DNA of 64,000 nucleotides from Siphonodentalium dalli (lineage: Eukaryota; Mollusca; Scaphopoda; Gadilida; Siphonodentaliidae): NCBI GenBank assembly GCA_032622095.1, contig CP136061.1:52899762-52963761 (forward strand), written 5' to 3'. Shown piece after piece: positions 1 through 64,000 of the stretch. Within the stretch, counting starts at the first letter, position 1. Each line of letters starts with the position of its first letter. The notes below the pieces were generated by a model that did not search any database, was not told where the DNA came from, and saw only the letters and a program-made list of their open reading frames with translations. Position numbers and translations under genes: made by a program.

Positions 1-176
1 AACAGTGGAATTACTCAAATAGCAGTTTTGTCATTTTCTGATTAGCTGTTAGTATCTGACTGATTTAAGAAATGGATCTTGATTTGATTGCGTTCTGTGG
101 AGTATTGATGCAAAATTAAAATTAAAGGATGAATTACCACCTGATATTGTAATAAAAGGTCGCTGACCAAAATGTC
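1..176 (-). repeat. Partial copy of the alpha intron block
   Basis: Matches the tail of the intron block found before exons of the young array (for example 5020-5100, 7400-7500, 9080-9280, 19450-19600): GGCTGT-like text, AAGAAATGGATCTTGATTTG, then AATTAAAGGATGAATTACCA. This implies that another exon of the young type existed or exists just beyond the left edge. Confidence 0.75.
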
Positions 177-230
177 GAGAGAGGGTCAATAACTCTAAAA
201 TAAAAAAAAAATTAAAAAAAAAAACAACCT

Positions 231-335
231 GTTGCATGATGATGTAGTAGTGAGACGACGATGATGACCATGATGATGATGATTTTGATGACGATAACAA
301 TGATGATGATAACGATGATGATGATGATAGTACAA
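231..335. repeat. GAT/ATG trinucleotide microsatellite
   Basis: Imperfect GATGAT/GACGAT run, adjacent to a short A-rich tract. Confidence 0.9.
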
Positions 336-404
336 CTATACACTTCTGCGAAATGAAAATGGCAAGCCAAACAGTGGCTCCCCTTTTGTAAATATATGTA
401 TATA

Positions 405-1080
405 CTAGCTGATGTGCCCGACTTTGTCCGGGCTATTTGGGGAACGTTCAAAAGTATTAGGAGAAAGGAAAATACTATTTTAGTCGGATCGGTCAATGTC
501 CAGAAACATGCCTGTATTGGCGAGGTCAATGTCAAGGACACGGTCATGCGTGCATACCAAATTTGAGTCGGATCGGTCGAGGTCCAGAATCAAGCGTATA
601 TGAGCGAAGTCAAGGTCAAGGACACGGGCCTATGTGAAATTGGACCAGCCCATATTGTGCCCGGTATCAAAGTTGGCCTACATACCAAATTTGAGTCAGA
701 TTGGTAGAGGTCCAGAAACATGCCTATATGAGCATATATGAGCAAGATCAAGGTCAAGAACACAGTCGCACAAGGTGAAAGACACGGTCGCACATGAAAT
801 TGGACCCACCCATATTGTTCCCGGGATCAAAGTAGGCCCACATACCAAATTTGAGTCGGATCGGTCGAGGTCCACAAACATGCCTATATGAGTGTATATG
901 GTCAAGGTCAAGGACATGGTCGCACGTGAAATTGGACTGCCCATGTTGTTCCCCGGATCAAAGTGGGCCTACATACCAAATTTGAGTCAAATCGGTCAAG
1001 CAGTTTTCGAGTCTATAACACACACACATACATATATACACATATATATACAGACAGATAGAAGTTTCAAAATATATAGA
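405..1080. repeat. Degenerate ~125-160 bp minisatellite ending in CA/TA repeats
   Basis: The phrase CATACCAAATTTGAGTC recurs at about 555, 679, 840 and 970, each followed by GGATCGGTCGAGGTCC-like text and a GTCAAGGTCAAGGACA phrase. The left end, GATGTGCCCGACTTTGTCCG, is matched in inverted form by CCCGGACGAAGTCGGGTCC at ~58182. Ends in a CACACATACATATATACA tract. Helitron/HINE-like or SINE-like end structure is possible; no coding potential. Confidence 0.7.
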
Positions 1081-1342
1081 AGATGTTAATTATTACTCTG
1101 TGTTTGCCACTTAATTGAGGCGTTCAGTTAAATAAACACACAATCACATCTTTAATATGTCAGTAACAATGTCTTGAAGTTTTCGCTAAATATGTTACAA
1201 ACTGAAAGAGGAGTTGATTTCAAAGTAAAGGGAACCAAATCCCGAAGGAAGGACGTCATTACGGATGGATGGAACGATGGACAAAGATCATGCATTTCTA
1301 TAGTCCGGGGACAATTACAGTGCAACAAAGGTTAATACTCAC

Positions 1343-1477
1343 TTGTAGTGCAAGCTGTTCCACCCCAGTAATGTGTGTCAGCACACTGACATTGGTTGTT
1401 AACACACGTCATGTCTCCTTTACATGGATTCACACCAGATGGAACTCCAAATGGACAAGTTACAGTCACGTCCAACT
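1343..1477 (-). CDS. Module exon m26 (young type), last in window
   Basis: 135 nt, acceptor GTTTATCAG/AG, donor ACAA/GTGAGT; one replacement, V10F. No terminal exon, stop or polyadenylation signal could be assigned between here and the left edge, so the gene continues outside. Confidence 0.92.
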
Positions 1478-2162
1478 CTGATAAACAAAAAATAAAATCA
1501 TTCCATGATAAATGCTCGAAATAATATATAAAACGTACACAAATAATGAGAGGAGGAATGCTATTGTTATGATGGGGTAAAAGACATGCTTCAATCATAA
1601 ATCAAGTATAGTCCAACTGTGATAAAACAGTGAAAGTGTCAACGACACTGTAGCTCAAGATGGAGAGGGGAAAATATTAATGACATATTATGGACTTGTT
1701 CGGGTGTGCGAAACAATTAGGTTAGTACTCAGGCGCTATGCCAAATGTGGGAATGTAGCATTCTACTAACATCGTTGAAAATATCAAAGAAATCAACCAT
1801 ACCTCTTCATAGATATCATTGTCTGAACTACGCATAATTGTAAATATTTACATCTCTAATCGGGATGCAACAATCGGCAATAAACTAACGCAAATGATTT
1901 TGCTATTGCAGAGTAATTCCATTTAATTAATACTAAAGAACAACGGTGTGTGTGCTGGAAATTTGGATTAATATTCATAAAAATAACTAATTTGAGAAAG
2001 ATTATTCTCCATTTCTATTTGATCACCCTACCGGAGTGTTACACATCACATTAATGTCATGCATTATAGACAATTGAGCAATGAGGAATGCGGGAAGTTG
2101 AAAAAAGGAATTAACTACCATCTGAAATTTGTATTTACAGTGTAACAAAGATTAATACATAC
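1478..2162. other. Intron between m25 and m26 with an exon scar
   Basis: Starts like an alpha intron, then at 1602-1614 has GTCCAACTGTGATAAAA, a decayed exon start plus acceptor, and continues as a beta intron (GAAAGTGTCAACGACACTGT). No other feature seen in this stretch. Confidence 0.65.
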
Positions 2163-2297
2163 TTGTAGTGCAAGTTGTTCCATCCCAGTAATGTGTGTCA
2201 GCACACTGACATTGGTTGTTAACACACGTCATGTCTCCTTTACATGGATTCACACCAGATGGAACTCCAACTGGACAAGTTACAGTCACGTCCAACT
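2163..2297 (-). CDS. Module exon m25 (young type)
   Basis: 135 nt, acceptor GTTTATCAG/AG, donor ACAA/GTATGT. Two replacements at the end of the module, G39D and A42T (YWDGTTC), bring it closer to the diverged modules at that site. Confidence 0.92.
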
Positions 2298-3889
2298 CTG
2301 ATAAACAAAATCAAAACCATTTAAACAATGAAAGTGTCAATGACAACTGTAGCTCAAGATAAAAAGGTGATTATGTCGTGTATTACTGTCAATTGAGCGA
2401 ATTTATTACTGTCAATGGAGCGATTAGGAATGTGGAAAGTTAAAAAACTTTAGTATAATACAGAGATCAACCCGAAGAGCCTTATGACATTTGGAATCAA
2501 TTGGATGAAAATTGTTGGCTCTATTTAGTCATGTAAGAAGTAATAGTTCAATGTTAAGCTGACAAACGCATCACAGATGCGGGGTTTACTTTCGGTAGCT
2601 ATGTCAAACAAGGACTTGGATTGAAAATGCATCAATTGTAAATGGCTATCGTACACAACACTGTAAAGATATTGTGCAATCGCAATCAGATGTCACAAAA
2701 ATTTAATAATTATGGGTGGTAACTCCTACTAACATATGTGGACCAGGCCAGTTATCAAACCCGATCAAGACATTATGGAGCAAGACTCATATACCGAACA
2801 TTAACAAAATCAGTTGATATTTGTTCAAGAAATCGCACTGTCCCAATAAAAATTCACAGAAATAAAATAATAATGGGCCATAACTCTGCCCAATATATGT
2901 AGACCTGGCCAGTTTTTGAACTCGATAAAGACATTGTTGATTAATTCTGATACCTTACTCGTATTTAATTTCATGCAGTACTATTTTTCGCTCAGTTTTA
3001 AATTTCGCGCACTTTAAATTTGCGCAGATATCTGCGGGAATTCAAAATAAAACTGTTAAAAATATTTACATAACAGTCTTGGATCTGATGACAGTTTCAG
3101 TTCTTAATTGTTTCTGAAGACACATGTGGATATTAAACACATTCACGGTGGATTTACATCTTTTAGACCATAAGTGCATTATCGTTTTGTTGTGATGATG
3201 GATGTTTATATGCTCCACATAATTATATAGATATTGAAACAGATATGGACTGGATATTAATGAAATAAACTCGAAAAAAAAACAGAAAAACAAAACCGCG
3301 AAGGCAACAATATCTGACTCAGAAAAATCAACACAAAGACTTGACTGCGGGTTGTGATGACATAACTAACTCAGAGGAGTTGATTTCTAAGTAAAGGGAA
3401 CCAAATCACGAAGGAAGGTCACAGTACCCAGGGTAGTGGATATGGGAGATATGCATTCATGCACATGCAATCTAGAATATATGTATTTCTTACAAGCATT
3501 TCAACATCGTCGACTTTGCCCTATACCATGATTTGTACATCACTTGGCGATGAGTAATGGTTTTTAATTTCTGATGTTGGTTGACCAAATAAAAAATAGT
3601 CTGATATATGCATAATTATCCATTCAGTGTCCAACCTTTTGTATTGCATGTACTTCATTAACATAATCCTCAATCTTGTTTTCCCTGTGGTTAATTAGTA
3701 TAAACTCAGAAGTCGTACTATTTTCCCCTCAGTTTTAAATTCGCGAATTTAAATACGAGTAAGGTATATCAAATATCAACCAAATCAGTTGATATTTGTT
3801 AAAATTATCACAATCTGTAGACGCCCGCCACCATAAATGATATGGTGGTATGCCATTATAACTACAATGTAACAAAGATTAATACTCAC
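2298..3889. repeat. Beta intron block copy 1 (between m24 and m25)
   Basis: Shares with 7701-8468 and, in shortened form, 10958-11426 the phrases AAAGTGTCAATGAC, AACGCATCACAGATGCGGGG and GATATGGTGGTATGCC. It is longer than its relatives because of the element at 2953-3764. Confidence 0.85.
2953..3764. mobile_element. MITE with CCTTACTCGTATTTAA inverted ends and TA duplication
   Basis: Ends CCTTACTCGTATTTAA / TTAAATACGAGTAAGG flanked by TA on both sides (2951-2952, 3765-3766). The matching place in the sister intron (near 8338) lacks the element. Interior has no long ORF. TA duplication fits a Tc1/mariner-pogo type mobiliser. Confidence 0.8.
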
Positions 3890-4024
3890 TTGTAGTGCAA
3901 GCTGTTCCACCCCAGTAATGTGTGTCCGCACACTGACATTGGTTGTTAACACACGTCATGTCTCCTTTACATGGATTCACGCCAGATGGAACTCCAACAG
4001 GACAAGTTACAGTCACGTCCAACT
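3890..4024 (-). CDS. Module exon m24 (young type)
   Basis: 135 nt, acceptor GTTTATCAG/AG, donor ACAA/GTGAGT; common residues with two silent changes (GGC for Gly15 and GCG for Ala33). The intron upstream of it carries a Tigger-like element (4139-4675). Confidence 0.92.
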
Positions 4025-4138
4025 CTGATAAACAAAAATAAAACCATTCCATAATAAATACTCAAAATTATATATATAACGCACACAAATAATGACAGGA
4101 GGATGTCATGCTCTATCATAAAACAAGTATCGTCATTA

Positions 4139-4675
4139 CAGTAAAACCTCTCCAAACCGGACCCTCTATAAACCGAATTCCTCTCCATAACGAACAATTT
4201 GTCTGGTCCCGAATTCACCCAAGTGCCTCTATAATCTGGTAACTCTCTATTCCGAACATCGGAAGGCTTTTCTAGTCCATAAGTGAACAAATATATTAAT
4301 TTTTACCTCCAAAATCTGAACACGCTTGTTCAATAGTATGAAACTACAATACATGCGCTACATTAATATTTTCAGCGACATTTTCGAATCACAGTCAAAT
4401 TTATTGTTTACAGTCTTATCTTTATACCGGTACATGTATTATGTCTTATTAATATACCATGTTTTTATTGTTATTATTTATCTATGTTATTTATATTTTA
4501 TTCGGTACTATATTGAATAAAGTTAAATTCAATAATGAGTTGGTTGTGATTTGACAACTCTTAGTAACGACGTCCATAAATTCCGATGGTAGTGCGATTT
4601 TCTATAAACCGAACACCTCTCAAAACTGAACAGAAGGGCCGGTCCGAAGGTGTTCGGTTTGTAGAGGTTTTACTG
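4139..4675. mobile_element. Tigger/pogo-like non-autonomous element
   Basis: Inverted ends CAGTAAAACCTCTCCAAACC / GGTTTTACTG with TA on both sides (4137-4138, 4676-4677). The CAGTAAAACCTCT end is typical of pogo/Tigger elements. Interior is AT-rich, 537 bp in total, without a transposase frame. The sister intron at ~5780 (GTCATTACAGCATAGCTACA) is the empty site. Confidence 0.87.
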
Positions 4676-5179
4676 TATAACATAGCTACACACTACTTTC
4701 CATTTTGCAATTGTTAAACATAACCTTACTCTTAAGTCAATCAAATGTAATTTACCCTTGTTCATTATTATTCTTAACATGGGAGAAACCTAAAACATAA
4801 TATGCACATAGAATAGCTGACTAAATTCAAAGTTCTTATAAATATTGCATGATATTGGCAACATTATTTACCAAATTATTATGCAAATCTGGGAGTATCT
4901 ATTTATTAAATGCGTTATGTGAATTTTAACTTTTTTCTAAGACACGTTTTGTGGGTCACACTGTGGGTTTAATGTATGTAGTGGTTGTGGATACAAAATA
5001 GGTGGAGTTAGAAAAATGTCAAACATAACCAACAGTTGTTTTGTCATTTTATGATTGGCTGTCAGTATCTGACTGATACAAGAAATGGATGTAAATTGAT
5101 CGTCTAAAATTGAAATGAAGGGATAACTTGCCACCTTCAATTGAACACTAACAAAAGTGTAACATAGATTAATACTCAC

Positions 5180-5314
5180 TTGTAGTGCAAGCTGTTCCAC
5201 CCCAGTAATGTGTGTCAGCACACTGACATTGGTTGTTAACACACGTCATGTCTCCTTTACATGGATTCACACCAGATGGAACCCCAACTGGACAAGTTAC
5301 AGTCACGTCCAACT
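5180..5314 (-). CDS. Module exon m23 (young type)
   Basis: 135 nt, acceptor TTTTATCAG/AG, donor ACAA/GTGAGT; common module residues. Separated from m22 by a 186-nt intron that matches the 172-nt introns of m17-m19. Confidence 0.92.
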
Positions 5315-5500
5315 CTGATAAAACAATGAAAGTGTCAATGACTCTGTAGCTAAAGATGGAGAGGGGATAAAATATTAATGTCATGCATTATAGTCAATTC
5401 AGCAATTAGGAATGCGGAACGCTGAAAAAAAGGGAAAATTTCCATCTGAAATTTGTAATCTGAAATTTGTAACTACAGTGTAACAAAGATTAATACTCAC

Positions 5501-5635
5501 TTGTAGTGCAAGCTGTTCCACCCCAGTAATGTGTGTCAGCACACTGACATTGGTTGTTAACACACGTCATGTCTCCTTTACATGGATTCACACCAGATGG
5601 AACTCCAACAGGACAAGTTACAGTCACATCCAACT
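5501..5635 (-). CDS. Module exon m22 (young type)
   Basis: 135 nt, acceptor GTCTATCAG/AG, donor ACAA/GTGAGT. No amino acid change from the common module; GAT instead of GAC for Asp3 is shared with m17-m19. Confidence 0.92.
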
Positions 5636-5932
5636 CTGATAGACAAAAAATAAAACCATTCCATAATAAATACTCAAAATTATATATATAATGCACACAA
5701 ATAATGAGAGGAGGAATGTCATTGTTAGGATAGGGGACAAGACATGTCATGCTTCAATCATAAAACAAGTATTGTCATTACAGCATAGCTACACACTATC
5801 TTCCTTTTTGCAATTGTTATACATTACCTTATAACTAAATAATCAAATGTAATCACATGTAATTACCCTTATTAATTATTATTCATAACATGAGAGAAAC
5901 CGAAAACATAATTTGCACATTGAATAGCTGAC

Positions 5933-6203
5933 TTTATTACATGCTTGATCCTAGAATTACAGAGTTCCTGGCTTCCTGGTTACATATTTATAAATCCGTA
6001 TGGAACAAATTATGGAATGTACGTTCCATACGCATCCTGTTGACATCACACAACATAAATGACGTTCCCTTCAACCATGAAACCGAAAATATAAAATAAA
6101 AGTATCATCACACATGACAAAACAAGCCCTGTATGCCTGAATAAATGCTGTAGGTATGTTTTCTTTAACTTCATGATTCTAGGACAGGTGACGTGTAATA
6201 AAC
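5933..6203. mobile_element. Small inverted-repeat element
   Basis: Imperfect inverted ends TTTATTACATGCTTGATCCT and the complement near TCTAGGACAGGTGACGTGTA (6177-6196). Absent from the sister alpha intron near 4815, where AATAGCTGACTAAATTCAAA is uninterrupted. Confidence 0.65.
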
Positions 6204-6404
6204 ACAGAATAACATGTGTTTTAATTGGAGTTGATACCACACTCGTGCCATTGCGGAAGGATATAATTATTGCTGTCTCAACAAAATTATTAGCACACCT
6301 GTCATTCTGTGTATAAATTCATGTGTTCTTATAAATATTGCATGATGTTGGCAACATTTTTTCCAGAAAATTCTTATTGTAATCTGGAAATATCTTCATG
6401 AGAC

Positions 6405-7185
6405 CAACAAAAAAAAAAGGTTTTGATTCTCAGGCATCGCCGCATTGAAAAAATGGCCCGTGTTGGACCATTTTATTTGGATTTTGGATTTCAAAGTAAT
6501 TGTCAACCAGTAATACAAAAATAGGAAACTGTCACAAGGAAATTAGTTATGTTTCAAATATCAAATATGAGCTAAATACAGTGGTGTATATGTGGGTATT
6601 CAACACAAGAGAGTGAAAAGATCAAAGGCAACAATAACTATAAGGTATATTGTCACCACAGGCTGTCAAATGTGTTGAAATATTTTGATAAAAGATAAAT
6701 CGAAAAGGTATAAAAACCAAATTCAGGAACACAAACCAGAGCGCAATACAATTTGATAAGTGATGTATATTGGCCATGTTATGATGGTTATTTGTCTATC
6801 ATCCATTGTGGTACATATACAGTCTCTAATTAGTCAGTAGAATAAGTGAATCAAGTCTTTCTATGATAGTTTGGAAGATCACTTTATCTTTTCATTTTGA
6901 CTGTATTTACATTCTGTATTTTTATACGAATATATGAACCTGATATATAGTTATGTGTGTAGTTAAAAATACTTGTGCCGATAAAATAAAATAAAATATG
7001 CTCATCCCAATAAAGGTTATAAAAGGTGAACAAATAATAATAGACTATTCAATTAACAATGTTGATAACGATATTATATCATTCTATGTCATCCCTATAC
7101 TATGGGCAGAAAAAAATAAATAATAAAAACAAAACCCCTGCTCCCTCATTGATTTAAAAAAAATATTGCCTGAGAATCAAATACA
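6405..7185. mobile_element. Element with GATTCTCAGGC inverted ends
   Basis: Left TTTTGATTCTCAGGC (6420-6434) and right GCCTGAGAATCAAA (7167-7180) are inverted. The right end with CTCCCTCATTGAT is repeated in inverted form at 57490-57570. Not present in the sister intron near 4865-4900. No coding frame of note. Confidence 0.65.
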
Positions 7186-7565
7186 TATATATTTTTCGGC
7201 CTTGTATATATTTATTAAATTTGTTATGTGATTGGGGAGACTTCTAAGTTTCACCCGTAGTCGTCACCTTTCAAGATTTTCAACTTCTTTCAATTTTACC
7301 TTTTTAATAAGATATGATACATTTTGTGGGTAACACTGGGTTCAATGTATGTAGTAGTTGTGGATACAAAATGGGTTGAGTTTTAGAAAAATGTCAAACG
7401 TAACCAACAGTGGTTTTGTCATTTTCTGATTGATTTAAGAAATGGATCTTGATTTGCTTGCGTTCTATGGAGTATGGATACAAGTTGGTCAAATCTAAAA
7501 TTAAAATTAAAAATAAATTGCCATCTAAAATTGAACAACACAGTATAACAAAGATTAATACTCAC

Positions 7566-7700
7566 TTGTAGTGCAAGCTGTTCCACCCCAGTAATGTGTG
7601 TCAGCACACTGACATTGGTTGTTAACACACGTCATGTCTCCTTTACATGGATTCACACCAGATGGAACTCCAACTGGACAAGTTACAGTCACGTCCAACT
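7566..7700 (-). CDS. Module exon m21 (young type)
   Basis: 135 nt, acceptor TTTATTAG/AG, donor ACAA/GTGAGT. Protein identical to the common young module. It shares the TTAG acceptor variant with m20, consistent with the two having been copied together as one two-exon block. Confidence 0.92.
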
Positions 7701-8468
7701 CTAATAAACAAAAAATTAAACCAATAAACAATGAAAGTGTTAAGGACACTGCAGCTTAAGATGAAAAGGGGATTATGTCATGCATGTCAATGGAGCGTTG
7801 TGGAAAGTTGAAAAACTTTAGTAATACAAACATCAACCTGAAGAGCCTCATGACATTTGGGTTCAATCGGATGAAAAATGTTGGCTGTAGATAATGCCGA
7901 AGTATTTAGTCATGGAAGGAGTAATAGTTCAATGTTGAGCTAACAAACGCATCACAGATGCGGGGTTGACTTTCAGTAGCTTTGTCAAACATGGGCTTGG
8001 ATTGAAAATGCATCAATTGTAAATGGCTATCATACACAATACTGTAAAGATATTGTGCAATCGCAATCAGACGTAAATTTTTTTTAATAATTATGGGTGG
8101 TAACTCCGACTAACATATGTGGACCAGGCCAGTAATCAAACCCGATCAAAACAATGTGGCGCAAGACTCATATACCGAATATCAACAAAAGCAGTTGATA
8201 TATGTTCAAGTAATCGCACTACCGCAATAAAAATTCACAGAAATAAAAAAAATCATGGACCATAACTCTGCCCAATATATGTGGACCTCGCTGGCCGGTT
8301 TTTGAACTCGATAAAGACATTGTTGAGAATTTCTCATTTATCAAAATATCAACCAAATCAGTTGATATCTGTTCAAATTATGACCATCTGTAGACTCCGC
8401 TGCTTTAAATGATATGGTGGTATGCCACCTTTAATTATAACTACAGTGTAACAAAGATTAATACTCAC
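7701..8468. repeat. Beta intron block copy 2 (between m20 and m21)
   Basis: Shorter sister of 2298-3889, preserving the uninterrupted site for the CCTTACTCG element. Contains no gene of its own. Confidence 0.85.
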
Positions 8469-8603
8469 TTGTTGTGCAAGACATTCGACCCCAATAATGT
8501 GTGTCAGCACACTGACATTGGTTGTTAACACACGTCATGTCTCCTTTACATGGATTCACTCCAGATGGAACTCCAAATGGACACGTTACAGTCACGTCCA
8601 ACT
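8469..8603 (-). CDS. Module exon m20 (young type, most diverged copy)
   Basis: 135 nt, acceptor TTTATTAG/AG, donor ACAA/GTGAGT. Replacements V10F, G40R, T41M and A42S (WGRMSC) leave all six cysteines in place. Frame open, splice sites good, so it appears functional. Confidence 0.9.
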
Positions 8604-10038
8604 CTAATAAACAAAATTAAAACCATTTAATGATAAATACTCAAAATTATATATGCAACGCACAAAAATAATGACAGGAGGAATGTCATTGTTACGATGG
8701 GGGAGAAGATATTTCATGCTTCAATCATAAAACAAGTTTGTCATTATAGCTTAGCTACATGGTACCTTCTATTGCAATCTTTAAACATAAACTTATTATT
8801 AAGCATTTCAAAACTATGGAATGATATGCATACTGAAGAGAAGGTGTACAGGAAATTAGTCGGCAACAATCGTATGAAATATGTATCTATTTATTAAATG
8901 TGTTATGCGATTGGGAGACTTCCAAGTTTCATCCATTGCTGTCATCTTTCAAGATTTTCAACTTCAACTTTCAATTTAAACTTTCCCATGAGAAATATTT
9001 TGTGGGTCATGCTGTGGGTTCACCTCAATGTATGTAGTAGTTGTGGATACAAAATAGGTTGAGTTAGAAAAATGTCAAACGTAACCAACAGTGGTTTTGT
9101 TATTTTCTGATTGGCTGTGAGTATCTGACTCATTTAAGAAATGGATGCTGATTGGCTGTGAGTATCTGACTCATTTAAGAAATGGATGCTGATTGGCTGT
9201 GCGTATCTGACTGATTTAAGAAATGGATCTTGATTTGCTTCATTCTGTGGAGTATGGATACAAGTTGGTCAAGTCTAAAATTAAAATAAAAGGTCAGCCG
9301 ACCACAGTGTCCCCCGACAACGTGGCAAGTCGATGCCGCTTTGTTAAAGAAATTAAAAGTCGAAAGGGTTAATAACTCTGTAAAAAAAAAAAATTGCGTC
9401 ATCTATATACATGTTGCACATCTCCAATATGTGGGTAACAATACTCTGAAGTTTCAGATATCTACGATTAAAACTGTATGACGAGTTGATTACACCATGA
9501 AGGTACCCTCATACAGAAAATTATAAAAAATATTGAAATTTTCTAAGTCGAAAAGGGTTAATAACTCTGTCAAAAAAAATAAATTCCGTCATCTATATAC
9601 ATGTTGCACATCTCCAATATGTGGGTAACAATAATCTGAAGTTTCAAATATCTACAATCAAAACTGTATGACGAGTTGATTACACCATGAAGGTACCCTC
9701 ATACAGAAAATTAAAAGTCGAAAAGGGTTAATAACTCTGTCAAAACATAATTTTTCCATCATCTATATACATGTTGCACATCTTCTATGGGCAACAATAT
9801 TCTGAAGTTTCAAATCTCTGGGATGAAATCTGTAGGAGATGATTACACCATGAAGGTACTCAAAAGTGTGACGGACGGACGGACGGACGGATGGACGAAC
9901 GGCTAGACGAACGGCTCGACCGACGGATGGACGGAGCCCGTTTCTATAGTCCCCCGAAAATTAATTTTTCGGGGGACAATTAAAGGATGATTTACAATCT
10001 GATATTGTAACTACAGTGTAACAAAGATTAATTCTTAC
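8604..10038. repeat. Alpha intron block copy (between m19 and m20) with 41-bp repeats
   Basis: Alpha block as at 4025-5179. At 9108-9230 a ~41-bp unit (GCTGATTGGCTGTGAGTATC...) is present about three times. The rest is occupied by the HINE-like element 9288-9978. Confidence 0.8.
9288..9978. mobile_element. Helitron/HINE-like minisatellite element
   Basis: Begins AAAAGGTCAGCCGACCACAG-TGTCCCCCG, has three ~178-bp direct core repeats (from ~9353, ~9534 and ~9711, each with GTATGACGAGTTGATTACAC), then a GACGGACGGACG tract, and ends in the hairpin CCCCCGAAAA/TTTTCGGGGG. Sister introns show the empty site TTAAAATTAAAGG. Core tandem repeats plus a 3' hairpin fit non-autonomous Helitron-like elements of bivalves. 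No Rep/helicase present. Confidence 0.75.
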
Positions 10039-10173
10039 TTGATGTGCAAGCTGTTCCACCCCAGTAATGTGTGTCGGCACACTGACATTGGTTGTTAACA
10101 CACGTCATGTCTCCTTTACATGGATTCACACCAGATGGAACTCCAACAGGACATGTTACAGTCACATCCAACT
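10039..10173 (-). CDS. Module exon m19 (young type)
   Basis: 135 nt, acceptor TTTTATCAG/AG, donor ATCAA/GTAAGA. The penultimate Thr pair reads Thr-Ser (ACTS). The following intron contains a complete Helitron/HINE-like element (9288-9978). Confidence 0.93.
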
Positions 10174-10345
10174 CTGATAAAACAATGAAAGTGTCAATGA
10201 CTCTGTAGCTAAAGATGGAGAGGGGATAAAATATTAATGTCATGCATTATAGTCAATTCAGCAATTAGGAATGCGGAACGCTGAAAAAAAGGATAAATTT
10301 CCATCTGAAATTTGTAACTACAGTGTAACAAAGATTAATACTCAC

Positions 10346-10480
10346 TTGTAGTGCAAGCTGTTCCACCCCAGTAATGTGTGTCAGCACACTGACATTGGTT
10401 GTTAACACACGTCATGTCTCCTTTACATGGATTCACACCAGATGGAACTCCAACTGGACAAGTTACAGTCACATCCAACT
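10346..10480 (-). CDS. Module exon m18 (young type)
   Basis: 135 nt, acceptor TTTTATCAG/AG, donor ACAA/GTGAGT. Encodes the same residues as m17. Its flanking 172-nt introns are almost identical to each other, the mark of a very recent tandem duplication. Confidence 0.93.
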
Positions 10481-10652
10481 CTGATAAAACAATGAAAGTG
10501 TCAATGACTCTGTAGCTAAAGATGGAGAGGGGATAAAATATTAATGTCATGCATTATAGTCAATTCAGCAATTAGGAATGCGGAACGCTGAAAAAAAGGA
10601 TAAATTTCCATCTGAAATTTGTAACTACAGTGTAACAAAGATTAATACTCAC

Positions 10653-10787
10653 TTGTAGTGCAAGCTGTTCCACCCCAGTAATGTGTGTCAGCACACTGAC
10701 ATTGGTTGTTAACACACGTCATGTCTCCTTTACATGGATTCACACCAGATGGAACCCCAACTGGACAAGTTACAGTCACATCCAACT
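10653..10787 (-). CDS. Module exon m17 (young type)
   Basis: 135 nt, standard acceptor GTTTATCAG/AG and donor ACAA/GTGAGT. It encodes the commonest young module without replacement. First of three exons spaced exactly 307 nt apart (10653, 10346, 10039). Confidence 0.93.
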
Positions 10788-10928
10788 CTGATAAACAAAA
10801 TTAAAACCATTTGATGGTAATTACTCTAACTTATATATGCAATGCACGAAAATAACGAAATAAGGAATGTTAATGTTAGAATGGGGGATAAGACATGATT
10901 CCATCATAAAACAAGTACTGTCATTATA

Positions 10929-10957
10929 GTCACAGTCATGTCCAACTCTGATAAACA
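10929..10957 (-). pseudogene. Vestigial module-exon start (deletion scar)
   Basis: CACAGTCATGTCCAACTCTG followed by ATAAACAATG is the first ~19 nt of a young exon with its acceptor, but the rest of the exon is missing. The text before it is alpha intron and after it beta intron. This is the footprint of an exon removed by recombination between copies. Confidence 0.8.
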
Positions 10958-11426
10958 ATGAAAGTGTCAATGACAGTGTAGCTCATGTTGGAGAAGGATG
11001 TCATGCATTACAGTCAATGGAGCGATTAGGAATGCGAAAAGTTACATCAATTGCAACTGGCTATCGTACACAACACTGTAAAGCTATTGTGCGATCACAA
11101 TCAAAAGTCACAAAATTAAATAACACCGACTATCATTATAATGTGGACCAGGTCAGTTTTCGAACTCGATCAAGACATTGTTGAGCAAGATTCATATAAT
11201 GAATATCAAAAAAATTGCTATCAAAATTCACAAAACTAAAATAATCATGGTCCGTAACTCTGCCCAAAACATGTAGACTTGGTTGGTTTTTGAACTCGAT
11301 AAAGACATTGTTGATAAATTCTCATATATCAAAATATCACAAATTTGTTCAAACTATTACCATCTAAATGATATGGTGATATGCCCCTTCAATTATAACT
11401 ACAGTACAACATAGATTAATACTCAC

Positions 11427-11475
11427 TTGTAGTGCAAGCATTTCCATCCCAGTAATGTGTCAGCACACTGACATT
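11427..11475 (-). pseudogene. Module exon m16, 3' fragment (interrupted, frameshifted)
   Basis: The last part of the same exon, with an intact donor ACAA/GTGAGT. Besides the insertion, it lacks two bases of the GTGTGT run present in the other copies, which would shift the frame. Both defects make the exon unusable, but because the exon is phase-symmetric, skipping it would leave the rest of the gene in frame. Confidence 0.9.
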
Positions 11476-12498
11476 ATACAGTTATCGCCCGCGATTGAGT
11501 GAGACACGGGGATTTGTCGCCCGCTCGAGACCTGGAATGTCACCCGAGGGCCGCCAGGCCAGAGGGTGACATTCCAGGTCGAGAGCGGCGACAAATCCCC
11601 GTGTCTCACGAAAACAAGGGTGATAACTGTTTTGTTATCCGACAATGGAGTACACACGAACCTCCTTAATAGCAGGCATAAATGCGCGCATACATTCTTT
11701 AATCCAGTTGGAAAAGTTAATTTTATGTTGGAATCATCGCTATTTAGAAAATAAAACATTCATAATCTGGATCAATTAACAGACCCGTCATTTGCGCAGA
11801 TATTCTCCGGTCAGTTTGCTGGTTGCATTGTGGAAATCGGTTCACGGAAAGAGGAGTAAAGCAATTTCGAAGTTGAGTAGCCATGCAGCGAAATGTTCGG
11901 TTTCGTTTCAAATGAGCGTGAAGACGCCGACAGACGTGTTAATTTCCAGAATGCTCAAATGTGGAACTAACACGTTGTAGTAGTGCAAAAAGAAATTGAC
12001 ATCTGTCACAGATCGTTACGCAACATACGGGTATTCTCTGAAGTCTGATGAATGTATTGAAGAAAAGAAATAATCAATTGATAAACAGCAAAGAGTGGCT
12101 ATTTGATCTAGTACATAAACGTAGTTGTAACGTATGTACAGGTCCAATATGAATATTACACCTTATAACAGATATGTGTCTGTGATGACACCATTTATAC
12201 ATAGCGTGCTTTAATTGCAAATAAAAAAACACACAATTATGCAAATTAGCAAACACCACAGTTCGCGGTTGTTATGAAACAGTGGGGTTTATAAAAACAG
12301 TGTTTTTCGAAATTATCAGAGAGCTTTCAGAGAATCTCTGCGCGGTGAGTTCTTCGTAGTTCTATGTTTACTGGTAACAGCTGAGCGGTCAATAACTGAG
12401 ACAATGTTACCCTCGAGGGTAATATGGTGATTTATCGCCCGCCATGTGACGCACTCTCAGCCAATCAGAAGAGAGGAAAATGGGATGAAGGATAACAA
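11476..12498. mobile_element. ~1-kb foldback element inserted in exon m16
   Basis: Its left end is a near-perfect ~165-bp palindrome (11480-11640) with arms GTGAGACACGGGGATTTGTC and complement. A ~750-bp non-repetitive interior follows, then a right end that again contains TTATCGCCCGC (12432-12443). Intact paralogous exons give the empty site ACATTGG; the junctions leave ACATT / TGG, so the target duplication is at most 1-2 bp. More GC-rich than its surroundings. Short ORFs inside (e.g. 61-62 codons) are unrelated to any transposase I recognise. Confidence 0.8.
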
Positions 12499-12583
12499 TG
12501 GTTGTTAACACACGTCATGTCTCCTTTACATGGATTCACACCAGATGGAACTCCAACTGGACAAGTTACAGTCACATCCAACT
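12499..12583 (-). pseudogene. Module exon m16, 5' fragment (interrupted)
   Basis: The first 85 nt of a young-type module exon, with intact acceptor GTTTATCAG/AG and codons from LDVTVTC through the CVNNQ region. The exon then runs into a ~1-kb foldback element. Its remaining part is at 11427-11475. Confidence 0.9.
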
Positions 12584-13300
12584 CTGATAAACAAAATTAA
12601 AACCATTTAATGGTAATTACTCTAACTTATATATGCATTGCACAAAAATAATGAGAGGAGGAATGTCATTGTTAGGATGGGGTATAAGACATGTCATGCT
12701 TTTATCATAAAACAAGTATTGTCATTACAGCATACATGTAGCTAAACACTATCTTCCATTTTGCAATCGTTAATCATTGCCTTATCATTAAGATATGTTT
12801 GTCAGTAAGCGCTTTCATTGCTTTTTCACTAATTACACTTGTTCATTATTATTCATAATAAAAGGTTGCTAACCCGACGAAGGTGGCAAACAAACTGCAG
12901 GAGAATTTGATACAAAGCATATTAACTAAATATATGTTAATCATCTTCAATGTGTCGAGAAAGGGTCCATAACTCTAAAAATGGCAATAACTCCGCCAAA
13001 ATGACACCAACTGAATTCAACTCACAGGTGCGCAAGTTCTCATGCTGGTTGACATCTGTGCCAAGTTTTTTAAAAATTGACTGGAAATTAAATGACAGAA
13101 TACAGACTCGGACAAAAGATTCATACCAGGATGTACGATTCTATGTTGAAAAACTGCAATAACTCAACCAAAATGAGACCTACCAAACTCAAAATCGCAG
13201 ATGTGCAGGTTCCCATGCTGGTTGATATATGTGCCAAGTTTTTATAAAATTGACCGAAAATGACAGAATACAGGCTCAGATAATGTTCTGGAAGGAGAGA
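12584..13300. repeat. Alpha intron head followed by a HINE-like remnant
   Basis: Alpha sequence to ~12850, then AATAAAAGGTTGCTAACCCG, a relative of the HINE start, with two core-like units (CATGCTGGTTGA...GTGCCAAGTTTTT) at ~13040 and ~13210. Short ORFs here are chance. Confidence 0.65.
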
Positions 13301-14150
13301 CACACACACATGCATGGCCATTACCCTGCTATTTATAGCCAGTGCTATATAATAATGCTTCGATTTTCCAGTACTTTCCAGGATCACAAAAAATTTCCAT
13401 ATAATAGAAGTTACCAGTATCTTGAATCCCTAATGTTCATTTTCCCATTTCAAAAATAGGTATAAATACCCTGCGTTCCTAAACATCGTCAATTTTTCCA
13501 ATGTTCATATCCTTGAATTGCTAATGTCAATTTTTCTGTTTCGGAATATGTGTACGAACCCTGCCATTTATAGTCAGTGCTACATAAGTAATGATTGGAT
13601 TTATAGTCATTGCTACATAAGTAATGCTTGGATTTTCCAGTATCTTGAGAACAGGGGTCTTGAGAACATGAATTTCCTAATATTCATTTCAGTTGGCAAG
13701 ATATATGCATTGTGATTTCCTTAATAACTAAATTTTTACTGAATTGCTAATATTCATTTTCCAGTGAACAGAATAGGTGACAAAATACTGCCATAAGTAA
13801 TGCTTGGATATTCCAGTACTACTAAAAAAACTCAATTTTTCCTCAAAAATATTGAATTCCTGATATTAAATCTCAAGTTCCCAGGATAGGTGTACAAACA
13901 CTGCTTTTAAATCTTTATTTTTTTCCAGGAGTTTTCAAATAATTGAATTACTAATGTTCATGTTCCAGTTCCCAAGATAAATATACGAACTCTGCCATTT
14001 ATAGTCAGTATGTGTTAAATAAATATGGTAATGCTTGGATCTTCCAGTATCGCAAAAAACCTAAATTATGCCAGGGGATTCAAGAATCTGATATTCCTAA
14101 TGTTCATTTTCCAATTCCCAGGATAGGTGAAAAAAAGTATCACCAAAAAA
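13300..14150. repeat. Degenerate tandem repeat in the m15-m16 intron
   Basis: About five decayed units share CCATTTATAGTCAGTGCTAC, AAGTAATGCTTGGATTTTCC and CTAATGTTCATTTTCCAGTT. Unit length varies from about 120 to 230 bp. No gene. Confidence 0.75.
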
Positions 14151-14176
14151 TAAAAAAATGTCTTTATAATACAAAC

Positions 14177-14305
14177 TTGTAGAACAAGCCTCGCCATCCC
14201 AATAATCATCTGACGAAATGCACCCACACATTCCATTTGAACAAATGAGATGACCAAAACACGGGTCCTCAGGTGTTGTTGAGCAAGTCTCAAAGATCAT
14301 CTTAC
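14177..14305 (-). CDS. Module exon m15
   Basis: 129 nt, phase 1-1 with acceptor TATTCTAG/GT and donor CTACAA/GTTTGT, the latter non-optimal at +3 and +4. Spacing 7-5-4-1-11 with MIFETC, EDPC, HLIC, GMCGC and DYWDGEAC. A second AG five bases in would break phase, so the outer acceptor is preferred. Its downstream intron is a degenerate tandem repeat (13300-14150). Confidence 0.82.
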
Positions 14306-14329
14306 CTAGAATATTGTAAAGGAATTATA

Positions 14330-14860
14330 TAATTCATAGAAATTAATGATCATTCATAACACATAAGAGCATCGCTAGGACATGGTAAAATACACCTTTA
14401 GCCATTTTGAATTGTACTACCACAAAATAAAATTATAATTTGAGCTTACAAAGAATATCTGATATATCCCTAATTTCAATGCCAAAATGCGGTCAAATTA
14501 AAAGTAAAAAAATTGCCGTAACTCATGTGAAAATAATTGGACAGAACCTATATTCAAACTTGGCCTGTAGTTTTAGCTGGGAAACACACATACCAGATTT
14601 GGTTCAGATAAAATAATCCAAACTTGAGTTATCGGTCGGAAACCGTAATGTTATGAAATCGGTCAATAGTGAGCTTATTTTAATTTGTGTGTTTTTTTAT
14701 TTATTTAATTCAATTATTTTAAATCAAAATTTTTAAAAACTAATGCCGTTATAACCTCTGCCAGGGTACGCCGAGTCACCACACCAAATTTGGTTGATAT
14801 CGGTCTAGGGATCTGGGAGAAAAATCTGAACAGACGGACAGACAGATCCTACTCTTTTTG
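14330..14860. repeat. Intronic HINE-type core remnant
   Basis: Contains phrases of the window's minisatellite elements (ACCAAATTTGGTTCAGAT, ACAGACGGACAGACAGATCC). No gene seen. Confidence 0.55.
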
Positions 14861-14990
14861 TATATACTAGTAGATGTCTGCTAACTCTTGCTGGAATTAT
14901 CACAATTGGTGAGATATGTTCAGATGAACTAGGTAACTACTCGTCAATGATTATTTAGAACAGAAAGGGTTAAACATGAATAATGCTTAC

Positions 14991-15119
14991 GTGTTTGGCA
15001 TGAGGTGCCATTATAGTAGGTGTTGGCCTCAGCACACTTACACACACCAAAATCACATTTTAGTTCCCCTGCGCAGGAATCATCTGCTTTGTTGAGGCAA
15101 TCCGACATGAAAGGCAGTT
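14991..15119 (-). CDS. Module exon m14
   Basis: 129 nt, phase 1-1, acceptor AATTGCAG/AA, donor AACAC/GTAAGC. Spacing 7-5-4-1-11 with LPFMSDC, DDSC, ELKC, GVCKC and TYYNGTSC (Tyr replaces Trp). The opening residues match m6. Confidence 0.86.
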
Positions 15120-15588
15120 CTGCAATTAGTAAACACAATATGTTTAACATTTTCTCGACTAAATTGATTCCACCATTTTAATAGATATAAAAATACATAA
15201 GATTCACCTATAATTCATCTGGAAGGATTTATTGTATGGGAAACCCATTTTATATTACATGTACCTAGAATGACAGATATATATAATTTTTATGATATCA
15301 AGATGAATGTCTCAGGTTTTAAATATCAAATTGAACATTGCGGGGAAAAAACCAGTTGAGAAAGTTTAGTCCAGTTTCTCTATTGTCCTAGGGATCATGT
15401 TGCCTGGAAAAATGATCACATCGGTTTCTCCTGTTACACACGCTTCTGTGACCAATGACTGTATAAACCTATCCTGTGGCCTCTTATTGAAGTAAATAAA
15501 ATGCCACCAAGCCAAACGTCCCCTGAATATGGTATTATTTGACTGGGAACAACCATTGAATCAATATTTTGACTGTCTATGTTGTTAA

Positions 15589-16050
15589 CCCTTTCAGTGC
15601 CAGGGGCCGATCTCAACGGCCCTAATTTACGGTCTGTAAAATCGTCCCTAAAAAAAACAACAAAAAAACATTTAGATTTAGTTGGGTTGAATTTTTTTGG
15701 TATGCTTAAGCATGCTATAGCGAATTTAAAAACAAACTGATAAAACCTTAGGGGCATGTTATAACTCAAAACTATCACCAAGTATTCATAGTAATAATTT
15801 TTATGCCCATGAAAAACGTAAGATTCCCTGGCACTAAACCTACAAAATAAGTCTGTTAAAGAATATAAGAAAAATATTATTAAAAATTGTAAAACAATTG
15901 TAAAAAATAATAACAAATGATGAAAAATTGTTAGGCCAATGCATTCTCTTATATATGCGAAGCGACCTATGGTCGACTCGCATATATAAGAGAATGCATT
16001 GGCACAGGGTATATGGGTTGATACAAAAATCGGACCTGGCACTGAAAGGG
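15589..16050. mobile_element. TTAA-flanked element with nested palindrome (family TTAA-1)
   Basis: Ends CCCTTTCAGTGCCAGG / CCTGGCACTGAAAGGG, flanked by TTAA on each side (15585-15588, 16051-16054). Holds the 69-bp palindrome GCCAATGCATTCTCTTATAT... (15935-16003). TTAA duplication plus a CCCTTT start suggests piggyBac-type mobilisation. A 215-codon ORF across it is not a gene. Confidence 0.82.
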
Positions 16051-16202
16051 TTAACACATCTAGTTTTATTGGATTAGACACCAGAATAACCAGTAAATTC
16101 TAAGTCTATGAAGTTATCACCTGGAAACCAAAATAATTCCAAGTCAACAAGGGCCATAAATCCGGTGAAAATAGGTCGATCAAACCCAAATTCGAACTTG
16201 AC

Positions 16203-16456
16203 CAAGCCTTGAAATAGGGTGTCTGTCATTTGCAGAATGAGGTCCCCAGAGGGTGAATTTAGTGATGCTACCCCGCATAGCGGGCTAGCATCACCAAATT
16301 CTCCCTCTGGGGACCTCATTCTGCTTACACCTCAGCAGAATGAGGTTCCCAGAGGGTGAATTTGGTGATGCTAGCCCGCTATGCGGGGTAGCATCACTAA
16401 ATTCACCCTCTGGGGACCTCATTCTGCAAATGACAGACACCCTATTTCAAGGCTTG
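16203..16456. mobile_element. CAAGCCTTGAAATAG palindromic element, copy 1
   Basis: Inverted ends CAAGCCTTGAAATAGGG. Interior is itself two inverted copies of GCAGAATGAGGTCCCCAGAG...CATCAC. Flanks AACTTGAC / AACTTGAA form a 7-of-8 duplication. Confidence 0.85.
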
Positions 16457-16709
16457 AACTTGAACTGTATTTTCATGTAGGTAAGTAATTCACATACAAA
16501 ACAATCAGAAAACTAGAACTAAAGTTAGCACCAGGAAACCATATGGGACAAACAGATGGACGAGGGTAATTTCTATAGTCCCCAGAAAATATTTGTTCTG
16601 GGTTAAAAAAAATAAATAGCCTTCCTACTTATCCGCTTGTGAACCATAAGGTAGTTAGTTTTAATTATGGCCAAACAAAATGCATATGGAAACTACTCAT
16701 CAATAAGTA

Positions 16710-16913
16710 CAGTAATGTCCTAAATAATCGACTCCTTAACCACAGCAGAATTATGGGTAATTTTTCAGGATTTAGTCGGAAATATGGCTTGTTGCCATTC
16801 ATCGGAAAGCTCTGTGAGAGCTTTCCGATGAATGGCAACAAGCCATATTTCCGACTAAATCCTGAAAACAGATTCTGATGTGGTTAAGGAGTCGATTATT
16901 TAGGGCATTACTG
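16710..16913. mobile_element. CAGTAATGCCC palindrome, copy 1
   Basis: Nearly whole-length palindrome: CAGTAATG(C/T)CCTAAATAA at one end and its complement at the other, hinge at AAAGCTCTGTGAGAGCTTTC. TA on both sides. Confidence 0.85.
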
Positions 16914-16980
16914 TACATATACATGTTTAAAAAATAAACTGCATAGTCAATTTCCAGGATTTGTTTATTTATCTTAATAT

Positions 16981-17140
16981 GCAATCAACGTCGTTTTCGA
17001 TGCATCTGTCGGCGTATAGAAGTGTCGGATGCCGAATTACATACTGTATAATTTTGCGAAGCGAAATTATACAAAGTATGTAGTTCGGCATCCGACATTT
17101 CTATACGCCGACAGATGCATCGAAAACGAAGTTGATTGCT
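16981..17140. repeat. 160-bp palindrome, possible left end of a foldback element
   Basis: Arms GCAATCAACGTCGTTTTCGA and complement, hinge at AATTTTGCGAAGCGAAATTA. The layout (palindrome, then ~800 bp of single-copy sequence) resembles the element in exon m16. Confidence 0.8.
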
Positions 17141-18000
17141 TATAATTACGACAATCCGCATATTAGTTGGTGATTAAACAAGTTCTTTTTAAAGAAACTA
17201 TATTAAAAAAACTAAAATGGTAAAACTACCCAAGTGATATTTGTGTCTGGACTTTTAACCGAAATGGGAATTTGGGTCGAGAATAAATTGGGCGACCGAC
17301 CGGAAGTTCGAGATGAACACACACAATTCGATCGCTGTTTCCGACATTCCAACTACACAAAAGCAAGAGACCACACCCGTAAACTATTAAACTGTACTTG
17401 CTGGTGTAAATTTCACTTATTTAAAACGATTCTAGAACATGTATTGTCATAAAGGCAATCCGATTCGATAGTAATTCCGAAGCGGTGTTCCCAAACTTCG
17501 CCATCGAATAAATGTGGTCTCCGGCGACTCGAAAAGTAAACAATCGCTACAAATGTGCATTCTATGCTCTCATGACCACTGCCATGTCATATTAGTATTG
17601 GCACGATGCTGGATAAATGCTAATAATAATGGTGGAATAGTTATGTAATACAATCTTTTATCCCCAAATAAATTAATGTACTATTTTGCTGTTTAATCGG
17701 CGATCATTTTTCGCTGAGATTTGGCGTCTTGTGTTACCACTGGAAACGGAAGTGATTTCTTGCGATTTGATTGGTGGACAAAATAAAATTCCGGGTAAAT
17801 TCGCCCCATGGATATTCGACTTGGTTTGCGAACTTTTTAAGGTATCACTACCCCCAGTGATGCGGGAAACGACACTTCCCTCCACTGATAGATATTGTCG
17901 CTACCAAGCGTATCTAAGGGCCTTGACCAATCAAATGCACTCATTTTAGTCAAAGAGAAAGTAGTTGTAATTATATCAGAATAAATCACTGTGAATCATG
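17141..18000. other. Unique intronic stretch after the palindrome
   Basis: Less AT-rich than neighbours. Two overlapping ORFs of 70-87 codons on opposite strands show no recognisable family. It ends with GACCAATCAAATGC, comparable with AGCCAATCAGAAGA near the end of the m16 insertion. Possibly the body of a foldback element. Confidence 0.4.
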
Positions 18001-18126
18001 TTGATCCACAATGGGGGGGGGGTATTGGGGTCCACAGAGGGTTGACTCTGTTGAGTGTGTTGCTTATCACACACACTTTACATACTGTATGTTTGTGTAT
18101 GAGGAATAGATGCACAGTATACTGAC

Positions 18127-18255
18127 CAGGAAGACAGGTGCTGCCGCTCCAGTATAATGTTTGATGAGGGCAGTCACAGACGTCACCAATACAAATCAGT
18201 GTCCCAACACAAGGATTATCTGGAGTAGTGGGACACTCCACATTCCACGAAAGCT
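18127..18255 (-). CDS. Module exon m13
   Basis: 129 nt, phase 1-1, acceptor TTTTGTAG/AG, donor TCCTG/GTCAGT (a weaker donor, C at +3). Spacing 7-5-4-1-11; landmarks LSWNVEC, DNPC, GTLIC, DVCDC, LYWSGSTC. A diverged module lying between young-type m12 and diverged m14, which shows that the young copies were inserted among older ones. Confidence 0.85.
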
Positions 18256-18600
18256 CTACAAAAGTTAAAAAACTTATATCAGAATAGTCTGGACAATATG
18301 TATGGGTAGGTGCATCAAAGTCTTGGGGGGGGGGGGGGCTCCCAGTTTCAATACTTACTGAATATTTGTTCTTTTATAACACTATATCATGGGATGGGTT
18401 CTGCTTCGGAAATATTGCAATGAAAAAACACAATTGCATCAGTTCTCCCAGGTTTGTTGAATAAAAATTTAAAAAGATTATTGTAAACCACAATTGTGGC
18501 AAACAAATCTCTATGCAGTAATGTAATGGTTAATACGCAGGCACAATATGTGCAACATGAGAATTAGATAACACAATAACACAGAATACAACAAAATATA

Positions 18601-18810
18601 AGATCACCATTATCATCATCACCATCATCATCATTGTCAGTATCATCAACATCATCATCATCATCATCATCATGGGCATCATCATCATCAGCATCACCAT
18701 CATTAGCAGTATACTCTATAGACATATTGTCATAATTGTCTACATTGTCATCTTCAGTAGTATCATATAAATCAACATCACCGTCATCATCAGCATCATG
18801 CCAGGCATCA
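18601..18810. repeat. ATC/CAT trinucleotide microsatellite
   Basis: Long imperfect CATCAT/ATCATC tract with interruptions. A homopolymer of G occurs separately at ~18326-18338. Confidence 0.9.
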
Positions 18811-18864
18811 CCCTGCTATATGATTATCAGCAAACACCAGCTTAACATGCATTATAATACTCAC

Positions 18865-18999
18865 TTGTAGTGCAAGCTGTTCCACCCCAGTAATGTGTGT
18901 CAGCACACTGACATTGGTTGTTAACACACGTCATGTCTCCTTTACATGGATTCACACCAGATGGAACTCCAAATGGACAAATTTCAGTCACGTCCAACT
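18865..18999 (-). CDS. Module exon m12 (young type, variant start)
   Basis: 135 nt, acceptor GTTTATCAG/AG, donor ACAA/GTGAGT. It carries three changes near Cys1: V6E, T7I and V10F (reading EICPFG), making it the most diverged of the young type at this end. The downstream intron contains an ATC/CAT trinucleotide tract and then m13. Confidence 0.9.
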
Positions 19000-19206
19000 C
19001 TGATAAACAAAATTAAAACCATTTACTGGTAGTTACTCTAACTCTGATAAACAATGAGAGTGATAAATGACACTGTAGCTCAAGTTGGTGTGGGGATAAT
19101 GTCATGCATTACAGCCAATTGAGTAACTAGGAATGCGGAAAGTTGAAAAAAGGATAAATTTCCAACTGAAATTTGTAACTACAGTGTAACAAAGATTGAT
19201 TCTTAC

Positions 19207-19341
19207 TTGTAGTGCAAGCTGTTCCACTCCAGTAATGTGTGTCAGCACACTGACATTGGTTGTTAACACACGTCATGTCTCCTTTACATGGATTCACACC
19301 AGATGGAACTCCAACTGGACAAGTTACAGTCACGTCCAACT
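19207..19341 (-). CDS. Module exon m11 (young type)
   Basis: First exon, in transcription order, of the young LDVTVTC type: 135 nt, phase 1-1, acceptor GTTTATCAG/AG, donor ACAA/GTAAGA. Young-type spacing is 10-5-4-1-10, with CKGDMTC, NNQCQC and CADTHYW as landmarks. Relative to the commonest version it has Ser for Gly after YW (YWSGTAC). It lies 207 nt upstream of m12 and shares its intron sequence. Confidence 0.92.
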
Positions 19342-20238
19342 CTGATAAACAAAAAATAAAACTATTTAATTAATAAATAAATACACTGCGCATCGGCATG
19401 TATAGTGTCAAATTTGACCACAAAGAAACTTATTGTAGGACGGAGCGATAAAATGTCAAACACAACCAACAGTGGAATTACTCAAATAGCAGTTTTGTTA
19501 TTTTCTGATTGGATGTGACTATCTGACTGATTTAAGAAATGGATCTTGATTTGCTTGTATTCCATGATATGGAGTATAGAGTAGGTTGCTCAAGTCTAAA
19601 ATTAACATTAAAGACACGGATGACCTTTTTTGTTATAATTTAGAAAAAATAAAATGTACCAAATTATGAATTTCCTCAATAATATACTTAATAGTATAGT
19701 ATAATGATAGTGTGAATGCGATATTATCCACAAAACACACTTAGGGTGAGCCGAGCATTTATTTATATACAGCATGTAAAGAGTGTGTGATAAGAAAAAT
19801 ACTCAACACCGTGGCAATTTTTTTGTTTTTTGAAAGAGTGATTCACGGTGCACCATTCAATATCAAAATCTTGAGTGGCAAGAATTAGCTATATCAGTAT
19901 GTTGTAAACAGTATTCTTTGAATATATATATATATTCAAATCCATGCCTAATGACAGTGTAAGCGTCTTTCTCGGGGCAGGAATCTTGTTGACAAAAATA
20001 GCGATTAATTATACTCTGGCTGAATGCAATGTTAACACTTTTTCAATGGACGCAGTCAATCCTATATACCTCCTGTTGCAACAAACTTGTGCGATAACAT
20101 TAACAAGATCAGACAATTGAGTTGTTCTATCTAACAATGAGCACTCATACTGACTACGTGCCTCCATTAATCTGACATATATCACACAAATTCATACAAA
20201 AATTAATAGAATATACATAAATGAAATGAAACCGGGGA
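19342..20238. other. Alpha intron tail and unassigned intron
   Basis: 19430-19610 is alpha block (CCAACAGTGGAATTACTCAA as at the left edge of the window). From ~19620 to 20238 I see no gene or repeat apart from an AT run at 19921-19936. Confidence 0.55.
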
Positions 20239-20242
20239 TTAA

Positions 20243-20624
20243 CCCTTTACCCAACAAACCGGCCAAATAAAGCTTCAACAGCCTAAAATATCTTCGGTCT
20301 GCCTCAATAGAACCATACAAATATGGATATCATTGGAACCGGCTCCTTGACCACATTGTGATAGTTACAGTTATGCCCTGTGCCAATGCATTCTCTTATA
20401 TATGCGAGTCGACCATAGGTCGCCTCGCATATATAAGAGAAAGCATTGGCCTAAAAAAAATCTTTTTTTAACACTTTTTACCATTTTTTCTTACATTCTT
20501 TAACAATTTTATAATTTTTAATGTGTTAAGCCAATGCATTCTCTTATATATGCGAGGCGACCTATGGTCGACTCGCATATATAAGAGAATGCATTGGCAC
20601 AGGGCCGTTCTGTTGGGTAAAGGG
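20243..20624. mobile_element. TTAA-flanked piggyBac-like MITE, copy A
   Basis: Ends CCCTTTACCCAACA / TGTTGGGTAAAGGG between TTAA duplications (20239-20242, 20625-20628). Contains two 69-bp palindromes (20382-20450, 20530-20598) separated by an AT-rich spacer. A near-identical copy lies at 27547-27938 in the opposite orientation. Confidence 0.9.
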
Positions 20625-20964
20625 TTAAACAAGCCGAGGGCTTATATTAAATTTCCCCCATTTCTGCATGAAAATGGCAGAGGAGAGCCTAAGTAAATGG
20701 TTTTGCATTTAGTCATATCATAGACTTGAGATCATCATCTAGCTTGATATGAGGATATATCCTACTATATACAATTAAAACCAAACTCATTTGTTCTGCC
20801 ATGTTCTTCTCTCTTCCAAATGGGCATATTTTTCCATCGTTAAATAAGTAATTCCTCCCTGTATAATTTAAAACTGTGTTTTAAGTCAGTTAATGGATTC
20901 GCAACTGAACATTGGAAATTATAAGATGTTGCCCCTTGGTAATGATAGGGTTAATTGTACATAC

Positions 20965-21093
20965 TTATGACACAGTTAGTATTGTCCCAGTATAGGCTAT
21001 CATCAGCACAAAGACATCTGCCTTCTCGACAGGATAAATTGATTGCGCATGGATCCTCTTCGATTATGCCACATGTCTCATTGAAGGATTTCC
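20965..21093 (-). CDS. Module exon m10
   Basis: 129 nt, phase 1-1, acceptor AAATTTCAG/GG, donor GTCATAA/GTATGT; it lacks a long flanking ORF, so it is easy to miss. Spacing is 7-5-4-1-11. It begins GKSFNETC, carries EDPC, NLSC, EGRCLC, ADDS and LYWDNTNC. Close to m9, so the Thr-rich exon sits inside a pair of duplicated modules. If the Thr-rich exon is spliced to it, the junction codon is T/GG (Trp). Confidence 0.86.
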
Positions 21094-21831
21094 CTGAAAT
21101 TTTTTAATAAACATGCATGTATTGTTAGGATATGAAAGTTCAATTTACAGTACCTATACAATATGAATATTTATATGTAGTGCTAAATGACAACATCCTT
21201 ACATTAACCTTCAAATTGTCAAAAATAATATTGACTTCATCTACTCAAATTACCGAAGATATTCAGAATTTGGCTTTAATTATCAACTGATTTTTCTAAA
21301 TACTATTAGATATTCGCAGTTTGTTTTGACGGACTGAGATTTCCACCAGCAGCCATAGGGGTACCGTTCCCCCAACCCTTTGATAAAACCAAGTTCACAT
21401 TTCCATGTCACATGAAGTAGCTATTAATGAGATAACAAATATAACAGCCATACACACATCCAGGACTCAAAATACATTTAAGTTTGTGGGAATCAAACGC
21501 TGAATCAAGTTAGTCATAAAGCACTGAAAATTGAAAAGTTTTGCGAGAATCATTACTAGAATCGATTCGGTGATTCTCATAGAATCTTAAGGCCTGACAT
21601 CATAGATGGTCCATAACCATAACACATGCAACTCATACCATATATTACCCATACCCATATCACATATCAAAGCACATACTGGAACATGCAGTTTGACAAA
21701 TTAAAACCCAGATATAGAACTCAATCATGCAAACACGTGCAAAAAAGTCATGCATGGAAACAACAATCCAAATAACAAAACAAACACAAATGTGCAGAAC
21801 ATGCATCAAAATTAACTAAAAACATGGTTTC

Positions 21832-22520
21832 TGGTTGATGAGTACCACGCATTCAATGATATATTACATAGTATTTTGGCAGCTACGAGCATATGTATAC
21901 TTTTTTATCACATAATTTGCCCATAAAAGCAGTTTCATAATTATCGATAAGAGACACGTTTAATATCAGCGCGTGCGATGACGTCACATCGTTCTTCAAA
22001 TACTTGCGATCGCTGCGGTTTTTATCGTTGTTTTCGATGGATATTTCGCATTGCTTCGCGTTTATTTGATCATGTGATAAAAAGTATATCTCACACTCGT
22101 CCTATTTTATACATAATTTATCAACCTCATCCACTAAATTCTATTTGAGCCTCGGTAAACCTCGGCTCAAATCAAATTTAGTGAACTCGGTTGATAAATT
22201 CCGTATAAAATAAAAACTCATGTGAGATCCTCTATGTGTCTAAACTCGCAGTTGTTTGCTCTTACATTCTGACTAAAGTTGTCAGTCGAAGGATTCTTCT
22301 ATAAGTATGGACTGGTGTATTTCACAGCCCTCCAGCAGGCAAATTTGGTCAGAATGTTATAGAAAACTACTTAGTATTTCCGAACAAATGAGGTATCAAC
22401 TTGTTTTTAAAATAAAGTAGCATATGCTCGTAACAGTCAAAATACTATATTTTGAGTCAGTTCCTCATATATTATGTTTTTGTGCATTTGCTCATTTTGA
22501 ATGCGTGGTACTCACCAACC
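21832..22520. mobile_element. Foldback element with a nested second element
   Basis: Inverted arms GGTTGATGAGTACCACGCAT (21832-21900) and its complement GCGTGGTACTCACCAACC (22429-22520). The middle is occupied by the family found also at 29961-30293. Confidence 0.8.
21904..22235. mobile_element. TTTTATCACATAATTT element, copy 1 (contains TGACGTCA)
   Basis: Shared with 29961-30293 from TTTTATCACATAATTTG to GTGAGATCCTCTAT. Its right half is a palindrome centred on GAGCCTCGGTAAACCTCGGCTC. A perfect CRE-type octamer TGACGTCA lies at 21979-21986. Confidence 0.82.
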
Positions 22521-22639
22521 TCTAACCCACGTGATTCCTACTGATATAAAATTACAGACGAAACTAAGCGACATTATAAGGAATAGGCCAGATTGAATGG
22601 GGGGTGGGTTTAGGAGTGAAAATAATTTAATACTGAGGT

Positions 22640-22890
22640 TCATGAAAGGAGTTGCGCTGGTGCAGCATTAAAGACCCTGTGCCAATGCATTCTTTTATAT
22701 TGATATATGTGAGTCTCCCATAGGGAGCTTCGCATATATGATAGAATGCAATGGCTTACAAGGTCAAGGGTACATGTATTCTCTTATATATGCGAGGCGA
22801 TCTATTGTCGACTTGCATATATAAGAGAATGCATTCGTACAGGGTTTTAGGCTTTTAGCAAAATTTCAGGATGCTTCAGTCGTGAAAGGG
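22640..22890. mobile_element. Decayed TTAA-type element
   Basis: Right end GTGAAAGGG-TTAA (22882-22894) is clear; the left end is eroded (TGAGGTTCATGAAAGG). Two decayed GCATTCTCTTATATA palindromes are inside. Confidence 0.7.
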
Positions 22891-23234
22891 TTAAGAAATA
22901 ACTCATTTCAGTAAAAGTTATTGCCGAAAAGTTTGAATGATGGGTTACACTTTGTCTTCAAACTGTTTGGTCACATTAATTCATAACCTTAATCTAGCAA
23001 GAGTTATTCCTTATAATTTAATTCTATTTGCCAACATATTTCTATAGAATTGATATATTTCTCGCGATCATCAATTCTGTCCTGGGAACAAACACTTGTC
23101 GCATCCAGTTGAAGAGAAACTTAATTTCGATAATTTTCATTGGTCTATCAACTGCAATCAACAATGCTGGCACCATGCTCAACATGTGTGCTACTGCTGT
23201 CAGCAAGCACCTGTGCAATCAGAAGTAACTGGTA

Positions 23235-23447
23235 CAGTAATGCCCTAAATAATCGACTCCTTAACCACAGCAGAATTATGGGTAACTTAACAGGATTTAG
23301 TCGGAAATATGGCTTGTTGCCATTCATCGGAAAGCTCTCAGTGAGAGCTTTCCGATGAATGGCAACAAGCCATATTTCCGACTAAATCCTGAAAAGTTAC
23401 CCATAATTCTGCTGTGATTAAGGAGTCGATTATTTAGGGCATTACTG
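23235..23447. mobile_element. CAGTAATGCCC palindrome, copy 2
   Basis: Complete 213-bp palindrome flanked by TA (23233-23234, 23448-23449). Hinge GAAAGCTCTCAGTGAGAGC. Confidence 0.9.
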
Positions 23448-23672
23448 TAGTTGCATGGAAATTTTATTATTTTGACGTAATATTTTGTAATGTAATGTGC
23501 TTCCCTGCTATCTGTTCCAGTATATCGAACACAGATAGTCTGCTTTCACAGGGTTCACATGGACTGTTCCAAATCATACCCACAAGAAATAGTAACATAC
23601 ATTTATCTCACAATCATTCAACCATAACAAAATAGGGCTCCTAACATCTTTATACAAAGCAACCAATCCATG

Positions 23673-24052
23673 CAAGGCTTGAAATAGTTTGTCTGTCATT
23701 TACAGAATGAGGTCCCCAGAGGGTGAATGTGGTGACACTATCCCACATGGCACGCTAGCATCACCATCTTGGAACTTCATTCTGCTTAGGACTCAATTGC
23801 TATGGGAGACCTCGGATCAGATTGAAGTTCCCTAGTTGAAGTTGGTGATGTTCACCCATTGGTCATCACAATCATGAATTTTATCTTGTGCAAATTAGGG
23901 AATATAGAAACTGAAGAAAAGGGAAAAAGCAACAAAAAACAATGTTAATATGAGGCTATAGATACTTCCCAGAACATGAGGCCTATAAAGCACTAAATTC
24001 ACCCTCTGGGGACCTCATTCTGCAACTTACAATCAAACTATTTCAAGGCTTA
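23673..24052. mobile_element. CAAGCCTTGAAATAG-family element, copy 2
   Basis: Ends CAAGGCTTGAAATAG / CTATTTCAAGGCTT with an exact 8-bp duplication AATCCATG (23665-23672, 24053-24060). Longer, decayed interior. Confidence 0.85.
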
Positions 24053-24163
24053 AATCCATGCCCATGCCCAAGTCCAAAAAACAAAAGCAGGATCTATGGT
24101 AACAAACACATTATATAAAACAGACGACAACCAGTGACAACCCATCACCAGATCACATCATAC

Positions 24164-27037
24164 ATTTATGTTTTGCTGGCATCACTGTTGTTGGAGTGGC
24201 TGTAGAATCCGTCATCTTGGTTACTGTTGTTTGTATTGTTGTTGATGTTGTCGTTATACCCGTTGTTGATGTAGTTGGTGTTGCTATCGTTGTTGTTGGC
24301 GATGTTGTTGCCACTAAAATTATACTTCTTGCGCGTGACCTCTCTTCTTCATCTCCATCTCCTCGTGTCCCTTCTTCCCCCCATTGTATAGTCGATGTAC
24401 TTTTTGTTCTTGTGGCTATGGTGGTCGTCGAACTCTGCATGACATCTGGTGCTTTTAATGTGGTTACTCCTGCCAGGGATATGGTTGAAGCTGCTGGCGT
24501 GGTAGTTGAGGGTGTGATTTTATTGTCACCCGTAGTTTGATTGGCTGAAACAGTTGTTGTGGGTATGCTCTTCATTTCAGTTGTTGGATTGGCTGAAACA
24601 GTTGTGGGTGTGGTCTCATTTTTAGTTCTCATTTGATTGGCTGAAATTGTAGTTGTAAAAGTGGTCCCAATTGTTTCGAGTAAAGACATTGGTCTAACCA
24701 GTCCCGCCGCCAGGTTAGACGTTAACGACTCAATCCATTTTGCTTTGATCTCCTCAGTTTTCTCTGTATCATCCCCACCCTCCCGATGTATCTCCAATGG
24801 TAATCTGGAATTAGTCGTTGACTTTGCTATTACCATAGTAAGAGTAGTTATTGGTGTTGCTATGGTAGTCGTAGTTGTAGTAGTAGTAGTTGTTGTTATA
24901 GTAGTTATGGTAGTTATTGTTGTTATCATTGTTGTTTTTGCTGTTGTTACTGTAGTCGTAGTAGTTGATTTTGCTGTTGTTACTGTAGTCGTATTAGTTG
25001 TTTTTGCTGTTGTTACTGTAGTCGTAGTAGTTGATTTTGCTGTTGTTACTGTAGTCGTAGTAGTTGATTTTGCTGTTGTTACTGTACTCATAGTAGTGGT
25101 TTTTGCTGTTGTTGCTGTAATTGTAGTAGTTGATTTTGCTGTTTTTGTCACGGTAGTTGGATTAGCAGCAGCAGTTTTTGGTGTTGTTTCTGTCATCGTT
25201 TTCGCTGTTGTTGGTACCACAGTTAAGGAAGTTAACATAGTTTCATTAGCATTTGGTTTTATAAGACCTGTTTCCTCATGAGCATCCGTATCATCATGAG
25301 TGCCTTCTGTTCGGATTGTTGATTTAACCGCTGTTGCTGCCATCCCCGTTGTTATTGATGGTGTACTACTTATTTCTATTGGTGTATTTGCAGCTACAGA
25401 AGTATTGAAACCTGAATTGTTTGTCACTTTCAATGTTTGCAATGCAGGCGGTGCAGTCGTGCCATTTTTTTCTGTTCTACCTCCCATTTTTTCTGTTGCT
25501 GCTAATGTCAGATTTCTCAATTCATTTTTCTCAGTCGGTTCCTTTTCATCTGTGTCAATTGTTGTCTCATTTCCCACCACTCCTATGTTGTTTGTTGCTG
25601 ATGTTGTTGTAGTTTTCGACAATGTTTGATTTGTTATCAATGAACTCGCATTAGATTTCTTCATCTCGATAACATCACTTTCATCAACACCAACTGTTTT
25701 TATATCTGACACTGAAGCATTTGAAGTCATTTTTGTTGTTGATTCTAGTATTGCTGTAATTGTCAGCATTGATGTTGAAGAATTTGAAGTTAATATTTTC
25801 AATACAGATGTATTTCTCTCCATTGCCTCCACTTCGTCATCGCTGACTCTTGCTATAGACAGTGTAGCATTTGTCACTAATTTCGTGGTTGGTTCTAATT
25901 TAATAGAGTTTCCCACAATCCCTGTTGTAGATTCTAGTCTCACCAATGCAGAAGAATTTGATAATAATTTCACAGCTGATTCATTTCTAGATGCCGCTTC
26001 TATCTCATCATCACTAACCGTTTTTACATCTGGCAATATAGTAGTATTCACAAACATTGTTTTGGGTTCCATTGTCCTTAAATTTGTTGAATCCACATTT
26101 GATTTTTTTATCTCAACAACATCTATTTTATCACCACCCACCATTGTAATATTAGAATGTATAGGATTTGCCATTTTGGTTGTTGACTGAAATCTTGCGA
26201 TTGTTGTTGTTGAATTAGGAGTTGTTGTTGTTGACTGCAATCTTGCGATTGTTGTTGTTGTGTTAGAAGTTGTTGTTGTGGACTTCACTGAATTTGTTAC
26301 AGAGAAATTCTTTTCTACAGGTTTTTCAACTCTCTCCATTTGCTCAACACTGGCTTTTGTCGTACTTTTCAGAGTGGTATTTGACTTCTTCTCAGTTGTC
26401 GTTTTTGATATGGTTGTAGTTGGAATTGTTGTGGACTGCACTGAATTTGTAGTAGAGGAACTCTTTACTAAAGGTTTTTCAACTGCCTCCATTTCCTCGA
26501 CATGGGCCGTAGTCATAGTTGTCTGAATAGTATTCGACTTAAAATTCCCATTTGTTGTTGTTGATATGGTAGTAGTTGGCATTGTTGTTGATGTTGTTGT
26601 CATGGACTGTACTGAATTTGTAGTAGAGAAACTCTTTACTAAAGGCTTTTCAACTGCCTCCATTTCCTCGACATGGGCCGTAGTCATAGTTGTCTGAATA
26701 GTATTTGACTTAAAATTCCCATTTGTTGTTGTTGATATGGTCCCTATAACTCCCTTGATCCCTTCAACTGTAGTCGTACTTGTCAGAGTAGCATTTGGCT
26801 TCATCTCAGTTGTTGTGAGTGTTGTTGTTGTTGGTACTGATTCTGCTAAATGTTCTTCCCGGCGTTTCCTCATCAATATTTTTTTCTCATAGGTGTTTGT
26901 CCAATGAGTGCCCTCTGTTGGCCCAGTCAGGGCAGTATTTGGTATGACTCCTGCCGCCAATGGTAATGATGCTTTTGATAATTTTGCTACATCGAATGAG
27001 AATGGACATGAATGTGAGTTTTGTAAATTACAATCAA
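24164..27037 (-). CDS. Large Thr-rich mucin-like exon
   Basis: Single open frame of 958 codons' length (2,874 nt, a multiple of 3). An in-frame TGA lies just upstream of a candidate acceptor (GACATACAG/TT, end 27037). The candidate donor AAAT/GTATGA (24158-24163) sits before the in-frame TGA at 24153-24155. Used this way the exon is phase 1-1 like its neighbours and would join m9 to m10. If the donor is not used, the protein ends at CMM and the window holds two genes. The first ~15 residues contain two Cys; the rest is almost Cys-free, dominated by Thr with Ser, Asn, Val and Lys, and has many N-x-S/T sites. Internal repeats: an ~11-residue TTTTVTTAKST unit (residues ~630-700), a 170-bp direct duplication near the start, and spaced acidic motifs such as SDDEVEAMERN. 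Expected to be a heavily O-glycosylated extracellular stalk or gel segment. No known conserved domain recognised. Confidence 0.8.
24940..25150 (-). repeat. 33-bp (11-codon) Thr minisatellite in the Thr-rich exon
   Basis: About six to seven tandem units of roughly 33 bp, each encoding a TTTTVTTAKST-like block. The last units grade into pure Thr/Ile-Thr stretches. The unit length is a multiple of 3, so copy-number change keeps the frame. Length polymorphism between individuals is likely. Confidence 0.85.
26458..26739 (-). repeat. 170-bp direct duplication inside the Thr-rich exon
   Basis: Two near-identical in-frame blocks (about 26458-26569 and 26628-26739) each encode the sequence around AHVEEMEAVEKPLVKS, with TTISTTTNGNFKSN before it. 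Very few differences are visible, so this is a recent in-frame gain of Thr-rich sequence. Confidence 0.85.
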
Positions 27038-27229
27038 CTGTATGTCATTTTAACATTTATATTATTTATTTGATAAAAAATATTTTAAAAAAACACTTTC
27101 TTTACTAAATACTCATTGATGAGTAGTTATTACCTTGGGAAACATTCAGATAATAATTTCAACAAATGGACTATGACCATTCAATAAACCAATTTGAAGT
27201 TATCATCTGCACATTTTCTAAGTGAGAAT

Positions 27230-27320
27230 TCAGTAAATATATAGAGCTGCACTGCATCCTCCGTATTCCGCTTAAGTGCGGTAATCTCTAACCAATACGA
27301 GTGGCGCTCTATATTTAATA
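27230..27320. repeat. Imperfect short palindrome
   Basis: ATATAGAGCTGCACTGCATC and the complement of GAGTGGCGCTCTATAT form an imperfect inverted pair around CCGCTTAAGTGCGG. Small MITE or structured remnant. The surrounding 27040-27540 shows nothing else convincing. Confidence 0.6.
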
Positions 27321-27546
27321 CATACCCACAAACACAAACAAAAGTCATATTATTCTGACCTTTTCCAATCGACATTCCTTGTTTTGCAATGAATTTTGTC
27401 TCAAATTGAAGGAATAGAAGTGCATACAAAATAAAATGTACATGTTGCAAAAACAGCTAACAGATGACTAAAGGAAATTAACAAGTTGACTGCCGGCTAT
27501 AAGTTATCTCATACCTGTTGCATGTAATTGATTGGGAGTGTGTTAA

Positions 27547-27938
27547 CCCTTTACCCAACAGAAGGGCCCCGTGCCAATGCATTCTCTTATATATGCGAGT
27601 CGACCATAGGTCGCCTCGCATATATAAGAGAATGCATTGGCTTAACACATTAAAAATTATAAAATTGTTAAAGAATGTAAGAAAAAATGGTAAAAAGTGT
27701 TAAAAAAAGATTTTGTTTAGGTCAATGCATTCTCTTATATATGCGAGGCGACCTATGGTCGACTCGCATATATAAGAGAATGCATTGGCACAGGGCATAA
27801 CTGTAACTATCACAATGTGGTCAAGGAGTCGGTTCCAATGATATCCATATTTGTATGGTTCTATTGAGACAGACCGAAGATATTTTAGGCTGTTGCAGCT
27901 TTATTTGGCCGGTTTTGGCCGTTTTGTTGGGTAAAGGG
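27547..27938. mobile_element. TTAA-flanked piggyBac-like MITE, copy B
   Basis: Same element as 20243-20624, inverted, with TTAA at 27543-27546 and 27939-27942. Retains the GTATGGTTCTATTGAG and TTCCAATGATATCC segments found in copy A. Confidence 0.9.
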
Positions 27939-28089
27939 TTAATACAAGATTATGCAGGATGCAAACAAATTGAAGTTGAAAAAGGGTTATGGTTCATTTA
28001 AATTATTATAAGGCCAAACTCACAATAGCGGATGCACAGGATCACAACATTAAGGGGTATAGAAAGTTCCCTACTTAAAATATTATACT

Positions 28090-28235
28090 GATCACATTCA
28101 AGATATGAAGGTAGTTGGGGTGTGTTATATTGAAGGATATGGCACTATGGCCGTTGGGCCCATTTAAGAGAAACGTGAAGCAGCCACAATGTCATATCCC
28201 TCAATAAAACACGCTCAACCTACATCATTTATTTC
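28090..28235. repeat. Imperfect foldback around GTTGGGCCC
   Basis: TAGTTGGGGTGTGTTATATTG (first 20 bases considered) pairs with AATAAAACACGCTCAACCTA. Stem of roughly 45 bp with mismatches. Confidence 0.7.
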
Positions 28236-28436
28236 TTATATTTATATAGATATTTATTTTCATAAAATAATTATAGCATGCATGCAGCACTGTAAGTTGG
28301 CCTAAGTCTACCTGAAAATTATCGATGGATTAGCCTGTGGTCACACACTTAATAAATGCACCCAGTTATTCTACTAACCACTATAGTTATTCATATCAAC
28401 GGGATATGACGTTGGTTCGTATTATGGTGTTTTATT

Positions 28437-28690
28437 CAAGCCTTGAAATAGTGTGCCTGTCATTTGCAGAATGAAGTCCCCATAGGGTGAATTTAGTGAT
28501 GCTACCCCACATAGCGGGCTAGCATCACCAAATTCACCCTCTGGGAACCTCATTCTGCTGAGTTGTAAGCAGAATGAGGTCTCCAGAGGGTGAATTTGAT
28601 GATGCTAGCCCGCTATGCGGGGTAGCATCACTAAATTCACCCTATGGGGACCTCATTCTGCAAATGACAGACACCCTATTTCAAGGCTTG
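28437..28690. mobile_element. CAAGCCTTGAAATAG-family element, copy 3
   Basis: Exact 8-bp target duplication GTTTTATT (28429-28436, 28691-28698). Palindromic interior as in copy 1. Confidence 0.9.
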
Positions 28691-28810
28691 GTTTTATTGA
28701 GATATAAAATGCATGAACCAATTGGCTAATCAAGGAACAGGATTTCAATAGTGTAACACACGGACTCAATTTAAATATACTAAAGAAACATGCAGATCGT
28801 CATGCCGGAA

Positions 28811-29129
28811 ATAGATAGTCACAAACTTCATGCTCTTTAATAGATAGTCACAAACTTCATGCTCTTTAATAGATAGTCACAAACTTCATGCTCTTTAATA
28901 GATAGTCACAAACTTCATGCTCTTTAATAGATAGTCACAAACTTCATGCTCTTTAATAGATAGTCACAAACTTCATGCTCTTTAATAGATAGTCACAAAC
29001 TTCATGCTCTTTAATAGATAGTCACAAACTTCATGCTCTTTAATAGATAGTCACAAACTTCATGCTCTTTAATAGATCGTCACAAACTTCATGCTCTTTA
29101 ATAGATAGTCACAAACTTCATGCTCTTTC
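28811..29129. repeat. 29-bp minisatellite, 11 copies
   Basis: Unit TAGATAGTCACAAACTTCAT + GCTCTTTAA. Eleven copies with a single visible substitution (GATCGTCAC in one late copy). No spacers, so not CRISPR-like. Confidence 0.97.
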
Positions 29130-29257
29130 TTACAGAAGCTACTTTTATAACCAGTGTTGTAAAATAATAACAAGGAAAGTCTAAAATCCTAGGGAGGAGG
29201 AAAGATAGTCCGGCCAGATAAACAAAACAGTTTGTTAATTATACCGTAGTGTTTCAT

Positions 29258-29655
29258 ATATGTGACCCGCCATATCAAATCCAGTCGTAAGTCGGGATTT
29301 TTTTACCCTGTGCCAATGCATTCTCTTATATATGCGAGTCGACCATAGGTCGCCTCGCATATATAAGAGAATGCATTGGCCTAACAATTTTAATAATTTT
29401 TTCTTGTATTCTTTAACAATTTTATAATTTCACCCATACAGAGCCCCAGACAAACATGAGCAGACGACACTCTTCTATATGCTTCTATATATGTGTGGGG
29501 CTCCCTGCAGGGTAATGGATGTTTTTTATTTTATGTCCTAAAAATTGTAAGAAACATTTATTTAAACAAAATGACCTATGGTCGACTCGCATATATAAGA
29601 CAGGGTAAAAAAAATCGCGACTTACGACTGGATTTGATATGGCGGGTCACATATT
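29258..29655. mobile_element. Element with ATATGTGACCCGCCATATCA inverted ends
   Basis: The left end ATATGTGACCCGCCATATCA is complemented by TGATATGGCGGGTCACATAT at the right. Interior includes the TGCCAATGCATTCTCTTATA palindrome of the TTAA family and a short unrelated insert. Confidence 0.85.
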
Positions 29656-29960
29656 TGTATTCATTTATTTATTCATAATTATTTTTGTGATGAGGCAGGT
29701 ATTTATAAATAACAAATTTACAGGAGCAAAGACAATAAATATGGGCAGTCATTAATTTCAAATGAATTATATAAGACACAAAAACTTTATTTGTAAAATT
29801 TGGTCTATTAAAGTTCGGTGTTTACCACAAAGCTTTATTCATTGGGGTTGTGATTGGTATGGGGTGGTATTCATATATTTAGGCATAACCTAAGAAACAA
29901 ACTATTATGTATATCAGGCCTTAGTTTATATGAAGATGAAAATAAACAACATAGAATAGA

Positions 29961-30293
29961 TTTTATCACATAATTTGGCCATAAAAGCAGTTTCATAATT
30001 ATCGGTAATAGACACGTTTAATATCAGCGCGTGCGATGACGTCACGGCGTTCTTCAGATAACTTGCGATCGCTGTAGTTTATGATTGTTGTTTTCGATGA
30101 ATATTTCGCGTTGCTTCGGGTTTATTTGATCATGTGATAAAAGGTATCTCACACTCGTCCTATTTTATACGTAATTTATCAACCTCGTCCTCTAAATTCT
30201 ATTTGAGCCTCGGTAAACCTCGGCTCAAATCGAATTTAGTGAACTCGGTTGATAAATTCCGTATAAAATAGGAACTCATGTGAGATCCTCTAT
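29961..30293. mobile_element. TTTTATCACATAATTT element, copy 2
   Basis: Same family as 21904-22235; again with TGACGTCA at 30037-30044 and the GAGCCTCGGTAAACCTCGG palindrome. Confidence 0.83.
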
Positions 30294-31115
30294 ATCTATT
30301 CGATGATACCAGGCAAACATTTTTTTTTTGGAAATCTGCACTCTTACCACTGGCTGGGATGGACTTTTTTCCTCTGAAAAAAATATTCAAGAAGACGATT
30401 GTGATATAAATTCTGCCTTTAATTATGAAATTGAAGAATATTCACCTAGAAAAAAGAAGAAAATCATGTCTTATCACTTTATCAGTCTTTGAAACTAGGA
30501 ATAACAGACAGAAAATAGCTATTTCAGGAAATCAATACTTTTTAATTACTATTACTCGGCTAAGGCATTATTATCATTTATGTTATTATAGCAAGATTGT
30601 CTTATATACATTCTATGCCAAGCCGACCATGTAAGGTATCATTTGGTCCAAATGAAGGATTAGATCATATATATATAGTTAATTGCTACATTCTTCAAGA
30701 GTTATGCAAAACATGAACTGAAACACTATAATTGGAAATACATCAAACAATATTCTTTTAATGAATGTAACATGACCATGTATATTACACATGTAACTAT
30801 CATACTTTATACGATATAATATCAGAAATTAGATTTAACCCTTTCTATACTAAATACTATGGTGAGTAGCTCCCATAGGAAATATTCAAATAATAATTTC
30901 AACGACGTTTGTTGAACTTATTTTATGAACATTTTCCTCCAATAAATTGAACTCCTTCTGCATTTTGATTATCTGTCGTCTGCTTCTTAAATCCTCCAGA
31001 TGAACAACAGGCCATTCCAGTATATACTTTTATAACTGAGTGGGAGAATCCATTTAGTATAGAAAGGGTTAAAGTAACCTATTAACCAAGGATAAATAAA
31101 GACCTTCAGAAATTA
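30294..31115. other. Intron without recognised feature
   Basis: AT-rich. Only short chance ORFs. A possible TTAA-type remnant runs from ~30836 (TTAACCCTTTCTATACTAAA) to ~31071 (TATAGAAAGGGTTAA), i.e. inverted CCCTTTCTATAC ends flanked by TTAA. Confidence 0.5.
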
Positions 31116-31320
31116 CAGTAATGCCCTAAATAATCGACTTATAGCAGAATTATGGGTAATTTTTCAGGATTTAGTCGGAAATATGGCTTGTTGCCATTCA
31201 TCGGAAAGCTCTCACTGAGAGCTTTCCGATAAATGCAACAAGCCATGTTTCCGACTAAATCCTGAAAAGTTACCCATAATTATGTTGTGGTTAAAGAGTC
31301 GATTATTTAGTGCATTACTG
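31116..31320. mobile_element. CAGTAATGCCC palindrome, copy 3
   Basis: TA-flanked, slightly eroded left arm (CGACTTATAGCAG lacks part of the consensus). Confidence 0.85.
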
Positions 31321-31437
31321 TATTAATCAAGGATAAATGAAACCTTCAGAAATTATTTAGTAGTGAAAGGAAACCTGTACTTGTATAATGCTTTATTCTC
31401 TTATCAAAATGTTACATGATATTGAGATATATGTACT

Positions 31438-31929
31438 AGCCTGCAAATAGTGTGTCTGTAAGTTGCAGAATGAGGTCCCCAGAGGATGAATTTGTGATGC
31501 TATCCCACACAGCGGGCTAGCATCACCGAATTCACCCTCTGGGGAACTCATTCTGTTTGTGTGCGGGATAGCATCACAAATTCATCCTCTGGGGACCTCA
31601 TTCTGTTTATGTCCTCATCTTCTGGGAAGTATCTATAGTCTCAAATTAACATTAGTTACTTTTTCCCTTCTGGGAAGTTTGTATATCCCCTAATTTTCAG
31701 AAGATAAATTGCATTTATAATCGAGGTGACTTAATTATGGGTGAACATCACCAAGTTCAACTGGGGAACTTCAATCTGATCCTAGGTCTCCCATAGCAGT
31801 TGAGGCCTAAGCAAAATGAGGTTCCCAAAATATGAGTTTGGTGATGCCAACCCACTGTGCTGGATAGCGTCACTAAATTACCCTCTGGGGACCTCATTCT
31901 GCAAATGACAGATACACTATTTTCAGGCT
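31438..31929. mobile_element. CAAGCCTTGAAATAG-family element, copy 4 (decayed)
   Basis: GCAGAATGAGGTCCCCAGAG at the left and GGGGACCTCATTCTGC at the right; ends degenerate and no clear duplication. Confidence 0.75.
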
Positions 31930-32023
31930 TGGGTTACCTATACTGGATTAAAATAAAAATACGAAATTTAAGAAGAATTTAGTTATCAGTAGACTGTTCT
32001 ACTAGTATTACATCCAGACTTAC

Positions 32024-32149
32024 TTGTAATACACGTCTTCCCATCATAGAATTTAGTAGCGTCAGCACAGCGGCATCTACCTTCTTGGCAAGATAAATCT
32101 GTTTGGCATGATTTTGGATCCGAAGTACATGTTACATTGAAGGATTTGC
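32024..32149 (-). CDS. Module exon m9
   Basis: The shortest module exon: 126 nt, 42 codons, phase 1-1, acceptor ATACAACAG/GC, donor TTACAA/GTAAGT. Spacing is 6-5-4-1-11. It starts GKSFNVTC and is clearly a sister of m10 (GKSFNETC) on the other side of the Thr-rich exon: both share LSC, EGRC and CAD. KFYDGKTC replaces the usual YWNG ending. Last module before the Thr-rich exon. Confidence 0.87.
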
Positions 32150-32260
32150 CTGTTGTATAAGATAATTACACCTTGTAAGTTACAAAAAACAAACTGACAA
32201 AAATACAAGAAAACTAATGTTCAAGAACATTTTATACCAAGTATTATTGCAGGAACATGT

Positions 32261-32480
32261 AAAGTAATGCCCTAAATAATCAACTCCTTAACTACAGCAG
32301 AATTATGGGTAATTTTTCAGGATTTAGTCGGAAATATGGCTTAAATTTGATGCCATTCATCGGAAAGCTCTCAGTCAGAGCTTTCCGATGAATGGCATCA
32401 AGCCATATTTCCGACTAAATCCTGAAAAATTACCCATAATTCTGCTGTGGTTAAGGAGTCGATTATTTAGGGCATTAATG
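32261..32480. mobile_element. CAGTAATGCCC palindrome, copy 4
   Basis: Full palindrome with a slightly longer hinge (TTAAATTTGATGCC). Both terminal CAGT/ACTG motifs are changed (AAGTAATG / CATTAATG). Confidence 0.85.
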
Positions 32481-32484
32481 TATT

Positions 32485-33630
32485 TAACATTAGGTCATAC
32501 TCTCGAACAATAAATATGAAGTAAATAAGGATATCGTAATTAAGTACAATTCGTAATCAACCAAAATCCTTAAATAATTAAGTCAAATGCATTGGGAGAA
32601 TTTATTACTTACCAAATGTATACATACCGCTCACACATTTTAGTGTGTTTCAGAAAAGAATCCTTCAATAAAATCAACAAAAATAAATATTAAATAAAAA
32701 ACATAAGAGCTTTATTCTTTAATTCTTCCAGTTCATACCAAAGTCATATGTAGGTCTATTCATTGAGAAACGAAGGAGATAGCCCGACTTCACACACCAC
32801 TTAGGCCTACATCTTTTCTTAGAGCAAGCCTTGGCCATAAATTACACTTATTTTTGTGTCTCCCTTCAAGATGCTGTGAACATATAATATATGAGGTGTG
32901 ATGTTATTCAACCATCGTTCCATTGGTTATTGTAAATTCCTATCACAAAACATTGTACTTATGTAGAAGTAATGATTTCACTATAAATAACATCAAGAAA
33001 AGTAGGTGTGGCAGTAGGTGAATCACTCATAATTAATAAACAAGAGCATCGCTAGGGCGTGGCAAAATACGCCCAAGGTAATTTCAACAATGGGCCATAA
33101 CTCTGGTGAAAATTTGGTGGGCGGAATCCAAATTCGAACTTGACCTGTAATTTGTGCTTGTAATATCACAAACTAAATTTCAGTTCAGACTTACTGAAGC
33201 TATCATCCGGAAACGAAAAAAGCGAACGGACAGACGGACAGTCACACCAATAACATAATACGTCATTTTTTTTTCAAAACAAGCGTATAAAATTCTTAAA
33301 ACATATTGGTATATAGATAATTTATATTTTTGACTTTTTCATGATATTCTATATAAAGATCCACTGACCTCACAATTTAACACCAGATTAATCAAACTTT
33401 TCTGATATAAGTTTTCAGCTTACTGTGAACCAAATCAAAAATACAAATATCAAGGCAAAAATCCACAAAGTCATCAATTTACGTGGAAAATTAGTGCAAA
33501 CGATCATAATTGAGAACACTCTTCTGCTTTTAGGAAACAAAAGCGTGGACTTCATCATACAGAGAAAATCATTTGAATTATGATTGCTAACAAATATTCA
33601 AATTGAAAGTCAATATTTAACCATCAAACA
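32485..33630. other. Intron without recognised gene
   Basis: Only a minisatellite-element remnant at ~33040-33260 (GGGCCATAACTCTGGTGAAA, GACAGACGGACAG). No exon of the module type found. Confidence 0.5.
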
Positions 33631-33639
33631 TCCTATTAA

Positions 33640-34165
33640 CCCTTCCATGAGGTTCATGATGGGAGCTGCGCTGGTGCAGCATTAAAGATCCTGTGCCAGT
33701 GCATACCCTTATATATGCGAGTCTCCAATAGGGAGCCTCGGATATATAAGAGAATGCTTTCAAGGGCAAGGTAAATATTGTTAGGCCAATGTATTCTCTT
33801 ATATATGTGAGGCTTCCTTTGGGCTAGCATCACCAAATTCATCCTCTGGGAACCTCATTCTGCTGAGGGCTCAAAAGCTAAGGGAGACCTAGGATCAAAT
33901 TGAAGTTCCCCAGTTGAAGTTTGTGATTTTCACCCATTAATCGTTTCGATTATGCATTTTATCTTCTGAAAATTAGAGGGTATAGAAACTGAACAGAAGG
34001 GAAAAAGTAACTGAAACAATGTTAATTTAAGACTATAGATATACTAAGCAGAATAAGGTACCCAGAGGGTGAATTTAATAATGCTAGCCCGCTGTGTGGG
34101 ATATTGTCGCTAAATTCACCCTCTGGGGACATCATTCTGCAAATGAAAAGACAAATTATTTCAAT
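33640..34165. mobile_element. TTAA-type element fused to a CAAGCC-family element
   Basis: The left end TTAACCCTTCCATGAGG begins a TTAA-type copy. At ~33823 it passes abruptly into GGGCTAGCATCACCAAATTC of the 8-bp-TSD family, which continues to ~34165. A junction formed by deletion or nested insertion. Confidence 0.7.
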
Positions 34166-34365
34166 GGTTGTTTCATGGTGTGAATCGGACAGTGGATCTT
34201 TAAATATTCAGTTATGTGATATCACTAGTGAAGCTTTCTATCTAGAAGCAGGAGAGCAACTAAACTACAATATGAGAACTAAGTCATGTTGTTCATGTCC
34301 GCAAATATGTGTGAGACTAAAAATGGATGACCTGAAACCGGTTCATGAAGCGGTAAGCAGAGCTA

Positions 34366-34578
34366 CAGTAATGCTCTAATTAATCGACCTCTTAACCACA
34401 GCAGAATTATGGGTAACTTTTCAGGATTTAGTCGGAAATATGGCTTGTTGCCATTCATTGGAAAGCTCTCGCCGAGAGCTTTCCAATGAATGGCAACAAG
34501 CCATATTTCCGACTAAATCCTGAAAAGTTACCCATAATTCTGCTGTGGTTAAGAGGTCAATTAATTAGAGCATTACTG
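34366..34578. mobile_element. CAGTAATGCCC palindrome, copy 5
   Basis: TA-flanked. Matched changes in both arms (AATGCTCTAATTAATCGAC, and its complement) show that the arms evolve together. Confidence 0.88.
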
Positions 34579-35233
34579 TAGGTATGCATCAGAGATGCTA
34601 TGGCTGAGTTGCGGCACATACCAAATTTGTACAAAAGCAAGCAATATTTGTTAAAGTATGTTTATATTATCAAATGAACATCTGGAAATCAATCAAAGTT
34701 GCATTAATCCTGAAAATTCAATTTCGTAGAATTTCGTAATTTTTATGCTCATACATGTAAATATAAAAAGCCACTAGGCCACACGTCGCCAATATAAGGT
34801 GGCTTTATTTGACTGGCATTTTTTTTAGAAATGAAAAATATGATTCTAGGAACAATTATTGAATCAAACTTTGCTTCCAACTGTTTAACCAGAAAAATAA
34901 TAGGCAAATTTTAAGTAAAAAAAACAGGCATAACTCTGTCAGAATCGGTCGAACCCAAATGCTAACTTGTATTTTTTTTTTATGTGTTTAATTCACATAC
35001 TAAATTTGAAAGCTATCAGATAATCATAACCTGAGTTATCATCTGGACAATACAATAATCAGCCAATTTTATTGTGAGTTTCTCATATGAAGGCCACATA
35101 CTAAGTTTCATCAAGTTCTGTTGAATATTATTCAAGTTATCATATGAACAACAAACGTTTCGGATGGACATTGAGACTTGCAGAAGAATGGACGGACACC
35201 ACCCATTTCTGTAGTCTCCTATCTTGTACTTAC

Positions 35234-35404
35234 GTGTGTCACATGCAGTACCATTCCAAAATTCATCGGTAATAGGTATATCCATATCCACATAGTAATC
35301 ATAATCCTCAGATGTTTTACACAAACATTGATTGTTAAAACAGATTAGTCTCCCCTCACATGGGTCAATGCTATGCAATTGGCAAGCAGACTGGTATCCT
35401 AATC
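35234..35404 (-). CDS. Module exon m8, with a long acidic/Tyr loop before Cys6
   Basis: 171 nt, phase 1-1, using the acceptor TTGTTTAAG/GA. A second acceptor six bases further in (ATTAG/GA, exon end 35398) would also keep phase and drop two residues, so a NAGNAG-like choice is possible. Donor ACAC/GTAAGT. Spacing is 7-5-4-1-25: the last loop holds an extra ~14 residues rich in Asp and Tyr (DYDYYVDMD) before FWNGTAC. The core (DPC, RLIC, NNQCLC) is standard, and NNQC also appears in the young array. Confidence 0.84.
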
Positions 35405-35440
35405 CTTAAACAAAGATCAATTAATTTAATGAAACCCTTT

Positions 35441-35976
35441 CTTGAACTCTTTCATGGCGGGAGCTTCCTGAATTTTGGCGAAAACCCTATGCCTATGCAT
35501 TCTCTTATATGTGCGAGTCAACAATAGGTCGCCTCGCATATATAAGAGAATGCATTGGCCTAACAAATTTTATATTATTTTTTATAATAGTTAAAAAATG
35601 TAAGAAATAACGATAAAAAATGATAAAAATTGTTAAAGAATTTAAGAAAAAAATGATAAAGAATGTAATTTTTTTTTATCAAAAATAGTTAAAGAATGCC
35701 AGAAAAAATGCTAACAAAATTGATAAGATTGTTAAAGAATATAAGAAAAATGCTAAAAATTGTTATAGAATGAAAGAAAAAATGATAAAAATTGTTAAAG
35801 AATGTAAGAAAAAATTATAAAAATTGTTAAAGAATGTAAGAAATATTGATAAAAAAATTATACAAAATTGTTAGGCCAATGCATTCTCTTATATATAGGT
35901 TGCCTCGCATATATAAGAGAATACTTGGCACAGGGTCTTTAATGTTGCGCCAGCGCAGCTCCCGTCAAGAAAGGTT
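35441..35976. mobile_element. TTAA-type element, degenerate ends
   Basis: Contains both GCATTCTCTTATA palindromes separated by a ~300-bp AT-rich spacer of repeated TAAAAATTGTTAAAGAATGT text; right side CGCCAGCGCAGCTCCCGTCA. Confidence 0.75.
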
Positions 35977-36044
35977 AATAAATACACATTGACGAGTAGT
36001 TCCTTTTGGGAATGTTTAGATAATAAGTTCAAGAAACAGTGGTA

Positions 36045-36231
36045 CAGTAATGCCCTAAATAATCGACTCCTTAACCACAGCAGAATTATGGGTACATTTT
36101 CAGGATTTAGTCGGAAATTTCTCACTGAGAGCTTTCCGATGAATGGCAACAAGCCATATTTCCGACTAAATCCTGAAAAATTACCCATAATTCTGATGTG
36201 GTTAAGGAGTCAATTATTTTGGGCATTACTG
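36045..36231. mobile_element. CAGTAATGCCC palindrome, copy 6 (left arm deleted in part)
   Basis: TA-flanked; about 30 bp of the left arm before the hinge are missing. Confidence 0.85.
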
Positions 36232-36534
36232 TAGAACAGTTCCCATCAATGAATTTGACTCTTTCTACACACATCATTTTTCTGTCTGTCTGTCTGTCAT
36301 CTGTTTAATTTCCTGAAAGTCCCTCCAGATGAATAATAGACCATTCCAATGTACACTTGTACAACTGAATGGGAGAATCCATTCCGTAAAGTGGAAGAAT
36401 CCATTTGGTAAAGAAAAGATTAAAAATAGTATCAAGAACATATAAATTCAAAATGACCTTGGTTGGTGTCACATGAATCAGTTTCAATGCCACGACAGGT
36501 GTGCAGGGCTACTGTGCAGAAAATAAACCTTTCC

Positions 36535-37550
36535 AAATGAACAAAGTGGAATAACTCTAAGAACTGAAAATGCGGGCAATATCATTGGCTACTTCTCTGA
36601 GAGCTCTCGTGATCGCCAATTTTGATCATTACCAAATTTCATTAAGATCCTATAACGTATTGCTGAGGGCCCAAGCCTTGAAATAGGGTGTCTGTCATTT
36701 GCAGAATGAGGTCCCCAGAGGGTGAATTTAGTGATGCTACCCCGCATAGCCGGGCTAGCATCACCAAATTCACACTCTGGGAACCTCATTCTGCTGATGT
36801 GTAAGCAGAATGAGGTCCCCAGAGGGTGAATTTGGTGATGCTAGCCTGCTAAAATTCACCCTCTGGGGACCTCATTCTGCAAATGACAGACACCCTATTT
36901 CAAGGCTTGCGTATCGCTGAGGGCCAGATGCATGTATTTCAGAATGTCAACTATTCACTTCTTTCTTGGGGATATAATAAGCAAAATATGCATCATAAAT
37001 CAAGAATGATCAGTTAGAACCAGATGAACAAAGATGTATAACTTTAGAACAGAATATTTGAGTGACACCATTGGACGCTTCTATCAAAGCCCTCCTGATA
37101 GCCAACATCCTTATCACATCTCATCGAGATCACCTTTAGCTGAGATATCTGCTCGGACAGATGAAAAATTAACAATTCCAGATAAACCAAGAGTAATAGC
37201 TCCAAACGGAAAATGCGAGCAACTTCATTGTATAGTTTTCTGAATGCCCTAGTGTTAGCCAACATCATTTTCAAATTTAATCGAGAGCTGATAGCCTATC
37301 GAGATTTGATAACCTATTGTTGAAATATCTGCTCAGGTGGACGAAAATTCAACATTTCCAGCTGAAAAAAGACGAATAGCTCTAGAATGAAAAATTCAAG
37401 CGACTTCATTAGATACTTCTCTGAGAGGTCTTGTAATAGCCAAAATACTTTCCAAATTTTATTGAGATGCGATAACCTATGGATGAGATATCTGTTTGAT
37501 GGAAAGATGGAGGACTAGAAACATATAATCCAATATACCCACCATTCACT
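36535..37550. repeat. Degenerate ~200-bp tandem repeat
   Basis: Recurring GAACGGAAAATGCGAGCAAC-like, TTCTCTGAGAG, AGCCAACATC and GAGATATCTGCTC phrases at ~36550, ~37030, ~37200 and ~37390. A related segment is at ~54290-54550. Interrupted by the element 36672-36909. Confidence 0.7.
36672..36909. mobile_element. CAAGCCTTGAAATAG-family element, copy 5
   Basis: Ends intact. Flanked by a 16-bp near-exact duplication CGTATTGCTGAGGGCC (36656-36671, 36910-36925), longer than the 8 bp of other copies. Confidence 0.85.
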
Positions 37551-37616
37551 TCAATCTTATTGGTATAATGACAAAAAGGGCATCATAAAAGGAGTGAAGG
37601 TCACATCATAAGTTAA

Positions 37617-37960
37617 CCCTTTCATGACGGGAGCTGCGCTGGCACAACATTTAACACCCTATGCCAATGCATTCCCTTATATATGCGAGTCGACAATAGG
37701 TCGCCTCGCACATATAAGAGAATGCATTGACCTAAAAATATTTTATAATTTTTTATAAATTGTTCTCACATTCTTTAACAATTTTCTCATTTTTTATCAT
37801 TTATTCTAAAATTCAAAAAAATAATATCAAATTTGTTAAGCCAATGGCCCAATGCATTCTCTTATAAATGCAAGGCGACATATGGTTGACTCGCATATAT
37901 AAGAGAATGCATTGGCACAGGGATTTCACAAAAATTCTGGAAGCTCCCATCATGAAAGGG
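37617..37960. mobile_element. TTAA-type element
   Basis: Ends CCCTTTCATGACGGGAGC / GCTCCCATCATGAAAGGG between TTAA sites (37613-37616, 37961-37964); two palindromes inside. Confidence 0.85.
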
Positions 37961-38536
37961 TTAACTTCTCCCAGGAAAAATAACTGCAAAATCAACAATT
38001 TGGGCTATTTTAGTATCATTTAAATATGAAACCTGAAATCTTGCGTAGATTTTTTTTTAACTGAATGAGTAATATTTAATAGCTGAAAAAAATCAAAATT
38101 GTGGGTTAAAGCAAGTTATATATCTAATTTAGCGGGTACAGGATGCATGGCAAGCTGAAAGCTATTTCAACACCTACAAAATATTAACTATGTTAGTGTC
38201 AAGGCTTGATCTAGCTACCCTAAGATACAGCTATTAAACTGTTAGGGCTCTGTATCTCAATTTGAGCAAAGGAAAAGATTTTCACATAATTTGAGACATT
38301 CCAAGTATCGTACCATGAGACCAAAATTTAAGTGATCGATTTGTTCCACATAGAGAACCAGTTGTCTATCAAAATTTAGCAGAAATATATCCTGATGTAT
38401 CCGAGTGTGTCCCACGGTCGGATTGATATTTCTGTTCCAGTATTATTGGGGCGATGACTTGACAGGATGACAGGATGCCAGTGCAGGTGGGAAGCCTAGC
38501 ATCCCATTTTTTTCAGACTGGTGATGGGTCAAAGTC

Positions 38537-38883
38537 CAAGCCTCCAAATAGTGAGTCTGTCATTTGCAGAATGAGGTCCTCAGAGGTTGAATTTAGTGAT
38601 GTTATCCAGCATGGCAGGCTAGCATTACCAAATTCATTCTCTGGGAACCTCATTCTGCTTAGGCCTCAAATGCTATGGGAGACCTAGGATCAGATTGAAT
38701 TTCCCCAGTTGAAGTTGGTGATGTTCACCCATTAGTCACCTCGATTATGCAATTTATCTTATGCAATATAAAGGGATATAAAAATTACTCAGAAGGGAAA
38801 AAGTCACTGTGCGGGATAGCATCACTAAATTCATCTTCTAAGAACCTCATTCTGCAAATAAACGACACACTATTTGCAGGCTT
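38537..38883. mobile_element. CAAGCC-family element, decayed copy
   Basis: Left CAAGCCTCCAAATAGTGAGT, right CACTATTTGCAGGCTT, with the usual GCAGAATGAGGTCC interior. The stretch before it (37965-38536) shows nothing. Confidence 0.75.
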
Positions 38884-38939
38884 CTCAAAGTCACATGACC
38901 CAGATCCCTCAAATTTTTCCGCTGTTATAATAAAATAAC

Positions 38940-39815
38940 ATGAAAGTGTCAATGACACTGTAGCTTAACTTGAGATGGGATAATGTCATACATTACAGTC
39001 AATGAAGCAATAAGGAATGCAGAAATGCAGATCAGCCTGAAGAGCCAATGAAGTTTGGGATCAATTGGATGAAAAATGTTAGCTGTAGGGCATTCCAAGT
39101 ATTTAGTCGCGCAAATAATATGAGATGGCTCTGGCAGCCATGATTTCATTAAAAGAAACATTCAAATTTAATAGCTTCCATCTAGACGTGATCCGAAATA
39201 TGCCTGTAAATTTAAAAAACAATTCTGCAATAAATGTGGGCTGCAGGATGTGCCGATGAATTCAAATGTGAAATCCAAGATAGCCACTGGCGACCAAGAG
39301 TGAAATCCAAGATGGCCATTATCGGCCTTGTTTTTAAAAAAAATTTGGACAAATTTTATGGCTCTCATCTTAGTGGTCGCCCCAAAAATCCATGTGACAT
39401 TTGGTGATTATTGGATGAGGGATGTGGTCTGTAGGGTGTGTCAAAGGATTTAGACATGCAAATAGTAAAATCTAAGATGGCTGCCGGTAGCCATGTTTTT
39501 CATTGAAAATCGTTCAAAATTGATAGCTCCAATATACAGGTGAATCTAATAATGCCTGTAAATTTTCAAAACAATTCTCCAATAAATTTGGGCCGCAGGA
39601 TGTGTCGATTAATTCAAATTATTGTTCCAAGATGGCTGCTTTCGGAAAAATATACATGGCTCGCATCTAGATAGAGGTCACCCCGAAGATCGACATGAAG
39701 TTTGGTGAGGTTCAGATGAAGGATGTGGCCTGTAATGATGGACGGACTTGTTTTTAAAAAAAATTCAGAAAAATTTATGGCTCCCATCAATAAGGAATGC
39801 ATGCAAAGTTATGTG
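38940..39815. repeat. Degenerate ~180-bp tandem repeat (AAGATGGC type)
   Basis: Repeats of AAATCCAAGATGGC, ATGGCTCCCATCTAGA, GTCACCCCGAAGATC and TGGTCTGTAGGGTGTG. Same satellite as 55080-56620. No coding frame survives. Confidence 0.8.
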
Positions 39816-39823
39816 ACCTGTAG

Positions 39824-40690
39824 CAGGGTTTCCGCTAGGGGGTAGGGGAATGGGGCCGGTAGCCGTCAAGGGGAAAAATCCAGGTAAAAGTAGCCTGTTT
39901 TAGCACTGGTTGAACTACTTTCGTTATATCGGCCAATAGAATCGTGTGAGAGTAGAAATGGCAGATTGTTTTGTTCCATTTCTGTCCAAGTGCCAAGCTA
40001 TCAAACCTTATACATGTACATGTACCTGTAACTTTAAAACTAGTAAATTTATTAGATAAAAATTAATTTACGAAGTACAGAACACCAGTAATTTGGATCC
40101 CGAGTTAAACGTGCTCGTTAATGTTAAAAGACTCACTGTGGAAGAAACAGCAGATATTTCGGATGCATAACGTAATCGGAATATATTTTAGCAGCTGCAG
40201 TGTAAATATAGAAGGCTGATTACATATCTGGCCGATGAGTATTCTTTGTGGGCAGTTGTAAGATGCCTTGATGCCCGGTGCGTCTACTCCCACATTTCTC
40301 TCTCGCTCTATTACAAAGTGAACAGTATATTTTGCGGTATAAAACATGACAGGTACGATTAAAATACTGCTCTTTTGCATAACATAACCGGGTACTAACC
40401 GCAACGTAACTAACCAGCCTCAAAGGCATAGCTTCTAGCGATGTCAGTTCCGATCACTTCCTGTTTAAATTTTCTGTATAACAACGCGTTTAGAGTGTGT
40501 ACACTCGCAAGATATAAAATAAATTCACCTTTTAAAATTCCTTAGTACTATTTCAACAAAATTCTGAAATTTTAAACATCTTTATACCTTTATAGACATT
40601 CAGTATGTCCTGGGGTATGGCAGGAGGGGAAAACTTGGCAAGGGGAACAGGGCCGTCAAGGGGACCCCTGCCGGTATAGCGCAAACCCTG
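39824..40690. mobile_element. hAT-like non-autonomous element
   Basis: Ends CAGGGTTTCCGCTA / complement of CAGGGTTTGCGCTA, flanked by CCTGTAG on both sides (39817-39823, 40691-40697; 7-8 bp). Second inner inverted pair GCCGTCAAGGGG. CAGGG ends with an 8-bp-class duplication fit the hAT superfamily. No transposase. Confidence 0.82.
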
Positions 40691-40921
40691 CCTGTAGGGT
40701 GAGCTAAAGAAAATTCTTGACAGATCACAAATGGACGCATGAACGATGGATGCCAACCCATGGCAATAGCTCAAAGTTTACTTTGTCAAGCTCCAAAACA
40801 TAGATATATGTAGAATATCCACATAGTGTAGACGAATATCAGATTCATATTTGTGAGAATGTGAAAATCTATTCGGCAAGCCTTTTTATCAAATTATGTT
40901 ATTAAGACATTTCATACATAC

Positions 40922-41056
40922 TTGGGCCGCAGTGTGTCCCATTCCACACAGGTAGTGGCGCTGTACATGTACACTGTTTGTTTATACAAGTTAAATCCCA
41001 GTCCTGGCGACATGAATCCTCAGGAACAGTTATACAGTTTGACTGGAAACCAGTTT
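40922..41056 (-). CDS. Module exon m7
   Basis: 135 nt, phase 1-1, acceptor TCTATTTAG/AA, donor GGCCCAA/GTATGT. Spacing is 7-7-4-1-11; two extra residues between Cys2 and Cys3 (RQDWDLT). The YW pair is replaced by VW (LPVWNGTHC). The acceptor and the upstream intron are duplicated twice more just outside the exon (41057-41250), giving three candidate acceptors in tandem. Confidence 0.87.
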
Positions 41057-41250
41057 CTAAATAGAAAATAATTCAGTGTGATTTTCTCACCATTTGCCTT
41101 ACATAGCACTACCTCCAGTTTCTAAATAGAAAATAATTCAGTGTGATTTTCTCAACATTTGCCTGACATAGCACTACCTCCAGTTTATAAATAGAAAATA
41201 TTTCAGTGTGATTTTCTCACCATTTGCCTGACATAGCACTACCTCCAAAT
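41045..41250. repeat. Three tandem copies of an acceptor-containing ~70-bp unit
   Basis: A ~70-bp unit containing CCAGTTTCTAAATAGAAAAT and the text CTCACCATTTGCC...CACTACCT occurs three times next to module exon m7. On the minus strand each unit carries the TATTTAG acceptor region followed by AAACTGG, the first bases of the exon. The third copy has TTTATAAATAG (one base changed), which gives TTTATAAAC and probably no AG. Only the copy joined to the open frame yields the module. Confidence 0.85.
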
Positions 41251-41343
41251 TGGAGCTACATGTTTCGTTAATAGACAAGTGATGTTTCAATGCTAACTCA
41301 AAACAAGAGCATCACTACCAAATGGCAAAATATGCCTGTGGTA

Positions 41344-41555
41344 CAGTAATGCCCTAAGTAATCGACCTCTTGACCGAAGCAGAATTATGGGTAACTTTTC
41401 AGGATTTAGTCGGAAATATGGCTTGTTGCCATTCATCGGAGAGCTCTCGCTGACAGCTTTCCGATGAATGGCAACAAGCCATATTTCCGACTAAATCCTG
41501 AAAAGTTACCCATAATTCTGCTTTGGTTAAGAGGTCGATTACTTAGGGAATTACT
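41344..41555. mobile_element. CAGTAATGCCC palindrome, copy 7
   Basis: TA-flanked. Both arms share the GACCTCTTGACC-type variant also present in copy 5. Confidence 0.88.
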
Positions 41556-41559
41556 GTAA

Positions 41560-41880
41560 TTCAACAAAGGGCCATAACACTAGTGAAAATTCGTGGGCAG
41601 TAACCAAATTTGAACTTGACCTTTATTTTGGGCTAGTAAACCCACATACCAAATTTCATTCCATTCAGTTCAGACTGACTAAAGTTATCATCCGGAAATG
41701 AAAACTTTCAACAAAAAGGGCCATAACTCTGGTAGAAATGGGTGGGCAAAACCCAAATTCAAACTTGACCTGTAAATACCAGATTTCATTCCATTCAGTT
41801 GAAACTATCTAAAGTTATCTTCTGAACACCAAAAGCGAATGGACAGACCTATGGATAGACAAACGATGCAATACGTCCTG
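41560..41880. repeat. Minisatellite-element remnant
   Basis: Two core-like units with GGGCCATAAC and AAGTTATCATCCGGAAA phrases, end ATGGACAGACCTATGGATAG. Confidence 0.6.
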
Positions 41881-42690
41881 TTTTTTAAACATGGATTATC
41901 TCTTCATATAACAATTTTGAAATAGTTTCGTGGGTATAAAATAATAAATATGAATTGAAGACCCATGTCCAGAAACCAGAGATGATTAAGTGGGACAATC
42001 TATTGACCTATTTTAGAACAGACCACTCAGGCAAAATCATATAGCGATAGAGATCATTAGGGTGTTCCCATAGCTATGCTCCGATCTTCAAATGTCCCAG
42101 ATTTATTGTTTGTATTGTTTTATTACATAGTTATAAGCGATAATGAGTAATATTAACCAATAGAAGCATTTTCGGTCAGGAGTCTTCAATTCATATCTGA
42201 TATTTTATACCCCGGTAAATATATAACACATGTTTAACGAGAGGCCGATCACGATCGGCAGATGTTAACCCATCCCTTGGCGATAGTAAATTACTCTGAT
42301 CGGAATTATAAATGAGAGTTTTGATGTTGAATTATAGAGTATACTGTTAGGTACTATTATAGACAATGCACATAACACAAATTACTGGAATTTATGTGTC
42401 ACTCACATTTATATAAGAGAATGCACTTGAACAGGATCTGTAATGCTGAACCACCACAGCCTTGGGTTAAATGTGAAAAGGTGACCTGGACATGCAATAC
42501 TTGATCAAGAGATTCCAATATAATGATAATGTATCAAATTCTACCCACAACAGCAATCAAGACGAACACCTCACTGCTGACCGATTAATATCTGTTATAC
42601 AGCAGAGCTGTCAATAAATCACAGGCTTATGTTAGATAGGGCAAGGAATTCAAACTAAATTTTGTTTTTTAAGAGTGAATATTTTTTTTG
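41881..42690. other. Intron without recognised feature
   Basis: No exon, repeat or ORF that I can support. A fragment TTTATATAAGAGAATGCACT at ~42409 belongs to the TTAA family. Confidence 0.5.
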
Positions 42691-43860
42691 TTGAAAAAGA
42701 GCCATAAATCAGTTAAAAATTGTCTGATCAAACACATATTCGAACTCGATCTGTCTTTTGTGCTGAGAAATTCATATACAAAAATTTGGTTCTGATCATA
42801 TAAAAAATGTTTGAGTTATCGCACCATGCGTAAAGTGTCTACAGACAAACAGATGGATGGACTAATGACAGTTGGTCAATCCGGATGTTGACACTTCCAT
42901 ACTATGATATGGGTAAACATAAAAATTAGTCTTTTGTGGGTATTAAAGTATCAATTTTCCCATCTCCACCAGCATGGGCATGCATTTGATTTTTTTGTCT
43001 GTGAAACACTGGACAAACATGACAAAATATGTGATAAAACACAATTTATTCCCATCTTTCCTGGCATAGAGACCTTCTCAGAAACCCAGAGTAAGAGTGC
43101 AAATTAATTAGATAGAGCTACAGCCTGTAAGCCAGTGTCCTGTCCCTCAAAAACATATATCTGGTTACACCTCACACTAATGTCTAAAAATAACTCTAAT
43201 TATCAATAACTCAGATTTACTGTTTGTCTCCACAGAGCTAAAGTGATACTGCTGGTAATCAATTAGTTGTTGACTGCTATGGTTATCTGTTCAATTCTTA
43301 GTTGAAAAAGGGCCATAACTCTGGTATAAAATGTTGGATCTAACCCATATTCAATCTCGATTTGTATTTTGAGTTGAGAAACTCGCAAACCAAATTTGGT
43401 TCTTATCAGCTGAAAAATGGTTGATTTATCAAAACATGCAGAAATTCTAAGTCAAACGGCCATAACTCCATTAAAAAATATCGGATCAAACCCATATTCG
43501 AACTCGATCTGTATTTTGGTCCCAGAAACTTGCATAGCAAATTTGATTCTGATCAGATAAAAAAATTTTGAGTTATGGTAGCATGCATGAATTTTAAGTC
43601 GAAAAAGGGCCATAACTCCGTAAAAAAAACTTGGATCGAACCCATATTCGAACTCGATCTGTATTTGGTGCTGAGAAATTCATATACAAAATTTGGTTCC
43701 AATCAGATAGAAAATATTTCAGTTATCGCACCATGCGTAAAGTGTCTACAGACAGACAGACAGACAGACAGACGGACGGACGGACTAACGACGAGTGGTC
43801 AATCCGGGCAACGACACTATGTTTACCATACTATGGTATGGGTAAACATAAAAAGAGATA
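42690..43860. mobile_element. HINE-type minisatellite element(s)
   Basis: Four to five ~160-bp units with GGGCCATAACTC, CGAACTCGATCTGTATTT and CAAATTTGGTTCTGATCAG, followed by (GACA)n/(GACG)n at 43749-43785. ORFs of 76-127 codons across it come from the repeat. Confidence 0.7.
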
Positions 43861-43984
43861 GACCATCTTTTTTTAAATATGGTGGCAGTGGTCATATGAA
43901 GTCACCAAAGGGAGACAACCCCTGCATGGAATTTGATGGTAAGGAAGGAAAGGAGTAATCGTAATCTGTATTAGTATTGTATTT

Positions 43985-44402
43985 GCACAAATACCATCCA
44001 AAGAGGTGGTAAATACCATCCAAACTGATGGTAAATACCATCAAAACCAGTGGTAAATACCATCCAAACAGATGGTAAATACCATTCAAACAGGTGGTAA
44101 ATACCATCCAAACAGATGGTAAATACCATTCAAACAGGTGGTAAATACCATCCAAACAGGTGGTAAATACCATCCAAACAAGTAGAAATACTATCCAAAC
44201 AGGTGGAAAATACCATCCAAACAGGTGGTAAATACCATCCAAACAGATGGTAAATACCATCCAAACAGGTGGTAAATACCATCCAATCAGATGGTAAATA
44301 TATCCAAACAGGTGGTAAATACCATCCAATCAGATGGTAAATATATCCAAACAGGTGGTAAATACCATCCAATCAGGTGGTAAATACCATCCAATCAGGT
44401 GG
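43985..44402. repeat. 22-bp minisatellite, about 19 copies
   Basis: Unit AAATACCATCCAAACAGGTG plus GT. Length 22 is not a multiple of 3, so the minus-strand ORF of 145 codons over it is a by-product. Confidence 0.95.
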
Positions 44403-44817
44403 GGCTCGATGAAATTATATTAACCCTTTCTATGCTAATTTCCAACCTATGAATATGAGTCTATCTGGGACTGGGTTGCTGTTGTTTGGTTTACATCCAG
44501 CCTATTATTTCCACTTCTCATGTTAAATACACAGATGTTCATGTGATGCTGATATTTAAGATAACATGAGGTATCCAGAACCATGCTGGATGCCATCTTG
44601 AATTATGAAAGTTCCCAAAGCAGATTTTCTTGGATTTTGGATATTTTAATCTACAGTGTTCCCCAAATCAAATGACACCAAAATCGCTTTAGTTACAATT
44701 GCTTCTGGTTCGGCCCCGAAATTTGCTAAATGGACTAGCTAGACTATATGCACTATGTGTCTTACCAATTGAGCCATACTGCGAGATCATTATCAGGATA
44801 TTTTTCAGAGTACTCAC

Positions 44818-44973
44818 TTGGTCTACAGTTTGTTGCATTCCAGTACATGAGACCATCAGGACATAGACAGATTCCAGCACCACAAGTCAATTCTCCAACA
44901 CATGTGTCCTCCAGGTGAAGTATACCTTTTGGGGTCTCCATTACAAGATTGCAATTTGACTTAAATGGCAGTT
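44818..44973 (-). CDS. Module exon m6
   Basis: 156 nt, phase 1-1, acceptor TCTTTCAG/AA, donor AGACCAA/GTGAGT. Spacing is 16-5-4-1-11; the Cys1-Cys2 loop is nine residues longer than usual. The opening LPFKSNC is close to m14 (LPFMSDC), suggesting a common ancestor despite 30 kb separation. MYWNATNC carries a potential N-glycan site. Confidence 0.86.
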
Positions 44974-45646
44974 CTGAAAGAGAAATAAAATATATTTCAT
45001 AGTGCAGTACACACTGACGTTTGAAGTGTGGTTGCACAGATCACTGCAAATATTTGAGGGGAAGGAAACCGGGCCATCATTAGATCGGGCCATTAATATA
45101 TTTAGAATATCAACCATGGTGCGATAAAACACCTCTCATTTCTCAGCTATGCTCAAACACAATGATATCAAATTGGATAATTCAAAACTGCCAATAATTA
45201 CGGCACATCCATATTTATAAGATCATGACATCACAGACCCACCAAGAATTCACAGCCTATTAAAGACTACATACATGTATTATAAAGCCAAATGATTTAT
45301 ATTATAATTTTTGAACAATTATTTTATGGCCAGTTAATGGTCGAATAACATCTGAATGTGCTAATCTCGGCCAAACTCGCATGACTTCTATAAGTGCAAA
45401 TATGACAACCAAACAACCTTTCGTGAATTAAACTATCATTTATTCACAACAGATAATCATTTATTGTGTACAGACAGATGGTGACCTCGAGTATATGCCC
45501 CAAACCTCTTCTCATGTGCCACAGTTTCACTCATTATGGTCTAATTCAAAGTGTAACAAGTAAAGATTTCTTTTGTTTTAATGCCAAGAAACATAATGTA
45601 TAACGACTTGATCGCAGTCATCGTGGCTAATAAGTTAATGAGGAAA

Positions 45647-46015
45647 ATAATATTTTTTTACCCAAAATATGTATCTCCTATAATAAATATCTTGGACACT
45701 GAAACTAATGGTTATATATTTCTTGCTTGCAAGATTCTAGAAGTCGTTTTAAAAATCGGTACGCAATACCTCGAGTACGCGCACTTGTCAAATGCCAATT
45801 AATGGCGATTATATCTTTGGACCAATCATGCGAGTCCTTTCGCTATAACAGCGATTGAAACACAAGACCTCATTCATTTTAATTTCTTCCTCCTGTGTGT
45901 TTGATGCGTTTGACCGAGTGAGCGGGGCGGGAATGTTGATCCCAACTGGGAGGGCCCTTGCTGTGTTCAGTGTCCAAGATATTTATTATAGGAGATACAT
46001 ATTTTGGGTAAAAAA
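45647..46015. repeat. Inner inverted pair at the left end of the 4.5-kb island
   Basis: ACCCAAAATATGTATCTCCT (from ~45660) is complemented by AGGAGATACATATTTTGGGT (ending ~46009). The pair encloses most of the left arm of the larger element. Confidence 0.8.
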
Positions 46016-49000
46016 ATATGATATCTCCGTCAAATATATCTTGGACACTGAAACTAATGGTTATAATTAGAATTCTTGAAGAGGAGGAGGCCACGAGGCA
46101 GATAATCCGACTATGTCCATGAAACCCACCTGCTGAAGCAGAAAAGACCTGCATCCTGTACCAAAAAGATTTCTTGGTAGACATGTGCCAAAAAATAGAT
46201 CATTGTGTCCCATATGTAATAGTTCAGATAAACTCAAAAAACAACTGAGCCTCCTAAAAGGAAACACCACGTACTTCATGTGCCCTACTAGTAATGATCA
46301 CAGGGTGAAGGTGTCCAGGATAAACATTGGTCATAGGCAAGGGGGATAACTCATTCATTCATGTACCTAATAGGATAAAGGAACCTACCCCACCCCCGCG
46401 CCCCTCCTTAGAGGATGAAGCAGCACTAGCACGACATACAGAGGATGCTGACTGGCCCACAATACATGCAAAAGGGGCACCGAGGGGAAAATATGGTTAT
46501 GACACCCCCCCCCCCCCCCCCCCCACCCCGCCAGAAAAGCTGAATCAATACTCAGAATGGATCTCACAAAATGAGGCAATGCTCAGTGCGGTATGACTGA
46601 CTTGACAGTATTTTGAGCCCGACCGAGAGACCCAGGGGAGATATGAGAAACCGTTGGGCCCAGACCAATGGGGGAACCAGGGATACACCAGGAAAACATG
46701 ACTGAGTTGAGCACTGGAAATCATGTCCCTGGAAAGAAAAAACATACACATAAGGGAGGGGACCAAGATGGAAAGATTGCCTGCCTCTGGTACACCAAGC
46801 CAAGGAACTGGAAATTGAAGTGTATGGGCAACCAAGGAGAGGAACTAATACCGTGAATGGAACACTGTCTGATCATACGGCCAATCTGTGATGCAATGAA
46901 CCGGCCTGCATGGTTTCAAAATAAATGTGGAACTTAGTTTAATATCGTTCGTCAGGTGGTGGTATAGGGAACCCATACCGTAGGTTAGAAGAAAGTTACA
47001 AAAACTGTGATATGTTACCCGCCAACTGGTATGCTCAAGCACCGATGGGCATGCGGCAATAATTGTGAAATGTCGCAAAGGTGAGAATCGGTAATCGCTA
47101 AATCAGATTAGAATTAGAATCACGCCTGCCAAGTGATGTTAAACACTCGGCCCGAGTGATAACATAGAATAGGAAAATATTCTTGGTTCAAAGTCGGTGC
47201 TGTGACAAATACGATAACAAAATGGACTACATACATGACGACTAGACACCAATGAAATGCCGATACGCTATATGATGAAATCCTATGGTGTTAGGTGGTC
47301 GCTGAAAGATACATCCCAAATCTAGAAGTAAAATTGAAAATGAGCGTAGTTCAGACGATAGTGTCTATGGAGCTGAACGGTCGATATTCATTATATGTTC
47401 GGCTAAGTGAGTAGAGCGCCAATTTACCCTGTGAGATATGGCACCCGCATACTAACTTATCAGGTTCACACACACGATCAAGTCCATAATACGTCTAGGT
47501 TTGTCTCATAAAAGCGGCCTAATTGTTGAATAAAAATCTAACAGATTGAAGGCCCAAAACTATAAAGACAGGTCTCAACAACACCTGGAATACCCCGACG
47601 GGATAAGAACAGAGGTGAGAATGGAGGCAAAAGAAACTTATTCAGGAGCAGTTCCTGAATGCGGCACATAGCCAGAGCAATGCGATATGGCAGAAAGCAG
47701 ACTGACCAAGGAAACCTCAAAGTACAAAGAACGAAGGTAATATTGTACAAAACACTCAGGCGAATGAATGCCACTTGTCGGCAACTAGGAACAATGAGGT
47801 AGCCAAGGCAAGAAAGGGTTCGGAAAAACCGCTATGTGACGTGACAGCATGAACCTGGATGGACTGAGACAGAACCAGCGGTAGATGCTGCAGAACCTCC
47901 ATCGCTGCGAAGGTTGTGGGAGCCGCGACTACAAATAGAGGAGGCACGATCACCAACAGATTCCGAGCCTGCAGCGCAGGCTGTACCGAGTTGACAGAGG
48001 AAAATTCATTGTTGCCCATCTCAGAGAAGGTTGTGGAAGCCGCGACTACAAATAGAGGAGGCATGACCACCAACAGATTCCGAGCCTGCAGCGCAGGCTG
48101 TACCGAGTGGACAGAGGAAAATTCATTGTTTCCTGTCTCTGCGAAGGTTGTGGAAGCCCCGACTACAAATAGAGGAGGCATGACCACCAACAGACTCCGA
48201 GCCTGCAGCGCAGGCTGTACCGAGTTGGCAGAGTAAAATCCATTGTTGACCGTCTCTGCGAAGGTTGTGGAAGCCGCGACTACAAATAGAGGAGGCATGA
48301 CCACGAACAGACCCTGAGCCTGCCGCGCAGGCTGTATCGAGTTGGCAGAGGAAAAATCGTCACACGTTGGTTTTTGTTCTTTATATGTGGGCCCCATCCA
48401 GTCCTTCGGTTGTGGAAGACAGGCGTACTTCTCTGCGGATGGCTCAGGAGGCCGCGACCAATAAGGAGGAGGCATGTCCCGCAACCGACTCCAGCGGAGG
48501 CTCCATGTGAATGGAGGAAGCAAGAGAATGGCGCTGTTTGTTCTTCCTTTTTCTGTGCTGTTAGTATCGTGCTGGTAATGCATGCAAAATTGTGCGCAAT
48601 TGTTATCCTAAGACCGAAGGACTGACCCATCCGAAATGACCCTCAGGGAAGGCACTCTCGGATGGGCATGGCAAACTCGGACACGCATCAAACGCTGCCA
48701 AATCCAGGAGATGTTGTGACAGCACGTCCTCGTCTCTGAACAGCACCGTCCAGGAGATGGGGGGGGAAAGGGCAAGTATCCCGACCAGGTCACCTGGTTT
48801 GATGAGGCAAAAAATTCCGGAGCCTCGAAAAGGAAACTAAGTCTAAGTTCTGGCCTAGGAGCCCAAAATAGGCCAGAAACTGTACAAAGCAAGGCCACAC
48901 TGGTAGAGGAAAGAACACAGGTGAATAATAGGGATACATACCCACCCCAAAACCGGGAGGGACGGATGCCGGAAAAGACGTTGACGAATGGAGGACAGGT

Positions 49001-50190
49001 CAGAACCCGTGCAGTCAAATCCCCTGGAGTGGAAGCAGTGGCAGTTGACACATTGAACTGCATAGGCAGGCAATGTGCCGAGGGCACCGGGCTTGCGAGC
49101 TAAACGGACCACTGATGTGGTAGCTGTAGCAAGTGGCCGGCTGGTGCAGTGATGGTGTGAACCCGGCGGAACCGGAGGCAGGACCAAGGGCAGCTGCACT
49201 TGGACCACCATCGCTGCCCTTCTCTGCGGGGGCTATGGACGCCGCGACCCTGAGGGAGGAGGCATGTCCACCAACCAACTCCAGCGGAGTCTCCAAGTTA
49301 ATGGAGGATGCAAGAGAAGGTGCCACGTCAGCAGAGGTGCCACGATCATTGAACTTGATAATCGATAGTCAATACTAGATTAGAATCGATGAAGCTATCT
49401 AATAGCAAGGACAGAGGAAGTAGTGCATAATATTCACATGTGCATAAATTTAATCGGAAACAACCGAGACAGTCCTTCCCATGACAAAAATTACAGTTTC
49501 GTTGATTAGAAGGGTGTAATTGCACCGGTAATATAATTGTAAGTTGGGGTTATCTCAAATCAAAGGTCATTGTGTGATATACCCAAGTCCACTGACACTG
49601 TCACATGCCCATAAATTAACGGAGATGGGAAATGTGCTAAATATATCTTCACATATATTAATATTGATTGTGACCAGGTGGACAAGTGCAAATGGTGAAC
49701 ACCCGTGAATAGAAAATTGCGAGTGCATACGGGTGCGAGAGCAATCGTTACTGTCTCGTGGGAAGGAAAGCCGGTTATTATAGTAATGAGCACAATGCGT
49801 TACAAATATCTTTGCACGATCAACGATCGTTAACCTGTCCGACGGATATTAAACTGTAAAACAGGGTATCCAAATATGTCCGGTACTTTTCGAAAGTGCA
49901 CGAAATTAGGCAACTGCGTGTTGTCGTTCGCAATAGCATAAAGAGAAAAGTTCATGAGAAATGAACAGATGAAAAATGCGACTTATCTTGCGTCTAGAAG
50001 AATTTAAAATGAATGAGGTCTTGTCTTTCAATCGCTGTTATAGCGAAAGGACTCGCATGATTGGTCCAAAGATATAATCGCCATTAATTGGCATTTGACA
50101 AGTGCGCGTACGTAAAACGACTTCTAGAATCTTGCAAGCAAGAAATATATAACCATTAGTTTCAGTGTCCAAGATATATTTGACGGAGAT
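45684..50190. mobile_element. ~4.5-kb island between ~190-bp inverted repeats
   Basis: The left arm (45684-45892) and right arm (~49997-50190) are near-perfect complements, including TTGGACACTGAAACTAATGG, AATGGCGATTATATCTTTGG and AAGACCTCATTCATTTTAA. The left arm has an extra ~25 bp. The interior is clearly more GC-rich (46.0-49.4 kb) and holds a 117-bp tandem repeat, a poly-C run (46507-46523) and no recognisable transposase. Could be a large DNA transposon carrying captured, decayed sequence. Confidence 0.75.
47907..48365. repeat. 117-bp GC-rich tandem repeat, about 4 copies
   Basis: GCGAAGGTTGTGG(A/G)AGCC recurs at 47907, 48024, 48141 and 48258. The unit is 39 codons, so frames on both strands stay open (275 codons minus, 106 plus). 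Related single segments occur at ~48445 and ~49230 (GCGACC...AGGAGGCATGTCC). Confidence 0.9.
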
Positions 50191-50194
50191 AGAG

Positions 50195-50884
50195 TGGTGC
50201 CCATATATGATCATAATCAACGTTGTTTGAATTTTAGAGTTATCTTTCTTTTTTGCAGATGACATTACTAATTGCACAGTAACTGTTTACAAAAATTTTC
50301 AACATGCTGAATCTCGTCACTGGACAATTATTGATTACTAGCATGAAAATAAGAACAAATTTTCTCTATATTTTCGTGTTCTTCTTGCTAATAATAATTA
50401 AAGGTACGGGAGGCCTTGGCGGTGGGTATGCTGTGAAAATATTTCCACCGGTCAAAAACCGCCACAAACAGAAAGAATATTAAAATGTAGACAGACTTTG
50501 TCCATATACAAATAAGAAATATCGCATAAACAGTATGTTATTGTCATATATTTTACCATTGTTATGTAAACAAAAGCATTAAACATTACTTTCCTGGTGT
50601 TTGTTTATATTATGATGGTAAACATAAAGAGAGTTCTTTGTTGCTGAATTCCTGATTGGAACTAATAAAGAGCATTTATATCATTTGTGTGTGATTAGCC
50701 AGTAACATTGTGCTGTCTTCTGTAACACAATCAGGCTCTTGCTCAGGTAAAATATAGTAGGTCTTTATGATAGCATGCTGTTTACGCGATGGTCATGGTA
50801 TATATGAACGAAACTATATGCGTTTTAATGTTTTTCTGTTTACGGTGATTGGAACAAATATGAATATTTTCGACAACTTATTCA
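50195..50884. other. Intron without recognised feature
   Basis: AT-rich; nothing supported. Confidence 0.5.
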
Positions 50885-50902
50885 GGGCATTACTGTACTT
50901 AC

Positions 50903-51034
50903 TTGGTGCACAATGTGTGGAATTCCAGTAGGTTTCTACATCTGTACAAATGCACTGGAAATTTTCACAAGACAGATCACTAATGCACAGATTCGTTGCA
51001 TTGCATGGTTCTTGGAACTCCTGTTTTGGTATGT
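50903..51034 (-). CDS. Module exon m5
   Basis: 132 nt, phase 1-1, acceptor CTTATTAG/AC, donor CACCAA/GTAAGT. Spacing is 5-5-4-1-11, so the Cys1-Cys2 loop is the shortest of the set (NATNL, with an N-glycosylation sequon). SDLSC and TYWNSTHC match m1-m4 closely, with a second sequon (NST). The intron side of the donor runs straight into GTAAGTACAGTAATGCCC, the terminus of the window's palindromic TA-flanked repeat; see findings. Confidence 0.87.
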
Positions 51035-52847
51035 CTAATAAGAATAGAAGAACAAAACATGTCATATGTAACACGACAAAGGTTGCTACATTGGTACCAA
51101 AACAAGGCAGGACACTAACCAAATTTTTTTAAACCAAAATTTCTAGATAAATAAGAAGAATTTACTGGTCAGAATTTTACCATTTTTACATTCTTTTGAA
51201 AGCATTAATGAAGGTGAAACTTCATACTAAATTACATGGGATTATAAGTAAATTGAGTAGTTGAAAACACCAGAAAATATTTGTAATCCCAGTAACCAGT
51301 TACAAATGTGCAGCATATTTTTCTGTACCATAAACAGACATATACATCGGGCACCTCAGTATCTCAGACATATTGGAAAATCAGATAAGGCCAAATAAAA
51401 ATATTATTTGAGTCTCAGACATTGCCGCTTGAAAATTAACATTTTATTTCTATTTTTGATATTATGACAACAAAAAAGTAAGAAAAAAATTTAAATTATT
51501 TTGGTATGTTTTTAGTAACATCTCCATACATATTGAGCATTGATTGCAAAACACATGAACATATATTTGTGTAATGTGTGAAGATTGACTATTGAATACG
51601 ACTGGCCGACCATGGTTTGGCTAGCCATAGATAATATTTTCAATTTGATGCCCAAAAACCCGTATTTGATGCCCAAAAACACTTATTCTTTTATATGTAC
51701 ATTATTTATATATCCGATTTGACATTACAAATGAAAGCTTAATTATCATAGGTGTAAGAATCACAGGTAATAATCACCTAATCAGGATAGACAATAGATC
51801 ACATGATATCGACGAAATCTCGGCCGCGACGGGAACGAGACTTACAAAATGTAATGACTTCCTTGTTAGTATGTTACCAATGGCAAACTTATGAAATAAA
51901 TGTTTGTCTTTACGTGTACATGTATTTGCCAAAACAGTTAGATTAGATGAGGGTTGTGGGGAATATGTGGATGTCAAGGATCAAATCGGCAGACTCATGT
52001 GCAATGGAGGGGATTAAACGGGTCTGTCAGCATGCTAAGTTTATAATTAAGTTTAAATTGACCAACAATGGCTACATGCTCCTGAACAACCCAAGCGATA
52101 ATAGAAAGCAAAGTTTATCAAATTGAAAATTCTTCATATCCGATCATCTTGTGTTCAAATACGTACAAATTAACCAGTTTATTGTGTTTGTCATATAATT
52201 GGCAGCGGCCATTTTAGTCAGTTTATAATGAAGTCATTAAAAAGTGTGCACACACCTGTGATGATACTTCTTTCCAATTGATGTGCGTTATCTTTTTAAA
52301 AGTACGATTAAAAGTCATAGTGCATAAATTTAACGCTATAAACATCTGTCTACTCATATTGACAGAAACTTTTTTTTAGTAGGCTGATTTTGCAACGTAG
52401 TGTGGACGTAAATAGGGCAATATCATAAAACTATTAAAAGTGACATATCATTCCACCTGCCAACCATTTGACAACCTAACTTATCAAAGGGTTAAATACA
52501 TTTCTAGTGTTGCAGATCCTGAGATATCCATTGTTGTTTTGTGAATATATCTGGTCAGTTCTCAGTTTTTTGTTCCTTTTTTTATGAATATTAAGCATTA
52601 TCTAGGGTAGTTGTTCAGTATTAAGTTGATAGCTTTGAATCTGATTTTTTAAATTTCAGTTAGTTCATGATCATCAATCATCCTGTGAAGGTTTTCTCTT
52701 ATGTTATCATATAATTAATATCTTAGCAGCAAACGTTTTTCGTCTTCAGGATCTGCATCATGTACAAAATGTGCACAAGCATTCATGTACCTTTACATTC
52801 ATATGTGAATCATCTTATGAATGTGTGGTTTGTCTATATATACTTAC
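51035..52847. other. 1.8-kb intron, m4 to m5
   Basis: No repeat family or exon recognised; only short ORFs. Confidence 0.5.
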
Positions 52848-52982
52848 TTGGTGGGCAATGGGAACCATTCCAGTACCGACTGGAATCAGGGCATAAACAG
52901 GTGCCACCAATCGAACATACCAAATCACTCCTACACATTTCATCCGGGTTATGGATAGTGCAGTTATCTTGGTAATTCTTCT
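52848..52982 (-). CDS. Module exon m4
   Basis: 135 nt, phase 1-1, acceptor TTTTCAG/AG, donor CCACCAA/GTAAGT. Spacing is 8-5-5-1-11; one extra residue between Cys3 and Cys4 (SIGGT) is unusual for this array. RYWNGSHC ends the module and contains a possible N-glycosylation site (NGS). Neighbouring modules m3 and m5 are about 1.8-1.9 kb away on either side. Confidence 0.87.
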
Positions 52983-53017
52983 CTGAAAACAATTTGAAAC
53001 ATTACTAAAGCCATTAA

Positions 53018-53356
53018 CCCTTTCATGACTAGCCTCCTGAAAATTTGCAAAAACCCTGTGCCAATGCATTCTCTTATATATGTGAGTCTCCGATAGGAAG
53101 CCTCGCATTTATAAAAGAATAATTGGCCTAAATATATTTACCTTGACCTTGTAAGCCAGTGCATTCCCTTATATATGTGAGTCTCCCACTGGGACACTGG
53201 CATATATAAAAGAATAAATTGGCCTAATAATATTTAAGTTGACCTTATAACCAGGGCATTCTCTTATATATTAGATGCTCTCTATGGGAGACTCGCATAT
53301 TTAAGAGAATGCACTGGCACAGGATCTTTAATGCTGCACCTGCTGCTCTCCCGTCA
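53018..53356. mobile_element. TTAA-type element
   Basis: Left TTAA-CCCTTTCATGAC, right end shortened (CTCCCGTCA-TTAA). Three GCATTCTCTTATATATG-type arms inside instead of two pairs. Confidence 0.75.
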
Positions 53357-53360
53357 TTAA

Positions 53361-54637
53361 AATAAAATATGTTCTCAGGCAACTAGATCTCAATTATTAA
53401 ATGAGGGAGGCGAAGGTGGTATTTATTTTTGTTTTATCTCAAAATCTAGAAATTATACTCCACAAAATAATTCAGTTTCGTAGTTCAAATCCAATATTTC
53501 TAACAGAAAATATATTTTACAGTAACAGTGACAAGGGAGGTGCCTGTGAACACAGAATTTTAATTATTTCGCATATTAAATTGGAAGTTAAATAGTAAGG
53601 CAGCCAAAGAAAAAAAAATGCCTAGAAAGTTTTGATGGCATTTTCATGTTAATGATTGGTATCCGTTTGGATATGAAACTACAGGGATAGTAGATTTTGA
53701 TGTGGGTCAGGATTTTGAATTTCAAGGTAATTTCTGAGGTCATCGAAGTCACTTGATGCATTTTTTCACATGGTGAGACGTTTCGCTGTATCTGTGGTAC
53801 ATTTACAACAGGAATAGCATGAAGTCTACTACAGTTATGGTGCACGCTATTCCTGAGTCAAATGCACCAATAAAATTGTTGTCCTGCAGACAATTCTTTT
53901 TTTATTCTAAAACAAAATCAAATTTATTTGAAAATAGCAAAAATTTCAACATATTCGAAGTTCAACAACTACTTGTGAAAAACTAAAACCAACTTAAATG
54001 AAGAAGAAAACATGATCAGCACTTGGGCAATTTAAATCAGTCAAATATATGGTTAATCTCTCCCCAAATGCTCCAGAATAAGAAAGACATTAACCCTACC
54101 CCACAAAAAACACTGAATTATATAAAAAAAAAATTAATTTGCAAATAAAATAGAAGTTTATGGTTAATATATATATATATATATCCATGTGTTTTTCTGT
54201 GCCATCTTAATTATGAGAAAAAATTACAAACAAAATATTACACCATGAAATTCAAACTTTCAAAGGCTCATTGAGATTTGTCAACCAGTGATGGGGATAT
54301 CTGTTCAGACAGACAAACAAACCAACATTTCCAGATTAACAATGATGAATAACTCTAGAATGGTAAATATTGCCATTCCATTGAATGCGCTAATAGTAGT
54401 GAACATCCATACCAAATTTCAATCAGATCCGACAACATGTGTTTGAGATATCTGCCCGGACAGATTGATGGATGGACTGAAAAACAGATGGATACATGTC
54501 TGGATGAATAAGTATCCAGACGGATGGCTGAGGTCAATCCAGTATACCCATATTTATTTGAAAATTGCATAAATTTCAACATATTCGAAGTTCAACAACT
54601 ACTTGTGAAAAACTAAAACCAACTTAAATGAACAATA
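53361..54637. other. 1.3-kb intron with a small duplication
   Basis: A ~70-bp segment (CAACATATTCGAAGTTCAAC AACTACTTGTGAAA) at ~53945 recurs at ~54575. A TA run is at 54168-54185. No gene seen. Confidence 0.55.
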
Positions 54638-54712
54638 TATTTCCGACTAAATCATGAAAAATTTCCCATAATTCTGCTGTGGTTTAGGGGTCAATTATTT
54701 AGGATATTACTG
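54638..54712. mobile_element. CAGTAATGCCC family, right half only
   Basis: Begins inside the arm at TTTCCGACTAAATCATGAAA and ends ATTACTG with a TA. Confidence 0.8.
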
Positions 54713-54777
54713 TATCTTTAAAAAATATTGTCTGTAATAAAATAGAATGTTTTGGTCTGCATGTTAAGTATACTTAC

Positions 54778-54921
54778 TAGCAATACATGCATATTCAAAA
54801 GTATCGAAGTATGTATTCAAGTTGTTAAAAAATAGACAGCGGCATAATCCATTATCACATGTAAGGTTGGAAACACATGCATCAGAAATTTCTGGAGGGC
54901 ATGACTCATTGAATATTCTCT
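54778..54921 (-). CDS. Module exon m3
   Basis: 144 nt, phase 1-1, acceptor TTTTTTCAG/AG, donor TGCTA/GTAAGT. It encodes a six-Cys module with spacing 7-5-4-1-16. The segment between Cys5 and Cys6 is five residues longer than usual and Asn/Phe-rich (LFFNNLNTYF), keeping an aromatic pair in place of YW. FNESC opens the module, as in m10 (FNETC). An N-glycosylation sequon (NES) sits just before Cys1, and a second (NLT) precedes Cys3. Half of a palindromic mobile element lies ~65 nt beyond the donor. Confidence 0.85.
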
Positions 54922-55079
54922 CTGAAAAAAAGTTAATAAATTTTGACATAATTAAACTGAATTTCAATTTCCAATAATATTCAGTATATCTGGTATATCA
55001 ATGTTTTTGCTAGCTGCTACATATGTGAAATAAATTTGTATCAATACTGAACTGAAACATGGGCAGAAACCCAAATTTA

Positions 55080-56620
55080 AAATGAAAGTGTCAATGGCAC
55101 TGCAGCTGAACTTGGGGAGGAGTTTATTTTTTTGCTGAGCAATGAATAGAATGATAAAGAAGAAAAGCCAAAAAGTTAAAGTAAATGTTTGGTATTTTGT
55201 AGATGAAATTATTTATATTTCAAACATTTCAACAATAAATATGGGCTACAGGGATGAATTCAAATTCGAAAACCAAGATGGCCGCTGGAAGCCATATTTT
55301 ATAACGATTTTATAATTGATCGCTCCAATCTAGAGGTCACCCTGAAGATTCATGTGAAGTTTTGGGATGATGAGGGAGGTGGTCTGTAGGGTGTGCCAAA
55401 GGATTTAGTCATGCAAAGAGTAAAATCTAAGATGGCCACTTGCAGTCATGTTTTTCAACAAATTTTGGAAATAATTGATGGCTCCCATCTAGAAGTCACC
55501 CCAAAGATCTGAATGAAGTTTGGTGATGAACGGATGAGGAATGTGGTCTGTAGAGTGTGTCAAAGGATTTAGTCATGCAAAGAGTAAAATCCATGATGGC
55601 TGCTGCCGGAGATGTTTTTTAACGAATTTCAGAAATAATTGAAGGCTCCAATCTAGAGGTCACCCGAAGATCCCTATTAAATTTGGTGATAATCGGATGT
55701 GCATGGTCTGCTCGTGGCTATGTTTTTTAATAAATTTGGTCAAAATAGGAGGCTCCCATCTAGAGGTCACCCCGAAGATCTGTATGATGTTTGGTGATAA
55801 TCAAATGTGAGATGCGAGCTGCAGGGTGTGCTGATGGATTAAAATTTTAAATCCAAGATAGCTGCTGGTGGCCATGTTTTTTTTTAATTTGGTCGAAATA
55901 AGATGCTCTCCTCTGGAGGTCACCCCAAAGATCCATGTAAAGTTTGGTGATGAGATTTGGATTTGAGATGTGGTCTTTAGGGTGTGCCCTAGGATTTAGT
56001 CATGCAAAGCGTAAAATCCAAGATGGCTGTTTTTTTTTAAATTGCTGTGAAAATAGGAGGCTCCCATCTAGAGGTCACCCGAAGATCCATCTGAAGTTTG
56101 TTGACGATCGGAAGTGAGATGTGGGCTACAGAGTCTGCTGATGGATTCAATTTTGAAATCCAAGATGGCAGTGGAAGCCATGATTTTTAACAAATTTCGG
56201 TCAACATAGGAAGCTCCCATCTAGAGGTAAACCCGAAGATCCATATGAAGTTTGGTGACGATTGGATGAGAGATGTGACCTGTAGGGTGTGCCAATGGAA
56301 ATTGTTGATGGATGCACAGATGCACAGACGACGGATGCCAACCCATGGCGATAGCTCAAAATTGACTGTGTCAAGTTGAACTAAAATGATCCAACCATAA
56401 ATACCAGCAGGGTGTGCCAATGGATTTAAATTTGAAATCCAAGATGGCTGCCATGTTTTGCATCGAAATTCAGAAAAAAATTATAGCTCCCATCTATAGG
56501 TCACCCCAAATCTGCGTATGCAGTTTGGTGAAATTCAGATGAGATGCGGCCTGTAGGGCATGCCGAAGGAAATTATTGACTCACACATGAACAACCCATG
56601 GCAACAGCTGAAACTTTACA
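55080..56620. repeat. AAGATGGC-type satellite, about 8 degenerate copies
   Basis: CCATCTAGAGGTCACCC-like motif at ~55323, 55488, 55653, 55757, 55912, 56066, 56220 and 56490, spacing ~105-270 bp. Confidence 0.85.
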
Positions 56621-56639
56621 GTTGAGTTGAGTTACTTTG

Positions 56640-57300
56640 TAAAGATGAGCTAACTAGAGATACCCCCCATATTCAACACGATATTCCAATGAAGTAACCA
56701 TTACCATATATTGGAGTTGGTCAATAGTATAACTGTACTACTACTGAAACGTACTACAGTAATCTGCAGCTACTCGCCAGTGACAGCTTATATTCAAAGT
56801 CAAAAAAGTTTAATACTTGGCCAATATGAGTCCGATGGAACTGAGATGACCCCTGTAGCAATTTTGTTTCAAAGTGAACAAGCAATTCTGAGAAAATGAC
56901 CGGACATAAAAAAATAAAAAAAAATGGTCATAATTAAGTCTAGAATGTTTGAACCAAACTCCAAATTGTAGGTGGACAGGATACCATGATGATTGACACC
57001 TGAAGAAAATTGGATTCAAATCAAACAAGAACATTCTGAGAAAATGTCAGGACAAAATTATACATTTTAAGAAAATGTTCTATGTGGAAAATGGGGGATA
57101 ACTCCACAATAAAAGTTTGACTGAGCCCCAAAATTATGCATCCCGAGAAATCTTTATGTTCGAAAAAGGAGATAAATCCACAAAAAAGTCGGACAGACCT
57201 CATAATCGCAGGTGTATAAGTTCCCATGGTACTAAATATTTGTGCAGTTTCAAAAATATTTTCCAAAAAATGTAGAAATAAAAGCTCAGGAAAAATTGTG
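56640..57300. repeat. Degenerate tandem repeat (AAATG-GGGGATAACTCC type)
   Basis: Units share AAAATGGGGGATAACTCCAC, GACTGAGCCCCAAAAT and ACATTCTGAGAAAATG. Related to 12950-13270. No gene. Confidence 0.55.
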
Positions 57301-57439
57301 TCCAAAGAAGGACAGACGGGACCAGAGCTGTTAAGTTTCACGGATTGTCCGTGAGACTCCCGGATTGCCATGGCAATTCTGCAAATATGGATAACCCCCA
57401 ATTTCTCCCGGATTCAGCAAAACCCCGCATTCAAAATCG

Positions 57440-57580
57440 CAAAGAACGATGTTCAAGTTTTTTTTTTTTTAAATTCGTGCATTTGGCCAAACAAAAAAAG
57501 TTTTTTGATTCTCAGGCAATTTTTTTGGAGAATCGATGAGGGAGCGAGGGTTTTATTTTTATTTTTTTTATGGGGATAAT
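57440..57580. repeat. GATTCTCAGGC terminal fragment
   Basis: Inverted copy of the right end of the element at 6405-7185, with GATGAGGGAGCGAGGGTTTT. Confidence 0.7.
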
Positions 57581-57689
57581 GCCCAAAGTTAGCATGGGTT
57601 ATTATACCTTCCCAGGTTAAGAAAATATAAGGAGAACATTGTTTTGATATAAACTAATGTATTCCACTATAAAGAATGACCAATTATCA

Positions 57690-58215
57690 CATTGTACTAC
57701 TTTCGGCCGGGGAGTGGCATGGGCCTGTTAATTTGCCCGTGCGACGTGACCTTGAAATCGGGTCATTTCAAGGTCAAACGCCCGAGTATCATGGGATTTT
57801 GATCAAAATTAGTGTCTGGTGATACTTTTGTATGGGGACCCGTGCGATGTGACCTTGACCTTGAAATCGGGTCAATTCAAGGTCAAATCGCGAATTTTTA
57901 AGGGATTTTGACGAAATTTGATACGTGGGGTTACTTTTGTCCACTGAGTGTTTTGGACGGGTCGAATCGTGACCCCGACCTGACCTAGACCTTCAAAATG
58001 ATCAATTCGAGGTCAAATCGGGTAAAACCGGATGAATTTCCACGGGTACTTTTGTCGGGGTACTTTTGTCCGGGCAGTGTTTTGGACGGGTCAAATCGTG
58101 ACCCCACCTCACCTTGACCTTCAAAATGGACAATTCAAGGTCAAATTGCGCAATTCGCCGAAAAGCAGAGGGGAAACAGCCCGGACGAAGTCGGGTCCAC
58201 CTGCTAGTAGTATAT
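57690..58215. repeat. AAGGTCAA minisatellite
   Basis: About four ~110-130 bp units containing GACCTTGAAATCGGGTCA and TTCAAGGTCAAATCG. Right end CCCGGACGAAGTCGGGTCC is the inverse of the start of 405-1080. Confidence 0.8.
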
Positions 58216-58219
58216 AAGT

Positions 58220-59500
58220 TAATAAATTTTGATGCTAATGGGCCAGAGTAGCCACATAATATGATCCCACTCAGTTCTGTTTCAACGTTCTGCCAATTTC
58301 CGTTCAAAGACAGACAGAATCCCAAAAGAAGTTTTCGGCAAAAATTCATACTGCATCCCTTAAACTGATTTGTCATTCCTCATAATGTACTGCGACAACC
58401 AGAATATAACATTTAGTTATTAGTTGATTAAGTAGCATGTTTAATAACCAAGTGAGTCACAATTTGCAACCTTTTTGGAACAGCTTGTAATAATGTTCGG
58501 AATAAATATGACAAATAAACCTTTTACCATATTTGGTTGCCATTTTGTAAGCCATCTTGATTCTTGAGTAATTTTTTCTAAAACATCTCAGTGTCAATCA
58601 TTTAAGATAGATCAAAAATAAAAATCACATTTGATACCAAAGATAGTTCCATTTTACTTTAAAAAATGGTGCAAACCTGAAATGTTATTTTTTTCCCGAT
58701 TTTGATGCCAAGTTTGTGTAAAAAATCCCATAATTCTGGTAATTTCAGTGGTTAAAATAGTAAAAGTTAATCAATGTGCATCATAAATGTTAGTATTCAA
58801 TGTATATAAGACAGGAATAGTCAATTTTATTCATCAACCACAACTTATAAGCGGTTGCACGACACCCTGGTGCAATATTTACCATTTTTCATATTTTGGC
58901 CGCCATTTTGGCAGCTATTGTAAGCCAAAGTGACAATTTTGATACCATTGAGTCGAAATATTCATAAGAAATAGAATGCATCACTTCCATTACACAGTCC
59001 TGCCAATTTTTGATGAAATATGACTAGAATCCCAAATTGTGATTTTTTTTGTGAAATGTTATACCACGTTCTGTAAACTCAATTTTTTGAATGATCGGAA
59101 GGGCTGGGGATCTCACTTATGGCATATTTTATTTCCCCGATGGTCTGTTAACATGCTAAATACAAAATAAAGTCACAATTCTCAACTAGTTCCAAACAGC
59201 AGAAACTTATCTTAAAGATATCAGTAAAAAACGTAACATTATCCACTTCCGGTCGCCATTTTGACTGCCATCTTGGGCGGTGTGTTCCAATTTTGGCATC
59301 AAAATGTGGTGTTATGTCTTATATGACACGATATTATGACTATAATTGCATCAAATTGCAACAAACTGACTTAACAGAAAACGCCATCTTGAATTACAAA
59401 AAATGCTCAAAGAGGATTTTAGCGGATTTTGGATATGTTATAGAGGAGATAAACCAATCTAGTCCGAATTTATTCTAGGTTGACCCTAAAATTTTAGTTT
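58220..59500. other. Intron with low-order repeats
   Basis: Several weakly similar segments containing GCCATTTTG and TCCCAAAT-type text; no gene. Confidence 0.45.
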
Positions 59501-59511
59501 ATCGACCAGAC

Positions 59512-59638
59512 TAACAGTGAAGTGATCTCGAAAGTCTCCACATCATGTCTCATCGAGAAGATGAGATCCCAGATCAGATCCGGGATCTGACCTTCTCAAT
59601 TCGGCATGATATGGAGACTCAGATCACTTCACTGCAGT
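59512..59638. repeat. ~125-bp palindrome
   Basis: CAGTGAAGTGATCTCGAAAG and its complement, centred near CAGATCCGGGATCTG, 60 bp from the donor of m2. Foldback MITE or structured remnant. Confidence 0.85.
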
Positions 59639-59696
59639 GATAATCTCTATTTATCGCGCTATAAAATAAAAAAACATAGGGGTTAGATATACTTAC

Positions 59697-59948
59697 TCTG
59701 GACACAATTGGCTGTGTTCCAATACGTATCAGTATTGGTACAAACACAATACCCGCTAAAGCACTGTAGATCACTCACACATGGGTCATACCATTCTGGG
59801 GAAATGGATGGTAATCCCAGTGTTGGTGGTATCATCGGTAGTATGATCGGCTCTTCTTCCATTTGCACAGCACGTTTAACAACCTGAATCACATCAACCG
59901 GAATCCCTTCTGAAGTCCGCACAAGACAAGGATCTGTGTAATTCCTCT
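59697..59948 (-). CDS. Module exon m2, with an inserted proline/acidic loop
   Basis: The longest module exon: 252 nt, 84 codons, phase 1-1, acceptor TTTACAG/AG, donor CCAGA/GTAAGT. The module has 48 residues between Cys1 and Cys2 instead of about 7. The extra loop starts basic/hydrophobic, passes through an acidic MEEEP stretch and becomes Pro-rich (PMIPPTLGLP). It then rejoins the standard core: YDPC, SDLQC, GYCVC, TYWN, C, at spacing 5-4-1-11. The exon stays open through the loop and both splice sites are good, so it looks functional. The loop could be an exposed linker or cleavage site; that is a guess. Confidence 0.85.
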
Positions 59949-60029
59949 CTGTAAATGAAGTATTAAGATGGTAATGATACGACATATGAACAATCCAGCC
60001 AAAGAGGTGACAACAGCATGTGCACGAAA

Positions 60030-60770
60030 TATTTTAACCTCTAAGGGAGTTTGGATTTGCCACCCCCTACCATTTTGCACAAACTTGTTAACACCCTCTA
60101 AGGGAGTTTAGGTGTGCCAAACCACCCCACCAATTTGCACAAAGTTTTTTAACACCCTCTAAGGGAGTACGTCTGTGCCACCCCAACTGCACAAAGTTTT
60201 TAACACTCTCTATGGGAGTACTTGTGTGCCACCCCACCCTTTGCACAATGTTTTTAACACCCTCTGAGTGAGTTTGGCTTTGCCACCCGACCCTGATTTT
60301 GCACAAAGTTCTTAACACCCTCTAAGCTAGGGAGCTTGGGTTTGCCACCCCCTCCATTTTGCACAAAGTATTTACAACCCTCTAAGTGAGTTTGAGTTTG
60401 CACCCCCCTATTTTGTGCAAAGATTTTAACACCCTATAGGTGAGTTTGGTTTTGCCAAGGCCCCCCCCCCAACCTCATTTTGCACAAAGTATTTAACACC
60501 CTCTAATGGAGTTAAGGTGTGCCACACCCCTGTACCCCTTGAACAAAGTTTTTACAACCATATATAGAGGGAGTTTGTGTGTACCATCCCCCTATTTTGC
60601 ACAAAGTTTTTATCACCCTGTAATGGAGTTTGAGTTTGCACCCCCCCCCCCCAGTCTGCACAAAGTTTTAAAGTTTTTAACACCTTCTAAAGAAGGGTGT
60701 GTTTAGTACCCCCCACCTCCCCCATTTTGCACAAAGTTTTTAACACCCACTAACTTTTGATCAGGTCAAT
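60030..60770. repeat. ~60-bp minisatellite, about 12 copies
   Basis: Unit contains TTTTGCACAAAGTTTTTAAC, ACCCTCTAAGGGAGTTT and a C-run (CCACCCCC). Length varies between copies. Confidence 0.92.
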
Positions 60771-61220
60771 GATTGTAGCTATGTGTGTCTGTTATATAAT
60801 GTAACAACAAAACCAGACATTGTATGTCAACTATATAGAATTTATTCAAATCAACTTTAAGCAAAGGTCAAAATTCACATTTCTCAGGCCCATGTGCATG
60901 CAACTTTTTTTATATGCTTTGTAAAACTTTGGACAAATTTGTAATCATTACAAAATAATTGTGGTATGTTTTTTAAATAAAGTGTGATAGAAGGGATCCG
61001 TTTCAAATTTCATATTCATTGCTGTAATTGGTAACTATGTTCAAACATGTGTTAAACAAGTGATGTATTGCATCTATAAACTCAGTAAAACATGTGTCAA
61101 TGATATAGTATTAGGTAATTTTTTACAAAATAAATCACACGAAATCTATTAACTAATGTTTATGAACATCTGTTCTGGTAATAATGGCCACAGGCAACAA
61201 TTAATTTTATTATGAAGCAC
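60771..61220. other. Intron without recognised feature
   Basis: Nothing supported. Confidence 0.5.
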
Positions 61221-61221
61221 A

Positions 61222-61440
61222 ACCCTAAATAATCGACTCCTTAACCACAGCGAAATCATGGGTAATTTTTCATGATTTAGTCGGAATTATGGCTTGTTGC
61301 CATTCATCGGAAGGCTCTCACTGAGAGCTCTCAGTGAGAGCCTTCCGATGAATGGCAACAAGCCATATTTCCGACTAAATCATGAAAAATTACCCATGAT
61401 TCTGCTGTGGTTAAGGAGTCGATTATTTATAGCATTACTG
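61222..61440. mobile_element. CAGTAATGCCC palindrome, copy 8 (left tip lost)
   Basis: Hinge region has a second small inverted duplication (CTCTCACTGAGAGCTCTCAG). Confidence 0.87.
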
Positions 61441-61673
61441 TATAAACTATCGCCAGTAGAACATGGTGTGTGGGGTTCTTTGTTTATTACACGATAGACC
61501 GACATCTCCTAACTGACCTTTTCCAGTGTTTTTCTAATAATTAGTCTGTGGTATATTCCCTGTTCATGTGTTATGTTTTATTTTAGAGTTCTGGATTCAT
61601 TGACGAAGTCAACACCTTTGGGATTGTGTGACATTTATGTCGTTTCATTTCACATGTGTGTGAAACAGCTTGA

Positions 61674-62696
61674 ATAAAAGGCCGTCCGGCCACAGTGTCC
61701 CCCGAAAAAGTGGCTTCATTGGGGGCATCAGCTTTTCTGAAAAAAATAACAAGGACACTAAATCCGATACTAAATTTCAGAACAAAATGGGTGGATTGTA
61801 CCCATATTCGAACTTGATCTGTATTTCGAGCTGATAAACTGATATACCAAATTTGATTCAGATATGATCACACAAACTAAAGTTATATCATCCGGAAACC
61901 AGAAATTGACATGATTCTAAGTCGTAAAAGGGCCATAACTCTCACAAAAATAGGCAGAGCAAACCCATATTTGAACCTGACCTGTATTTTGGGCTGATAT
62001 ACTATCATACTAAATTTGATTCAGATTTGATCACACAAACTAAATTTATCATCCGGAAACCAGAAATTGACAGGATTCTAAGTCAAAAAAGGGCCATAAC
62101 TCTAGCAAAAATGGGCGGATTGTACCCATATTCGAACTTGAACTGTATTTCGAGCTGATATACTATCATTATTATAACTCTCACAAAAATAGGCAGAGCA
62201 AACCCATATTTGAACCTGACCTGTATTTTGGGCTGACATACTATCATACTAAATTTGGTTCAGATATGATCACACAAACTGAAGTTATCATCCGAAAACC
62301 AGAAATTGACAGGATTCCAAGTCGAAAAAGGGCCACAACTCTCGCAAAAATGGGCGGAGCAAACACATATTCGAACTTGACCTGTATATAGGGCTGCTAA
62401 ACTCACATACCAAATTTGGTTCAGATATGATCACACAAACTGAAGTTATCATCTGGAAACCAGAAAATTACAAGATTCAAAGTAAAAAAAGGGCCATAAC
62501 TCTCGCAAAAATGGGCGGAGCAAACCAATATTCGAACTTGACCTGTATTTTGTGTCTGATAACCTCACCTATGAAATTTGCTTTTGATCTAATAACCGAA
62601 ACTAAAGTTATCATCCGGAAACCATTTCCGGACGCACACACGCACGGACACTGGCTATTTTAATAGTCCCCCGAAAAGAAAGTTTCGGGGGACAAA
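61674..62696. mobile_element. Helitron/HINE-like minisatellite element, copy 2
   Basis: Start AAAAGGCCGTCCGGCCACAG-TGTCCCCCG, five to six ~160-bp cores with GGGCCATAACTC and TTATCATCCGGAAACCAG, end hairpin CCCCCGAAAAG/CTTTCGGGGG. Same termini as 9288-9978 but a different core repeat. Confidence 0.78.
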
Positions 62697-62959
62697 AATA
62701 TGACACATGCTGAGGCAGAGTAAATGTCAGGTTGTTCAGTATTACAGACGTGTAATTAGATAGATAAAATGACATAAGTGTGCGAACCTTCTTACAAAAC
62801 CAATAGGTGTATAATAAAGCAAGGTCAATGCCATTTACGTCATGTGACATCGATGTCGTTCCATCCCACACATGCTTGAAAAATATGACACGGGCTGAGT
62901 CAGAGTGAATGACATGTCTTTTAGTATTACAGGCATTTAATAAAGCCATTTTCTGCCTA

Positions 62960-63225
62960 CATCGCGGGAGCACATTAAGAGCTACCTGAAATTTTGTGAA
63001 AACCCTGTGCCAGCAGCATTCTCTCATATATGGGAGTATCCCATAGGGAGCCTCGCATATATAAGAGAATACATTGGCCTAACAATATTTACCTTGACCT
63101 TGTAAGCCAGTGAATTCTCATATATATGCGAGACTCCCTATGGGAGACTCACATACATAAGAGTGTGCATTGGCACAGGATCTTTAATGATGCACCAGCG
63201 CAGCTTCCGTCATGAATGGTTTAAA
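62960..63225. mobile_element. TTAA-type element, degenerate
   Basis: AAAACCCTGTGCCAG at left; CAGGATCTTTAATGATGCAC at right; TATATGCGAGACTCCCTATG palindromes inside. Ends close to the donor of m1. Confidence 0.75.
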
Positions 63226-63277
63226 GCAGGAGCAATGTATTGCCCCCTATTTATGACAGGCCTGGGTAGAAACTCAC

Positions 63278-63406
63278 TTGGTACACATTTGAGTCCATTA
63301 AAATAAGTCTCAGGATCTGGACAACTGCAAATTCCAGCCATGCATATCAGGTCACTATAGCATGGATCCTGCTGCAATATTTGACAAGATTCTCCAGGCC
63401 GACGGA
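63278..63406 (-). CDS. Module exon m1 (six-Cys EB/EGF-like module)
   Basis: First module exon of the minus-strand gene in this window; earlier exons must lie to the right. The acceptor is TTCCAG/TC and the donor CCAA/GTGAGT. The exon is 129 nt, phase 1 at both ends, open throughout. Cysteine spacing is 7-5-4-1-11, with QQDPC at Cys2, SDLIC at Cys3, GICSC at Cys4-5 and TYFNG before Cys6. This spacing is the commonest among the diverged modules. The fold is assigned by Cys pattern only (EB or truncated EGF-like), so an extracellular location is inferred. Function unknown. Confidence 0.85.
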
Positions 63407-63605
63407 CTGGAACGAAATAGTATCACATACAATAATTTTATGAGCTTACCCTGCATATGGTGATGTTGAAATCTAGTTCTTCAGTATCAAGATGGTAGAC
63501 TTACTTGAAAAATGGAGTATTCAAATATGCTTGCCGAAAACTACATCTATATTCATTGTGCAATTTCAGAAAACATGACACATGAAATTCATTAAAATAT
63601 AGATA

Positions 63606-63862
63606 CAGTAATGCCCTAAATAATCAACTCCTTAACCACAGCAGAATTGTGGGTAACTTTTCAGAATTTAGTCAGAAATATGGCTTGTTGCCATTTATTG
63701 GAAAGCGCTCACTGTGGTTAAGGAGTTGATTATTTAGGGCATTACTGTACTCTCAGTGAGAGCTTTCCGATGAATGGCAACAAGCCATATTTCCGACTAA
63801 ATCCTGAAAAATAACCCATAATTCAGCTGTGGTTAAGGAGTCGATTATTTAGGGCATTACTG
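63606..63862. mobile_element. CAGTAATGCCC palindrome, rearranged copy 9
   Basis: A short complete element (63606-63748, ends CAGTAATG / CATTACTG) is followed directly by the remaining right arm of a full one, ending CATTACTG-TA. Confidence 0.82.
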
Positions 63863-64000
63863 TATATATGACATCATTCTGACCGAAATCAATGCTGACA
63901 AACCCAATTGTATGAATCAATCAACAAAGCCTGGTAGGATAGGTATATTCTCTATATGAGAGCAGCATTGTATGTTATAAAATGGTCTGAAAATAACTGC

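Follow-up and report, generated by a model that had tools for sequence, protein, structure and literature searches.

What kind of gene carries a long run of short, uniform cysteine-rich exons in the scaphopod Siphonodentalium dalli, and what would such a run be for? The window, i.e., the whole 64,000-nt stretch of DNA analysed here, had been given a preliminary description as a 62-kb array of exons in one gene, with a layout suited to an extracellular protein that generates a repertoire or varies in length. An EGF exon lies upstream, and HRM, GAIN-like, GPS and seven-helix exons lie downstream on the same strand, and this arrangement makes it most likely that the window codes for a portion of an adhesion GPCR ectodomain.

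Cysteine-module exons of the window

All 25 intact minus-strand module exons were located within 63406..1343 and have the properties first reported for them: they are flanked by AG and GT, have lengths divisible by three, start and end in phase 1, and carry six cysteines each (25/25 in every case; Table 1). When joined, with exon 8 in its shorter form, they give one open frame of 1,169 aa; the two possible acceptors of exon 8 lie 6 nt apart. Exon 2 is long (252 nt), and a 26th copy is broken by an insert of 1,019 bp. No target duplication is claimed for this insert, the 5-base BLAST overlap not being clean in the letters. No match to any of 4,227 Rfam families was found.

Table 1 Features of the window, in window positions (coordinates beginning with C1, here and in the text, are contig positions)
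Feature	Position	Strand	Remarks
EB-like module exon 1	63278..63406	-	phase 1-1
EB-like module exon 2	59697..59948	-	phase 1-1; long Cys 1-Cys 2 loop
EB-like module exon 3	54778..54921	-	
EB-like module exon 4	52848..52982	-	
EB-like module exon 5	50903..51034	-	
EB-like module exon 6	44818..44973	-	
EB-like module exon 7	40922..41056	-	
EB-like module exon 8	35234..35404	-	alternative phase-1 acceptors at 35404 and 35398
EB-like module exon 9	32024..32149	-	
Thr-rich mucin-like candidate exon	24164..26986	-	940 aa with 28% T and without Cys; weak splice sites give phase 1-1
EB-like module exon 10	20965..21093	-	
Module exon 11, recent-copy type (LDVT...)	19207..19341	-	
Module exon 12, recent-copy type	18865..18999	-	
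EB-like module exon 13	18127..18255	-	
EB-like module exon 14	14991..15119	-	
EB-like module exon 15	14177..14305	-	90% identical to exon at C1:52895611
Broken 26th module exon, first part, recent-copy type	12495..12583	-	
1,019-bp high-copy repeat inserted in broken exon	11476..12494	+	
Broken 26th module exon, second part	11427..11475	-	
Module exon 16, recent-copy type	10653..10787	-	
Module exon 17, recent-copy type	10346..10480	-	
Module exon 18, recent-copy type	10039..10173	-	
Module exon 19, recent-copy type	8469..8603	-	
Module exon 20, recent-copy type	7566..7700	-	
Module exon 21, recent-copy type	5501..5635	-	
Module exon 22, recent-copy type	5180..5314	-	
Module exon 23, recent-copy type	3890..4024	-	
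Module exon 24, recent-copy type	2163..2297	-	
Module exon 25, recent-copy type	1343..1477	-	

The modules are of extracellular type and on one strand, as proposed. Against Pfam EB (PF01683), the joined window modules match at E=1.9e-19 (69.9 bits vs the 24.3-bit gathering cut-off) and an exon of 69 modules elsewhere at the locus matches at E=1.8e-110 (361 bits). Single modules, with alignment A2 covering 51/136 of them, match this family at E≤1 in 24/51 cases (best 5.3e-5) and have no match in 27/51; a stretch whose coordinates were wrong, as its stops showed, was excluded from the alignment. The comparison with EB and EGF families that the preliminary description had suggested left EB alone as a match of the joined modules; no EGF-type family appeared in more than 5/51 single modules at E≤1, and an EGF assignment was rejected. 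Eight conserved cysteines characterise the EB family and we found six in 62/62 single-module exons, and the modules are therefore called EB-like here. Searching the genome with the Pfam EB profile gave 8 matches, none of them at this locus (150/289 candidates scored). By sequence, the joined modules had no PDB match at E≤1. Predicted structures reached a pLDDT of 86.4 for a single module and 89.7 for three modules, the latter modelled from alignment A4, in which some rows are still one module off register; alignment A3 was discarded because overlapping stretches were out of register. In fold comparisons with the PDB there was no match at E≤0.001, and matches at E≤10 numbered 15 (single-module) and 212 (three-module); we therefore assign the modules to no named fold.

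Extent of the locus and the receptor core

The 62-kb array stands inside the window, but its extent was understated, since modules span 227 kb (C1:53090515 to C1:52863747) and are cut by the window on both sides. The 136 modules lie in 64 exons, one with 69 modules (8,901 nt, open throughout) and another with five. Run over the surrounding 258 kb, a profile built from window modules and others of the locus detected 142 domains at E<1, 141/142 on the minus strand. A reversed-sequence control of 326 kb gave a single domain at E<1 and none at E<1e-3, which places the array above chance. Nine more recent-copy exons lie past the window edge (C1:52899628-52896308), and the relative of exon 15 at C1:52895611 is on the far side of most of the recent-copy cluster. 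In the extended model, 67/67 exons have AG/GT borders and phase 1-1, with introns of up to 19 kb, and their joining yields a single 7,021-aa frame without a stop. The claim that exons could be skipped or copied without a frameshift is thereby upheld for the exons of this model.

The order on one strand is EGF exon, module exons with the Thr-rich frame among them, HRM, GAIN-like, GPS and seven-helix exons. The 5' EGF exon scores above the cut-off of its profile (25.0 vs 21.5 bits); a scan that favours module-like codon make-up revealed neither a first exon nor a signal peptide in the 38 kb above it. In the 47/1,677 candidates that were scored, the Thr-rich open frame (27044-24156) had no other match at E≤0.001. 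Its 2.8-kb exon may belong to the receptor, although the frame, which ends at a TGA just past its weak donor, could be a terminal exon instead.

In the joined 3' pieces, 7tm_2 matches at 1.6e-32 over pieces of six exons, from TM1 to the start of TM7, GPS at 2.2e-9 and HRM at 1.1e-5, exactly at the cut-off; the best solved relatives in the PDB are ADGRD1 (6e-40) and ADGRL3 (7e-36). These joined pieces are approximate, as seven residues after HRM2 were omitted and a few piece-end residues, e.g., before TM4, are probably intronic. The GPS exon carries the cleavage-site pattern CACDHYTNFAILM, with Cys-Asp-His-Tyr-Thr at the predicted point of cleavage. Pfam GAIN remained below its cut-off (E=0.35) and is absent from the matches listed for the joined 3' pieces, and the GAIN-like pieces have alignable counterparts among the exons of twelve paralog loci. 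Exon phases (HRM1 1-1, HRM2 1-0, GAIN1 0-0) are compatible across the modules, HRM and the first GAIN-like exon. An exon linking GAIN1, which ends in phase 0, to GAIN2, whose frame needs phase 1, was not located, nor was the exon after TM6 and the start of TM7, and thus the rest of TM7. The genome holds 27 GPS matches (62/62 candidates scored), one of them within the 326 kb read (C1:52821803-52821907). The initial view of one array in one gene had seen the array itself and missed that the gene probably continues far beyond the window, together with the receptor core, the 69-module exon and the Thr-rich exon.

A probable single receptor, recent growth and alternative readings

On this order of exons, we consider it probable that EGF exon, modules and HRM-GAIN-GPS-7TM core make up one long adhesion receptor. 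A single gene, as originally described, is thus probably right, and we infer that all exons are spliced into one mRNA, predicted to exceed 22 kb, with a predicted product of about 7,450 aa, or about 6,500 without the Thr-rich exon. Several genes could instead share the 227 kb. The 3' end would then hold an adhesion GPCR of ordinary size with few EB modules, and upstream of it would lie one or more separate genes for secreted proteins of EB or mucin-like type; one such protein could, for example, end with the Thr-rich exon. The stop of the Thr-rich frame fits such an arrangement, as do other EB-like clusters in the genome apart from the GAIN-like/GPS/7TM receptor loci, but 67/67 exons lie on one strand in phase 1-1 and give a joined frame free of stops, the locus has a single GPS match, and casual rather than systematic inspection revealed no gene starting or ending within it. 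We therefore regard several genes as unlikely.

As parts of one giant receptor, the EB-like modules would form a long outer arm, seemingly extended by well over a hundred copies of one small module, and the GAIN/GPS part would hold a tethered agonist that pulling on the arm, or binding to it, may expose or shift; by analogy, the predicted receptor could sense pull. The array appears to have grown recently in two places by different routes, namely duplication of exons together with their introns (21 near-identical exons) and tandem repetition within one exon (57 alternating A/B modules), and this growth would have lengthened the arm with little change in sequence. The 21 recent-copy exons encode 10 distinct proteins, 89–100% identical, with 10/21 exactly the same. 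Pooled over non-independent pairs, pN/pS is 0.134 for the recent copies (21/21 intact ones), 0.296 for 29 A modules and 0.267 for 28 B modules (57/69 modules of the long exon). Purifying selection is present in both recent arrays. Flank divergence of the copies was set aside because the flanks are not all homologous. Outside the 69-module exon, 43/45 other compared modules have no relative more than 50% identical and are thus old and single; the list of nearest relatives covers 135/136 modules, exon 2 being omitted for its length.

These figures speak against the proposed repertoire, in which, as with the cassettes of Dscam, the choice of exons would vary the surface used for binding. Symmetric exons permit any choice and the old modules are strongly divergent, but the copied exons are so nearly identical in protein that choosing among them would give hardly any new surface, and diverse alternative cassettes like those of Dscam were not found among the 21 recent copies, so that we hold a repertoire-generating receptor to be very improbable. 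A decaying array of functionless tandem copies deserves still less credence: one of the 26 copies in the window is interrupted by a dispersed repeat, and an intron contains an inverted, stop-bearing piece of the 69-module unit at C1:53018560-53018730, but 136 modules are intact, the 8.9-kb exon is open, and selection acts on both recent arrays.

Within a single giant receptor, the phase symmetry of every exon means that an exon lost, skipped or copied would alter the length of the arm but leave the frame intact. Length variation is plausible. A more tentative idea, possible though doubtful, is that the locus encodes the longest GPCR yet seen and carries a natural length dial, whereby a number of modules that varies between animals or cells would tune the response of the tethered agonist to pull. 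The number could change through germline gain or loss of copies, both of the 21 near-identical exons and of the A/B exon, or through frame-neutral skipping, and the ligand-binding end would be left unaltered.

Comparison with known receptors and paralogs

Keyword searches of an open-access library gave no report of EB-like modules in an adhesion GPCR. If the exons form one receptor, EB-like modules would be added to the ectodomain repertoire of adhesion GPCRs. The locus also shows a single module type that grew by two routes, through copies of an exon with its intron and through repeats inside a single exon. GAIN-like exons matching this locus occur with GPS/7TM exons at twelve other genome loci. 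The nearest paralog (C1:204.53-204.58 Mb) has an HRM (8.4e-7), and the 10 kb upstream of its core contain no clear EB-like module (best profile E=0.022). Another paralog (C1:72518062-72529288) has one giant repeat exon 13 kb upstream on the same strand, with an open frame of 2,988 codons; unlike the modules described here, its repeats are EGF (79 domains) and not EB, and the exon's membership in the receptor is putative.

ADGRD1 (GPR133) and the latrophilins (ADGRL/CIRL) are akin to the predicted receptor as its nearest solved 7TM/GPS matches, and their ectodomains are not known to carry an EB array. Human ADGRV1 (VLGR1) likewise belongs to the adhesion class and builds a very long ectodomain out of many exons, but its ectodomain modules are Calx-beta repeats, whereas EB-like modules and an HRM are found here. 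Its largest isoform is given as 90 exons and 6,306 aa in PMC8268283; the joined frame of the extended model exceeds this, and the molluscan protein would be the longer of the two if its exons form one receptor. Evolution seems to have repeatedly altered length at this locus with the module sequence nearly constant. For the Drosophila adhesion GPCR CIRL, PMC5548486 describes a reduced mechanosensory response upon artificial lengthening of the ectodomain. Natural length changes at near-constant sequence would therefore make this link between length and mechanosensitivity testable on natural variants.

Extent and exon structure of the array

All 25 intact module exons reported in the preliminary description were recovered in the window (C1:52899762-52963761), on the minus strand, with AG/GT borders, phase 1 at both ends and six cysteines each, and they form a single open frame when joined; the 2.23-Gb assembly of nine contigs was taken as given. 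The extent of 62 kb proved too small. In one continuous 326-kb stretch (C1:52797762-53123761, C1 being contig CP136061.1), read together with 10 kb further 5', modules span C1:53090515 to C1:52863747. A module profile gave 142 matches at E<1 over 258 kb, 141 of them on the minus strand, and the reversed 326-kb region yielded a single match at E<1, with nothing below 1e-3; both results argue against chance. Once the two halves of a broken exon, a decayed fragment lying inverted on the plus strand and three weak matches with E between 0.08 and 0.46 are set aside, the count is 136 modules in 64 exons, of which 62 carry one module, one carries five and one carries 69.

Positions of the multi-module exons and of the downstream receptor core (C1)
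Feature	Position	Length	Strand	Phases
Five-module exon	52873686-52873033
69-module exon	53073220-53064320	8,901 nt
HRM exon 1	52863113-52863009		same as modules	1-1
HRM exon 2	52855375-52855281		same as modules	1-0
GAIN-like exon 1	52845751-52845560		same as modules	0-0
GAIN-like piece	near 52840959-52840816		same as modules
GAIN-like piece	near 52835849-52835706		same as modules
GPS exon	match 52821907-52821803		same as modules
TM1 exon	near 52820961		same as modules
TM2 exon	near 52819179		same as modules
TM3 exon	near 52809932		same as modules
TM4 exon	near 52804853		same as modules
TM5 exon	near 52803875		same as modules
TM6 + start of TM7 exon	near 52801266		same as modules

The model begins at an upstream EGF exon, ends with the first of the HRM exons and comprises 67 exons, each bordered by AG/GT, free of stops and a multiple of 3 nt long. 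Their joined frame encodes 7,021 aa, or 6,081 aa without a Thr-rich, mucin-like candidate exon (940 aa; window:24164-26986, minus strand), whose splice sites are weak and whose frame runs into a stop. The phase-1 split codon encodes Lys at 39 and Arg at 13 of the 66 junctions, so a basic residue usually lies between modules. In the region of the 69-module exon the opposite strand, too, is open over 2,500 codons (L008:559-9459), probably as a by-product of the repeated stop-free 258-bp unit.

A 26th copy in the window is interrupted by a 1,019-bp insert (window:11476-12494), and gives a natural example of how a symmetric exon may be lost with the frame kept. The insert is a young, dispersed repeat, since it has many copies elsewhere, which in most cases share 95-99% identity across the first 665 bases (at least 157 matches; 40 of 2,255 candidates scored). 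Further elements include two adjacent intronic frames on the plus strand, 289 and 320 aa long (L013:525-1391 and 1395-2354), perhaps a mobile element and without a Pfam match at E<=0.01; a 117-bp tandem repeat of 3.9 copies, open on both strands (window:47905-48355), whose PapD_N match (0.0019) is under the cut-off and looks like chance; and a recurrent element (GCAGAATGAGGTCCCC...) with inverted-repeat letters in introns at window:16232-16427, 28466-28661 and 31512-31612.

Module family and growth of the array

The Pfam comparison proposed in the preliminary description gave a divided answer: joined modules match EB, as does the 69-module exon (1.8e-110), whereas of 51 modules searched singly, 27 gave no such match at E<=1. 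A genome search with Pfam EB listed eight matches, none in this locus (150 of 289 candidates scored), and the EB family has eight cysteines, against six here; for these reasons we call the modules EB-like. Small AlphaFold2 module models were confident, and a PDB search with them returned no significant match. Weaker EB-like matches lie mostly on C1 (0.62, 39.08, 79.5, 81.4-82.3, 84.7-85.2, 97.8, 98.4, 246.3 and 246.9 Mb), with others on C3 (211.1 and 224.0 Mb); none coincides with paralogous receptor loci (66 of 140 candidates scored in one search).

With the 69-module exon and the recent (LDVT) set put aside, 45 modules were compared; 43 of them share no more than 50% identity with their closest relative, and the remaining two form a 90% pair flanking most of the recent set. 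The latter consists of 21 intact, near-identical exons, 12 within the window and nine beyond its low edge, which were duplicated together with their introns (tightest spacing 300 bp) and encode 10 distinct proteins (pN/pS 0.134). The A/B set comprises 57 alternating modules within the 8.9-kb exon (pN/pS 0.296 and 0.267). Judged from these ratios, both young sets are under purifying selection; both add length and, as far as their sequences indicate, not much varied repertoire, so that the repertoire-generating role suggested earlier is not borne out. An inverted, stop-bearing A/B fragment lies in an intron (C1:53018560-53018730, plus strand, in stretch L013); because it spans a module junction, the contiguous, intronless form must have been copied.

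Receptor core and paralogs

Downstream of the array, the joined 3' pieces, whose ends are approximate, match Pfam 7tm_2 (1.6e-32), GPS (2.2e-9) and HRM (1.1e-5, exactly at the cut-off), and the best solved relatives are ADGRD1 and ADGRL3. Starting at phase 1 in the modules, splice phases interlock across the HRM exons and up to the first GAIN-like exon, which is in phase 0. One of the 27 genome-wide GPS matches lies within the locus, with a His-Tyr-Thr pattern at the predicted cleavage site. The Pfam GAIN match is below significance; the GAIN-like pieces align with exons at twelve other loci. Within the region read, no connection from the first GAIN-like piece to the second was found, nor an exon after TM6, a tail or a first exon.

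The nearest paralog (C1:204.53-204.58 Mb) also has HRM (8.4e-7); further out lie cysteine-rich frames, rhamnose-binding-lectin-like by eye only, and a Pfam search with one piece of these listed nothing. At C1:72.5 Mb, a 2,988-codon open exon with 79 EGF domains (C1:72495702-72504665, plus strand, L028) shares its strand with a paralogous GPS/7TM locus that begins 13 kb further downstream and, being linked by position only, may belong to that receptor. Together with the 69-module exon, it raises the possibility that this receptor group gained a giant repeat array within a single exon on two occasions, from different modules.

Comparison with known adhesion GPCRs

We infer that all exons, from the EGF exon through the receptor core, are spliced as one mRNA encoding one receptor, in which the module array would form a long arm ahead of the tethered agonist. 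Frame-neutral skipping of module exons is plausible by analogy with mouse adhesion GPCR genes, for which PMC6667449 gives a mean of 18 abundant transcript variants per gene. In Drosophila CIRL, according to PMC5548486, the tethered agonist is required and autoproteolysis dispensable, and mechanosensory responses gradually fall as the N-terminal fragment lengthens; by analogy, the array would set the mechanical range of the receptor. The predicted protein of ~7,450 aa (7,021 plus ~430 from the 3' pieces), or ~6,500 aa without the Thr-rich exon, compares with 6,306 aa from 90 exons for the largest human ADGRV1 isoform as given in PMC8268283.
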